From positions 247,413,827 to 247,477,826 of the forward strand of contig CP136064.1 in NCBI GenBank assembly GCA_032622095.1: a stretch of DNA of 64,000 nucleotides, given 5' to 3'. Both the position numbers and the translations under genes were made by a program. This DNA comes from Siphonodentalium dalli (Eukaryota; Mollusca; Scaphopoda; Gadilida; Siphonodentaliidae). Shown here in pieces: positions 1 to 64,000 of this stretch (the stretch's first letter is position 1; the number at the start of each line of letters is the position of its first letter). A model generated the notes under the pieces. The model made no database searches, was not told the DNA's origin, and saw nothing but the letters and a program-made list of their open reading frames with translations.

Positions 1-1032
1 AATAGCGGTAAATTTTCAATAATTGGACATGAACTGGAGATAGTAAATAGTTACAAATACCTAGGTACGACATTCCATAGAAATGGACTATTCACACTAG
101 AAAAAAACACAAGGACTAAAAGTGCTAAAGTGGCAATGTACGCCCTCCTTAATAAAGTACGCGTGAATAAACTAACTATAGCCACAACCCTTGATATCTA
201 TGAAAAATCGATTATCCCAATCATGACATATGGAGCCGAGGTATGGGGACACGAAAACACGACATGTTTTGAAAAACTCGAAATTTGGTTTTTGAAATAC
301 ACCTTAAAGCTTAAAAAATCTACACCTAGTGCATTCATATATGGAGAACTCGGCATGTGTCCCATATCAGTAAGAATAAAAACATGTTACTTGTCTTATT
401 GGGGCAAGCTCAACACAATGACGACAAATAGAACGCCACTCGCATTGTATTATATTATGCTGATGTCTTATTATGATAATAAGAAGTTCCCATGGATTGC
501 TGGGCAGCATAACACCCTTAACGCAATCGGCATGGGTAACAGCTGGACCTATCAGCTGGTCGATAACCTCAATCAATTTCGCGACTCTGTCAGAATGAGA
601 CTAACTGATATATACTCACAACAATGGAGAACCGCAATAGCTGTATCAAACAAATTTACCTTTTATCGAGTCGTGAAAGATAACTTTGTCCGCGAACAAT
701 ATTTGTCATCCAGCGATACATCTATGATACACGCTCTCATGAGATTCCGGACAAGAAATCATAAATTACCAATCGAAGAAGGATCATGGACAAATCGAGA
801 CTATTCGGAAAGAAAGTGCTCATTATGTAACGCAGAGTTAGGAGATGAATTCCACGTTATTTTGAAGTGTGAAAAATTAAAGGGATTGAGAATAAGATAC
901 ATCAAACCATACTACTTCAATAGACCAAACACTTTGAAGTTGAACCAATTATTCAATCAAAATAGCGAGCGCAAAACAAAAAACCTTTCGATATTTATTA
1001 AAAAGATTTTGGAAATTTTCAGAAACTCCTGA
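1..1032 (+). CDS. Non-LTR retrotransposon (LINE) ORF2, C-terminal part, 5' end outside window
   Basis: The frame is open from base 1 to the stop at 1030-1032, so the ORF begins upstream of the window. The start encodes NSYKYLGTTFHRNG, typical of the region after the reverse transcriptase palm in LINE ORF2 proteins, followed by a 'PIMTYGAEVWG' block and a 'FLKYTLKLKKSTPSAFIYGELG' type segment common to jockey/I-like invertebrate LINEs. Near the C-terminus is a Cys/His cluster (CSLCNAELGDEFHVILKC) that fits the terminal zinc-knuckle of these elements. The part seen has no frameshift or stop, so this copy is fairly young. The family assignment within the jockey/I/Nimb group is inferred, not certain. 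It would act in reverse transcription of its own RNA and has no link to the T-box genes, except that older relics of a similar LINE sit in every T-box unit. Confidence 0.85.
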   Translation, partial: NSGKFSIIGHELEIVNSYKYLGTTFHRNGLFTLEKNTRTKSAKVAMYALLNKVRVNKLTIATTLDIYEKSIIPIMTYGAEVWGHENTTCFEKLEIWFLKYTLKLKKSTPSAFIYGELGMCPISVRIKTCYLSYWGKLNTMTTNRTPLALYYIMLMSYYDNKKFPWIAGQHNTLNAIGMGNSWTYQLVDNLNQFRDSVRMRLTDIYSQQWRTAIAVSNKFTFYRVVKDNFVREQYLSSSDTSMIHALMRFRTRNHKLPIEEGSWTNRDYSERKCSLCNAELGDEFHVILKCEKLKGLRIRYIKPYYFNRPNTLKLNQLFNQNSERKTKNLSIFIKKILEIFRNS

Positions 1033-1346
1033 GGCTTACGCGCATGTGTGCGCGTTCACATTTGTAGGTGCTCGTGTACACACATGTATTTTAGTAAATA
1101 TAAATTCGTTGATACACACCATACACCATATACCATATATTGGTAAATACATTATCTGATTATGATGAGTAAACAAGTATACACCCATTAAACGCGACAT
1201 CGATGTATTATAATATTTATCATAATGATTTTATGTGTATGTATACATGTATTGATGATACGTAATTGTGTCATATGTATTGTCTCTGTAATGTCTTTCA
1301 TGATGACCAGAGTTACTATTAAATTGAATTGAATTGAATTGAACGT
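1033..1346 (+). mobile_element. LINE 3' untranslated region and tail
   Basis: This non-coding stretch follows the ORF2 stop and ends at about 1322-1346 in tandem TTGAA units (aaattgaattgaattgaa). A short tandem-repeat tail instead of poly(A) is usual for several LINE clades. The same tail motif, reversed (ttcaattcaatg), marks the edges of the LINE relics upstream of the T-box genes. The exact 3' boundary is inferred from where the tandem repeat stops. Confidence 0.6.
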
Positions 1347-3361
1347 CGCACCGCGTGACCGCCATGATTTCACCATTGAACCTGTAAGCAGAGAAGTTAT
1401 TTTGTTTATAACATGCCATTGTGGGAATATTATTTACAGTGTATGTACATCTATAACAGTATTATAATTCATACATTAAAGAGCGCATTTTCAGAAAGGA
1501 ATATAGTTTTTGAAACATGCTAAATATATACATGTACTACTCATTATAGCTTCACATAATGAATGTAATTTTATAAATATATTTTACTTTATCTATATAT
1601 GGCCAGATCGATGCCCCATTAAGCACAATCTTGACACGGGAAATTTGCAATTTTACATGAGGAATTTTAGCTATATAACACAATACATTCATATATAAGG
1701 ATTATAATATGAGAAACATGGCGAGTTTGAAAATAAGCCCCCCTCCCCCTTTTTTATAGTATAAACGATAACTCTTCACCATGTACGTCACTTAATCCAA
1801 ATGCTAATAATAATAATATAATGACACATCTCACTATTCTGCAGTATTTATCATTTTAGATTATTTATAAGTTCATTATTTGCTATTATATATGACATTT
1901 ATTGAATGACATAATATTCTTCACAATTTAAAGTTTTGGACACAAACGGTGGCTACATATGTATTAGATATACGACATCACCCCACCCCCGGCCCCTCCC
2001 TCGGTAACCGAATTTACGCAAGTTATACATAGCAGAGGAGCCAAAATATGCATAATAATTTTTCACATCGTCTTGGTAAACCACCAATATAATGGACAAA
2101 TAAATACCCCACCCACCCAACAATTTGTTTCACTTGGTATATTGATCGTCCATTGTGGTATTTCAAGGTTTATTGCAACAGTGATGCTCATGATTACCAT
2201 ATTCAAATGAAATTAATTTGAAACACCAATTTCACACATTTTGTGTGATTCCGGGTGCCACATATAGAACTTCGTAGTATACGACTAGGGCATTCCAGTG
2301 GTATCCACAATTCGCATTCAGGGACGCGGCTCGATGGTCGCCGTTGGCGGGGGGTGTCCACATTCAAATGTCGAAGTGACCCCCACCCTCCCCTTGAACC
2401 ATATTTGTAGAATTATATATGCACACACCCCTCTCGTTCTGAATTTTCCAATTGGTACCTCAAGCTTTCCAACTATTAGAATTTCCAACCAAATGGAAGT
2501 CTTCCACCCGATGGCCATTTGAGGCCATTTTTGTTTTACCAAAAATAGAAAAATATGCTACTGTTTGTCTAAAAAAAACATTAAATTTCCCACTAATTAC
2601 TGGTTGAAAAATCAAACAAAGAGAACAATTTCAACCTATTATAATGCATGTGGTGTAAAACTTGCAACTTTGCGTCAGGCATGAGATTTCCAACTGTTGG
2701 AATTTTTAGTAAATTTTCCCGAAGTTTGGGATAGGGTTATAGACACACCCTTCCCAATATCCGCCCTGTCGCCACGTCACTGGTCTCAGTAGATATTTCC
2801 TCTCATCTGCATTCCATATAAACACAAAAAACGTCGTTACTTTATCAACATGAGAACCTTACCGTGCAAAATAATAAAATTGTGGTTCTGGTTTAAAGCA
2901 CGCTGTATAATATATAGTGTGTATGTGATGAACACACATTTGTTCAGTAAATGTCTTCACCACACAATTTTCGAGCAGAAATAGGTTTTATGCTTCGGAA
3001 AGATGCGTATCATATAGACTACAGAAACAACAGATAAACCCAGATAAACGCACAACTCTAAAATGTAAATATATGACTATGCGATAGGGAATTGTTGAAT
3101 CAGAAAATCCAAATCAAGTTTAATATTTCGTTCAATCATGTTATACAAAATAGATACGGACATTCTCACAAAGGTGAATATCTTGCCAATTTAAATATAA
3201 TCTTACCTTAACTATATAAATAATCGAAGAGACCGCCCAATATATCGAATTTCGAGATCCACCACAATGAACAAGACTCCATGTGTACACTTTACGGCAG
3301 CCTGTGAGCCTGTACGAAACAACGACGCGCGCGCGACCGCCACGTGAAATTTAAAAAACCG
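1347..3361. other. Non-genic, AT-rich stretch; no gene recognised
   Basis: No convincing coding region was found on either strand; the short open frames lack codon structure or known motifs. C-rich stretches (for example 1738-1755 and 1980-2000) and a block at 2300-2790 with repeated 'tttccaac' wording look like old repeat debris. The 2350-2790 part loosely resembles 44700-44850, also in a repeat insertion. Confidence 0.5.
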
Positions 3362-3460
3362 ACGTCACACACAAATATGTGTGGTGATGTACACATATAT
3401 GTGTGGATATTGGGTGATACACACATATGTGTGTATTATGTACACATTTATGTTCAGATA
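3362..3460. repeat. Cluster of short palindromes of the form CACA-(A/T)n-TGTG
   Basis: Four short palindromic units lie in a row: acacaaatatgtgtgg, acacatatatgtgtgg, acacacatatgtgtg and tacacatttatgt, each about 15-17 bp and spaced 25-30 bp apart. They read almost the same on both strands. They may be an unstable TG/AT-rich repeat or a binding-site cluster. No function can be assigned. Confidence 0.6.
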
Positions 3461-3516
3461 ATGCCTCCGCACAGTCATTGTGTGGAAGCTGCCACACAGT
3501 CCTTTTTACAGTGTAC

Positions 3517-3661
3517 CGTCATGAAAGGGTTAATGCTGCCCAGCAGAGCTCCCGTCGTGAAATGGTTAATGCTGCACCAGCACAGCTCCCGTAAAAAAAA
3601 AACATTAATGCTGCACTAGCGCGTCTCCCATCGTGAAAGGGTTAATGTTGCACCTACGAAG
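3517..3661. repeat. Four-copy tandem repeat, about 37 bp unit
   Basis: Four degenerate direct repeats share a core 'gggttaatgctgca...agctccc' and start at about 3517, 3553, 3590 and 3629. Unit 3 has an A-tract replacing part of the unit. It looks like a small minisatellite. Confidence 0.75.
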
Positions 3662-4670
3662 CCAACATGATGTAAATGACGTCATGAGCCGTGGCATTTC
3701 ATCTCGTTGTTCCACTTCCGATTCCGCAATTTTAAACAGTTGCTAATCGGAAGTCACGTGTCAATTTCGCTAAATAGCATACACTCTTTCCTGAAAATCG
3801 TTCCATCGTATAGAAATATATATAGAAAAATTATATGACGTCATCATTCACACACGCCTTAGGTATAAACACCCACCGGGGTGGTTGCTAATATAATATT
3901 ACAATAGGGATCGGGGCACAAGTTTGACAACTTACATCCGCCCCTCTCCCATTAACATTTTAACAAATACAATGTAGATGACGAACATAACATATATAAG
4001 GATGATTGCTGTCAGTTCAAAACTTCTGCTTTTAAAATTTCATCTGAGATAGTCAATATTTGTAACGCACAGGAGGATCGCCAATATGTTCTGCAGAGTG
4101 CCTAATTAAATCGTTTCGTTGCTGAAATGTATGTATGAACAACACGGAAAAGAATTTCATTGCGTCGATTCGAATTTGATGGTATCCCTGTGAGTAAGGA
4201 GGAAATGTTAGATATTATAAATTGGTGGGTTGCAATCTTGTCGAAAAGTTCGCATCTTCCGGTTAAAAACAGGGGGGCACTCAAAGAAATAATGAACGGT
4301 ATCTTCGACTTCGTATCCAAATATGCATTTAGAGGTATCGGAGATAAAATGGTCGTACATATTTTATTTGAGATCACTGCAGTAGTTGCGATTTTTGCAG
4401 TGTAAGTATAAGTAAGATAAGTATTATTGGACCAATAGTAAAGAAAGTGTTGTTTTGCATACTCCGTACAGTTCATATACGAATATGGGCATATTTCAGA
4501 TTATCAGAAATCTCGTCCCAATGTATACAATCAATAAGCAATACAGATAGAAGAATTTAAATAATGACAATTTTATTTAGCACTTTTTTACAATTTACAT
4601 TCATTCATTCAAAACAGTAACGATGTATAAGCAGATATATAACATTTACACGAATAATCTTCAAACAGTC
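3662..4670. other. Non-genic stretch
   Basis: No supported gene. An 81-codon open frame at 4160-4405 (+) ends next to a good-looking splice donor (GTAAGT at 4403-4408), but it has no recognisable domain and a same-length frame lies opposite. It is therefore not called as an exon. Confidence 0.4.
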
Positions 4671-5070
4671 ATTAACCCTTTACCCAACAGAACGGCCCTG
4701 TGCCAATACATTCTCTTATATATGCGAGTCGACCATAGGTCGCCTCGCATATATAAGAGAATGCATTGGCTTAACACATTAAAAATTATAAAATTGTTAA
4801 AGAATGTAAGAAAAAATGGTAAAAAGTGTTTAAAAAAGTTTTTTTTAGGCCAATGCATTCTCTTATATATGCGAGGCGACCTATGGTCGACTCGCATATA
4901 TAAGAGAATGCATTGGCACAGGGCTAACTGTAACTATCACAATGTGGTCAAGGAGCCGGTTTCAATGATATCCATATTTGTATGGTGTTATTGAGACAGA
5001 CCGAAGATATTTTAGGCTGTTGAAGCTTTACTTGGCCGGTTTTGGCCGGTTTGTTGGGTAAAGGGTTAAT
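4671..5070. mobile_element. Foldback/MITE-like element with 19-bp perfect terminal inverted repeats
   Basis: The ends are perfect inverted repeats (attaaccctttacccaaca at the left, its reverse complement at 5052-5070). Inside are two long hairpins, 4702-4770 and 4849-4917, each a near-perfect palindrome of about 69 bp built around 'catatataagagaatgcatt', and the two hairpins are reverse complements of each other. There is no coding capacity. It sits just beyond the stop codon of the minus-strand T-box relic. The same double hairpin occurs inside a different element at 61191-61656. Confidence 0.8.
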
Positions 5071-5102
5071 ACTATCAACAAGGTGACCATCATATTGTGA
5101 GT

Positions 5103-5725
5103 TCAGAAGAAATCACTCGAAATGAAAGTCATGGACATGGCTTCTCTCAGCATATCGTGACCACAGTTCTCTGAAGTTACACGCAACTCGTCGGAAAGAA
5201 ATGACTCATCTGTGTCCTCGTGGTAAACGTTGCCCCTGATGCGGTTGGGAATATGTTTGACCACCGTGGTCAGGTGAGGATTCACATATACCGAGGGTAG
5301 GTACCGGGCTATCGGGTGAGATAAGTGAATCTTCGTCATCAGTGGCCGGACAGCTTATGTCGTCACTATACTTTGATATATCGAAGATGTCTGATTTCAG
5401 TTGTTCAAAGTCTGGTGTCGATCGCGACGATAGTTCACACAACGCTGCTAATGCAGGGAAGTCGTTGGAATCTGAGAGGTCACAAGAATGCGATGTCTGA
5501 ATTGCGACAGCTGTTGAAATTCCTGCTATCGTAACTGAGTTCGTTGTATGACCTCGAGAAGACTGGGGATGACGAGCTGAAGGCTGGAAGGATTCGGCCA
5601 GCTAAGTTCGGTATCGCCGAATCCAGAACCGGAGTGGTTGGGTATCTCTGTGGAGTATAGTCTTTGTGTGAAGTTTGTGTGTGGTTAGGGTTCAACTTGC
5701 CTTCTTTTGCTCTCTGATTGGAAAG
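5103..5725 (-). pseudogene. T-box gene last exon, minus strand, frameshifted relic
   Basis: Read on the minus strand, this matches the last coding exon of the five T-box genes along its whole length (623 bp against 647 bp). It starts after a tag acceptor at 5726-5728 and ends with TGA at 5103-5105. Matching segments lie in three different frames: the PESKRRQ / HTQTSHKDY start, then STPDFEQLKSDIFDISKYS with TDDEDS, then SENCGHDMLREAMSMTF at the end. At least two frameshifts therefore separate them. The T-box exons are not next to it, so it cannot make a factor. It could belong with the minus-strand exon 1-2 remnant at 10.2-10.9 kb as one dying gene whose exons 3-6 were lost. Confidence 0.9.
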
Positions 5726-7166
5726 CTACAAAGAAACAATACACATGCATTAATGATTGAATTATTATCGAGTTTTATACAATGTAAATCTGTTGCATTT
5801 GTGTATGTGTATAATCTGTTTGCATGTTCCATGTTAATGCGTGGCTAGCAGTAAACTCATTCATTTAAATCATCACACGAGGGCCGAGGGGACAGGTTTA
5901 TACTCACTGACGAGCACATCCCTAATGCAATGTTCAGATAATAAGTTCAACAAACGACCATATGCCGTTTCTTGAATTTATTATCTGCACATTTCCCACC
6001 AATGAACTGGAATCCTTCTGCATATGTACGCTTCGTGTGACTGTCATCTGCTAATATATCCTGAACGTCCCTCCAGATTAATAATAGACCATTTTCAATG
6101 CATACTTTTATAATTGATGAGAGAGACTCATTCAGTAAATAAAGAGATACAATGCATATACGGCAGGCCTCTGGATATAGACGACAATTTGCGTTCGTTC
6201 TTTTGAAGCGGATTCCAAGAATAATCTTCACATATACGTACCGTCTCGAATTATTAGATTTTTCGTCTTGTACTCAATCGCCCACTTTCGATTGAATGCA
6301 ACCTTTTAAAGTGATGTGAAACACTCCGGTGGGTTGATCAAATAGAAATGGAGATTAATCTCGCTCAAAGAAGTAATTATTACAAATATATCCAAATTGA
6401 CAACAAACATTTTCATTCTTATATATTAATTAAATACAGTGATTCTCAATGGCGAAATCGTTTTTGTCAGCTTATCATAGATAGTTGCGTCCCGAATCGA
6501 GAAGTAAATATTTATAATTGCGCGTGTATATATAGTTCAGACGAGTTTTTCTATGGAGAGGTAAGGTCGATGTGTTTGAAATTTTCGGCGATTTTACTAG
6601 AATTCTATATTCCTCCATTGACATAGCGCCTCAATACTAGCTTATTAGTTTCACGCACACGAATTAGTACCATGAATCACCCACCGTTCATGGAAAGCGG
6701 TGGAGGGCAGGGACCCGGCTCTCTGATGGTGATAGTTCTTGAACATTACCATTAGCGGACCGGGTTTGTCCGCTCGGTGGTTTTCTTGGAAGGTTCTTCC
6801 AAATTAGGACAGATTTTGTCCTATATCACGTTATTCCGTTATTGGACCGACCCTTTGGTGAGGGACAGACTTAGTTTACTAGACAGGTTTTGTAAATTTC
6901 GCTGTAAGCTGTTGAATATTGGTAGATTCTATATATTACTTCATCCAAAACCTCCATAAACATACATAAATCAATAAATGGGACGCGAAAGTAACAGCTG
7001 CTTCAACGAGGCTTGCGATGACGTTTCATGTAACTCTGCGATTGTCTTTCCGCTTAAAGAAATAAGACTATGTGACGTATTTAATGGCGGAAATATAATG
7101 AAATAACTTTCAAACTATATCAAGATCAGTCAGACACCGATTCTTCATTCCTCGTCCGTATCGTAC
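5726..7166. other. Non-genic; contains a relic of the T-box 3' flank in plus orientation
   Basis: About 5925-6165 matches the DNA downstream of the intact T-box genes ('gttcagataataagttcaac', 'cccaccaatga', 'ttaataatagaccatt') and is in plus orientation, although the neighbouring last exon is on the minus strand. This implies a local inversion breakpoint near 5.75-5.92 kb. The rest (6170-7166) shows no gene. An inverted motif around 6672-6705 (caccgttcatggaaagcggtg) was noted without further meaning. Confidence 0.55.
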
Positions 7167-7350
7167 GGAATTAAAACAGGCATTAAATCGGACGTCACGG
7201 TCACGTTTGCGCAACAACAATACATATGGGTACACCTGGTACTATTCCTGTTATACAATGACCGTTGTATATCAGTATTACAGAATGGCTTTAATTAATG
7301 TAATAATGTTCCGATCATGTAATATAGTGTTTTAACCGGCGAATTGAATA
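7167..7350. repeat. Left copy of a 184-bp direct repeat flanking LINE 2
   Basis: This segment and 10033-10216 align base for base with constant offset (2,866 bp) and only a few substitutions, from 'ggaat.aaaacag' to 'gcgaattgaata'. The repeats directly border the LINE copy between them, so the pair looks like a very long target-site duplication or a duplication made during insertion. Confidence 0.8.
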
Positions 7351-7490
7351 TATATATATATATATTCTTTATTTCCTCCATTCATGGAGATATTTAGAGA
7401 ATGCATACAATTAATATAAATTATAAGAACATAAACAGGTAACAAAACTCAACATATATACAGTCATCAACTAAGTGGTGAACATGAGAT

Positions 7491-7730
7491 TTACATACAT
7501 GATTTCCATTTACAACAACCATACACATAGAAGCATTCATACTAACAGACACACATCTATAACATTGGATAATTACATGCATGACTTCCATTTACAACAA
7601 ACAAACTCCCAGAAGCATTCATACTAACAGACACACACAAAACATTGGCGAATTACATGCATGACTTCTCTTTACAACAACCATATACACACCGAAGTAT
7701 TCATACTAACAGACACACATTCGTTATATT
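7491..7730. repeat. Three-copy tandem repeat, about 80-bp unit, in the LINE 2 3' UTR
   Basis: Units start at 7491, 7573 and 7653. Each contains 'ttacat.catga.tt', 'tttacaacaa' and 'attcatactaacagacacaca'. Tandem repeats in 3' UTRs are common in LINEs. Confidence 0.8.
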
Positions 7731-8150
7731 TATAGACAGAGACAGACGACCAGAATGGCAATGTGACGTTATCGTGTAATGGATTGAACATATGGTCAAA
7801 TATCTAACTGGCTCTCCACGACAGGCTAAATGTGATGTGTTATTATAAGGTTATATATATCTTTATATATAAAGAACTGGGACCAGAGAAATAGCATACT
7901 CCGAGACGACCAAGCCGGAGTTGGACCCAAATCAGGGATCTCTCTCTGGAAGACCCACAAACGCCAATGCCTTTGTGCAGTCTTACCGACTCGGAGCCGA
8001 CAATTTCCCCAGCACCACTCAAGTATATATATTTACTCATTTGTCACGTCTTCGGATTCTATGGATTATATGAGTTATGTATAGTATTATGTCATTACTA
8101 ACGTATAATATAAATTGTTTAACTACAATTCAAACAGAGAGGCAATGATA

Positions 8151-8354
8151 TTATTCCCATAGTTTACATGTGCACTTAATTATGAAATTTGCAAAGTCGT
8201 TGATATCTTCGACATAAGAGGAAATTTCTTCAAATTTTGCCGTCAAGAAGAATAATAATTTATCTTCATCTGAAAGAGAATCAAAACGTATGTAAATTTG
8301 AACTCCAAATCTACACAAAACAGAAAATTCTATTTCGTCACGGATACACGTTAA
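8151..8354 (-). pseudogene. LINE 2 ORF2 C-terminal tail, separated by a MITE
   Basis: On the minus strand this encodes CIRDEIEFSVLCRFGVQIYI...LSDEDKLLFFL...NDFANFIIKC. It resembles the last about 65 residues of LINE proteins with a terminal zinc-knuckle. Its reading frame joins that of the upstream fragment exactly when the MITE plus one TTAA copy is discounted, so the two were one ORF before the insertion. The stop is at about 8151. Confidence 0.75.
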
Positions 8355-8852
8355 AGGCACGTGCGGCCTTAATTGTCAAAAATATTAATATTTGTTCCAA
8401 ACACCGTAAACAGAAACACATTAAAACGCATACATGCAGTTCCGTTTATATATACCATGACCATCGCGTACACAGCGTGTTATCATAAAGACCTACTATA
8501 TTTTACCCAAGCAAGAGCCTGATTGTGTTACAGAAGACAGCACAATGCTACTGGCTAATCACACACAAATGGCATAAACGCTCTTTATTAGTTCCATATC
8601 AGGTATTCACCAACAAAGAATGCTCTTTATGTTTACCATCATAATATAAACAAACACCAGAAAAGTAACTTTTTATGCTTTTGTTTACATAACAATGGTC
8701 AAACATATGCCCATAACATACTGTTTATGCGATAGTTCTTGTTTGTATACGGACAAAGTCTATCTGCATTTTGATGTTATTTCTGTTTGTGGCGGTTTTT
8801 GACGGGTGGAGATATTTTCACATGATACCCACCGCCAAGGCCAACTGTGTCT
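8355..8852. mobile_element. TTAA-site MITE (piggyBac-like), 498 bp
   Basis: It is flanked on both sides by TTAA (8351-8354 and 8853-8856). The ends are imperfect inverted repeats (aggcacgtgcggcctt / aaggccaactgtgtct). It has no coding capacity. It splits the LINE 2 ORF without disturbing the frame on either side. A second copy in reverse orientation lies at 15542-16036 in front of T-box gene 1, and an end-deleted one at 47879-48361 in front of gene 4. Confidence 0.85.
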
Positions 8853-8856
8853 TTAA

Positions 8857-10032
8857 TGAAGAACACTGGACTATTGCATGCCGCATGTAGTCGGAGTACG
8901 CGCGAGAGCAATTTGAACATATACCTGTATCACACGGAACGCAGGAGAATTGTATAATTTGTGCCATTTTGTAATAAGACAATTTATTTTCTGGAAACAG
9001 GTCCAGAAGCGAGACTTCGAACGTGGTCTGAATCTTCGAGAATCGAAATAAGGAGTTATCAGCGTGAATTCTCTCGGACCAGGCCGCGCTCTCAGTCTCA
9101 TTAATGAGAGCTTTAGTTAATTGTTTCCATTTCTCTTTAGAAGGAAATACTGATTCCTTCAAATACAGACACAAGTAGTCTACAAGTTTGTATTTATTCA
9201 TTGTTACCATGATATCGGAGAAGAAATTTTTACAAGAAGTAGTTGGAGCAAGTGCGTGTTGGTAAAGACGGAAAATGAAAATTTCCTTGGCCGTTTTAAT
9301 TTGTTCCAGATTAAACATTGATCTAAGGAACGATAGTTTTCGTTTATCTATATAGCTCATAATAGGGTGAACTCCTATGAGCCCATGGACGATAACTGTT
9401 CTAGCACGCGTAGGTAAACACTGAACCTGTTTCAGACCAAATCTATGGCATTTTTCAAGAGCTTCCTCATGTTTATGTGCCAGGTTCCATAGTAATTCTG
9501 CGCCAAATAGCGACTTTGAGAGTACAATAGATTCGTATATTGTCTTACTGCTCAGTGGCGTTATCCCACCGGCGTAAAGGCCAGCATTATATAACATGAG
9601 ATAGGTGCCCCTGATTTTGCGACAAATTGTATCTACAAATGCACCATTTAAATCATACTTGTTTAAAGGAATACCAAGATGGGTAACTTCTTCCACTTCC
9701 GGTATTACACATGGTCCAATATGCCATCTACGGTCAGTTTTGTTTGCACGCGCCTTAGATTCATTGAATACAATAACGGAACATTTTGATGGGTTGTACA
9801 TATAGCGCCACACCGTGCTATAACGGTAGCAGATGTCGCAAAGATTACGTAACCCAGTCATAGTAAGTGAAAGTAATAACATATCGTCAGCTAGCGTTGG
9901 GCTGGAACAATCTATACCATATGGGTCAACTTCTAGAGTACGGGGAGGGAATTTCTCGATTCGGTTCTGAAGCACACGTTCAGTAATTTTGTATAGGGCA
10001 GGCATCAATGTAATTGCTCTATAGTTATTAAA
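8857..10032 (-). pseudogene. LINE 2 reverse transcriptase fragment with internal deletion
   Basis: The minus-strand open frame contains NNYRAITLMPALYKITERVLQNRI (fingers/palm start of a LINE RT) and, soon after, ADDMLLLSLTMTGLRNLCDIC with NPSKCSVIVF (the catalytic-box region). Only about 20 residues separate them, whereas about 100 are normal, so the middle of the RT domain is deleted. The catalytic motif reads ADD in place. A later Cys/His stretch (CDTGICSNCSRAYSDYMRHAIVQC) is the terminal zinc-knuckle. The open frame seen around it also includes MITE sequence and flanking repeat at its two ends, which are not part of the protein. It is inactive. Confidence 0.85.
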
Positions 10033-10216
10033 GGAATGAAAACAGACATTAAATCGGACGTCACGGTCACGTTTGCGCAACAACAATACATATGGGTACA
10101 CCTGGTACTATTCCTGTTATACAATTACCGTTGTATATCAGTATTACAGAATGGCTTTAATGAATGGAATAATGTTCCGATCATGTAATACAGTGTTTTA
10201 ACCGGCGAATTGAATA
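10033..10216. repeat. Right copy of the 184-bp direct repeat flanking LINE 2
   Basis: Partner of 7167-7350. It adjoins the minus-strand T-box exon 2 relic and was probably intron sequence before the insertion. Confidence 0.8.
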
Positions 10217-10244
10217 TGACGTGTTTGCAAGTGTGACTACTTAC

Positions 10245-10867
10245 CTTTCAACTTTGGTGACTAACATCTCTGTCCCAATCTGAACAAACTTTCTCCACAG
10301 TCCAGCATTATGCACAGACACAGTTACTTCAGTCGGGGGCTGCGATCGGAAACAGCATTGACGGATCGTTGATGTGTCGTTCAGCAATCTTAAGATGTAC
10401 GTAGTATAATACAGTTGACATGTGCGTAATACATATAAAAGAGTGGTGGGGTGTATATATATCGACAGTAATTTCTTGTCGGAAGTATAGTTTATATATG
10501 CATACCAATGTTATTGAATGCAAATGACTGCTGACGATATTGATTCGTATTAAGTGACAATACATGGTGTTTCAAACGTCGTGTGTATAGATGTTGAGAA
10601 ACTTTTTATTAGTGTAGTCTTTGCGCATATATTATACTAAAACTGCGTTATAACCTTAATTGAGTTTGATCTCTTGTAATAGGGAATTCCGTTTCCGAAA
10701 CTCAAGGTCCAACACGGCCATTATGCAAGAAAGGTGAAGATCTTACATATTCCCGCAGCTGAACCCCGAGGCAGAACCTCTTGTTTCTTGTATTGACAAC
10801 CCTGTGGCAGATATTGCGGTACAATAGACAGAATTGCGAGTCCCAGGTAAACACTGTCAGAGAACAT
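10245..10867 (-). pseudogene. T-box gene exons 1 and 2, minus-strand relic A
   Basis: Two exon relics are present on the minus strand. Exon 1 (10867 down to 10747) begins MFSDSVY and later gives QGCQYKKQEVLP and SAAGI. A small deletion shifts the frame between these parts, and the exon is 12 bases shorter than in the intact genes. Its donor context has changed to AATAT|GTAAG. Exon 2 (10388 down to 10245) ends EVTVSVHNAGLWRKFVQIGTEM and a GTAAG donor, but its acceptor is aag instead of cag and the third codon is a stop (cga to tga). Exons 3-6 are absent; beyond exon 2 lies LINE 2. The fragment is head-to-head with T-box gene 1 and duplicated at 23451-24073. Confidence 0.9.
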
Positions 10868-12502
10868 GGCTGGATAGCGGATACCTGTAGAGAAATAGTA
10901 CAAATTAATGTAGAGCACATTTATCATAATTAATAAAGGTTGAGCTACCAATGTATCGTCTTATGACGCGTATGTATCGCATGATATGCAATTCTAATTT
11001 CTAGCACCGTTGTTGTACCAAATAAACAAAATAAAAAAGAGATGAGTTTATGTCCTGACCTTAACAAGACTCTAATGAGTGTGGGATATAAAATAAATAA
11101 GCTTTTGTGTTTTTCTTTCGGCTATTGGGTCCAAATAACTGAATTGTTTTGTGCTTAATGGGTGTTCAAGGGAATCCGTTGAGCGCGTTCGTCGTGACGT
11201 TATTTTTTTAGTCGATAAAATATGGCGGCTGTATGTGAAGGAAATTCGACTTGTATTTATGTCAATAAAGCGCCGCTATATGGCTTTATTTAAACATTGG
11301 TTTTTATTAAACGAAAAATGATTTCTTCGAGCATCATTGGGTCAAACTTTAATATCAGAAAAATAATCGGCAATTTCTAAGTCGAATCACTTGATATTTT
11401 TAAGTATAAAAAGGACGATAGCTGCGACAAAAATCATCGGACGGCTACCATATTCAAATGTGACCTAAATAATGTGATGGGTGTTCCCCATATAAGTTTC
11501 GTTCGGATCAGTTGATATTAACTGGAGTTGTCATCCGGCAAGAAGAACAATGGCAACTTCTAAATCAAAGGATCATAACTTTTGAGAAAAATCATAGCTA
11601 AGTGTAGGAATGCATATCGCTTTCTCAATTTGTTGGAAAAGGAAACACTATTCATCCTTCCGCCCGAATTAACCTATTTCTAATAATATATTCACTGAAC
11701 GATACTCTTGTAAGCACAAATCATAGAAGAGAAGAGTGTTATTTTACGTAATATAAAGTTATTATACAATGTTGTGTACAGTGTGTGTTTATATACATAT
11801 ATAGGGATACTCATTGTCAGTTCTCAATTCCACTGGTATTAGTTTTACGAATAATCTCGAACAGTTTTCGGAGTTGTTTTCATAAGCACGATAGTTTGCT
11901 TTGTTACGAAAACATCACGGTTGATTCCTATGAAAACTTGCTCATTCACTTTATTGTTTTTGCAGTGCACCTCCTGACAGTGTTGGTAATAATTACTGCC
12001 CCATTGCCCAGTTGTGGTATTAAACCACTAGTTTACACTTTTTGACCTATATATACACACATGATACAACGATAGTTGGTAATAAAGTTGCTTCAAGTAC
12101 GACGATAAGCGGGTAAAAATAACATTTTAAGTCCACGTTGGTCAATAACAGTGACAGTTAGCTCTATAGTACATGGGACTGGGGGGGTTTACGATGACAG
12201 AGATAAATGCACTAAATATTGCACAATTCAATTTGAATTCATAATTATTAAAACGACATGGCTCATTCGAGCTTCCAAACTGTTGTCTACGTAATTTGGA
12301 AGGAGGCATCAGATAGGTTGAAAAATACTTCCTATCGTGACAGCCATTTTCCAGCTGTTTTATTTTTTTACAGAAGTGAAATAAACGCTCTTTATTTCTA
12401 CCATATCAGGATGGACTAATACGAAACGCTCTTTTCTGTTCAATCCCACGCACATGGCTGTTGTTTGTTTGGGAACAAGCATCGCGTTCAATTTTTTTTA
12501 AT
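10868..12502. other. Divergent spacer between relic A and gene 1 unit
   Basis: No gene. It holds the former 5' flank of relic A. The segment about 11800-11890 is the reverse-orientation match of the DNA at about 15150-15240 upstream of gene 1 ('gttttcggagttgttttcata'), so the two head-to-head 5' flanks are homologous. From about 12390 the sequence matches the upstream DNA of units 3-5 in plus orientation ('ctctttatttctaccatatca'). The whole block is repeated at 24074-25700 with few differences. Confidence 0.6.
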
Positions 12503-12510
12503 GACTTCAA

Positions 12511-14202
12511 CAGGGGGTGGTTACGAAACATCAGGTGGGGGGGGGGGGGGTGGGTGGGTACCCGAGGCCGGAAACAGTTTTTGACCACCTTTTTTGCATT
12601 TTTTTTTCATTGACATATTTTCAACTGTTTTAAACATATTTGTTTATTTGTTGTGGCTTGGTGCAATATGAGAAGCACTAATACATTCAATATTGTTATA
12701 ATTACCCCCATAAGTTGATATCAAATGGAAAAATAGTGAATATTGTGGGGGGTGGGTCCCAAAATTTTCATTGATTTTTTTTGCGCGCAATTTTTTTTTA
12801 TTGTGTCTGTTTCAGCTTGCTTGGCAGTTTGTATATTGAAAATTGTCTAGTTCACGGTGTAGATCAATAAAAAAAATACCCCAGATAGCTCTAGGGTAGG
12901 GTGAACTTAATGCAGTCTGACAATATCAGCTAACAACTCATGATAGAATATTACAATAATTCTTATACTTTACTCATACAGTTAGTTGATGCATGAGTGT
13001 AATGTATGAACTAAATATTTGTATCAGTGTTTGTATACTAAATTGATTTTTAAATATACTTTTGTCAAATAATTATTTGAATTGTCAAATTATTTGTTTT
13101 AGTGTTGTCGACAACCATCAATTAGTAAATAAGTAGACATGAAATAAAGTTTTAATAACATTTATTGAAAGAAACAAAAATATAACCTTCCTTGGATAGT
13201 CTTCTGAAAAGTATAAAAATATTATTTAAATAGATGTGAAGAGGGGCCAGGACACATTACCGTTTTGTTCACTTGTAATTATTATATCCCATAATTACCT
13301 GCATATACTAGTATGTAAATGACACTTAATGTCTAATTCAGGCTAATTTGAACATTATCAAAGAAGAAAAATTAATTTACTTAATTATTGTATATTTATA
13401 AGATGATGTGCATGCAAGGAGGTCTAGTTTGAAGGCACACGTAAGGTCATGTACAGAATGTGTGTGAATTTCTTATTGCACATGAACTCCATCCAGTACA
13501 TGACCGAAGTTCAGCTCTGATTGTCCAAATGAATCTCAGTAATATACATCTGTGTATATGGATTTGGCACTAAATTGACCATCAACGTTCAAACTCAAAG
13601 GGTTAAGCATTATTTTAGGCCTAGTTCTAAGTCGTAATGCGAGGTCGGGTCGGTGGTCCGGCAGGCATACATAAAAGTTAATTCGTACACTGGTTCATAT
13701 GCACATTTTCCGTTTTGGTATTACTATAGGCTCTAGGCCTACTAGTTGATGCTGGTTGATGTCTGAAAAAAGATAAATTTAAGTTTGTGTAATTTTTTAT
13801 TCTGCTGTAGGCCCTAACACTGGCCCTAGTTATTTTTTGTTGTCATTCCAGGGGATTCAACATATTTTTCATCTACTCACCAGTTGTACTCACACAGATG
13901 AATAGGCTGGGTTATAAATTTACCAATATAATCACATAATATTCTACCTTTGTTGATTGCTTAGAGTTCAATTTTGCACATGTTTGTTAACAGGAAGTAA
14001 CATTTAATTTGGTCTTTCAAAGAAGGGACCAATATAGAGCGGTTGGTCGTTTTTACAGAGGGGACCAACATAAAGCTTTGACGTTTTGGGGTGGGTGTCT
14101 AAAATTTTATGAAAAAAAAATGCAAGAAAGGGTGGGTGTAAAAAAATGGAAATGTAAAAAAAAGACCCCCACGTCTCGCAACTTTTTTACGCCCCCCCCC
14201 CT
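12511..14202. mobile_element. Non-autonomous hAT-like DNA transposon, about 1.7 kb
   Basis: It interrupts the unit sequence 'atgacttcaatgtatc', which is uninterrupted at the matching place in unit 2 (about 25706-25722). The target gacttcaa is present on both sides (12503-12510 and 14203-14210), an 8-bp duplication typical of hAT elements. The ends are G/C-rich inverted repeats (cagggggtgg... / ...gccccccccct). No transposase was found. The interior is AT-rich and non-coding. Because the sister unit is empty, the insertion came after the unit 1/2 duplication, unless it was excised precisely from unit 2. Confidence 0.85.
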
Positions 14203-14269
14203 GACTTCAATGTATCTTTCTGTGACATATAATGCCCGTCAAAAAGTGGTTCAGGTATTTATCGACCTA

Positions 14270-14400
14270 TTATATATATAAATATATATCTTTATTATCC
14301 TCCATATTTGAAGAGTTCGATACAAACATACAATAAATTGTAAACATATATACAAATACATGAATTGCCACAGGCAAAAACAGATTTTATACAGGAATGC
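14270..14400. mobile_element. Short LINE 3'-end fragment
   Basis: This stretch (TA-rich start, then 'tctttattatcctccat') is absent from the matching place in unit 2 (about 25770-25835) and resembles the 3' end of LINE 2 at 7351-7395. It is probably a very short 5'-truncated insertion. Confidence 0.55.
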
Positions 14401-14481
14401 ATACAACATCATGACAGAAGTTTTTCAAACATGATAATTTAAATTATTCTGATGTAGAACAGCTCCAGTAAACGTATGATT

Positions 14482-15315
14482 AATTCAATTCAATGTATTT
14501 TCTGTTCATCTATATAAAGATATTACAGAATAGTGAGAGTACAAGATATTATATGACATCAAAATATTCATTTAGTACATTATATATGACAATAACTTAC
14601 ACATGAGGCACACATGAGTGTTTATATATCAGTCTCCGGTCGGTTGATAATTTCAGGTACAGTGGGCGGGGAGCTTACTTTATGGTCAGGGTTGTAGATA
14701 TTTTAAACATAGGGCGGGTGTACGGAATATCAGTGCTATAGCCTCAAGTGGACTTGCCGAAAATATCCTGGACTTTCCTAATTGTCTTTTTATTTCTAGT
14801 CTTGAAGAGCTCTGAGAGTTTGTGGGCATTTGGTCTTCTATAGAAATAGGGTTTAAAATATATGGTCATATTTCGGTCTGAGTTCCTTTAATTGTGTACA
14901 CTTCAATCAATCAATAGTTTACCAATCATGATAACGTGATATATGTCGTCTAGTTCTTTGGTACATAGTGGACATACTCTGGTTTAATAGTCAAGTGTTC
15001 AGCCAAGATCCTTGTCCAAATGGGGCGGTCATCGCCAAGTGATTGGTCGGGTGTATGCACTGTAATAACACGATCGCGATGAGTAGTTGTTTGTGTAAGA
15101 ATCCCAAATTGTTGATTGCTATTTTGATAACTAATCACACTGGCATCGTTATGAAAACAACTCCGAAAACTAGTCGAGCATCTATAAATTGATACCAGGG
15201 GATGTGAGATGTGACAATGAGTATCCCTGTATCTGTATATATACTGAAACTTATCGTCAGAATAAATCATAATCCAAACATACCGCATCATAACCAGTTC
15301 ATCTCTTGATATCAC
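14482..15315 (-). mobile_element. Old LINE relic upstream of gene 1
   Basis: It begins at the low-coordinate side with the reversed TTGAA tail (aattcaattcaatg). On the minus strand, in several frames, it carries degraded zinc-knuckle and C-terminal LINE wording (a KPYFYRRPNAHKLSELF-type segment, seen open in unit 2). This is similar to the KPYYFNRPNTLKLNQLF end of the LINE at 1-1032. It is present in all five units, so the insertion predates amplification of the array. Confidence 0.65.
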
Positions 15316-15541
15316 AACGACTCAGCTACAGTTAAATTGTGAGTATAGCATGTAGTATACCTTTTATTAGTATTTGCATACTTGGTTCCCAGCTTGTTAT
15401 GGTAGTGTTCTGTGTTCAGTTAATATATCATTGGAAACGTATGGTTTCAACATGAATGAGAATGCTTCGTGTTCTGAGATATAAGAAACACGATTCTTTG
15501 CTACCATTGTCTAAAACGTCTCAATATACTCTTATAGTTCA

Positions 15542-16036
15542 AAGGTACGGTCGGCCTTGGCGGTGGGTATCCTGTGAAAATATTTCCACCCGTCAAAAAC
15601 CGCCACAAACAGAAATAACAACAAAATGTAGACAGACTTTGTCCGTATACATATAAGAAATATCGCATAAACAGTATGTTATTGTTATATTTTTGACCAT
15701 TGTTATGTAAACAAAAGCATAAAAAGTTACTTTTCTGGTGTTTGTTTATATTATGATGGTAAACATAAAGAGCGTTTTTTGTGGGTGAATTCCTGATATG
15801 GAACGAATAAAGAGCGTTTCTGCCATTTGCGTGTGATTAGCCAGTAGCATTGTGCTGTCTTCTGTAACACAATCAGGCTCTTGCTTAGGTAAAATATAGT
15901 AAATCTTTATGATAACATGCTGTTTACGCGATGGTCATGGTATATATGAACGAAACTGTATGCGTTTTAATGTTTTTCTGTTTACGGTGATTGGAACAAA
16001 TATGAATATTTTCGACAACTAAGGCCTCACGTGCCG
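15542..16036. mobile_element. MITE in the gene 1 upstream region (same family as 8355-8852)
   Basis: It is a reverse-orientation copy of the 8355-8852 element, about 495 bp, flanked by TTCA on both sides (15538-15541 and 16037-16040). Units 2 and 3 have the empty site ('agttcaa'), while unit 4 has the same insertion at the same place. It ends about 270 bp before the gene 1 start codon, so it lies in the probable promoter/5' UTR intron region. Confidence 0.85.
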
Positions 16037-16303
16037 TTCAAGGAACAACATATTGTTCTGAGGTTGCAATAAATTTCGGAGTAAATGGCGGTTCATGTTA
16101 GTTTGGCACCAGTCGCTCTTGGTGAATTTATTTTATTTTAAGATTCAACAACTAGCACCCCATGGATAGGCGGCTAGAATTGCGCTCGATTTGACACATT
16201 TTCGAACGTTCGTGTAACTTCTTGTTCACTCAATCGTGATTTATATAATCGTGCTAATTCACTCATTGATTTAGTTCCTTTTTTTCATTACAGGAATTGA
16301 ACC

Positions 16304-19300
16304 ATGTTCTCTGACAGTGTCTACGCTACCTGGGACTCCGCCATCCCGTCGATCTTACCTCCACAGACATACCAGCCGCAAGGTTGTCGGTACAAGAAAC
16401 AAGATATTCTACCTCAGGATTCACTTGCGGGAATAGGTAAGATTTCACCTTCTGTGCGTATGTTAGTTCCCCTTTGACCATTAGTTTGGATACCGTGTCT
16501 GCTAAACTTAAATTCGAAAGTTCTACCCAGTCACTTATGTCAGAATTAACCTATCAAAAATAAAGAGTGGCGCTGGAATATTGTTCTAGTTTATTCTATT
16601 AATTCAGACTTCGTCATTCTGACTGTTTAAAACAATACTGAAATAATGTGTGGCCAAATGTTCAAGTCCCACATAACTGAGCTGTTTTTGGCTGATGCTA
16701 ATTGGTTTTCGGATACCTTTTTAATTCATGCATAACGATTGACTAAAATGGAGCATGTGGTTTTGTACACAGTGTTTACCCAGTTAATTTACGCACGTTT
16801 CATGTTTGTTTTGCTTATTTTCAGACTGTCGAGCATCACATGAACGACCCGTTGATGTTAATGCAATCGACAACCACAAGAGGGAAGTAACCGTGTCTCT
16901 ACACAATGCTGGAATGTGGAGAAAGTTTGATCAGATTGGGACGGAAATGATAGTCACCAAAGTTGGAAGGTAATTGTCGATCCTTGCAAAAGCAAGACGG
17001 ATTCAACTTGATTGACCCCGATTCGCTTTATTCAGTGTGTTTAATAATGTCAACTAATTACCGCAGGGAGCAATGTTATGTGATTGTCGTATAATTTCTT
17101 GAATTTTCCAAAGTTTCAAGCACCGGAATAAAGAGTTTTCTTGCGTATTTACTGTATCACATAAACTTACCACATAACGTCATAATAATGATCGAACAAT
17201 ATGTCCATATTTTGGATCCACCAGCATTTTGCCGAAGAGCACATATGATGTTCATAAACAGGGTGAATGCATGTGGCTCAAATCGCGCAGTTCTCTAAAT
17301 CATTGACTTATGCACCACATTTTTATATGACGATTTCTCTTTGCAGACGGATGTTCCCATCACTGTCGTACTCCATTGAGGGACTACACCCCACGAAACA
17401 GTACACCCTCTCCATCGACGTGGTTTCCGTGGACGACTGTCGCTACAAATTCTACGACTCTGAGTGGTTAGCTTCCGGTAACGCCGATAGTCCGGTTCCC
17501 ATGACAACCTATGTACACCCCGATTCTCCGGCACCCGGATCATTCTGGATGCGTAAGCCTGTCATGTTCCACAAACTCAAGCTGACAAATAACAGGAAAT
17601 CGCAACAAGGGAATGTAAGTATCATGTTTTGTTTTTTTTGAAGATCTAACTTCATTGAACTTTAACTCAATTCTCAACATAGTATCATTGGCCTTGGATG
17701 AACATCATATAACATCCTTCACTTTGTATTAGCCCCCACTACACATTCATATCGGTTTTATCTATATTTATTAGCGGTATGGAATGGAAACAAAATAGTG
17801 GCCGTTTCAAGCTAGTTCAAACTTTATAAACGCTAACTCGTTTGGTCAAGTAGAATACAATAAGCCTCTGATGTGTTCGGGTATACTATTTATCCCGCAT
17901 TGATAAATGAGCACTCGCCCATGAATGGCTAGTTATTCCATTCTCACAAATTCGTTTCAAGGAATTTCTGCTAATAAGTAAATCTTGAGTATCCCGACAA
18001 AAGAATTTATTTAAATTTTCAATATGTTTATTCTCATTAAACTGTAAATAACTGTTAACAAAATAGCAGAAAGGGAAGAAATCTGAAGGTGGGTTCAATG
18101 TCTGTCGTTCGCTCATATGATCTGAATGTATTTACAAAACTAATTATGATTTGATCATTCCGTTGCATTCTGCTATAACTCAAAGTGAGAATCCATTCAG
18201 TAAACGAAGGTTTACTTCTGTTACTCATTGAGAAACGGGGTCATGGAATGATATATACCGCTCACAGATAGATTATCTAAAAAATGTAATCAAAATATCA
18301 TTGGCGATGAATACCAATATATTATGGTATATGTCGCGTTGCAGTCTGAACGCCGATAATTAGTTCCCGACTCGATAACCCATGTGATAAATACTTACAA
18401 TTTCATCAAATTAATACACAGTGATGAAATAGTTATGCTCAGGAAACTGAGTCAATTTATACGGAAAATATATATTGGAATTACCGCCAACCGAAGCCAC
18501 AACTATTCCACAATGAGACATTTACACCAATACCACAAATTAATTTGTTATATATATGTAATTTCTTATGTTCCTCGTGTATTGCCTGTGATTTAAACGA
18601 GTGAAATAAACACATTGAAATTGTAAATTGCAGGTCATAGTGAACACGATGCAGAAATACAAACCTCGTCTCCATATAGCCATGACAGACCACCATCCCG
18701 GACAAGCGCTAACAAAGACATTCACCTTTGCTGGGACACCTTTCATTCCTGTCACCGCATACCAGAGTGAAGAGGTACGTATTTAGTAATAAAAATATCA
18801 AACCTTCCAATAACACATGGTTCAATAATTTTTAACAGCTTGAAAAGTGAAGAAGACGTCACATTTTAGCTCTACGTCAGGGAAATTCAAAGAACTGCAC
18901 TCATATAATATTGAAATGGGAATGAATAAATTCCACTTGATGCCTTACTATATAGTATGCCTAATGCCGGAGTACTTCGTTGTTAGTCAACTGAATTCCT
19001 GGTAACACTCACTTTATATTCTGGGATAGTTAAGAGTTAAGAGTCTTCAGGATTTCATTCCTCTCATTCAGCCATTGATCTATTTATTACCCTCTGTGTA
19101 ATTAAATATCGATTCAAGTATATATCAATTTTACACTTCCGTTTTTCTCTTAGGCTCGTAACATACATTCGTTATAACACAGTTGGAATTTCTTCTTTCA
19201 GATCACGAAGCTCAAGATCGACAATAATCCATTCGCAAAAGGCTTCAGAGAGAATAAAGATGAGAGGTGAGTGTTATATGCATTCCATTATGGTATATTT

Positions 19301-20597
19301 CGGCGGCATAAAGTATTATAATAATTATGGTACCCATCTATCATGAAAGTTGATATCAAGTAATCGTTTACTTCTTGTTTCGCTTACATTTTCTTCTACG
19401 TTTATTGTAATCAGATCCAACCGCCGCCAAAAACAAGAGGCAAATAAGATATTTAGATAAGAATGTTAGACCTTCATTGTTGTTTTCTTTCAAATCTGAT
19501 TATTGTATCCTCTTTTTTCCAGTTCCAGAACAATGACAAAGAAGCGACTGAGATCGGAATCTGAAGACACGAGTGGTAAGTATTCATATACCTGTGAGAT
19601 CAAAACGCTTAGTTATATCTTCTCTTTACTCTAAACAGAAAGAAACACATCCTCTTTTATGAGGTAAGAATTTGAGCTTACAAGACGAAAATTCAAATCT
19701 TTATTCACGATGAACGAACTTGAAAAAGATTAATCCTGGAATCCACTTCAAATACAAGCGAACCATCGGTTGTATTTCCCGAGGTACGTGTTTAAAATAC
19801 AAGAAGATATCAACATCCGGAAATCTATCCAAATGCAATTCAAACAATTATTGGCTGCACTTGTCGTCTCGACAGGCTCTCTCGTATCATTTACATTGGA
19901 TAATATTTCTAGATATTTTCAAATGTCAATTCGTATGTTTTATTTTGCAGATTTTCAACCAGAAAGCAAAAGAAGGCAAGTGAATGCTACCCACACCCAA
20001 ACTCCACACAAAGACTGTTCTCCACAGAGCTACCCACCCACTTCGGTTTTGGATTCGCCGATACCGCCCTGGGATAGCCGAATACTTCCAGCCTTCACCT
20101 CATCATCACCCGTCTTATCGGTATCATACGACGAACTCAGTTATGATAACAGGAATTTCAACAGTTGTCGCCAATTCAATCACCAAGCAGTATGTTCCTC
20201 TGTTCTCCCACATTCCAACGACCTTTTTGCACTAGCAGCGTTGTGTGAACCATCGTCACGATTGACACCAGACTTTGAACAACTTAAAGCAGACATCTTC
20301 GATATATCAAAGAATAAGGACGACATAAGCCTTCCAGCCACTGATGACGAAGATTCACATATCTCACCCGATAGCCTGATACCTTCCCTCATAATCTACG
20401 AATCCTCACCAGATGGCGAGGTTCAGTCAGATTGTTCCAACAGTAGTATCGGAAGCGGTGGTTACTGCGACGATACAAATGAACTAGTGAACTCATTTGT
20501 TCCTGAGGAGTTACACGCGACTTCGGAGAATTGTAACCACGATATTCTGAGAGAAGCCATGTCCATGACCTTCACCCCGAGTGACTTGTCCTTCTAA
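16304..20597 (+). CDS. T-box transcription factor, array gene 1
   Basis: Predicted 483-aa DNA-binding regulator acting in the nucleus. Coding exons: 16304-16436, 16825-16969, 17347-17614, 18634-18774, 19202-19266, 19523-19575, 19951-20597; all introns are GT-AG and phases join cleanly. A cag acceptor just before the ATG (16291-16293) implies an untranslated exon upstream. The T-box spans about residues 66-250: WRKFDQIGTEMIVTK (76-90), DDCRYKF (122-128), HPDSPAPGSFWM (150-161), KLKLTNN (169-175) and the DNA-contact helix DNNPFAKGFRE (236-246). TKKRLR in exon 6 may be a nuclear signal. The C-terminal 215 residues are Ser/Pro-rich with an acidic block (DDEDS), a likely activation region. Exon 4 reads FAGTPFIPVTAYQ, whereas genes 3-5 keep the family-like ETTF. 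The T-box subfamily is unclear; HPDSPAPGS-WM recalls Tbx6/16/VegT and DDCRYKF recalls Tbx2/3. It may be a lineage-specific group. Confidence 0.93.
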
Positions 20598-20741
20598 ACT
20601 CACATAATTAATATACGTCAACGTGTTGCTGGATTATTGCGTTCGTTTGTTTTATGAATATTCATGTGAATATTGTTATTTATTATTATTTATATGCATA
20701 TTTACCGTTACTATATTTGTTATCGTATCGTGAAAATGTTA

Positions 20742-20747
20742 AATAAA
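20742..20747 (+). terminator. Polyadenylation signal, gene 1
   Basis: AATAAA lies 145 bp after the stop codon, in a 3' UTR conserved across all five genes. Confidence 0.7.
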
Positions 20748-21149
20748 ATTATGAGAATTTGATAGCTGCATCTCTTTATCCTAGCATAACCCTTTATTTA
20801 ATAATCACTCATAGACGAGTAGTTCCATTAGGGAATGTTCAGCTAATAAGTTCAACATATGGTCGTATGTTGGTTTAAACATAGTTATTCGCCATATATG
20901 CATATATTCTCTCCTCCTTTGAACTTATACAGTGAACATTTGCCCACCAATGAATAGGAATCCTTCTGCACTTGTATCAGTTTTCGTCTACTTATATTTT
21001 CTTAACATTCCTCCAGGTTAATAATAGACCATTCCAATGTATACCTTCTAACAGAATGGGAGAGTCCATTTAGTAAAGAAAGGGTTATTTACGGACTAAC
21101 TGTATCGTCGGTTACAGTCCGAGTGACGTTTATCGTATCTTACTATTTC

Positions 21150-21560
21150 AAAGGTCACGTGGTCATTGCGACTACACGTGCACGGTATTTCTGCACATAT
21201 ATTTTTTGACGAAACATGCATCAAAGAGGAATAATCCAACAATAACTAAAACCAGAAAATCAATAGCCACACTTTTTGCATTTTGTGCAAGACTAATGGC
21301 GTGTTCTATGATCTGATCGACTTCTAATATTATATGACCATGACCTGGTAATTCTCAGCATCTGAACTTAATACCATTATTTTATGTCCGATTTCTTCGG
21401 AAACTTTCCGAGTAATGTGACTCATGTCGCGTGACTATATATAAAGCGCAGTGTTTCCGTTTTAATATAAATAGTTTATATGATGTAATTTGTTTCTCTA
21501 ATGGCAACAGGCACGTTCCTGTTTTTTTTTCACTCCCATTGAAGATTGATTGCAATAAAT
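21150..21560. promoter_or_regulatory. Promoter-like conserved block downstream of gene 1
   Basis: It contains two CACGTG E-boxes (21156-21161 and 21175-21180), an AP-1-type TGACTCAT (21418-21425) and a TATA-type TATATATAAAG (21436-21446) in a row, all kept in unit 2 and mostly in units 3-5. This arrangement resembles a core promoter with upstream sites, but no gene is seen directly after it. It may serve a distant 5' exon of the next T-box gene or a non-coding transcript. Inference only. Confidence 0.35.
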
Positions 21561-21972
21561 AAATAAACGTACAGTGTCAAATAACAACCATACGGGTGGA
21601 AATTTAATCAGGAATCAGGAAATTAACAAGCCTACCCGGTACATACACGTATGTATCAATATATCTGTAGATATTTCAGTGCAAGTGTCGATGCTGGCCT
21701 GTGGCCATATGCGCACTGGGATCGAGAAGATCCACCACCCAATTTGTCCAGGTTTGTTTTGCCGAAACCATATTAGTAGGGTATATAGGGATCTTTAACA
21801 TGCATACATTGTTGCAGACGGGACAGCCATTCAGTGTCGGTTCCCGATCCGGCGGTGTGCCCAACCTAATGTCATCCCTGGTAATGACATTACAAGAGGA
21901 GCAGCGTTACGCAATTCGCCCAGAATGTGTTTTTCAAATTTTGTCTGAGATTCTGTTGCTTCTGGAATCGTT

Positions 21973-22403
21973 AATAATAATAATGTATAGCATTTGTAAA
22001 GCGCCTTTCCCATGAGGCCCAAAGCGCTCAAAGTTTTACAATTATTACCCCGATGAGCCTGAACATTCAGTAACCATCTACTGCTCCCCGGGGACAGGGG
22101 GAGGTACAGCCGGGAGTATGCGAGGATACCATATGGCTAGCATACTGACAAGATCTTTCACTGCTCATTATCAGGTACCCTTGTAATGCATGGGTGGTGC
22201 AAAGCAGACACAGTACGAGCGACCTTGCTCAAGGGTCACAACTTGGCGCGAGATTCAAACAGTGTACAATCCAACAATTGCACATCGCTCAAGTCGGCCA
22301 AGCCACTGCTGTGTGGAAACTCATAACAGACCACCAGCCAGCCGCGAACTCGCCTCGCTGTGTTGACAACGAAGACAAGTCCAACGCGCTAACCACTGGA
22401 CCA
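21973..22403 (-). mobile_element. tRNA-derived SINE, unit 1
   Basis: On the minus strand the head reads gtggtccagtggttagcgcg (A-box type), followed about 50 bp later by gagttcgcggc (B-box type, near 22341-22353). The far end has an (ATT)n tail at 21973-21984. The tail-side body carries 'aaagcgcctttcccatgagg', a motif common near the 3' end of many SINEs. It is flanked by a 4-bp cgtt duplication. The site is empty in units 3 and 4, so it arrived in the unit 1/2 ancestor. Confidence 0.8.
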
Positions 22404-22608
22404 CGTTCTCAGAACACTGATTGTGGCATCGATGGTTGATTCGTGATGCCCATGATGTCGACACAAAGTCCAAACGATACTATATCGGATTCGGTCGTGT
22501 CGAAGGTGTAACTCAAAGGTGGGCCCATAAACCGACTGATCTATTCGCTCCTCGCTGTATAAATTATAATAATTAATGTATGCTTCATATTTGGCACTTG
22601 TGAGTACT

Positions 22609-22664
22609 TCTGCGAAAGCGGTCATGCCTCATTTATTTTAGGTTAACATGACCGCTTTCGCAGA
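22609..22664. repeat. Perfect 18-bp stem hairpin, unit 1
   Basis: Arms tctgcgaaagcggtcatg (22609-22626) and its exact reverse complement (22647-22664) are separated by a 20-base loop. A third copy of the right arm, with one change, lies at about 22931-22948. The hairpin is kept in units 2 and 3 and collapsed in unit 4. It could be an RNA stem or a foldback relic. Confidence 0.7.
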
Positions 22665-23446
22665 TTAAATGTACTCAGTAAGTTCATTGTGAGCGGTTCA
22701 TGACTTACCTAGTTATTCAGACAACTGAATCTTAGCGCAACTTCAAGAGAAAATAAATGACAAAATTATAAATATCGACACACAGGCACGGTCACAGCTT
22801 CAACTTTAAGCCTTAATTTTGGGCCACACTGGTCAAAACATAAATACAGATTACAACTTACCACTCTAAGTCTGTTTATAGACGCGGTTGCAGTATATTC
22901 CTATCATTATCTTCCATATCTTCTGTCAACATGACCGCTTTCCCAGATTGCTGCTTCCAGAGGTCAAGTCGCTCTGTATATATTTACTGGGTGTTTGCGA
23001 TTGGGGACATACAAAATAGTTTCTCAACTTTAATAAGTGAATAACATTGTAAACAAGAGTATTCATCACAGTTAATGATAACTTGTACACATTAGTTCAT
23101 TATATTAAAAATTTTCTAATCGAAGCAAGATAATCAACGACGACCACCATGTTAGTAATGTGCAATTTTCTCTGATAGGAACCGGAAACGGAACGAAAGG
23201 TTGAACTCAATCTAGACGGTGACATTTTGTGCTCACTATCCCCAAATATATGTTGCTTTTATATTGTAAGCTCAATTTTCTGAAGAGAAATAATTTATTT
23301 TGTCCTTAAATTTTGTGTGAGAATCGATTAAAAGACCAGATTTACGGAATAATTCGTTCCGGAATTTAATGATTCCCCCATTTGATATTATCATCAATAA
23401 TATTTATTGCATGCGAACACTGTACAATTTAATAATTTACAATTAC
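22665..23446. other. Unit 1 3' flank, no gene
   Basis: Conserved non-coding DNA, nearly identical to 33766-34547. At about 23443 the unit sequence stops and joins the minus-strand T-box relic B; this is the tandem duplication junction. Confidence 0.6.
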
Positions 23447-23450
23447 TTAC

Positions 23451-24073
23451 CTTTCAACTTTGGCGACTAACATCTCTGTCCCAATCTGAACAAACTTTCT
23501 CCACAGTCCAGCATTATGCACAGACACAGTTACTTCAGTCGGGGGCTGCGATCGGAAACAGCATTGACGGATCGTTGATGTGTCGTTCAGCAATCTTAAG
23601 ATGTACGTAGTATAATACAGTTGACATGTGCGTAATACATATAAAAGAGTGGTGGGGTGTATATATATCGACAGTAATTTCTTGTCGGAAGTATAGTTTA
23701 TATATGCATACCAATGTTATTGAATGCAAATGACTGCTGACGATATTGATTCGTATTAAGTGACAATACATGGTGTTTCAAACGTCGTGTGTATAGATGT
23801 TGAGAAACTTTTTATTAGTGTAGTCTTTGCGCATATATTATACTAAAACTGCATTATAACCTTAATTGAGTTTGATCTCTTGTAATAGGGAATTCCGTTT
23901 CCGAAACTCAAGGTCCAACACGGCCATTATGCAAGAAAGGTGAAGATCTTACATATTCCCGCAGCTGAACCCCGAGGCAGAACCTCTTGTTTCTTGTATT
24001 GACAACCCTGTGGCAGATATTGCGGTACAATAGACAGAATTGCGAGTCCCAGGTAAACACTGTCAGAGAACAT
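23451..24073 (-). pseudogene. T-box gene exons 1 and 2, minus-strand relic B
   Basis: It is an almost exact copy of relic A (10245-10867) at a constant offset of 13,206 bp: exon 1 at 24073-23953 and exon 2 at 23594-23451. It has the same lesions: exon 1 frame disruption, aag acceptor and an in-frame stop early in exon 2. It was therefore already broken when the segment was duplicated. Here it directly adjoins the unit 1 3' flank, with no LINE 2. Confidence 0.9.
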
Positions 24074-25905
24074 GGCTGGATAGCGGATACCTGTAGAGAA
24101 ATAGTACAAATTAATTTAGAGCACATTTATCATAATTAATAAAGGTTGAGCTACCAATGTATCGTCTTATGACGCGTATGTATCGCATGATATGCAATTC
24201 TAATTTCTAGCACCGTTGTTGTACCAAATAAACAAAATAAAAAAGAGATGAGTTTATGTCCTGACCTTAACAAGACTCTAATGAGTGTGGGATATAAAAT
24301 AAATAAGCTTTTGTGTTTTTCTTTCGGCTATTGGGTCCAAATAACTGAATTGTTTTGTGCTTAATGGGTGTTCAAGGGAATCCGTTGAGCGCGTTCGTCG
24401 TGACGTTATTTTTTTAGTCGATAAAATATGGCGGCTGTATGTGAAGGAAATTCGACTTGTATTTATGTCAATAAAGCGCCGCTATATGGCTTTATTTAAA
24501 CATTGGTTTTTATTAAACGAAAAATGATTTCTTCGAGCATCATTGAGTCAAACTTTAATATCAGAAAAATAATCGGAAATTTCTAAGTCGAATCACTTGA
24601 TATTTTTAAGTATAAAAAGGACGATAGCTGCGACAAAAATCATCGGACGGCTACCATATTCAAATGTGACCTAAATAATGTGATGGGTGTTCCCCATATA
24701 AGTTTCGTTCGGATCAGTTGATATTAACTGGAGTTGTCATCCGGCAAGAAGAACAATGGCAACTTCTAAATCAAAGGATCATAACTTTTGAGAAAACTCA
24801 TAGCTAAGTGTAGGAATGCATATCGCTTTCTCAATTTGTTGGAAAAGGAAACACTATTCATCCTTCCGCCCGAATTAACCTATTTCCAATAATATATTCT
24901 CTTGTAAGCACAAATCATAGAAGAGAAGAGTGTTATTTTACGTAATATAAAGTTATTATACAATGTTGTGTACAGTGTGTGTTTATATACATATATAGGG
25001 ATACTCATTGTCAGTTCTCGATTCCACTGGTATTAGTTTTACGAATAATCTCGAACAGTTTTCGGAGTTGTTTTCATAAGCACGATAGTTTGCTTTGTTA
25101 CGAAAACATCACGGTTGATTCCTATGAAAACTTGCTCATTCAATTTATTGTTTTTGCAGTGCAGCTCCTGACAGTGTTGGTAATAATTACTGCCCCATTG
25201 CCCAGTTGTGGTATTAAACCACTATTTTACACTTTTTGACCTATATAATATACACACATGATACAACGATAGTTGGTAATAAAGTGGCTTCAAGTACGAC
25301 GATAAGCGGGTAAAAATAACATTTTAAGTCCACGTTGGTCAATGACACTGAAAGTTAGCTCTATATTACATGGGACTGCGGGTGTTTACGATGACAGAGA
25401 TAAATGCACTAAATATTGCACAATTCAATTTGAATTCATAATTATTAAAACGACATGGCTCATTCGAGCTTCCAAACTGTTGTCTACGTAATTTGGAAGG
25501 AGGCATAAGATAGGTTGAAAAATACTTCCTATCGTGACAGCCATTTTCCAGCTGTTTTAATTTTTTTTTACAGAAGTGAAATAAACGCTCTTTATTTATA
25601 CCATATCAGGAATGGACTAATACGAAACGCTCTTTTCTGTTCAATCCCATGCACATGGCTGTTGTTTGTTTGGGAACAAGCATCGCGTTAAAAAAAAGAA
25701 ATTATGACTTCAATGTATCTTTCTGTGACATATAATGCCCGTCGTAAAGTAGTTCAGGTATTTATCGACCTATTTCAATACCGGGTTTTGTGTGTATTTT
25801 TTAGAGAAAAGAGCCATGTGGCTTTTAGAACAACATCGTGACAGAAGTTTTTCAAACATGACAATTTAAATTATTCTGATGTAGAACAGCTCCAGTAAAC
25901 TTATG
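24074..25905. other. Divergent spacer between relic B and gene 2 unit
   Basis: Near-identical to 10868-12502 plus 14203-14480, but without the hAT-like insertion and the LINE fragment. No gene is seen. Confidence 0.6.
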
Positions 25906-26740
25906 ATTAATTCAATTCAATGTATTTTCTGTTCATCTATATAAAGATATTACAGAATAGTGAGAGTACAAGAAATTATATGACATCAAAATATTAATGT
26001 AGTACATTATATATGACAATAACTTACACATGAGGCACACATGAGTGTTTATATTTGTATCAGTCTCCGGTCGGTTGATAATTTCAGGTACAGTGGGCGG
26101 GGAGCTTACTTTATGGTCAAGGTTGTAGATATTTTAAACATAGGGCGGTGTACGGAATATCAGTGCTTTAGCCTCAAGTGGACTTGCCGAAAATATCCTG
26201 GACTTTCCTTGTGGTAGTTGACAGATTCCTAATTGTCTTTTTATTTCAGTCTTGAAGAGTTCTGAGAGTTTGTGGGCATTTGGTCTTCTATAGAAATAGG
26301 GTTTTAAATATATGGTCATATTTCGGTCTGAGTTCCTTTAATCGTGTACACTTCAACCAATCAATAGTTTACCAATCATGATAACGTGATATATGTCGTC
26401 TAGTTCTTTGGTACATAGTGGACATACTCTGGTTTAATAGTCAAATGTTCAGCCAAGATCCTTGTCCAAATGGGGCGATCATTGCTCAGTGATTGGTCGG
26501 GGTGTATGCACTGTAAAAACACGGTCGCGATGAGTAGTTGTTTGTGTAAGAATCCCAAATTGTTGATTGCTGTTTTGATAACTAATCACACTGGCATCGT
26601 TATGAAAACAACTCCGAAAACTAGTCGAGCATCTATAAATTTAATACCAGAGGAAGTGAGATGTGACAATGAGTATCCCTGTATCTGTATATATACTGAA
26701 ACTTATCGTCAGAATAAATCATAATCCAAACACACCGCAT
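25906..26740 (-). mobile_element. Old LINE relic upstream of gene 2
   Basis: Counterpart of 14482-15315. The minus-strand frame at 26134-26319 keeps KPYFYRRPNAHKLSELF, matching the C-terminus of the LINE at 1-1032 (KPYYFNRPNTLKLNQLF). Confidence 0.7.
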
Positions 26741-27405
26741 CATAACCAGTTCATCTCTTGATATCACAACGACTCAGCTACAGTTAAATTGTGAGTATAG
26801 CATGTAGTACCTTTTTTATTAATATTTTCATACTTGGTTCCCAGCTTGTTATGGTAGTGTTGTGTTCAGTTAATATATTATTGGAAACGTATGGTTTCGT
26901 GTTGATTTAAACAATATTTATGTTTGCCCCAATTAATATTACATTTATGATGAACAACATTTTGATGATGGAAACATGAGTAGAATAGAAAAGGGGAAGA
27001 GGGTCTAGCAGCAAGCAGATATCTGCTTTTGTTGAGCTATCTTCTTCATGTTCTAAGATAAGAAACAGGATTCTTTGCAATCCTTGTCTAAAACGTCTCA
27101 ATATATTCTTTAAGTTCAATGATCAACATATGTGCCAACGAGAAACATATTGTTCTGAGGTTGCACTAAATTTCGGAGTGAATGGCGGTTCATGTTAGTT
27201 TGGCACCAGTCGCTCTTGGTGAATTTATTTTATTTTAAGATTCCACAACTAGCACCCCATGGATAGGCGGCTAGAATTGCGCACGATTTGAAACATTTTC
27301 GAACGTTCGTGTTTACAACTTCTTGTTCACTCAATCATGATTTATATAATCGTGATAATTCACTCGTTGATTTAGTTCCTTTTTTTTCATTACAGGAATT
27401 GAACC

Positions 27406-30400
27406 ATGTTCTCTGACAGTGTCTACGCTACCTGGGACTCCGCTATCCCGTCTATCTTACCTCCACAGACATACCAGCCGCAATGTTGTTGGTACAAGAA
27501 ACAAGAGATTCTACCACAGGATTCACCTGCGGGAATAGGTAAGATTTCACCTTCTGTGTTAGTTCCCCTTTGACCATTAGTTTGGATACCGTGTCTGCTA
27601 AACAACTTAAATTCGTAAGTTCTACCCAGTCTCTTCTATCAGAATTAATCTATCAAAAATAAAGAGTGGCGCTGGATTATTGTTCTAGTTTATTCTATTA
27701 ATTCAGACTTCGTCATTCTGACTGTTTAAAACAATACTGAAATAATGTGTGGCCAAATGTTCAAATCCCACATAACTGAGCTGTTTTTGGTTTATGCTAA
27801 TCGGTTTTCGGATACCTTTTTAATTCATTCATAACGATTGACTAAAATGGAGCATGTGGTTTTGTACACAGTGTTTACCCAGTTAATTTACACACGTTTC
27901 ATGTTTGTTTTGCTTATTTTCAGACTGTCGAGCATCACATGAACGACCCGTTGATGTTAATGCAATCTACAACCACAAGGGGGAAGTAACCGTGTCTCTA
28001 CACAATGCTGGAATGTGGAGAAAGTTTGATCAGATTGGGACGGAAATGATAGTCACCAAAGTTGGAAGGTAATTGTCGATCCTTGCAAAAGCAAGACGGA
28101 TTCAACTTGATTGACCCCGATTCGCTTTATTCAGTGTGTTTAATAATGTCAACTAATTACCGCAGGGAGCAATGTTATGTGATTGTCGTATAATTTCTTG
28201 AATTTTCCAAAGTTTCAAGCACCGGAATAAAGAGTTTTCTTGCGTATTTACTGTATCACATAAACTTACCACATAACGTCATAATAATGATCGAACAATA
28301 TGTCCATATTTTGGATCCACCAGCATTTTGCCGAAGAGCACATATGATGTTCATAAACAGGGTGAATGCATGTGGCTCAAATCGCGCAGTTCACTAAATC
28401 ATTGACTTATGCACCACATTTTTATATGACGATTTCTCTTTGCAGACGGATGTTCCCATCACTGTCGTACTCCATTGAGGGACTACACCCCACGAAACAG
28501 TACACCCTCTCCATCGACGTGGTTTCCGTGGACGACTGTCGCTACAAATTCTACGACTCTGAGTGGTTAGCTTCCGGTAACGCCGATAGTCCGGTTCCCA
28601 TGACAACCTATGTACACCCCGATTCTCCGGCACCCGGATCATTCTGGATGCGTAAGCCTGTCATGTTCCACAAACTCAAGCTGACAAATAACAGGAAATC
28701 GCAACAAGGGAATGTAAGTATCATGTTTTGTTTTTTTTGAAGATCTAACTTCATTGAACTTTAACTCAATTCTCAACATAGTATCATTGGCCTTGGATGA
28801 ACATCATATAACATCCTTCACTTTGTATTAGCCCCCACTACACATTCATATCGGTTTTATCTATATTTATTAGCGGTATGGAATGGAAACAAAATAGTGG
28901 CCGTTTCAAGCTAGTTCAAACTTTATAAACGCTAACTCGTTTGGTCAAGTAGAATACAATAAGCCTCTGATGTGTTCGGGTATACTATTTATCCCGCATT
29001 GATAAATGAGCACTCGCCCATGAATGGCTAGTTATTCCATTCTCACAAATTCGTTTCAAGGAATTTCTGCTAATAAGTAAATCTTGAGTATCCCGACAAA
29101 AGAATTTATTTAAATTTTCAATATGTTTATTCTCATTAAACTGTAAATAACTGTTAACAAAATAGCAGAAAGGGAAGAAATCTGAAGGTGGGTTCAATGT
29201 CTGTCGTTCGCTCATATGATCTGAATGTATTTACAAAACTAATTATGATTTGATCATTCCGTTGCATTCTGCTATAACTCAAAGTGAGAATCCATTCAGT
29301 AAACGAAGGTTTACTTCTGTTACTCATTGAGAAACGGGGTCATGGAATGATATATACCGCTCACAGATAGATTATCTAAAAAATGTAATCAAAATATCAT
29401 TGGCGATGAATACCAATATATTATGGTATATGTCGCGTTGCAGTCTGAACGCCGATAATTAGTTCCCGACTCGATAACCCATGTGATAAATACTTACAAT
29501 TTCATCAAATTAATACACAGTGATGAAATAGTTATGCTCAGGAAACTGAGTCAATTTATACGGAAAATATATATTGGAATTACCGCCAACCGAAGCCACA
29601 ACTATTCCACAATGAGACATTTACACCAATACCACAAATTAATTTGTTATATATATGTAATTTCTTATGTTCCTCGTGTATTGCCTGTGATTTAAACGAG
29701 TGAAATAAACACATTGAAATTGTAAATTGCAGGTCATAGTGAACACGATGCAGAAATACAAACCTCGTCTCCATATAGCCATGACAGACCACCATCCCGG
29801 ACAAGCGCTAACAAAGACATTCACCTTTGCTGGGACACCTTTCATTCCTGTCACCGCATACCAGAGTGAAGAGGTACGTATTTAGTAATAAAAATATCAA
29901 ACCTTCCAATAACACATGGTTCAATAATTTTTAACAGCTTGAAAAGTGAAGAAGACGTCACATTTTAGCTCTACGTCAGGGAAATTCAAAGAACTGCACT
30001 CATATAATATTGAAATGGGAATGAATAAATTCCACTTGATGCCTTACTATATAGTATGCCTAATGCCGGAGTACTTCGTTGTTAGTCAACTGAATTCCTG
30101 GTAACACTCACTTTATATTCTGGGATAGTTAAGAGTTAAGAGTCTTCAGGATTTCATTCCTCTCATTCAGCCATTGATCTATTTATTACCCTCTGTGTAA
30201 TTAAATATCGATTCAAGTATATATCAATTTTACACTTCCGTTTTTCTCTTAGGCTCGTAACATACATTCGTTATAACACAGTTGGAATTTCTTCTTTCAG
30301 ATCACGAAGCTCAAGATCGACAATAATCCATTCGCAAAAGGCTTCAGAGAGAATAAAGATGAGAGGTGAGTGTTATATGCATTCCATTATGGTATATTTC

Positions 30401-31698
30401 GGCGGCATAAAGTATTATAATAATTATGGTACCCATCTATCATGAAAGTTGATATCAAGTAATCGTTTACTTCTTGTTTCGCTTACATTTTCTTCTACGT
30501 TTATTGTAATCAGATCCAACCGCCGCCAAAAACAAGAGGCAAATAAGATATTTAGATAAGAATGTTAGACCTTCATTGTTGTTTTCTTTCAAATCTGATT
30601 ATTGTATCCTCTTTTTTCCAGTTCCAGAACAATGACAAAGAAGCGACTGAGATCGGAATCTGAAGACACGAGTGGTAAGTATATTCATATACCTGTGAGA
30701 TCAAAACGCTTAGTTATATCTTCTCTTTACTCTAAACAGAAAGAAACACATCCTCTTTTATGAGGTAAGAATTTGAGCTTACAAGACGAAAATTCAAATC
30801 TTTATTCACGATGAACGAACTTGAAAAAGATTAATCCTGGAATCCACTTCAAATACAAGCGAACCATCGGTTGTATTTCCCGAGGTACGTGTTTAAAATA
30901 CAAGAAGATATCAACATCCGGAAATCTATCCAAATGCAATTCAAACAATTATTGGCTGCACTTGTCGTCTCGACAGGCTCTCTCGTATCATTTACATTGG
31001 ATAATATTTCTAGATATTTTCAAATGTCAATTCGTATGTTTTATTTTGCAGATTTTCAACCAGAAAGCAAAAGAAGGCAAGTGAATGCTACCCACACCCA
31101 AACTCCACACAAAGACTGTTCTCCACAGAGCTACCCACCCACTTCGGTTTTGGATTCGCCGATACCGCCCTGGGATAGCCGAATACTTCCAGCCTTCACC
31201 TCATCATCACCCGTCTTATCGGTATCATACGACGAACTCAGTTATGATAACAGGAATTTCAACAGTTGTCGCCAATTCAATCACCAAGCAGTATGTTCCT
31301 CTGTTCTCCCACATTCCAACGACCTTTTTGCACTAGCAGCGTTGTGTGAACCATCGTCACGATTGACACCAGACTTTGAACAACTTAAAGCAGACATCTT
31401 CGATATATCAAAGAATAAGGACGACATAAGCCTTCCAGCCACTGATGACGAAGATTCACATATCTCACCCGATAGCCTGATACCTTCCCTCATAATCTAC
31501 GAATCCTCACCAGATGGCGAGGTTCAGTCAGATTGTTCCAACAGTAGTATCGGAAGCGGTGGTTACTGCGACGATACAAATGAACTAGTGAACTCATTTG
31601 TTCCTGAGGAGTTACACGCGACTTCGGAGAATTGTAACCACGATATTCTGAGAGAAGCCATGTCCATGACCTTCACCCCGAGTGACTTGTCCTTCTAA
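27406..31698 (+). CDS. T-box transcription factor, array gene 2
   Basis: Predicted 483 aa. Coding exons: 27406-27538, 27924-28068, 28446-28713, 29733-29873, 30301-30365, 30622-30674, 31052-31698. The protein from exon 3 to the stop is identical to gene 1, and introns 2-6 are nearly identical too, which indicates very recent duplication or conversion. Exons 1-2 differ: QPQCCWYKKQEILPQDSPAGI at the end of exon 1, and IYNHKGEV before the T-box against IDNHKREV in gene 1. Intron 1 and the upstream DNA are of the gene 3 type (for example 'ctaaacaact' and a 100-bp block at about 26905-27060), and the promoter MITE of genes 1 and 4 is missing. It shares the derived FAGTPF in exon 4 with gene 1. T-box landmarks and likely role are as for gene 1. 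All frames are intact. Confidence 0.92.
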
Positions 31699-31842
31699 AC
31701 TCACATAATTAATATACGTCAACGTGTTGCTGGATTATTGCGTTCGTTTGTTTTATGAATATTCATGTGAATATTGTTATTTATTATTATTTATATGCAT
31801 ATTTACCGTTACTATATTTGTTATCGTATCGTGAAAATGTTA

Positions 31843-31848
31843 AATAAA
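31843..31848 (+). terminator. Polyadenylation signal, gene 2
   Basis: AATAAA 145 bp after the stop, same context as gene 1. Confidence 0.7.
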
Positions 31849-32249
31849 ATTATGAGAATTTGATAGCTGCATCTCTTTATCCTAGCATAACCCTTTATTT
31901 AATAATCACTAATAGACGAGTAGTTCCATTAGGGAATGTTCAGCTAATAAGTTCAACATATGGTCGTATGTTGGTTTAAACATAGTTATTCGCCATATAT
32001 GCATATATTCTCTCCTCCTTTGAACTTATACAGTGAACATTTGCCCACCAATGAATAGGAATCCTTCTGCACTTGTATCAGTTTTCGTCTACTTATATTT
32101 TCTTAACATTCCTCCAGGTTAATAATAGACCATTCCAATGTATACCTTCTAACAGAATGGGAGAGTCCATTTAGTAAAGAAAGGGTTATTTACGGACTAA
32201 CTGTATCGTCGGTTACAGTCCGAGTGACGTTTATCGTATCTTACTATTT

Positions 32250-32660
32250 CAAAGGTCACGTGGTCATTGCGACTACACGTGCACGGTATTTCTGCACATA
32301 TATTTTTTGACGAAACATGCATCAAAGAGGAATAATCCAACAATAACTAAAACCAGAAAATCAATAGCCACACTTTTTGCATTTTGTGCAAGACTAATGG
32401 CGTGTTCTATGATCTGATCGACTTCTAATATTATATGACCATGACCTGGTAATTCTCAGCATCTGAACTTAATACCATTATTTTATGTCCGATTTCTTCG
32501 GAAACTTTCCGAGTAATGTGACTCATGTCGCGTGACTATATATAAAGCGCAGTGTTTCCGTTTTAATATAAATAGTTTATATGATGTAATTTGTTTCTCT
32601 AATGGCAACAGGCACGTTCCTGTTTTTTTTTCACTCCCATTGAAGATTGATTGCAATAAA
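32250..32660. promoter_or_regulatory. Promoter-like conserved block downstream of gene 2
   Basis: Copy of 21150-21560 with both CACGTG sites, TGACTCAT and TATATATAAAG retained. Confidence 0.35.
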
Positions 32661-33073
32661 TAAATAAACGTACAGTGTCAAATAACAACCATACGGGTGG
32701 AAATTTAATCAGGAATCAGGAAATTAACAAGCCTACCCGGTACATACACGTATGTATCAATATATCTGTAGATATTTCAGTGCAAGTGTCGATGCTGGCC
32801 TGTGGCCATATGCGCACTGGGATCGAGAAGATCCACCACCCAATTTGTCCAGGTTTGTTTTGCCGAAACCATATTAGTAGGGTATATAGGGATCTTTAAC
32901 ATGCATACATTGTTGCAGACGGGACAGCCATTCAGTGTCGGTTCCCGATCCGGCGGTGTGCCCAACCTAATGTCATCCCTGGTAATGACATTACAAGAGG
33001 AGCAGAGTTACGCAATTCGCCCAGAATGTGTTTTTCAAATTTTGTCTGAGATTCTGTTGCTTCTGGAATCGTT

Positions 33074-33504
33074 AATAATAATAATGTATAGCATTTGTAA
33101 AGCGCCTTTCCCATGAGGCCCAAAGCGCTCAAAGTTTTACAATTATTACCCCGATGAGCCTGAACATTCAGTAACCATCTACTGCTCCCCGGGGACAGGG
33201 GGAGGTACAGCCGGGAGTATGCGAGGATACCATATGGCTAGCATACTGACAAGATCTTTCACTGCTCATTATCAGGTACCCTTGTAATGCATGGGTGGTG
33301 CAAAGCAGACACAGTACGAGCGACCTTGCTCAAGGGTCACAACTTGGCGCGAGATTCAAACAGTGTACAATCCAACAATTGCACATCGCTCAAGTCGGCC
33401 AAGCCACTGCTGTGTGGAAACTCATAACAGACCACCAGCCAGCCGCGAACTCGCCTCGCTGTGTTGACAACGAAGACAAGTCCAACGCGCTAACCACTGG
33501 ACCA
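33074..33504 (-). mobile_element. tRNA-derived SINE, unit 2
   Basis: Same insertion as 21973-22403, carried along by the unit duplication and essentially identical. Confidence 0.8.
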
Positions 33505-33709
33505 CGTTCTCAGAACACTGATTGTGGCATCGATGGTTGATTCGTGATGCCCATGATGTCGACACAAAGTCCAAACGATACTATATCGGATTCGGTCGTG
33601 TCGAAGGTGTAACTCAAAGGTGGGCCCATAAACCGACTGATCTATTCGCTCCTCGCTGTATAAATTATAATAATTAATGTATGCTTCATATTTGGCACTT
33701 GTGAGTACT

Positions 33710-33765
33710 TCTGCGAAAGCGGTCATGCCTCATTTATTTTAGGTTAACATGACCGCTTTCGCAGA
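33710..33765. repeat. Perfect 18-bp stem hairpin, unit 2
   Basis: Copy of the hairpin at 22609-22664, arms unchanged. Confidence 0.7.
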
Positions 33766-34865
33766 TTAAATGTACTCAGTAAGTTCATTGTGAGCGGTTC
33801 ATGACTTACCTAGTTATTCAGACAACTGAATCTTAGCGCAACTTCAAGAGAAAATAAATGACAAAATTATAAATATCGACACACAGGCACGGTCACAGCT
33901 TCAACTTTAAGCCTTAATTTTGGGCCACACTGGTCAAAACATAAATACAGATTACAACTTACCACTCTAAGTCTGTTTATAGACGCGGTTGCAGTATATT
34001 CCTATCATTATCTTCCATATCTTCTGTCAACATGACCGCTTTCCCAGATTGCTGCTTCCAGAGGTCAAGTCGCTCTGTATATATTTACTGGGTGTTTGCG
34101 ATTGGGGACATACAAAATAGTTTCTCAACTTTAATAAGTGAATAACATTGTAAACAAGAGTATTCATCACAGTTAATGATAACTTGTACACATTAGTTCA
34201 TTATATTAAAAAATTTCTAATCGAAGCAAGATAATCAACGACGACCACCATGTTAGTAATGTGCAATTTTCTCTGATAGGAACCGGAAACGGAACGAAAG
34301 GTTGAACTCAATCTAGACGGTGACATTTTGTGCTCACTATCCCCAAATATATGTTGCTTTTATATTGTAAGCTCAATTTTCTGAAGAGAAATAATTTATT
34401 TTGTCCTTAAATTTTGTGTGAGAATCGATTAAAAGACCAGATTTACGGAATAATTCGTTCCGGAATTTAATGATTCCCCCATTTGATATTATCATCAATA
34501 ATATTTATTGCATGCGAACACTGTACAATTTAATAATTTACAATTTCGAAGAAGTATTTTTCTCATAAAACACGATGAAATAACTAAATACATTTCCTAT
34601 TTTAGGAAAATATCCGGGTTCTGTAACAGAATAAAGTTAAGAACTACCCACGGAACACAAAGTTTTTTTAATTCTGTCGGTCGTATAATTGACGTTATTC
34701 GTAGAATGTACGCACTACGTTCGTGACTGAACTATATCTTCTGAGATTATTGCGCATCAATTTCAACTTTCATAAATTCGATGATATGAGGCGTTTTCGA
34801 ACCAACGCTGTTCAATTTCTTATCTTATCGGTCCATAGGGCGTGTTCGAACACTGTTCGGGTTCA

Positions 34866-34910
34866 TATATAGGAGCGGACCCGCCTATCCTGATTCCTTT
34901 CAGTCTCTTC
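34866..34910 (+). promoter_or_regulatory. Candidate core promoter, gene 3
   Basis: TATATA (34866-34871) is followed about 35 bp later by ttcagtct, which matches an initiator, in a well-conserved stretch ('ggagcggacccgcctatcct'). It is repeated at the same place in front of genes 4 and 5. It lies 1.8 kb before the gene 3 ATG, which fits a 5' untranslated exon spliced to the acceptor at 36722-36724. Genes 1 and 2 lack it because their upstream homology begins just after it. Inferred from sequence only. Confidence 0.35.
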
Positions 34911-35235
34911 CTCTTTATTTCTACCATATCATGAATAGACTAATACGGAATGCTCTGTTCTGCTCCATCCCATGCACATGGTGTTGCTTGTTTTGAAACA
35001 AACATCGTGTTCAAAGTTGTATTTTGTAAGACTTCAATGTATCTTCCTGTAACATAATGTAATGTACGTCAAAATGTAGTTCAGCTATTTATCGACCTAT
35101 TTCAATACCGTGTTTTAGGTGTATTTTTTTAGAGAAAACAGCCATAATGGCTTTTAGACCAACATCATGCACAGAAGTTTTTTCTAACATGATAATTTAA
35201 ATTATTCTGGTGTAAAACAGCTCCAATAAACTTAT

Positions 35236-36101
35236 GGTCAATTAAATTCAATGTAGTTTCTGTTCATCGATATAAAGATATTACAGAAAAGTGAGAGTAC
35301 AAGATATTATATGACATCAAAATATTCATTTAGTACATTATATATAACAATAACTTACACATGAGGCACACATGAGTGTTTATATTTGTATCAGTCTCCG
35401 GTCGGTTGATAATTTCAGGTACAGTGGGCGGGGAGCTTACTTTATGGTCGGGGATGTCGATATTTTAAACATAGGGTGGGTGCACGGAATATTAGTGCTA
35501 TATCATCAAGTGGACTTGCCAGAACATATCCTGGACTTTCCTTGTGGTAGTTGACAGATTCCTAATTGTCTTTTTATTTCTAGTCTTGAAGAGTTATGGG
35601 AGTTTGTGGGCATTCGGTCTTCTATAGAAATAGGGTTTTAAATATATCGATCTGATCTGAGTTCCTTTAACTGTGTACACTTCAATCAATCAATCAATAG
35701 TTTATGGTAAATCATGATAACGTGATATTTGTCGCCTAGTTCTTTGGTACATAGTGGACATACTCTGGTTGAATAGTCAATTGTTCAGCCAAGATCCTTG
35801 TCGAAATGGGGCGATCATTGCTCAGTGATTGGTTGGGGTGTGTGCACTATAATAACACGATCGCGATGAGTAGTTGTTTGTGTAAGAATCCCAACTGTTG
35901 ATTGTTGTTTTGATAACTAATCACACTAGCATCGTTTAGAAAACAACTCCGAAAACTAGTCGAGCATCTATAAATTGATACCAGGGGACGTGAGATGTGA
36001 CAATGAGTATCCCTGTATCTGTATATATACTGAAACTTATCGTCAGAATAAATCATAATCCAAACACACCGCATCATAACCAGTTCATCTCTTGATATCA
36101 C
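35236..36101 (-). mobile_element. Old LINE relic upstream of gene 3
   Basis: Counterpart of the relics in units 1 and 2. The tail motif reads 'caattaaattcaatg'. The coding remnant is degraded. Confidence 0.6.
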
Positions 36102-36734
36102 AACGACTCAGCTACAGTTAAATTGTGAGTATAGCATGTAGTACCTTTTTATTAATATTTTCATACTTGGTTCCCAGCTTGTTATGGTAGTGTTGTGTTC
36201 AGTTAATATATTATTGGAAACGTATGGTTTCATGTTGATTTAAACAATATTTATTTGCCCCAATTAATATTACATTTATGGTGAACAACATTTTGATGAT
36301 GGAAACATGAGTAGAATAGAAAAGGGAACGAGGATCTAGCAGCAAGCAGATATCTGCTTTTGTTGAGCTATCTTCTTCGTGTTCTAAGATAAGAAACAGG
36401 ATTCTTTGCAATCCTTGTCTAAAACGTCTCAATATATTCTTTCAGTTCAAGGAACAACATATGTGCCAACGAGAAACATATTGTTCTGAGTTTGCACTAA
36501 ATTTCGGAGTGTATGGCGGTTCATGTTAGTTTGGCACCAGTCGCTCTTGGTGATTTTTTTTATTTTAAGATTCCACAACTATAGCACCCCATGGATAGGC
36601 GGCTAGAATTGCGCACGATTTGACACATTTTCGAACGTTCGTGTAACTTCTTGTTCACTCAATCGTGATTTATATAATCGTGCTAATTTACTCTCATTGA
36701 TTTAGTTCCTTCTTTTCATTACAGGAATTTAACC

Positions 36735-39700
36735 ATGTTCTCTGACAGTGTCTACGCTTCATGGGACTCCGCCATCCCGTCGATCTTACCTCCACAGACA
36801 TACCAGCCTCAAGGTTGTCGGTACAAGAAACAAGAGATTCTACCTCAGGATTCACTTGCGGGAATAGGTAAGATTTCACCTTCTGTGCGTATGTTAGTTC
36901 CCCTTTGACCATTAATTTGGATACCGTGTCTGCTAAACAACTAAAATTCGAAAGTTCTACCCAGTCTCTTCTATCAGAATTAATCGATCAAAAATAAAAA
37001 GTGGCGCTGGAATATTGTTCTAGTTTATTCTATTAATTCAGACTTCTTCATTCTGACTGTTTAAAACAATACTGAAATAATGTGTGGCCAAATGTTCAAG
37101 TCCCACATAACTGAGCTGTTTTTGGCTGATGCTAATCGGTTTTCGGATACCTTTTTAAGTCATGCATAACGATTGACTAAACTGGAGCATGTGGTTTTGT
37201 ACACAGTGTTTACCCAGTTAATTTACACACGTTTCATGTTTGTTTTGCTTATTTTCAGACTGTCGAGCATCACATGAACGACCCGTTGATGTTAATGCAA
37301 TCCACAACCACAAGAGGGAAGTAACCGTGTCTCTACACAATGCTGGAATGTGGAGAAAGTTTGATCAGATCGGGACGGAAATGATAGTCACAAAAGTTGG
37401 AAGGTAAGCGTGGGTCTTGGAGAAGCAAGTCACATTCAATTCTCACCGATTCGTTTTATTCAGATTGTTAAAAAACTGTCTATTTATTACCGCAAATCGG
37501 GTCATGGAATATTGCTACGTGGTTGTCATATAATTTCTTGAATTTTCAGAAGTTTCAGGCACATAAATAAAAAAGTGTTTTCTTGCGTATTTACTGTATC
37601 ACATAAATTTACATCATAATAATTATCGACCAATATGTTCGTATTTCATTCGCCAGCAGTTTGCCGAAGAACAAATATGTTAATAAACAGTGTGATCGCA
37701 TGTGGCTCAATTCGCGGTTCTCTAAATCTTTGTAGTATGCGCACTCACCACATTTTTATATGACGATTTCTCTTTGCAGACGGATGTTCCCATCACTGTC
37801 GTACTACATTGAGGGACTACACCCCACGAAGCAGTACACCCTCTCCATCGACGTGGTTTCCGTGGACGACTGTCGGTACAAGTTCTACGACTCTGAGTGG
37901 TTAGCTTCCGGTAACGCCGACAGTCCCGTTCCCATGACAACCTATGTACACCCCGATTCGCCGGCACCCGGATCATTCTGGATGCGCAAGCCTGTCATGT
38001 TCCACAAACTCAAGCTGACAAATAACAGGAAATCGCAACAAGGGAATGTAAGTATGGTGGGTTTATTTTTTTATTTTTGAATAACTAACTTCATTAAATT
38101 TTAACTCAATTCTCAACATTATCAACAGAGTGTTATTGGCATTGAATGAACATAACACAAAACTGTTCACTTTGTATTACCTCATATTACACATCATACC
38201 GGTGTTATCTGTTTATTTATTTGTGTCATGGAATGGAAACAAAATAGTGGTCGTTTCAAACTAGTTCAAACTTTACAAGCGTCACATTGTTTGGTCAAAA
38301 GGAATTCAATAAACTTCTCTGATGTGTTCGCGTACTATTTGTCCCACATTCATAAGTGAATACTCGCCCATGGCTAGTTATTTTATTCTCACTGATTCGT
38401 TAAATCTGTATAAAAGAATCTAATTAAATGTCCAATATGTTTATTCTCATTGGACTGTAAATACATGCAGTATTTGAGAGTAATTGTTAACAAAATAGCA
38501 GAAGGGCACGAACTCTGAATGGGGTTCTATGTCTGCCGTTCGCTGGTATGATCCGAATGTACTTACACAATTAATTATGATTAGACCATTCCGTTGTATT
38601 CTGCTATAACTCGAATTGAGAATCCATTCAGTGAACGAATGTTTAACCTAACTTCTGTTTGCAGGTCATAGTGAACACGATGCAGAAATACAAGCCTCGT
38701 CTTCATATATCCATGGCAGACGACCATCCCGGACAAGCGCTAACAAAGACTTTCACCTTTGCTGAGACAACTTTCATTCCTGTCACCGCATACCAGAGTG
38801 AAGAGGTACGTATCTAGTATTAAAAATCTCAAACCTTCCAATAACATATGATTCAATAATTTTCAACGGCTTGAAAAGTGAAGAAGGAAGACATTACATT
38901 TTAGCTCTATATCAGGGAAATTCAATGAACTGCACTCATATAATAGTGAAATGGTAATGAATAAATTCGACTTGATGCATTAATATATGGTATGCTTGAT
39001 GCCGAAGTACTTCATTATTTGTCAATTGAATTCCAGGTAACACCCATTTTATATTCTGATATAGTTGCTAAGAGTCTTCAGGGTTGCATTCCGGCCTCAT
39101 TCAGCCATTGCTCTACTTATTACCCTCTGTATAACGAAATATCGATTCAACTATATATCAACTTTACACTTCACTTTGTATCTCTTCGATTCGTAACATA
39201 CATTCGTTATGACACGTTGGAATTTCTTCTTTCAGATCACGAAGCTCAAGATCGACAATAATCCATTCGCAAAAGGCTTCAGAGAAAATAAAGATGAGAG
39301 GTGAGTATTATATGCATTCCATTATGGTAAATTTCGACCGCATGACATAACAAATGTACACAAGGATGTGTTATTTGTCATCATTAAGATAGGATAATTT
39401 ATTTCCAATAGACATATATACATACATAACATAGAAAGAACAAGATAAACACTCACAACTGTATGTGGTATATTGAGAGGGGACGGCTTAGTCCAATATA
39501 GACTGTCTTCCTGCCACCCCATGTTTCTCCTGGTCAAGAATATATGTCACGAAATTAAAATTTGATATCAAGTAATCGTTTACTTCTTGTTTTATTCAAA
39601 TCTCACCGTTTCCCCATCTGTTCCATTTGCCGATAATTAGGTGCGGTTCGGACTATGACGCCTACCATTTTATTCCACTTTTATTGTAATCAGATCCAAC

Positions 39701-40880
39701 CGTCGCCAGAAACAATGGGCAAATAAGATATTTAGATAAGAATGTTAGACCTTCATTATTGTTTTCTTTCAAATCTGATTACTGTATCCTCTTTTTTCCC
39801 CCAGCTCCAGAACAATGACAAAGAAGCGACTGAGATCAGAGTCTGAAGACATGAGTGGTAAGTTTTCATATACCAGTGAGGTCAAAACGCTTAGTTATTC
39901 ATTCTCTTTACTCTAAACAGAAACTTATACGTACTCTTTTATGAGGTAAGAATTTGAGCTTACAAGACGAAAAATCAAATTTTTATTCACGATGAACGAA
40001 CTTAAAAAAAGATTATTCCTGGAATCCACTTCAAATACAAGCGAACCATCGGTTTTATTTCCCGAGGTACGTGTTTAAAATACAAGAAGATATTAGCATC
40101 TGGAAATCTATCCAAACACAATTCAAACAATTATTGGCTGCACCTGTCGTCTCGACAGGCTCTCTCGTATCATTTACTTTGGATACTATTTCTATTTTTT
40201 ATTCAAAAGTTAATTCGTATGTTTTATTTTGCAGATTTTCAACCAGAAAGCAAAAGAACGCAAGTGAATCCTACCCACACCAAACTCCACACAAAGACTG
40301 TTCGCCACAGAGCTACCCACACACTCAGGTTTTGGATTCGCCGATACCGCCCTGGGATAGCCGAATACTTCCAGCCTTCACCTCATCATCACCCGTCTTC
40401 TCGGGGTCATACGACGAACTCAGTTACGATAGCAGGAATTTCAACAGTTGTTGCCAATTCAGTCACCAAGCAGTATGTTCCTCTGTGCTACCATATTCCA
40501 ACGACCTATTTGCACTAGCAGCGTTGTGTGAACCATCGTCGCGATTGGCACCAGACTTTGAACAACTTAAAGCAGACATCTTCGATATATCAAAGAATAA
40601 GGACGACATAAGCCTTCCAGCCACTGATGACGAAGATTCACATATCTCACCCGATAGCCTGGCACCTTCCCTCAGATTCTATGAATCCTCACCAGATGGC
40701 GATGTTCAGTCAGATTCTTCCAACAGCAACATCGGAAGCGACGGTTACTGCGACGATACAAAGGAAATAGTGAACTCGTTTGTTTCTGAGGAGTTACAGG
40801 CGACTTCAGAGAAATGTGACCACGATATTCTGAGAGAAGCCATGTCCATGACCTTCACCCCGAGTGACTTGTCCTTCTAA
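36735..40880 (+). CDS. T-box transcription factor, array gene 3, frameshifted in the last exon
   Basis: Coding exons: 36735-36867, 37259-37403, 37780-38047, 38665-38805, 39236-39300, 39805-39857, and a last exon from 40235. Exons 1-6 are intact and give a full T-box with SYYIEGLHP in exon 3 and HISMADDHPGQ plus FAETTFIPVTAYQ in exon 4. In the last exon one C is missing in 'cccacaccaaactcc' (about 40277-40285; genes 1, 2 and 4 have an extra C). Read as is, the protein leaves the family frame about 16 residues into this exon and stops at 40516-40518, giving about 362 aa with no acidic C-terminal region. The rest of the old frame stays open to the usual stop at 40880, so the lesion is recent or is a sequence error. 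If real, it makes a DNA-binding protein lacking the probable activation domain, or a pseudogene. Confidence 0.88.
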
Positions 40881-41012
40881 ACTCACATACTGAATATACA
40901 TCAACGTGTTGCTGGATTATTGCGTCCGTTTGTTTTATGAATATTGTTATTTATTATTATTTATATGCATATTTACCGTTACTATATTTGTTATCGTATC
41001 GTGAAAGTGTTA

Positions 41013-41018
41013 AATAAA
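41013..41018 (+). terminator. Polyadenylation signal, gene 3
   Basis: AATAAA in the conserved 3' UTR context. Confidence 0.65.
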
Positions 41019-41253
41019 ATTATCAGAATTTGATAGCTGCATATTTTTATCCTAGCATAACCCTTTATTTAATAATCACTCATAGACGAGTAGTTCCATT
41101 AGGGAATGTTCAGATAATAAGTTCAACATACGGTCGTCTGTTCGATTAAACATATTTATTCGCCATATATGCATATAGATACATATATTCGGCAACGGGA
41201 TTGAAGAACGATTGTGGGCCACTCATATATGCTACTTCTCTCCTCCGTTGAAC

Positions 41254-41845
41254 CACCTAATACGCACACGCTTGACTACCAAAAGATAACATATCCAGGT
41301 TCACGATATGATGGCTATTGGCATTCAATCGCGACCACGGGAGGCACGCGTGGTTTCGATTGACTATCATATTTAATCTGAAGGGTAATAACTCTATAAA
41401 GAATGTACCTTTACGAAATAACGGCGATTTGTATGAGAAATTGCAACGCCACAATAGATCTACTCTGGTGAAATATAAGTCAAATTCTTCTATTGGGTGG
41501 GTGGGCTTGGGGGAGGTTTGGGTTACGCTGTTTAAAACACTTCTTCAAATATCTCCGTTATTTAGTTAATACAAAAAAAATCCTATTTCTATATTTCGCC
41601 ATTTCGCTGCATTTTTTATTCCGCTATTTCGCTGTATTTTCCTATTCGCTTTTTCGTTGTATTTCATATTTCGATAATTCGCTATATTAGACATATTATG
41701 GGATATGGGATTATATGATACCCCACATTCTGATATTCAATCGAACATCACGTGCCACCCGTGCTCGCGATTAGATGCCACTAGCCATCCAATCGTGAAC
41801 CCCGATTACATATTGTTTGCTATCAAATCCTTGGCGTATTGGCTG
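41254..41845. mobile_element. MITE with about 110-bp inverted repeats, unit 3
   Basis: The target gttgaac is present on both sides (41247-41253 and 41846-41852), and the site is uninterrupted in the other units. The ends form long imperfect inverted repeats: 'ggttcacgatatgatggcta' near the left matches, reversed, the sequence around 41780-41805. The middle (about 41585-41690) is a degenerate 'tatttcgct' tandem repeat. There is no coding capacity. Confidence 0.85.
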
Positions 41846-42226
41846 GTTGAACTTATATAGTGAACATTTCCCCACCAATGAATAGGAATCCTTCTGTACT
41901 TGTATCAGGTGTCGTCTACTTATATTTCCTGAACATCCCTCCATGTTAATAATAGACCTTTCCAATATATACCTTCTAACTGAAAGAGAGAGTCCATTTA
42001 GTAAAGAAAGGGTTATTTACGGACTAACTGTATCGTCGGTTACAGTTCGTGTGACGTTTATCGTATATTACGATTTCAAAGGTCACGTGATCAGTGCACA
42101 GTATTTCTGCACATAATTTGTTTCGACGAAACATGCATCAAAGAGGAATAATCCAACAATAACTAAAACTAGAAAATCAATCGCCACACTTTTTGTATTT
42201 TGTACAAGGCTAATGATCTATGATCT

Positions 42227-42342
42227 GGGGTGAATACTATGAACAATTTTATACCTGTAAATACAAATAGTATTTATTAATTTGTAATTACAAATTTGTG
42301 TTAACTATCACAGTCGTTTCATAGTACAGGGAAAATGTCTCG
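42227..42342. mobile_element. Small inverted-repeat insertion, unit 3
   Basis: About 116 bp present only in unit 3, placed in 'gatct/gatcgact'. Its ends include 'atactatgaac' and the reversed 'gtttcatagta'. It is probably a tiny MITE. Confidence 0.55.
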
Positions 42343-42861
42343 ATCGACTTTTAATATTATATGACCACGACCTGGTAATTCTCAGCATCTGAACTTAATA
42401 CCATTATTTTTATGTCCGATTTCTTCGGAAACTTTCCGAGTAATGCGACTCATGTCGCGTGGCTATATATAAAGCGCAGTGTTTTCGTTTTAATATAAAT
42501 AGTTTATATGATGTAATTTGATTCCCCAATGGCAACAGTCACGTTCCTGGGGTTTTTTTTCCACTCCCATTGAAGATTGATTGCAATAAATAAATAAACG
42601 TACAGTGCCAAATAACAACCATACGGGTGGAAATTTAATCAGGAATCAGGAAATTAACAAGCCTACCCGGTACATACACGTATGTATCAATATATCTGTA
42701 GAGATTTCAGTGCAAGTGTCGATGCTGGCCTGTGGCCATATGCGCACTGGGATCGAGCAGATCCACCACCCAATTTGTCCAGGTTTGTTTTGCCGAAACC
42801 ATATTAGTAGGGTATATAGGGATCTTTAACATGCACACATTGTTACACACGGGACAGCCAT

Positions 42862-43221
42862 TCAGTGTCGGTTCCCGATCCGGCTGGGTGCCCAACTTAA
42901 TGTCATCCCTGATAATGACATTACAAGAGGAGCAGAGTTACGCAATTCGCCCAGAATGTGTTTTTCAAATTTTGTCTGAGATTCTGTTGCTTCTGGAATC
43001 GTTCTCAGAACACTGATTGTGGCATCGATGGTTGATTCGTGATGCCCATGATGTCGACACAAAGTCCAAACGATACTATATCGGATTCGGTCGTGTCGAA
43101 GGTGTAACTCAAAGGTGGGCTCATAAACCGACTGATCTATTCGCTCCTCGCTGTATAAATTATAATAATTAATGTATGCTTCATATTTGGCACTTGTGAG
43201 TACTTCTGCGAAAGCGGTCAT
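42862..43221 (-). other. Conserved minus-strand open frame of unknown nature, unit 3
   Basis: This 119-codon frame in the T-box 3' flank includes HESTIDATISVLRTIPEATESQTKFEKHIL. No domain was recognised. In units 1 and 2 the same frame is cut by the SINE, and in unit 4 it is not kept open. Its start overlaps the hairpin arm. It may be an old transposon or retrogene remnant; it may also be chance. It is listed because it is the longest non-T-box frame in the unit 3 flank. Confidence 0.2.
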
Positions 43222-43260
43222 GCCTCATTTATTTTAGGTCAACATGACCGCTTTCGCAGA
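43205..43260. repeat. Perfect 18-bp stem hairpin, unit 3
   Basis: Arms at 43205-43222 and 43243-43260 are identical to those in units 1 and 2. A related single arm follows at about 45583-45600, past the composite insertion. Confidence 0.7.
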
Positions 43261-43599
43261 TTAAATGTACTCAGTAAGTTCATTGTGAACGGTTCATGAC
43301 TTACCTAGTTATTCAGACAACTGAATCTTAGCGCAACTTCAAGAGAAAATAAATGACAAAATTATAAATATCGACACACAGGCACGGTCACAGCTTCAAC
43401 TTTAAGCCTTAATTTTGGACCACACTGGTCAAAAAATAAATACAGATTACAACTAACCACAATCGGCCGAATTCTGGTCCCTGGTCCAGACCAGGGTTTC
43501 ATGTAAACCATAGTCTAGACCAGGCCGAAACCACGGTGATCGCCATGTGTTACCCAGCTTCGAGGCGAGTAAGCTGGGATTATTGGTCAGCACTGGTCC

Positions 43600-43950
43600 G
43601 TATTCTCGTCTTTTTGAAACTCAGGTTTACGTAAACCAAGGTTTGCCTTCTTATTGTCATTCAAGCCTGTATCGGTCTGTTCATAATTCGAACCATGTGG
43701 TAACGTACAAGTTCTGGTAACAGAAACATATGTATTTTTTGGAAGCATTTTTCTTTATGTTAACCAAATAGGAATTGTGTTTTATTGATATGCCGTGTAG
43801 AAGAAAGATTATAATTAGATATGAACTGGACAAAATGTAATATAATCGATAATTATGTGTGTTATAGGTAATAGTCTACAACTGAGACCTAGTACCCCCC
43901 TGGTCTGAGATTTTTGTATAAACCGAGACTTGAACCTGAGACGAGAATAC
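43600..43950. mobile_element. Nested inverted-repeat element inside the composite transposon
   Basis: The left end 'gtattctcgtcttt...aaactcaggttta' and the right end 'taaaccgagacttgaacctgagacgagaatac' are imperfect inverted repeats. There is no coding capacity. Confidence 0.55.
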
Positions 43951-44956
43951 CTTTTTCTGTTTTCGCAGTAACGATACAGATTGGTAATTTGATTGTAAAT
44001 CATGCGTGCGTTTATCTGGCTGTACAGTGGAGTTTTATTTATAACAGTATTGCCTTGTTTGAAAGCATATAACCGTTAGATGGATTAAGTCAGATTTTCG
44101 TGCTATTATTTCTAATATGTTATCGATGGGTTTGGTTGACACGGATAAATAGGGAATAATAGTAGTTTTGCAATCGGAACGTAATCCGCATTGGATGCGG
44201 GTGTCTTTCGTTCCGTGTTTCTGAAATGAATTGAGGTCGGAGCTAGTTTTGATAGTACTAATTCATCATTTGAGAATAAATTATTGCTGGACTGGATATA
44301 CAATATAACAGCAAAAACTCTCAAAATTATATTAAGTCAGAACGAAAAATTGTGGTTCAGAATAAGGAAATGTCCGATTAAATTGAATTAAATTAAATTA
44401 AATGTATGGGACCCCTGCTCTTGATTAATGATTTATTTGGTACAGTTTCTTAAGCCTTGACATTTCAAATTGGTTTATTTGTCATAATTTGTCTTTAAAC
44501 ATGGATTTGGAAACAAATTACATGGCAATGGAAATATCTGCTACTCCTATCGGGAGTGTGATACAACGCACCCATGTGGATTTTTTCCGATACCCCCACC
44601 AACCCACCCCCCCCCCCCCCCTTGTGACCATTACATTTTCTGGAAAATAATTTTCAATCACGGCGATAGTTATTTAGAATCTTTCTAAATTTTCAACTTA
44701 TTGCAAATTCCCAAGACCGCGAAATTACGTTGCACATGTCACCCCCTCACCCCAATGCATTGTTGAAAATTTCCAACAAGTACCTCACTATTTCTAGTTG
44801 TTGGAAATTCCCACCTGATATCCCCTATAATAATGGTTCAAAATGTTTTCAAGAGCTGAATGTAATTTATGTGTAATAGTTTGACGCAAAGTTGAACAAT
44901 ATATAGTTGGTTCTTGATCTGAACAAACAATATGTTACACTATACATTGACTGTAA

Positions 44957-45300
44957 AGGACGCCGGTGGTCCCGTCGGTAGAATGCTCGGGGCATTACCC
45001 CGCCATTTGCCATCTAGCGCTGACGAAAATTGTTCGAAAGCGCGGTTTCGCGATCTACTCTAAGTGAGGATAATCTTATTCGTGTATCTGGGCAAGTTTG
45101 TCGGTCCCATTCCGGGGTCGGTATTTCTACACACAGCGGAGTGTTTCTCGGTGAAATTTACTCTCTGCGTAGACTTTCCTCCACCCGTAAAACTGACAAC
45201 GTCGTGACATCCGCATAGGGGGTGAGATATCCGCACCACCCCTGCCCCGTGATCCCTGTCGAACGGCGACGGCATACAGATACCGCTATACAACACGGAT
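44957..45300 (+). mobile_element. Possible tRNA-like SINE in the composite transposon
   Basis: 'ggtggtcccgtcggtagaatg' resembles an A-box region and 'gcgcggtttcgcgatct' a B-box, but the spacing is longer than in a tRNA. The GC-rich body differs from the surrounding AT-rich DNA. Low certainty. Confidence 0.3.
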
Positions 45301-46422
45301 GTAAGCCGCTTTCACGTGCTCAGGTTTGGAGACACCAACACACCAATCTCGATGCAGCGCTCAGCACGCTTTTGTCCATAGATTGTCATTGATTGTCGTT
45401 GATTGTACAACAATGCGCCGATCCCAGCTTGCGACCAGGTGGTTTCGCGAAACCAAGTCCTGACATGGAACACCGTGATTATTAGGGTGGTCTAGACCTG
45501 AGACCAGAATTCAGCCGTCTAAGTCTGTTTATAGACGCGGTTGCAGTATATTCCTATCATTATCTTCCATATCTTCTGTCAACATGACCGCTTTCGCAGA
45601 TTGATGCTTCCAGAGGTCAAGTCGCTCTGTATATATTTACTGGGTGTTTGCGATTGGGGACATACAAAATAGTTTCTCAACTTTAATAAGTGAATAACAT
45701 TGTAAACTTGTAAACAAGAGTATTCATCACAGTTAATGATAACTTGTACACATTAGTTCATTATATTCAAATTTTTCTAATCGAAGCAAGATAATCAACG
45801 ACGACCACCATGTTAGTAATGTGCAATTTTCTCTGATAGGAACCGGAAACGGAACGAAAGGTTGAACTCAATCTAGACGGTGACATTTTGTGCTCACTAT
45901 CCCCGAATATATGTTGCTTTTATATTGTAAGCTCCATTATCTGAAGAGAAATAATTTATTTTGTCCTTAAAATGTGTGAGAATCGATAAAAAGACCAGAT
46001 TTACGGAATAATTCGTTCCGGAATTTAATGATTCCCCCATTTGATATTATCATCAATAATATTTATTGCATGCGAACACTGTACAATTTAATAATTTACA
46101 ATTTCGAAGAGGTATTTTTCTCATAAAACACGATGAAATAACTAAATACATTTCCTATTTTAGGAAAATATCCGGGTTCTGTAACAGAATAAAGTTAAGA
46201 ACTACCCACGGAACACAAAGTTTTTTAATTCTGTCGGTCGTATAATTGACGTTATTCGTAGAATGTACGCACTACGTTCGTGGCTGAACTACATCTTCTG
46301 AGATTATTGCGCATCAATTTCAACTTTCATAAATTCGATGATATGAGGCGTTTTCGAACCAACGCTGTTCAATTTCTTATCTTATCGGTCTATAGGGCGT
46401 GTTCGAACACTGATCAGGTTCA

Positions 46423-46467
46423 TATATAGGAGCGGACCCGCCTATCCTGATTCCTTTCAGTCTGGCC
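46423..46467 (+). promoter_or_regulatory. Candidate core promoter, gene 4
   Basis: TATATA at 46423-46428 and ttcagtct at about 46456-46463, same context as at 34866. About 2.2 kb before the gene 4 ATG. Confidence 0.35.
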
Positions 46468-46783
46468 CCTTTTTTCTACCATATCATGAATAGACTAATA
46501 CGGAACGCTCTGTTCTGTTCCATCCCATGCACATGGTGTTGCTTGTTTTGAAACAAACATCGTGTTCAAAGTTGTATTTTGTATGACTTCAATGTATCTT
46601 CCTGTAACATAATGTAATGTACGTCAAAATGTAGTTCAGCTATTTATCGACCTATTTCAATACCGTGTTTTAGATGTATTTTTTAGAGAAAACAGCCATA
46701 TGGCTTTTAGACCAACATCATGCACAGAAGCTTTTTCAAACATGATAATTTAAATTATTCTGGTGTAGAACAGCTCCAATAAA

Positions 46784-47640
46784 CTTATGATCAATTAAAT
46801 TCAATGTAGTTTCTGTTCATCGATATAAAGATATTACAGAAAAGTGAGAGTACAAGATATTATATGACATCAAAATATTCATTTAGTACATTATATATAA
46901 CAATAACTTACACATGAGGCACACATGAGTGTTTATATTTGTATCAGTCTCCGGTCGGTTGATAATTTCAGGTACAGTGGGCGGGGAGCTTACTTTATGG
47001 TCGGGGATGTCGATATTTTAAACATAGGGTGGGTGCACGGAATATTAGTGCTATATCATCAAGTGGACTTGCCAGAACATATCCTGGACTTTCCTTGTGG
47101 TAGTTGACAGATTCCTAATTGTCTTTTTTATTTCTAGTCTTGAAGAGTTATGGGAGTTTGTGGGCATTCGGTCTTCTATAGAAATAGGGTTTTAAATATA
47201 TCGATCTGATCTGAGTTCCTTTAACTGTGTACACTTCAATCAATCAATCAATAGTTTATGGTAAATCATGATAACGTGATATTTGTCGCCTAGTTCTTTG
47301 GTACATAGTGGACATACTCTGGTTGAATAGTCAATTGTTCAGCCAAGATCCTTGTCGAAATGGGGCGATCATTGCTCAGTGATTGGTTGGGGTGTGTGCA
47401 CTATAATAACACGATCGCGATGAGTAGTTGTTTGTGTAAGAATCCCAACTGTTGATTGTTGTTTTGATAACTAATCACACTAGCATCGTTGAGAAAACAA
47501 CTCCGAAAACTAGTCGAGCATCTATAAATTGATACCAGGGGATGTGAGATGTGACAATGAGTATCCCTGTATCTGTATATATACTGAAACTTATCGACAG
47601 AATAAATCATAATCCAAACATACCGCATCATAACCAGTTC
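46784..47640 (-). mobile_element. Old LINE relic upstream of gene 4
   Basis: Nearly identical to the unit 3 relic, with the same degraded tail and the same 'gtagttgacagattcctaat' block. Confidence 0.6.
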
Positions 47641-47878
47641 ATCTCTTTATAACACAACGACTCAGCTACAGTTAAATTGTGAGTATAGCATGTGGTACCT
47701 TTTTATTAGTATTTGCATACTTGGTTCCCAGCTTGTTATGGTAGTGTTCTGTGTTCAGTTAATATATCATTGGAAACGTATGGTTTCAACATGAATGAGA
47801 ATGCTTCGTGTTCTAAGATAAGAAACACGATTCTTTGCTACCATTGTCTAAAACGTCTCAATATACTCTTATAGTTCA

Positions 47879-48361
47879 CCTTGGCGGTGGGTATCCTGTG
47901 AAAATATTTCCACCCGTCAAAAACCGCCACAAACAGAAATAACAACAAAATGTAGACAGACTTTGTCCGTATACAAATAAGAAATATCGCATAAACAGTA
48001 TGTTATTGTTACATTTTTGACCATTGTTATGTAAACAAAAGCATAAAAAGTTACTTTTCTGGTGTTTGTTTATATTATGATGGTAAACATAAAGAGCATT
48101 ATTTGTGGGTGAATTCCTGATATGGAACGAATAAAGAGCGTTTATGCCATTTGCGTGTGATTAGCCAGCAGCATTGTACTGTCTTCTGTAACACAATCAG
48201 GCTCTTGCTTAGGTAAAATATAGTAAATCTTTATGATAACATGCTGTTTACGCGATGGTCATGGTATATATGAACGAAACTGTATGCGTTTTAATGTTTT
48301 TTCTGTTTACGGTGATTGGAACAAATATGAATATTTTCGACAACTAAGGCCTCACGTGCCT
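47879..48361. mobile_element. MITE in the gene 4 upstream region, left end deleted
   Basis: Same element, orientation and position as 15542-16036 in unit 1, but the first about 18 bases (the left inverted repeat) are missing. The shared insertion site links the 5' ends of genes 1 and 4. Confidence 0.8.
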
Positions 48362-48628
48362 TTCAAGGAACAACATATTGTTCTGAGGTTGCAATAAATT
48401 TCGGAGTAAATGGCGGTTCATGTTAGTTTGGCACCAGTCGCTCTTGGTGAATTTATTTTATTTTAAGATTCAACAACTAGCACCCCATGGATAGGCGGCT
48501 AGAATTGCGCACGATTTGACACATTTCCGAACGTTCGTGTAACTTCTTGTTCACTCAATCGTGATTTATATAATCGTGCTAATTCACTCATTGATTTATT
48601 TCCTTTTTTTCATTACAGGAATTGAACC

Positions 48629-51600
48629 ATGTTCTCTGACAGTGTCTACGCTACCTGGGACTCCGCCATCCCGTCGATCTTACCTCCACAGACATACCAG
48701 CGGCAAGGTTGTCGGTACAAGAAACAAGATATTCTACCTCAGGATTCACTTGCGGGAATAGGTAAGATTTCACCTTCTGTGCGTATGTTAGTTCCCCTTT
48801 GACCATTAGTTTGGATACCGTGTCTGCTAAACTTAAATTCGAAAGTTCTACCCAGTCACTTATGTCAGAATTAACCTATCAAAAATAAAGAGTGGCGCTG
48901 AAATATTGTTCTAGTTTATTCTATTAATTCAGACTTCGTCATTCTGACTGTTTAAAACAATACTGAAATAATGTGTGGCCAAATGTTCAAGTCCCACATA
49001 ACTGAGCTGTTTTTGGCTGATGCTAATCGGTTTTCGGATACCTTTTTAATTCATGCATAACGATTGACTAAAATGGAGCATGTGGTTTTGTACACAGTGT
49101 TTACCCAGTTAATTTACACACGTTTCATGTTTGTTTTGCTTATTTTCAGACTGCCGAGCATCACATGAACGACCCGTTGATGTTAATGCAATCCACAACC
49201 ACAAGAGCGAAGTAACCGTGTCTCTACACAATGCTGGAATGTGGAGAAAGTTTGATCAGATCGGGACGGAAATGATAGTCACCAAAGTTGGAAGGTAAGC
49301 GTGGGTCTTGGAGAAGCAAGTCACATTCAATTCTCACCGATTCGTTTTATTCAGATTGTTAAAAAAACTGTCTATTTATTACCGCAAATCGGGTCATGGA
49401 ATATTGCTACGTGGTTGTCATATAATTTCTTGAATTTTCAGAAGTTTCAGGCACATAAATAAAAAGTGTTTTTTTGCGTATTTACTGTATCACATAACTT
49501 TACATCATAATAATTATCGACCAATATGTTCGTATTTCATTCGCCAGCAGTTTGCCGAAGAACAAATATGTTAATAAACAGTGTGATCGCATGTGGCTCA
49601 ATTCGCGGTTCTCTAAATCTTTGTAGTATGCGCACTCACCACATTTTTATATGACAATTTCTCTTCGCAGACGGATGTTCCCATCACTGTCGTACTCCAT
49701 TGAGGGACTACACCCCTCGACGCAGTACACCCTCTCAATCGACGTGGTTTCCGTGGACGACTGTCGGTACAAGTTCTACGACTCTGAGTGGTTAGCTTCC
49801 GGTAACGCCGATAGTCCGGTTCCCATGACAACCTATGTACATCCCGATTCGCCGGCACCCGGATCATTCTGGATGCGCAAGCCTGTCATGTTCCACAAAC
49901 TCAAGCTGACAAATAACAGGAAATCGCAACAAGGGAATGTAAGTATGGTGGGTTTTTTTTTATATTTTTGAATAACTAACTTCATAAAATTTTAACTCAA
50001 TTCTCAACATTATCAACAGAGTGTTATTGGCATTGAATGAACATAACACAAAACTGTTCACTTTGTATTACCTCATACTACACATCATACCGGTGTTATC
50101 TGTATATTTATTTGTGTCATGGAATGGAAACAAAATAGTGGTCGTTTCAAACTAGTTCAAACTTTACAATCATTACATTGTTTGGTCAAAAGGAATTCAA
50201 TAAACTTCTCTGATGTGTTCGCGTACTATTTGTCCCACATTCATAAATGAATACTCGCCCATGGCTAGTTATTTTATTCTCACTGATTCGTTAAATCTGT
50301 ATAAAAGAATCTAATTAAATGTCCAATATGTTTATTCTCACTGGACTGTAAATACATGCAGTATTTGAGAGTAATTGTTAACAAAATAGCAGAAGGGCAC
50401 GAACTCTGAATGGGGTTCTATGTCTGCCGTTCGCTGGTATGATCCGAATGTACTTACACAATTAATTATGATTAGACCATTCCGTTGTATTCTGCTATAA
50501 CTCGAATTGAGAATCCATTCAGTGAACGAATGTTTAACCTAACTTCTGTTTGCAGGTCATAGTGAACACGATGCAGAAATACAAGCCTCGTCTTCATATA
50601 TCCATGGCAGACGACCATCCCGGACAAGCGCTAACAAAGACCTTCACCTTTGCTGAGACAACTTTCATTCCTGTCACCGCATACCAGAGTGAAGAGGTAC
50701 GTATCTAGTATTATAAATCTCAAACCTTCCAGTAACATATGATTCAATAATTTTCAACGGCTTGAAAAGTGAAGAAGGAAGACATCACATTTTAGCTCAA
50801 CGTCAGGGAAATTCAATGAACTGCACTCATATAATAGTGAAATGGTAATGAATAAATTCGACTTGATGCATTAATATATGGTATGATTGATGCCGAAGTA
50901 CTTCATTATTTGTCAATTGAATTCCAGGTAACACCCATTTTATATTCTGATATAGTTGCTAAGAGTCTTCAGGGTTGCATTCCGGCCTCATTCAGCCATT
51001 GCTCTACTTATTACCCTCTGTATAACGAAATATCGATTCAACTATATATCAACGTTACACTTCCGTGATTCCTCTTCGATTCGTAACATACATTCGTTAT
51101 GACACAATTGGAATTTCTTCTTTCAGATCACGAAGCTCAAGATCGACAACAATCCATTCGCAAAAGGCTTCAGAGAGAATAAAGATGAGAGGTGAGTGTT
51201 ATATGCATTCTATTGTGGTATATTTCGGCGGCATGACATAACACATGTACACACTGATTAGGATTGTGTCCACCCCACAATCATTTGTCATAATTTGTCT
51301 CCTGGTCAATAATTTATATTATTGTACCCACCTATCACGACCTTGAAAGTTGATATCAATTAATCGTTTACTTCTTGTTTTATTCAAATCTCGCGGTTTC
51401 CCCATCTGTTCCACTTGCCGATAGTTAGATGCGGTTCGGACTATTTCGCCTTACATGTTCTTCCACGGTTATTGTAATCAGACCCAATCGTCGCCAACAA
51501 CAAGGTGCAAATAAGATATTTAGATAAGAATGTTAGACCTTCATTATTTTTTTCTTTCAAATCTGATTATTGCATCCTCTTTTTTCCAGTTCCAGAACAA

Positions 51601-52633
51601 TGACAAAGAAGCGACTGAGATCAGAGTCTGAAGACACGAGTGGTAAGTATCCATATACCTGTGAGATCAAAACGCTTAGTTATTTCTTCTCTTTACTCTA
51701 AACAGAAAGCAACATATCCTCTTTTATGAGGTAAGAATTTGAGCTTACACGACTTGGAAAAGATTATTCCTGGAATCCACTTCAAATACAAGTGAACCAT
51801 CGGTTGTATTTCCCGAGGTACGTGTTTAAAATACAAGAAGATATCAGCATCTGGAAATCTATCCAAACACAATTCAAACAATTATTGGCTGCACTTGCCG
51901 TCTCGACAGGCTCTCGTAATTATTTGCATTGTATACTGTTTCTAGAACAATTAAATTTTTAATTCGTATGTTTTATTTGTTTGCAGAATTTCAACCAGAA
52001 AGCAAAAGAAGGCAAGATAATCCTAGCCATACCCAAACTCAACACAAAGACTATTCTCCACAGAGCTACACACCCACTCCGGTTGTGGATTCACCGATAC
52101 CGGCCTGGGATAGCCGATTACTTCCAGCCTTCACCTCATCATCACCCGTCTTCTCGGGACCGTACGACGAACTCAGTTACGATAGCAGGAATTTCAACAG
52201 TTGTCGCCAATTCAGTCACCAAGCAGTATGTTCCTCTGTGCTCCCACATTCCAACGACCTTTTTGCACTAGCAGCGTTGTGTGAACCATCGTCACGATTG
52301 ACACCAGACTTTGAACAACTTAAAGCAGACATCTTCGATATATCAAAGAATAAGGACGACATAAGCCTTCCAGCCACTGATGACGAAGATTCACATATCT
52401 CACCAGATAGCCTGGTACCTTCCCTCATAATCTACGAATCCTCACCAGATGGCGATGTTCAGTCAGATTGTTCCAACAGTAGTATCGGAAGCGGCGGTTA
52501 CTGCGACGATACAAATGAACTAGTGAACTCATTTGTTCCTGAGGAGTTACACGCGACTTCGGAGAACTGTAACCACGATATTCTGAGAGAAGCCATGTCC
52601 ATGACCTTCACCCCGAGTGACTTGTCCTTCTAA
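48629..52633 (+). CDS. T-box transcription factor, array gene 4
   Basis: Predicted 483 aa. Coding exons: 48629-48761, 49150-49294, 49671-49938, 50556-50696, 51127-51191, 51590-51642, 51987-52633; all frames are intact with GT-AG introns. Exon 1 differs from gene 1 by one residue (QRQGC for QPQGC). The pre-T-box segment reads IHNHKSEV, and exon 3 has LHPSTQYT where genes 1-3 and 5 have LHPTKQYT. Exon 4 reads HISMADDHPGQ and keeps FAETTF. The last exon starts EFQPESKRRQ instead of DFQPES and has HTQTQHKDY. Introns 2-5 are of the gene 3 type, whereas exon 1, intron 1 and the upstream region match gene 1. Landmarks of the T-box and acidic C-terminus are as in gene 1. It probably acts as a sequence-specific transcription factor. 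Confidence 0.93.
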
Positions 52634-52783
52634 ACTCACATAATTAATATACGTCAACGTGTTGCTGGATTATTGCGTTCGTTTGTTTTATGAATATTCA
52701 TGTGAATATTGTTATTTATTATTATTTATATGCATATTTACCGTTACTATATTTGTTATTGTTATCGTATCGTGAAAATGTTA

Positions 52784-52789
52784 AATAAA
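52784..52789 (+). terminator. Polyadenylation signal, gene 4
   Basis: AATAAA in the conserved 3' UTR. Confidence 0.65.
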
Positions 52790-53199
52790 ATTATGAGAAT
52801 TTGATAGCTGCATCTCTTTTTCCTAGCATAACCCTGTATTTAATAATCACTCATATACGAGTAGTTCCATTACGGAATGTTCAGATAATAAGTTCAACAT
52901 ACGGTCGTCTGTTGGTTTAACATAGTTATTCGCCATATATGCATATATTCTTTCCTCCGTTGAACTTATATAGTGAACATTTGTCCACCAATGAATAGGA
53001 ATCCTTCTGCACTTGTATCAGTTTTCGTCTACTTATATTTCATGAACATCCCTCCAGGTTAATAATAGACCATTCCAATGTATACCTTCTAACTGAGTGG
53101 GAGAGTCCATTTAGTAAAGAAATGTTTATTTACGGACTAAATGTATCGTCGGTTACTGTCCGTGTGGCGTTTATCGTATCTTACGATTTCAAAGGTCAC

Positions 53200-53600
53200 G
53201 TGGTCATTGCGACTACACGTGCACAGTATTTCTGCACATAATGTTTTTGACGAAACATGCATCAAAGAGGAATAATCCAACAATAACTAAAACTAGAAAA
53301 TCAATAGCCACACTTTTTGTATTTTGTGCAAGACAAATGGCGTGTTCTATGATCTTATCGACTTCTAATATTATATGACCATGACCTGGTAATTCTCAGC
53401 ATCTGAACTTAATACCATTATTTTATGTCCGATTTCTTCGGAAACTTTCCGAGTAATGTGACTAATGTCGCGTGACTATATATAAAGCACAGTGTTTTAA
53501 TATAAATAGTTTATATGATGTAATTTGTTTCTCCAATGACAACAGTCATGTTCCTGTTTTTTTTCACTCCCATTGAGGATTGATTGCAATAAATAAATAA
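53200..53600. promoter_or_regulatory. Promoter-like conserved block downstream of gene 4
   Basis: Copy of the 21150-21560 block. The E-boxes and TATATATAAAG (about 53476) are kept; the AP-1-type site is changed (tgactaat). Confidence 0.3.
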
Positions 53601-53689
53601 ACATGACAACCATACGGGTGGAAATTTAATCAGGAAATTAATAAGCGTACCCGGTACATACACATATTTCAAGACTTGCATGATTTTAA

Positions 53690-53770
53690 AGGCCCATTTA
53701 ATTTCAAGTCACCGATTATTTTTCTTATAGTGCCTTGATATACTATTATAGTAACAATCTATGACATAAA
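53690..53770. mobile_element. Remnant of a TTAA-site MITE, unit 4
   Basis: 'ggcccatttaatttcaagtc' through 'gtgccttgatata' matches the first about 80 bp of the MITE at 59858-60295, next to TTAA at 53686-53689. The remainder is absent. Confidence 0.6.
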
Positions 53771-55390
53771 ATACGTATGTATCATTGTATCTGTAGAGAT
53801 TTCAGTGCAGGGGTCAATGCTGGCCTGTGGCCATAGGCGCACTGGGATCGAGAAGATCCACCACCCAATTTGTCCAGATTTTTTTTTGCCGAATCCATAG
53901 TAGGGTAGGGATCTTTGATGTGCGGATTGTTGCACACGGGACAGCCATTCAGTGTCGGCTCCCGATCCGGCGGTGTGCCCAACCTAATGTCATCCCTGAT
54001 AATGACATTACAAGAGGAGCAGAGTTACGCAATTCGCCCAGAATGTGTTTTTCAAATTTTGTCTGAGATTCTATTGCTTCTGGAATCGTTCTCAGAGCAC
54101 TGATTGTGGCATCGATGGTTGATTCGTGATGCCCATGATTTCAACACAAAGTCCAACCGATACTATATCGGATTCGGTCGTGTCGAAGGTGTAACTCAAA
54201 GGTGGGCCCATAAACCGACTGATCTATTCGCTCCTCTCTGTATAAATTATAATAATTAATGTATGCTTCATATTTGGCACTTGATAGTACTTCTGCGAAA
54301 GCGGTCATGCCTCATTTATCAACAGATTAAGTGTACTCACTAAGTTCATTGTGAACGGTTCATGACTGACCTAGTTATTCAGAAAACTGAATCTTAGCGC
54401 AACTTCAAGTGAACAAAAATGACAAAATTAGAAATATCGACAGCTTCAACTTATAAGCCTTTATTTTGGGACACACTGGTCAAAACATAAATACAGGTTA
54501 CATCTTCCATATCTTCTGTCAACATGACCGCTTTCGCAGATTGCTGCTTCCAGAGGTCAAGTCGCTCTGGATAGATTTACTGGGTGTTTGCGATTGGGGA
54601 CATACAGAATAGTTTCTCAACTTTAATAAGTGAATAACATTGAATGATAACTTGTACACATTTGTTCATTATATTAAAATATTCGAATCGAAGCAAGATA
54701 ATCAACGACGGCCACCATATTTGCAATATACAATTTTCTGATAGGAACCGGAAACGGAACGAAAGGTTGTACTCAATCGAGACGGTGACATTTGGTGCTC
54801 ACTATCCCCAAATATATGTTGCTTTTATCCAATGAATATATTGTAAGCTCAATCTTCTGAAGAGAAATAATTTATTTTGCCCTTACAATGTGTGAGAATC
54901 GATCAAAAGACCAGATTTACGGAATATTTAGTTCCGGAATTTAATGATTCCCATTGGACATTATCATCTGTTGCAGAAGTCACGCATGCGCACACTGTAC
55001 AATTTAATACTTTACAATTTCGAAGAAGTATTTTTCTCATAAAACACGATGAAATAACTAAATACATTTCCTATTATAGGAAAATCCTGGTTCTGTAACA
55101 GAATAAAGTTAAGAACTACCCACGGAACACAAAGTTTTAATTCTGGCGGTCGTATAATTGACGTTATTCGTTGCGCCACGTTAACGGGCGCAAACATCCG
55201 GTACTTTATAACGGCACTCGACTGAACGTAGAATGTACGCACTACGTTCGTGACTGAACTAAATCTTCTGAGATTATTGCGCTTCAATTTCAACTTTCAT
55301 AAATTCCATTATATGAGGCGTTTTCGAACCAACGCTGTTCAATTTCTTATCCTATCGGTCCATAGGGCGTGTTCGAACATTGTTCGGGTT

Positions 55391-55435
55391 CATACATAGG
55401 AGCGGACCCGCCTATCCTGATTCCTTTCAGTCTCT
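55391..55435 (+). promoter_or_regulatory. Candidate core promoter, gene 5 (altered TATA)
   Basis: Same context as at 34866 and 46423, but the TATA motif reads tacata. The initiator-like ttcagtct is kept at about 55426-55433. About 2.2 kb before the gene 5 ATG. Confidence 0.3.
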
Positions 55436-55757
55436 TCCTCTTTATTTCTACCATATCATGAATAAACTAATACGGAACGCTCTGTTCTGTTCCATCTCAT
55501 GCAAATGGTGTTGCTTCTTTGGGAACAAACATCGTGTTCAAAGTTGAATTTTTTTATGACTTCAATGTATCTTTCTGTGACATAATGTAATGCCCGTCAA
55601 AAGGTAGTTCAGCTATTTATCGGCCTATTTCGATACCGGGATTTAGTCGTATTTTTGAGAGAAAACAGCCATGTGGCTTTTAGACCAACATCATGAAGTT
55701 ATTCAAGCGTGCTATATTAAATTATTCTGATGTAGAACAGTTCCAATAAACTTATGA

Positions 55758-56560
55758 TCAATTCAAATCATTGTATTTTATATTCATCGATATTAAGATA
55801 TTACAGAACAGTGAGTGTACAAGATATTATATGACATCAAAATATTCATTTAGTACATTATATAGGCTATAACAATAACTTCCACATGAGGAACGCATGA
55901 ATGTTTAGCTCTGTATCAGTTTCCTGTCGGGTGATGATTTCATGTACAGTGAGCGGCGACCTTACTTTATGGTCGGGGATGTCGATATTTTAAACATAGG
56001 GTGGTACATGGAATATCAATGATATAGCATCAAACGGACTTGTCGACAATATCCTGGACTTTCCGTGTGGTAGTTGACAGATTCCTAATTGTCTTTTTAT
56101 TTCTAGTCTTGAAGATTTCTGATAGTTTGTGGGCATTCGGTCTTCTATGGAAATATGGTTTCAAATATATAGATCTGAGTTCCTCTAATTATGTACACTA
56201 CATGATAACGTGGCATTCGTCGCCTAGTTCTTTGGTATATTGTGTACATACTCTGGTTGAATAGTGAGTATTCAGCCAAGATCATTGTCAAAATGGGGCG
56301 GTCATCGACCAGAGATTGTCGGGGTGTGCGCACTGTAAAAACACGATTGCGATGAGTAGTTGTTTGTATAAGAATCCCAACTGTTGATTGCTGTGTTGAT
56401 AACTAATCACACTATTATCGTTATGAAAACAACTCCGAAAACTAGTCGAGCATCTATAAAATTAATACCAGAGGAAGTGAGATGTGACAATGAGTATCCC
56501 TGTATCTGCATATATACTGAAACTTGTCGTCAGAATCCAGCATAATCCAAACACAACGCA
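55758..56560 (-). mobile_element. Old LINE relic upstream of gene 5
   Basis: The most diverged of the five relics; the order of conserved blocks is the same. Confidence 0.55.
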
Positions 56561-56639
56561 TCATAACCAGTTCACCACGTTATAAACAACGACACAGCTA
56601 CAGTTAAATTGTGAGTAGCCTATAGTACTTTTTATTAGT

Positions 56640-57430
56640 ATGTTAATACTTTATTTCCAGCTTGTTAGTGTAGTTTTCAGTCAATATATTACCTGAAACG
56701 TATTGTTTCAATATGAACGGTAATTCATAATTTTTCAACATAAACAAGATTCTATGAAAACCTAGTATAAAAACGTTCCAATTTACTTTAAATTCAGGAA
56801 ACTCCGGTCAGTTCCTTATAATGTGTATGCCAGCGAGGACCATATTATTATACCATCAGTGGAGGCAAGTTTGTCGAGCTTGTATATCTACATTTTTCAG
56901 TGATTTTTGGTACAGATATGTACCATGGGAATCTGCGATTATGAGGTTGATCCCACTTGTTTATTGAAGTTATCCCTCTTTTTCGACTTCGAAATTGTTC
57001 GTAACATCCACAATTTTGTCCGTGCTTTATTCTTTATGTGTTTTTTAATCGAAATACAAATATATTCTTTGTACATGTAGAATATTTTACTATTACGACT
57101 TGCATTGCACTATCTACAAAGAGAATTATGAGATCAATGCACACAATTAAAACGCTCTTTAAATAAACTACGCTACTACGTGACTTGGAGAATACATTGT
57201 CAGCATTTATATCACACTGAATCCTTTATTCACAACTGTTATGGTAGTGTTCTGTGTTCAGTCATTATATTATTAGAAACGTATGGTTTCAACATTAATT
57301 AAAATTCTCCATGTTTTAAGATAATAAATACGATTCTCTGTAATCCTAATCTAAAACGTCTCGATATACTCAAGGAACAATGTATGTGCCTGCGAGGACC
57401 ATATTTTTCGGATGTATCACTAAATGTCAG
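56640..57430. repeat. Tandem-duplicated upstream segment in front of gene 5
   Basis: The segment running from 'cttgttatggtagtgtt...cagt.a.tatatta' to 'gccagcgaggaccatatt' occurs at about 56655-56860 and again, diverged, at about 57235-57415. The other genes have it once. The two copies are separated by about 370 bp of AT-rich DNA. Confidence 0.65.
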
Positions 57431-57659
57431 ACTGAATGGTGGTTCATGTTAGTTTAGCATCAATCGCGCTTGTTGTATTGATTTTATTTTAAGATCCTAC
57501 AACTAGCATCCCATTGATATGGCGGCTAGGATTTCGCAGCGTGTGGCGCATTTTCGAAAGTACATGTAACTTTTTTTTATCAATAATGTTTTATATAATC
57601 GAGATGATTTACTCTGCATTGACTTACATTTCCATCTTTTTCATTACAGGAATTGAATC

Positions 57660-60600
57660 ATGTTCTCTGACAGTGTCTACGCCACATGGGACTCCGTCAT
57701 CCCGTCAATCTTACCTCCACAAACATACCAGTCGCAAGGATGTCCGTACACGAAACAAGAGATTCTACCCCGGGATTCAGCAGCGGGAATAGGTAAGATT
57801 TTCACCTTCTTTGTGTATGTTGTACCATAAGTTTGCATTCATTGTATGCTAAAATTAAATCCGGAAGTTTTATCCAGTCCCTTCTATCAGAATTAATATA
57901 TACAAAAAACAAAAAGTGCATAACACTGGATTATTTTTCTAGTTTTATTAACTCAGACTTCGTCACACTGTTTTTTTTTTTTAAATATATACAATACTGA
58001 AATAATGTAACTCGGCCGTTTTTGGCTGATGCTAATCGGTTTTCGGATACCTTTTTAATGCATGCATAAAGGTTGACTAAAAAGGAGCATGCGGTTTTGT
58101 ACAAAGTGTTTACCCAGATGATTTACACACGTTTATGTTTGTTTTGCTTATTTCAGACTGCCAACATTATATATATATTATGGCCGTGTCTCTTCATAAT
58201 GCTGGAATGTGGAGAAAGTTTGATAAGATTGGGACGGAAATGATAGTCACCAAAGTTGGAAGGTAAGTCTGGTATACTATGGATCCTTGAGAAGCAGGTC
58301 GGGTTCATTTCACACCCTGGTCATTCGTTTTATTTAGTATGTTCAAAACTGTCAATTAATTAGCACAAATCGGGCCATGGAACAATGTTATGTGATTGTC
58401 ATATAATTTCTTGAATCTTCCAAAGTTTCAAGCACCGAGTGTTATTTATTTTTATTTTTTTTGCGTATTTATTGTATCACATAAACTTTCCTCATATTAA
58501 TGGTCGAACAATATGTTCATATTGCAGCCGCCATAATTATGCCGAAGAAGAAATATGTTGATAAACAAGGTGATCGCATATGACTCAAATCGCGCAGTTC
58601 TCTAAATCGTTGTCTTATGCACATGCACTCACAACATTTTTATATGACCATTTATCTTTGCAGACGGATGTTCCCATCACTTTCGTACTCCATTGAGGGA
58701 CTACACCCCACAAAGCAGTACACCCTCTCCATCGATGTGATTTCCGTGGACGACTGTCGGTACAAGTTCTACGACTCTGAGTGGTTAGCTTCCGGTAAAG
58801 TTGATAGTCCGGTTCCCATGACAACCTATGTACATCCCGATTCCCCGGCACCCGGATCATTCTGGATGCGTAAGCCTGTCATGTTCCACAAACTCAAGCT
58901 GACAAATAACAGGAAATCACAGCAAGGGAATGTAAGTATGGTGGTTTTGGTTTTTAAAGAACTAACTTCATTGAATTTCAACTCAATTCTGAACAATATC
59001 AACATGGTATTTGGTCTTGCATGAACATCATATAAAATCGTTCACTTTGTTTAATTTCACACTGCACATCCATATCAGTTACATCTATATTTATTAGTGT
59101 CATGGAATGAAAACAAAATAGTTGCCGTTCAAAACAAGTTCAAACTTAATTAGCGCTTCCATTGTTTGGTCAAGTAGAATACAACAAGCCTCTGTGATGT
59201 GTTCGGGTACTATTTCTCCCACATTCATAAACAGGAAAACCATAGTCAGAAATGGTAATGCGCTCAAGATCATATATTATATACCCATGATTGTAATTAT
59301 AGAATATAAAATATATTGGTTTCACGAATGATCAACTCATAGAACTACTAGCCTTGCACCTCTTGGCATCCGCGCGAATAACAATTGAAATTGAAATCCC
59401 CAACTACACCTTTTACCGGACTCGGCCTCCGGGTCGCAGTTCGACTTTTAATCCGTCCAAAAATTCCCATTCTGTAAATAAAACCCCCAGCGCCCATAGG
59501 ATACAATAATCTCTACATTAGTTATACACGCTGAGCGCTGAATGAATACTCGCACATGGCTACTTATTATATGCTCACTGATTCGTTTCAAGGGATGTCT
59601 ATTAATAAGTAAAGCTGTGTATCCCCTAGAAACCAATCTATTTGAATTTTCAATATGTTTATTCTCATTAAACTGGAAATGCAGCATTTGAGACTAATTG
59701 TTAACAAAATAGCAGAAGGGGCAACATCTGAATGGCGTTCTATGTCTCGTTCGCTCATGTGATCGGAATGTATTTAAAAAAATAATTATGATTTGACCAT
59801 TCCGTTGTATTCTGCTGAAACTCAAAGTGAGAATCCATTCAGTAAACGAAGGTTTAAATGCCCATTTAATTTTCGGGTCACGATTATTTTTTATAGTGCC
59901 TTGATATACGGTTTTAATAACAATCCATGAAATAGATTAAACTACTACAATTCATCACCATTTGGAACGTCTGTGTGTCTGAATGTGCCCATAGAGTAAT
60001 AGAAAATATCTGAAATCATAGAAACATTTCACCCGTTTCGCTGCCAGAATGCAACATAATTCAAACTAAGAGATAGAGTTATTCCCCTTCCATTGAAAAT
60101 AATAGACTTGGCAGAACAGTCGATATGAAACTTAAGCAGAGAACACACGTCGGTACCTCAACAACACATGTTCACATTATATTACACCGCATAAGTTGAT
60201 AATACAATCTTTTGGAGCTTCCTCTTTCAAATGGTATATAAAGTGGAATTTATTTTTATATCATGTGATCTGGGGTTCGAAAACTAAGTTGGCCTTTAAT
60301 CTAACTTCTGTTACTCATTGCAGGTCATAGTGAACACGATGCAGAAATACAAACCTCGTCTTCATATATCCATGGCAGACGACCGTGCCGAACAAGCGCT
60401 AACAAAGACCTTCACCTTTGCTGAAACAACTTTCATTCCTGTCACCGCATACCAGAGCGAAGAGGTACGTATCTAGTATTAGAGCACAATCCCATTGTTA
60501 CAATCGTTCCCTGATTTTTGGTAAAGATCACCAATTCCCAATGTTGGCGAAGGAATAGTTCAGTGATTATCCATTGTTGGGCACACGCAACTCATAACAG

Positions 60601-63199
60601 ACAAATAGCACGGACGCTTCAAAGTGGGACCAGACCGTGTTGTTTCGGACATATATTCACATTCAACGGCGATCATTTCATGTTAATCACGTTGTTGTGC
60701 GTGGCAAACCGGCTATTGTGTCCAATGGCGGCCAGCGCACGGATTGTGCGTCGTGTTCAAAACACGCTCAACGGCACATTTCCAGTTGATTGCATTATGT
60801 GGGATCAATTGTGCTCTAAGTCGGTCAGAGCAAGCGAATAGTTATTTACCATAATAAATCTCGTCTTCGACTCGATTGATTCTGGTAAAGAACAATTCTT
60901 GTGCTCTAACCCTTACTTATAAATCTCAAACCTTTTTTTTTCAATAATTAAGACACCACCTTTGAGCTATATGTCAGGGGAATTCAATGAACTCTACTCA
61001 TATAACATTCAAATTGAAATGAAAAATTAATTAATTAATTCTACTTGATGCTTTAGATGGAATTCCTAACACCAGAGTACTTCGTAATCAGTCCAATGAG
61101 ATTTTTTTATTCCGAAATATTTTCTAAGAAGAATTAGGACCGAGTCTTCGTGTTATCATTGCGGCCTCATTCAGGCATTGATTTACTCTATATGTGACCC
61201 GCCATATCAAATCCAGTCGTAAGTCGGGATTTGTTTACCCTGTGTTAATGCATTCTCTTATATATGCGAGTCGACCATAGGTCGCCTCGCATATATAAGA
61301 GAATGCATTGGCCTAACAATTTTTTACAATTTTAATAATTTTTTCTTGTATTCTTTAACAATTTTATAATTTCACCCATACAGAGTCCCAGACAAACATG
61401 AGCAGACGACACTCTTCTATATGCTTCTATATATGTCTGGGGCTCCATGCAGGGTATAATGGATGTTTTTTATTTTATGTCCTAAAAATTGTAAGAAACA
61501 TTTATTTAAAAAAAATGATAAAAAATTGTTAGGCCAATGCATTCTCTTATATATGCGAGGCGACCTATGGTCGACTCGCATATATAAGAGAATGCATTGG
61601 CACAGGGTAAAAAAAAATCCCGACTTACGACTGGATTTGATATGGCGGGTCACATATATGGAAATATCGATTCAACTATCAACGTTACTCTTTAGTTTTT
61701 TCCTCTTCGATTCGTAACATACATTCGTCATGACATAATTGGAATTTATTCTTTCAGATCACGAAGCTCAAAATCGACAACAATCCATTCGCAAAAGGCT
61801 TCAGAGAGAATAAAGATGAGAGGTGAGTGTTATGCATTCAGTTATGGAATTTTTCGGCGGCATGACATAACAAATAGGTACTCACGGATTAGTGGTGTGT
61901 CCACCCCAACATTCACTCTAATTACTTCTTGTTTTATTCAATTTCGCGGTTCCCCCATCTGTTCCATTTGCCGTTACATGGATGCAATTCGTGCTGTAGC
62001 GCCTTACATTTTCTTCCACGGCTACTGTAATCAGATCCAACCGTCGGCAAAAACCAAGAGGCAAATAAGATATTTAGATAAGAATGATTGACCCTTTTTT
62101 GTTATCGTTCAAATCTGATTATTGTATCCTCTTTTTTCCAGTTCCAGAACAATGACAAAGAAGCGACTGAGATCAGAGTCTGAAGACACGAGTGGTAAGT
62201 ATTCATATACATATGAAGTCAAAACACTTAATTTTATCTTCTCTTTACTCTAAAACAGAAAAGTAACACAGCTTCTTTTACAAGACGAAACTTCAAATCT
62301 TTATTCACGATGAACGAACTTGAAAAAGATTATCCATGGAATCCACTTCAAACACAAGCGAAGCATCGGTTCTATTTCCTGATGTACGTGCTTAAAATAC
62401 AAAAAGATATCAGCACCTGTAAATCTGTCCAAATACAATTCAAGCAATCATTGGCTGCACCTGCCGTCTCGATAGGCTCTCATAATCATTTACATTGGAT
62501 AATATTTCTAGAAATATTCAATTGTTAATTCGTATGTTTTATCTGTTTGCAGATGTTCAACCAGAGAGCAAAAGAAAGCAAATTGAACCTAACCACACCA
62601 AAGCTCCACTCCAAAACTATTCTCCACAGAGCTACCCACCCACTCCGGTTGTGGATTCGCCTATACCGACCTGGGATAGCCGCATCCTTCCAGCCTTCAC
62701 CTCGTTATCACCCGTCTTCTCAAGATCATACGACGAACTCGGTTACGATAGCAGGAATTTCAACAGTTGTCACCAGTTCAGTCACAAAGCAGCATGTTCA
62801 TCTGTGATACCATATTCCAACGGCCTATTTGCACTAGCAGCGTTGTGTGAACCATCGTCACGATTGACACCAGACTTTGAACAACTTAAAGCAGACATCT
62901 TCGATATATCAAAGAATAAGGACGACATAAGCCTTCCAGCCACTGATGACGAAGATTCACATATCTCACCCGATAGCCTGGTACCATCCCTCATAATCTA
63001 CGAATCCTCACCAGATAGCGATGTTCAGTCAGATTGTTCCAACAGTAGTGTCGGAAGTGGCGGCTACTGCGACGATACAAATGAACTAGTGAACTCATTT
63101 GTTCCTGAGGAGTTACACGCGACTTCGGAGAATTGTAACCACGATATTCTGAGAGAAGCCATGTCCATGACCTTCACCCCGAGTGACTTGTCCTTCTAA
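57660..63199 (+). CDS. T-box transcription factor, array gene 5, shortened before the T-box
   Basis: Predicted 470 aa, the most diverged intact copy. Coding exons: 57660-57792, 58157-58262, 58664-58931, 60324-60464, 61758-61822, 62142-62194, 62553-63199. Exon 2 is 106 bp against 145 bp in the others: 39 bases are lost in frame, and the linker before the T-box becomes DCQHYIYIMAVSLHNAG, with the conserved EVTV start of the domain partly replaced. The core WRKFDKIGTEM follows unchanged. Exon 1 ends QSQGCPYTKQEILPRDSAAGI, exon 3 has DVISVDDC, and exon 4 has MADDRAEQ. The last exon begins DVQPESKRKQ but keeps the acidic block unchanged. Introns 3 and 4 are expanded to about 1.4 and 1.3 kb by three transposon insertions. 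It is a probable DNA-binding regulator; the lost N-terminal strand may alter folding or DNA affinity. Confidence 0.92.
59858..60295. mobile_element. TTAA-site MITE in intron 3 of gene 5
   Basis: It is flanked by TTAA (59854-59857 and 60296-60299); gene 3 shows the empty site 'gtttaacctaacttctg'. The ends are inverted repeats (atgcccatttaattttcgg / reversed aaaactaagttggcct). 438 bp, non-coding, piggyBac-like by its target. Confidence 0.8.
60482..60906. mobile_element. MITE in intron 4 of gene 5 (TA site)
   Basis: Inverted ends gagcacaa / ttgtgctc are flanked by TA on both sides; the matching place in genes 3 and 4 ('ctagtatta') is uninterrupted. 425 bp. It contains a 107-codon open frame (60518-60841) with no recognisable domain. 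The TA target suggests a Tc1/mariner-like origin, which is inferred. Confidence 0.65.
61191..61656. mobile_element. Foldback element with about 120-bp inverted repeats in intron 4 of gene 5
   Basis: The left end (tatgtgacccgccatatcaa, then 'tccagtcgtaagtcgggat') and the right end are near-perfect reverse complements for about 120 bp. Within the arms are two hairpins, 61247-61309 and 61533-61601, almost the same as those in the 4671-5070 element. The centre has an extra about 100-bp piece (about 61375-61470). Non-coding. Confidence 0.85.
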
Positions 63200-63351
63200 A
63201 CTCACATAATTAATATACGTCAACGTGTTGCTGGATTATTGCGTTCGTTTGTTTTATGAATATTCATGTGAATATTGTTATTTATTATTATTTATATGCA
63301 TATTTACCGTTACTATATTTGTTATCGTTATCGTATATCGTGAAAATGTTA

Positions 63352-63357
63352 AATACA
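63352..63357 (+). terminator. Altered polyadenylation signal, gene 5
   Basis: The position that holds AATAAA in genes 1-4 reads AATACA here. This is a weaker variant and may lower or shift 3' end formation. Confidence 0.5.
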
Positions 63358-63987
63358 ATTATGAGAATTTGATAGCTGCATCTCTTTATCCTTGCATAAC
63401 CCTTTATTTAATAATAGCTCATAGACCAGTAGTTCCATTAGGGAATGTTCAGATAATAAGTTCAACATACGGTCGTCTGTTGGTTTAAACATAGTTATTC
63501 GCCATATATGCATATATTCTCTCCTCCGTTGAACTTATATAGTGAACATTTCCCCACCAATGAATAGGAATCCTTCTGCACTTGTATCAGCTGTCGTCTA
63601 CTTATATTTCATGAACATCCCTCCAGGTTAATAATAGACCATTCCAATGTATACCTTCTAACTGAATGGGAGAGTCCATTTAGTAACAAAAAAGGTTTAT
63701 TTACGGACTAACTGTATCGTCGGTTACTGTCCGTGTGGCGTTTATCGTATTTTACGATTTCAAAGGTCACGTGGTCATTGCGACTACACGTGCACAGAAT
63801 TTCTGCACATAATGTTTTTGACGAAACAATGCATCAAAGAGGAATAATCCAACAATAACTAAAACTAGAAAATCGATAGCCACACTTTTTGCGTGTTGTG
63901 CAAGACAAATGGTGTGTTCTATGATCTGATCGACGACTTCTAATATTATATGACCATGACCTGGTAATTCTCAGCATCTGAACTTAA

Positions 63988-64000
63988 AGGGGTACTGTAC
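63988..64000 (+). mobile_element. Start of another TTAA-site MITE, cut by window end
   Basis: In the other units 'ctgaacttaataccatt' is continuous; here it becomes 'ctgaacttaa' followed by aggggtactgtac. The break falls exactly after TTAA (63984-63987), as expected for a piggyBac-like insertion continuing beyond the window. Confidence 0.6.

Follow-up and report, generated by a model that had tools for sequence, protein, structure and literature searches.

The window, by which we mean the whole 64-kb stretch of DNA analysed here, carries five T-box genes on the plus strand between positions 16304 and 63199. All five consist of seven coding exons with alike phases and GT-AG introns:

16304..20597, plus strand, T-box gene 1, 483 aa, frame intact; exons 16304-16436, 16825-16969, 17347-17614, 18634-18774, 19202-19266, 19523-19575, 19951-20597
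27406..31698, plus strand, T-box gene 2, 483 aa, frame intact; exons 27406-27538, 27924-28068, 28446-28713, 29733-29873, 30301-30365, 30622-30674, 31052-31698
36735..40880, plus strand, T-box gene 3, frameshifted, open frame 362 aa; exons 36735-36867, 37259-37403, 37780-38047, 38665-38805, 39236-39300, 39805-39857, 40235-40880
48629..52633, plus strand, T-box gene 4, 483 aa, frame intact; exons 48629-48761, 49150-49294, 49671-49938, 50556-50696, 51127-51191, 51590-51642, 51987-52633
57660..63199, plus strand, T-box gene 5, 470 aa, frame intact; exons 57660-57792, 58157-58262, 58664-58931, 60324-60464, 61758-61822, 62142-62194, 62553-63199
16286..16303, plus strand, splice acceptor (CATTACAG) and 10-base leader 5' of the gene 1 ATG

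Exon 3 of gene 1 matches the Pfam T-box model with an E value of 2e-30 (106.5 bits, cut-off 26), and the spliced domain of this gene scores 206 bits against a solved TBX5 chain. An earlier note on this DNA had described five complete T-box genes of this structure; exons, introns and Pfam match bear out the array as such, but only four of its members are intact, as a one-base deletion near 40280 in exon 7 of gene 3 closes the frame after 362 aa. Exon 2 of gene 5 is shortened and starts at 58157. The acceptor and leader ahead of the gene 1 ATG imply a probable intron in the 5' UTR; in one other copy the acceptor reads CATTATAG instead of CATTACAG.

Duplicated units, relics and a mosaic gene

Gene starts in the window lie 9.0-11.9 kb apart and the flanks were duplicated together with the genes, in agreement with the amplified unit of 9-12 kb that had been proposed. 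Such units have been duplicated in tandem, and relics are interspersed among the genes:

5110..5724, minus strand, exon 7 relic of a related gene, 78% identity to gene 1, frame broken
10244..10867, minus strand, relic of exons 1 and 2
23450..24073, minus strand, second relic of exons 1 and 2, within the duplicated block 10238-12488 / 23444-25689
16047..23444, no strand, amplified unit containing gene 1, with a copy at 27144-34545 (99.3%)
15306..16950, no strand, upstream region, exon 1 and exon 2 of gene 1, 97-99% match to gene 4

The three minus-strand fragments listed in the earlier note are thus real. Blocks 10238-12488 and 23444-25689 are 98% identical and each holds one of the exon 1-2 relics. 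The relics at 10244..10867 and 5110..5724 perhaps stem from a single copy on the minus strand; beside the former, exons 3-6 had no significant tblastn match. The sequence of gene 1 is pieced together from two other copies: up to 16950 it follows gene 4, and past this segment it matches gene 2 (99.7-100%). The edge of the segment reads as a recombination or conversion junction, and unequal crossing-over or gene conversion may have driven the growth of the array. Across 7.4 kb, the units of gene 1 and gene 2 are 99.3% identical, and these two genes could represent a haplotype duplicate.

T-box arrays on one chromosome

The genome comprises 2.23 Gb in nine contigs, and the window lies on a chromosome-scale contig. 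Each of two genome searches returned 65 T-box core-exon loci, with 61 on the chromosome of the window, including 23 in the array to which the window belongs (array C), 28 at 191.56-192.01 Mb (array A) and four at 222.24-222.39 Mb. The window therefore covers about a fifth of its array (five of the 23 core-exon loci). Copies beyond it occupy both strands, and the same-strand arrangement described earlier holds inside the window only. We assigned at least 53 loci to one derived clade, which consists of the two large arrays and one pair, all on this chromosome; 39 were placed by tree and signature and the rest by position and similarity. The lineage-specific expansion with amplified flanks supposed in the earlier note is supported, and these numbers by far exceed the minimum of six or seven events it had counted. 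Five Tbx2/3-like loci share the chromosome, and the two Brachyury genes of the genome lie on contig C1.

A search with COX1 also located intact mitochondrial genes inside contig C1, close to an N run. If the genes are named from their frames, cox1 is followed by nad2, nad4, nad1 and nad5, and nad4L, nad6 and cytb lie on the opposite strand. The adjacency of cox1 and nad2 is common to the dentaliid scaphopod Pictodentalium vernedei (PMC9859601, excerpt) and is also found in monoplacophorans (PMC5162086, excerpt), whereas the subsequent order differs from both. The orders given in PMC7707011, PMC5856267 and PMC4189740 narrow the affinity no further, and no result favours a chaetognath or a brachiopod, both of which were considered. 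At gathering scores, no Rfam family was found in the window, L072 or L073; ARAGORN with the bacterial code, which is not informative for mitochondrial tRNAs, found no tRNA in L073. Locus L018 contains a run of 100 N.

Assembly or haplotype duplication might have inflated the array, some copies being alleles set in tandem. The likeness of the gene 1 and gene 2 units, the similar scores and identical exon 3 peptide of two T-box loci, one at 79.62 and one at 79.63 Mb, and the N run in L018 would all fit this explanation. However, the arrays extend over hundreds of kilobases of a chromosome-scale contig, and the copies vary in upstream (promoter) sequence, introns and strand. Moreover, the 14 intact array C proteins are only 84-99% alike which, together with their differing promoters, argues against one collapsed locus. 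We regard inflation as very unlikely.

Probable Tbx6-class origin and protein signature

In the free tree of T-domains, the derived clade falls into the Tbx6 class, beside a slow-evolving Tbx6 gene on the same chromosome (support for the derived clade 99/95; together with the 222.39-Mb gene 93/95). This slow gene, at 222.33 Mb, shares 89% identity over 138 columns with a TBX6L protein of Aplysia. Its last exon can be aligned to the C-termini of Tbx6-type proteins from molluscs, and two clade members are located 79-93 kb away. The origin best supported by the tree is a Tbx6-class gene, of which a slow version would persist at 222.33 Mb. The class itself is frequently non-monophyletic (PMC10809584, excerpt), and the branch leading to the array of the window is long (0.96). 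The Tbx6 placement could be a long-branch effect, with the arrays derived from Tbx2/3 or another T-box class. In AU tests, neither the grouping of the arrays with Tbx2/3 (p 0.093) nor that with Brachyury (p 0.095) was rejected at 0.05, and the five Tbx2/3-like loci on the chromosome would fit the former. Yet Tbx2/3 proteins do not group with the arrays in the free tree, and both its support values and the pair of clade members close to the slow Tbx6 gene make such an origin quite unlikely. Comparison with solved T-domains does not point to Brachyury: T protein ranks below TBX5, TBX3, TBX21 and TBX1.

The ordinary T-domain motifs NSMHKY and TAYQN, here a feature of the T-domain matches compared and no formal definition of Tbx6/16, are absent from the 39 clade members examined. 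All 39 read AYQS, as opposed to AYQN in 120 of 120 database matches. NSMHKY is replaced by NTMQKY, with Q for H in 38 of the 39 by pattern and, by eye, in the remaining one (L059), and the clade carries S-F-W-M where others have x-H/Q-W-M. These changes may have been fixed prior to amplification, and they could have shifted specificity or partner binding.

In brachyury, the base-contacting residues are R69, T196, A197, F213 and F217 (PMC11828899, excerpt). By our own residue count against brachyury, these correspond to GRRMFP, VTAYQ and NPFAKGF, which the array C consensus retains; array A retains the RMFP and VTAYQ parts, and NPFAKGF was observed in one of its genes only (L008). As the base-contacting residues that we see are kept, the array proteins would bind the usual T-box element. 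Autoregulation through exact half-sites was considered and rejected: the motif TCACACCT, taken from an excerpt of PMC6589888, has no exact occurrence in the window (1.81 expected), which therefore gives no sign of it.

Constraint, function and known systems

T-box genes are usually present in low copy number and are dose-sensitive. Frames are intact in 14 of the 18 fully modelled copies (four of five in the window, 10 of 13 outside) and shifted in the other four. Pooled pN/pS of the T-domain is 0.225 in the array of the window (14 intact genes, 91 pairs) and 0.160 in array A (20 of the 28 genes, exons 3-4, 190 pairs). Window genes whose introns are 12-25% apart show very few coding indels; between genes 1 and 4, no indel event falls within 1452 coding bp and 29 fall within 2345 intronic bp. 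Between genes 3 and 4 the rates are 43.4 per kb in coding and 60.4 in intronic sequence, which indicates weak constraint on gene 3. As read from their sequences, these copies show purifying selection, strongest in the DNA-binding domain. The earlier note had suggested a developmental or reproductive role or dosage selection, any of which may apply. The low pN/pS values and the few coding indels suggest that the genes have a function.

We consider it probable, if with considerable reserve, that the clade is a lineage-specific, constrained Tbx6-class radiation of at least 53 loci, which may, less certainly, act as arrays of early-embryo regulators. Alternatively, the arrays may be real but mostly a by-product of duplication-prone chromosomes, with a functionless copy number and selection on a few expressed members. 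Six similarly scoring core exons spaced 8.7-9.8 kb apart at 191.87-191.91 Mb, the relics scattered through the array of the window, the four broken frames and the arrays of unrelated transcription-factor families are in line with this possibility, to which we give some but clearly less credence, since pooled pN/pS is low in both arrays and coding indels are very few despite the divergence of the introns. Sex- or germline-biased regulators, or a family driven by conflict, instead of embryo-patterning factors seem unlikely: tandem turnover, exchange of segments between copies and the confinement of the clade to a single chromosome would fit, but the DNA-binding domain is strongly constrained.

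As a radiation of constrained Tbx6-class genes, the clade would offer a natural experiment, in which a patterning factor was duplicated, altered beside its DNA-contacting loop and then amplified. To our knowledge, this clade of more than 50 genes would be the largest T-box complement in an animal, if it is under purifying selection; the T-box literature under open licence, mostly titles and abstract openings, yielded no expansion of comparable scale.

Control searches revealed arrays of forkhead and TALE-type homeobox genes in the same genome, including a Homeobox_KN array of 22 copies, and T-box is thus one of several amplified transcription-factor families. In view of these arrays, the genome may tolerate tandem amplification in general. 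The T-box clade lies wholly, and the divergent forkhead family mainly, on one chromosome. Tentatively, part of the early regulatory code of this mollusc lineage may have been recast into arrayed genes: Tbx6-derived T-box genes with an altered loop beside the DNA, divergent forkhead genes and TALE-type homeobox genes (tens of each), which together would run a fast, dose-driven cleavage programme. Taken together, the three kinds of array make it a testable idea that early development here relies on duplicated transcription-factor batteries.

Lineage-specific transcription-factor arrays are already known, and the T-box clade adds another instance. Duplicates of the spiralian TALE homeobox genes (SPILE) are linked to early embryos; the Homeobox_KN array is a candidate counterpart. 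SPILE genes are homeobox and not T-box genes. The developmental class foxQ2 is duplicated in annelids and molluscs, with 11 paralogs of staggered activation in Owenia (PMC9539403, excerpt). By analogy with these duplicates, which belong to the forkhead family and are fewer than the T-box clade, the arrays might provide a battery of similar early-embryo regulators at high or staggered dose.

Within the Tbx6 class, Drosophila has three Dorsocross genes, Doc1-3, which are functionally largely redundant (PMC9104307, excerpt). Like the scaphopod clade, if its placement in the tree holds, these are duplicated Tbx6-class genes, but they number three compared with more than 50, and a D. grimshawi protein labelled TBX6 by its source, which we took as Doc type, keeps TAYQN where the clade has AYQS. 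Sequenced tunicates possess two to four Tbx6-r genes each, which are likewise lineage-specific Tbx6-related duplicates, with no one-to-one pairing between species (PMC6589888, excerpt), though again far fewer than here. On the evidence of these excerpts, the earlier note overstates the case, at least for the Tbx6 class, in holding that invertebrates normally have their T-box genes singly or in pairs.

T-box genes inside the window and across the genome

The T-box feature is real and, judged from the sequences, appears to be a Tbx6-like radiation that comprises at least 53 loci and shows signs of constraint, far more than the minimum of six or seven events first noted. Comparison of the window with itself revealed the tandem array, and exon models place five T-box genes on the plus strand, each with seven coding exons (Pfam T-box match of gene 1 exon 3: 2e-30) and with starts 9.0-11.9 kb apart, in line with the 9-12 kb unit proposed in the earlier note. 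Strand and exon number hold as described there, but the five genes are not all complete, gene 3 being frameshifted. The three minus-strand fragments it reported are present, two of them copies of each other, and are relics of one or more related genes.

T-box features of the window (genes 1-5 within 16304-63199)
Gene 1, plus strand, 483 aa
Gene 2, plus strand, 483 aa
Gene 3, plus strand, exon 7 one base short, frame stops after 362 aa
Gene 4, plus strand, 483 aa
Gene 5, plus strand, 470 aa, exon 2 shorter
5724-5110, minus strand, exon 7 fragment
10867-10244, minus strand, fragment of exons 1-2
24073-23450, minus strand, fragment of exons 1-2

Between two of the minus-strand relics lies a minus-strand frame (8818-10107) with weak reverse-transcriptase similarity (24.5 bits, under the Pfam cut-off of 29.6). 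A palindromic element with 33-base arms (4695-4924) is nested in an 80-base inverted repeat, and near-identical arms recur at 61533-61601. A LINE-like element, named by eye (L028:5748-9998, outside the window, and window 1-1029), has a first frame of 549 aa and a second, long one of reverse-transcriptase look, and apparently ends at the window start.

Across the 2.23-Gb assembly of nine contigs we found at least 65 T-box core-exon (exon 3) loci, a lower bound because just 150 of 279 candidates were scored; 61 of the 65 listed lie on C4, the chromosome on which the window occupies positions 247413827-247477826. Searching again with the T-domain of gene 1 (150 of 292 candidates scored) gave the same 65 among the loci listed, together with extra array C exons resembling the relics.

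Listed T-box core-exon loci
Array C (the window's array), C4:247.17-247.73 Mb: 23, of which 5 within the window
Array A, C4:191.56-192.01 Mb: 28, plus one exon-4-only place
222-Mb group, C4:222.24-222.39 Mb: 4
Remaining C4: 6
C1: 2
C2: 1
C9: 1

Two apparent array A last exons (frames of 300 and 312 aa) were read 2.7 kb apart in C4:191861000-191866100 (L070).

Constraint and array growth

Eighteen of the 23 array C loci were modelled in full; the other five are two incomplete copies (L021 and L022) and three copies of divergent sequence at 247.17-247.20 Mb. L018 holds an additional 3' piece without exon 3. Frames are intact in 14 of the 18, that is, in four of five inside the window and ten of 13 outside it, where the remaining three are frameshifted and one intact copy (C689) differs at its end. 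Among the 14 intact genes (91 pairs), pooled pN/pS is lowest in the T-domain (0.225) and higher in the C-terminal (0.415) and N-terminal (0.566) parts, with an overall value of 0.374. For array A the figures cover exons 3 and 4 of 20 of its 28 genes; in these 20 both exons are stop-free, with a pN/pS of 0.160 (190 pairs). Between genes 1 and 4 there are 35.8 differences per kb and 0 indel events in coding sequence, versus 119.4 per kb and 29 indel events in introns. Relaxed constraint on gene 3 fits its differences from gene 4, 43.4 per kb coding versus 60.4 per kb intron.

Gene 1 is 97-99% identical to gene 4 from 15306 to about 16950 and 99.7-100% identical to gene 2 beyond; with its gene 4-like upstream region, this makes it a mosaic of gene 4-like and gene 2-like parts, probably made by unequal crossing-over or conversion. 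Across 14 copies, the roughly 220 bp directly 5' of the ATG show 83-99% identity to the gene 4 sequence. In the tree described below, support is 99/90 for the four-gene subgroup containing gene 5 and 99/89 for a subgroup made up of six minus-strand genes.

Class assignment and clade signature

The tree comprises 80 T-domains: 20 of 28 from array A, 17 of 23 from array C, all four from 222 Mb, nine other genes of the genome, 25 database proteins and five PDB domains, several reference names being our own assignments. Both arrays and the 222.24/222.25-Mb pair form a single clade (99/95), which the 222.39-Mb gene joins (93/95), in a position among spiralian Tbx6-type proteins. A phylogeny of the kind proposed in the earlier note favours a Tbx6-type origin, but AU tests rejected neither arrays with Tbx2/3 (p 0.093) nor arrays with Brachyury (p 0.095), and both results count against the Tbx6 placement, as does the frequent failure of Tbx6/doc genes to group, described in an excerpt of PMC10809584.

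The 222.33-Mb gene is a slow Tbx6 type and shares 89% identity with an Aplysia TBX6L protein across 138 columns. Its last exon matches Tbx6-type C-termini of molluscs (Solemya 67.8 bits, Potamilus 65.9, Gigantopelta 64.7); among the 16 matches listed, 14 are named, all from molluscs. The two C1 Brachyury genes group with Xenopus T (100/99), the 247.34-Mb gene being Brachyury by solved structures too; they lie widely separated on one chromosome (59.68 and 247.34 Mb). Five C4 loci are Tbx2/3-like (four by the tree, the fifth by an exon 3 peptide identical to one of these), the C4:195.9-Mb gene is Tbx1-like and the C9 gene Eomes/TBX21-like. The C2 gene we take to be Tbx20-like by a motif, the tree having no Tbx20 reference.

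All 39 members examined of the derived clade (both arrays and the 222.24/222.25-Mb pair) carry TAYQS in place of TAYQN, whose N is kept in all 120 database hits (best among the matches listed) and in 11 of 11 other T-box genes examined. Likewise, H of NSMHKY is Q in 38 of 39 members by pattern and in the last by eye (120 listed hits: H 118, Q 1, unmatched 1), and 38 of 39 have SF before WM by pattern, as does C534 by eye, with F in 0 of 117 matched hits among those listed. The array C consensus keeps the equivalents of R69, T196, A197, F213 and F217, the brachyury base contacts named in part of PMC11828899. By our own count the altered N is three residues past A197. We infer that the clade would still bind the T-box element, the loop beside the contacts being changed.

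Open mitochondrial genes lie within the nuclear contig C1, close to an N run (C1:108119000-108130332; L072, L073; names read from frames), and are either recently inserted mitochondrial DNA or the product of a mis-join. They share the cox1-nad2 adjacency with dentaliid scaphopods, according to an excerpt of PMC9859601. From this gene order and the C-terminal matches of the 222.33-Mb gene, we take the animal to be probably a mollusc and perhaps a scaphopod.

Mitochondrial genes in C1
One strand: cox1, nad2, nad4, nad1, nad5
Opposite strand: nad4L, nad6, cytb

Other amplified transcription-factor families

Forkhead, our control family (70 of 70 candidates scored), has 62 matches in the genome, and one copy read (L074) holds a divergent forkhead frame. 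Homeobox_KN has at least 60 matches (150 of 228 candidates scored).

Loci of other families
C4:194.32-194.69 Mb, forkhead: 17 matches scoring alike
C5:93.75-93.82 Mb, forkhead: 7 matches and one partial
C6:167.238-167.380 Mb, Homeobox_KN: 22 matches in 142 kb, mostly in 275-aa frames
C9:143.49-143.513 Mb, Homeobox_KN: four frames, two homeodomains each

The C4 forkhead array starts 2.3 Mb from array A. The control family is itself arrayed and not neutral, and the T-box arrays are therefore part of a wider pattern, which speaks for a shared cause of the T-box, forkhead and Homeobox_KN arrays, functional or mutational. By analogy, the arrays may play a role like that of spiralian FoxQ2 duplicates, for which part of PMC9539403 describes staggered activation. 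Lineage-specific transcription-factor arrays are an already known kind, to which the T-box arrays described here belong.
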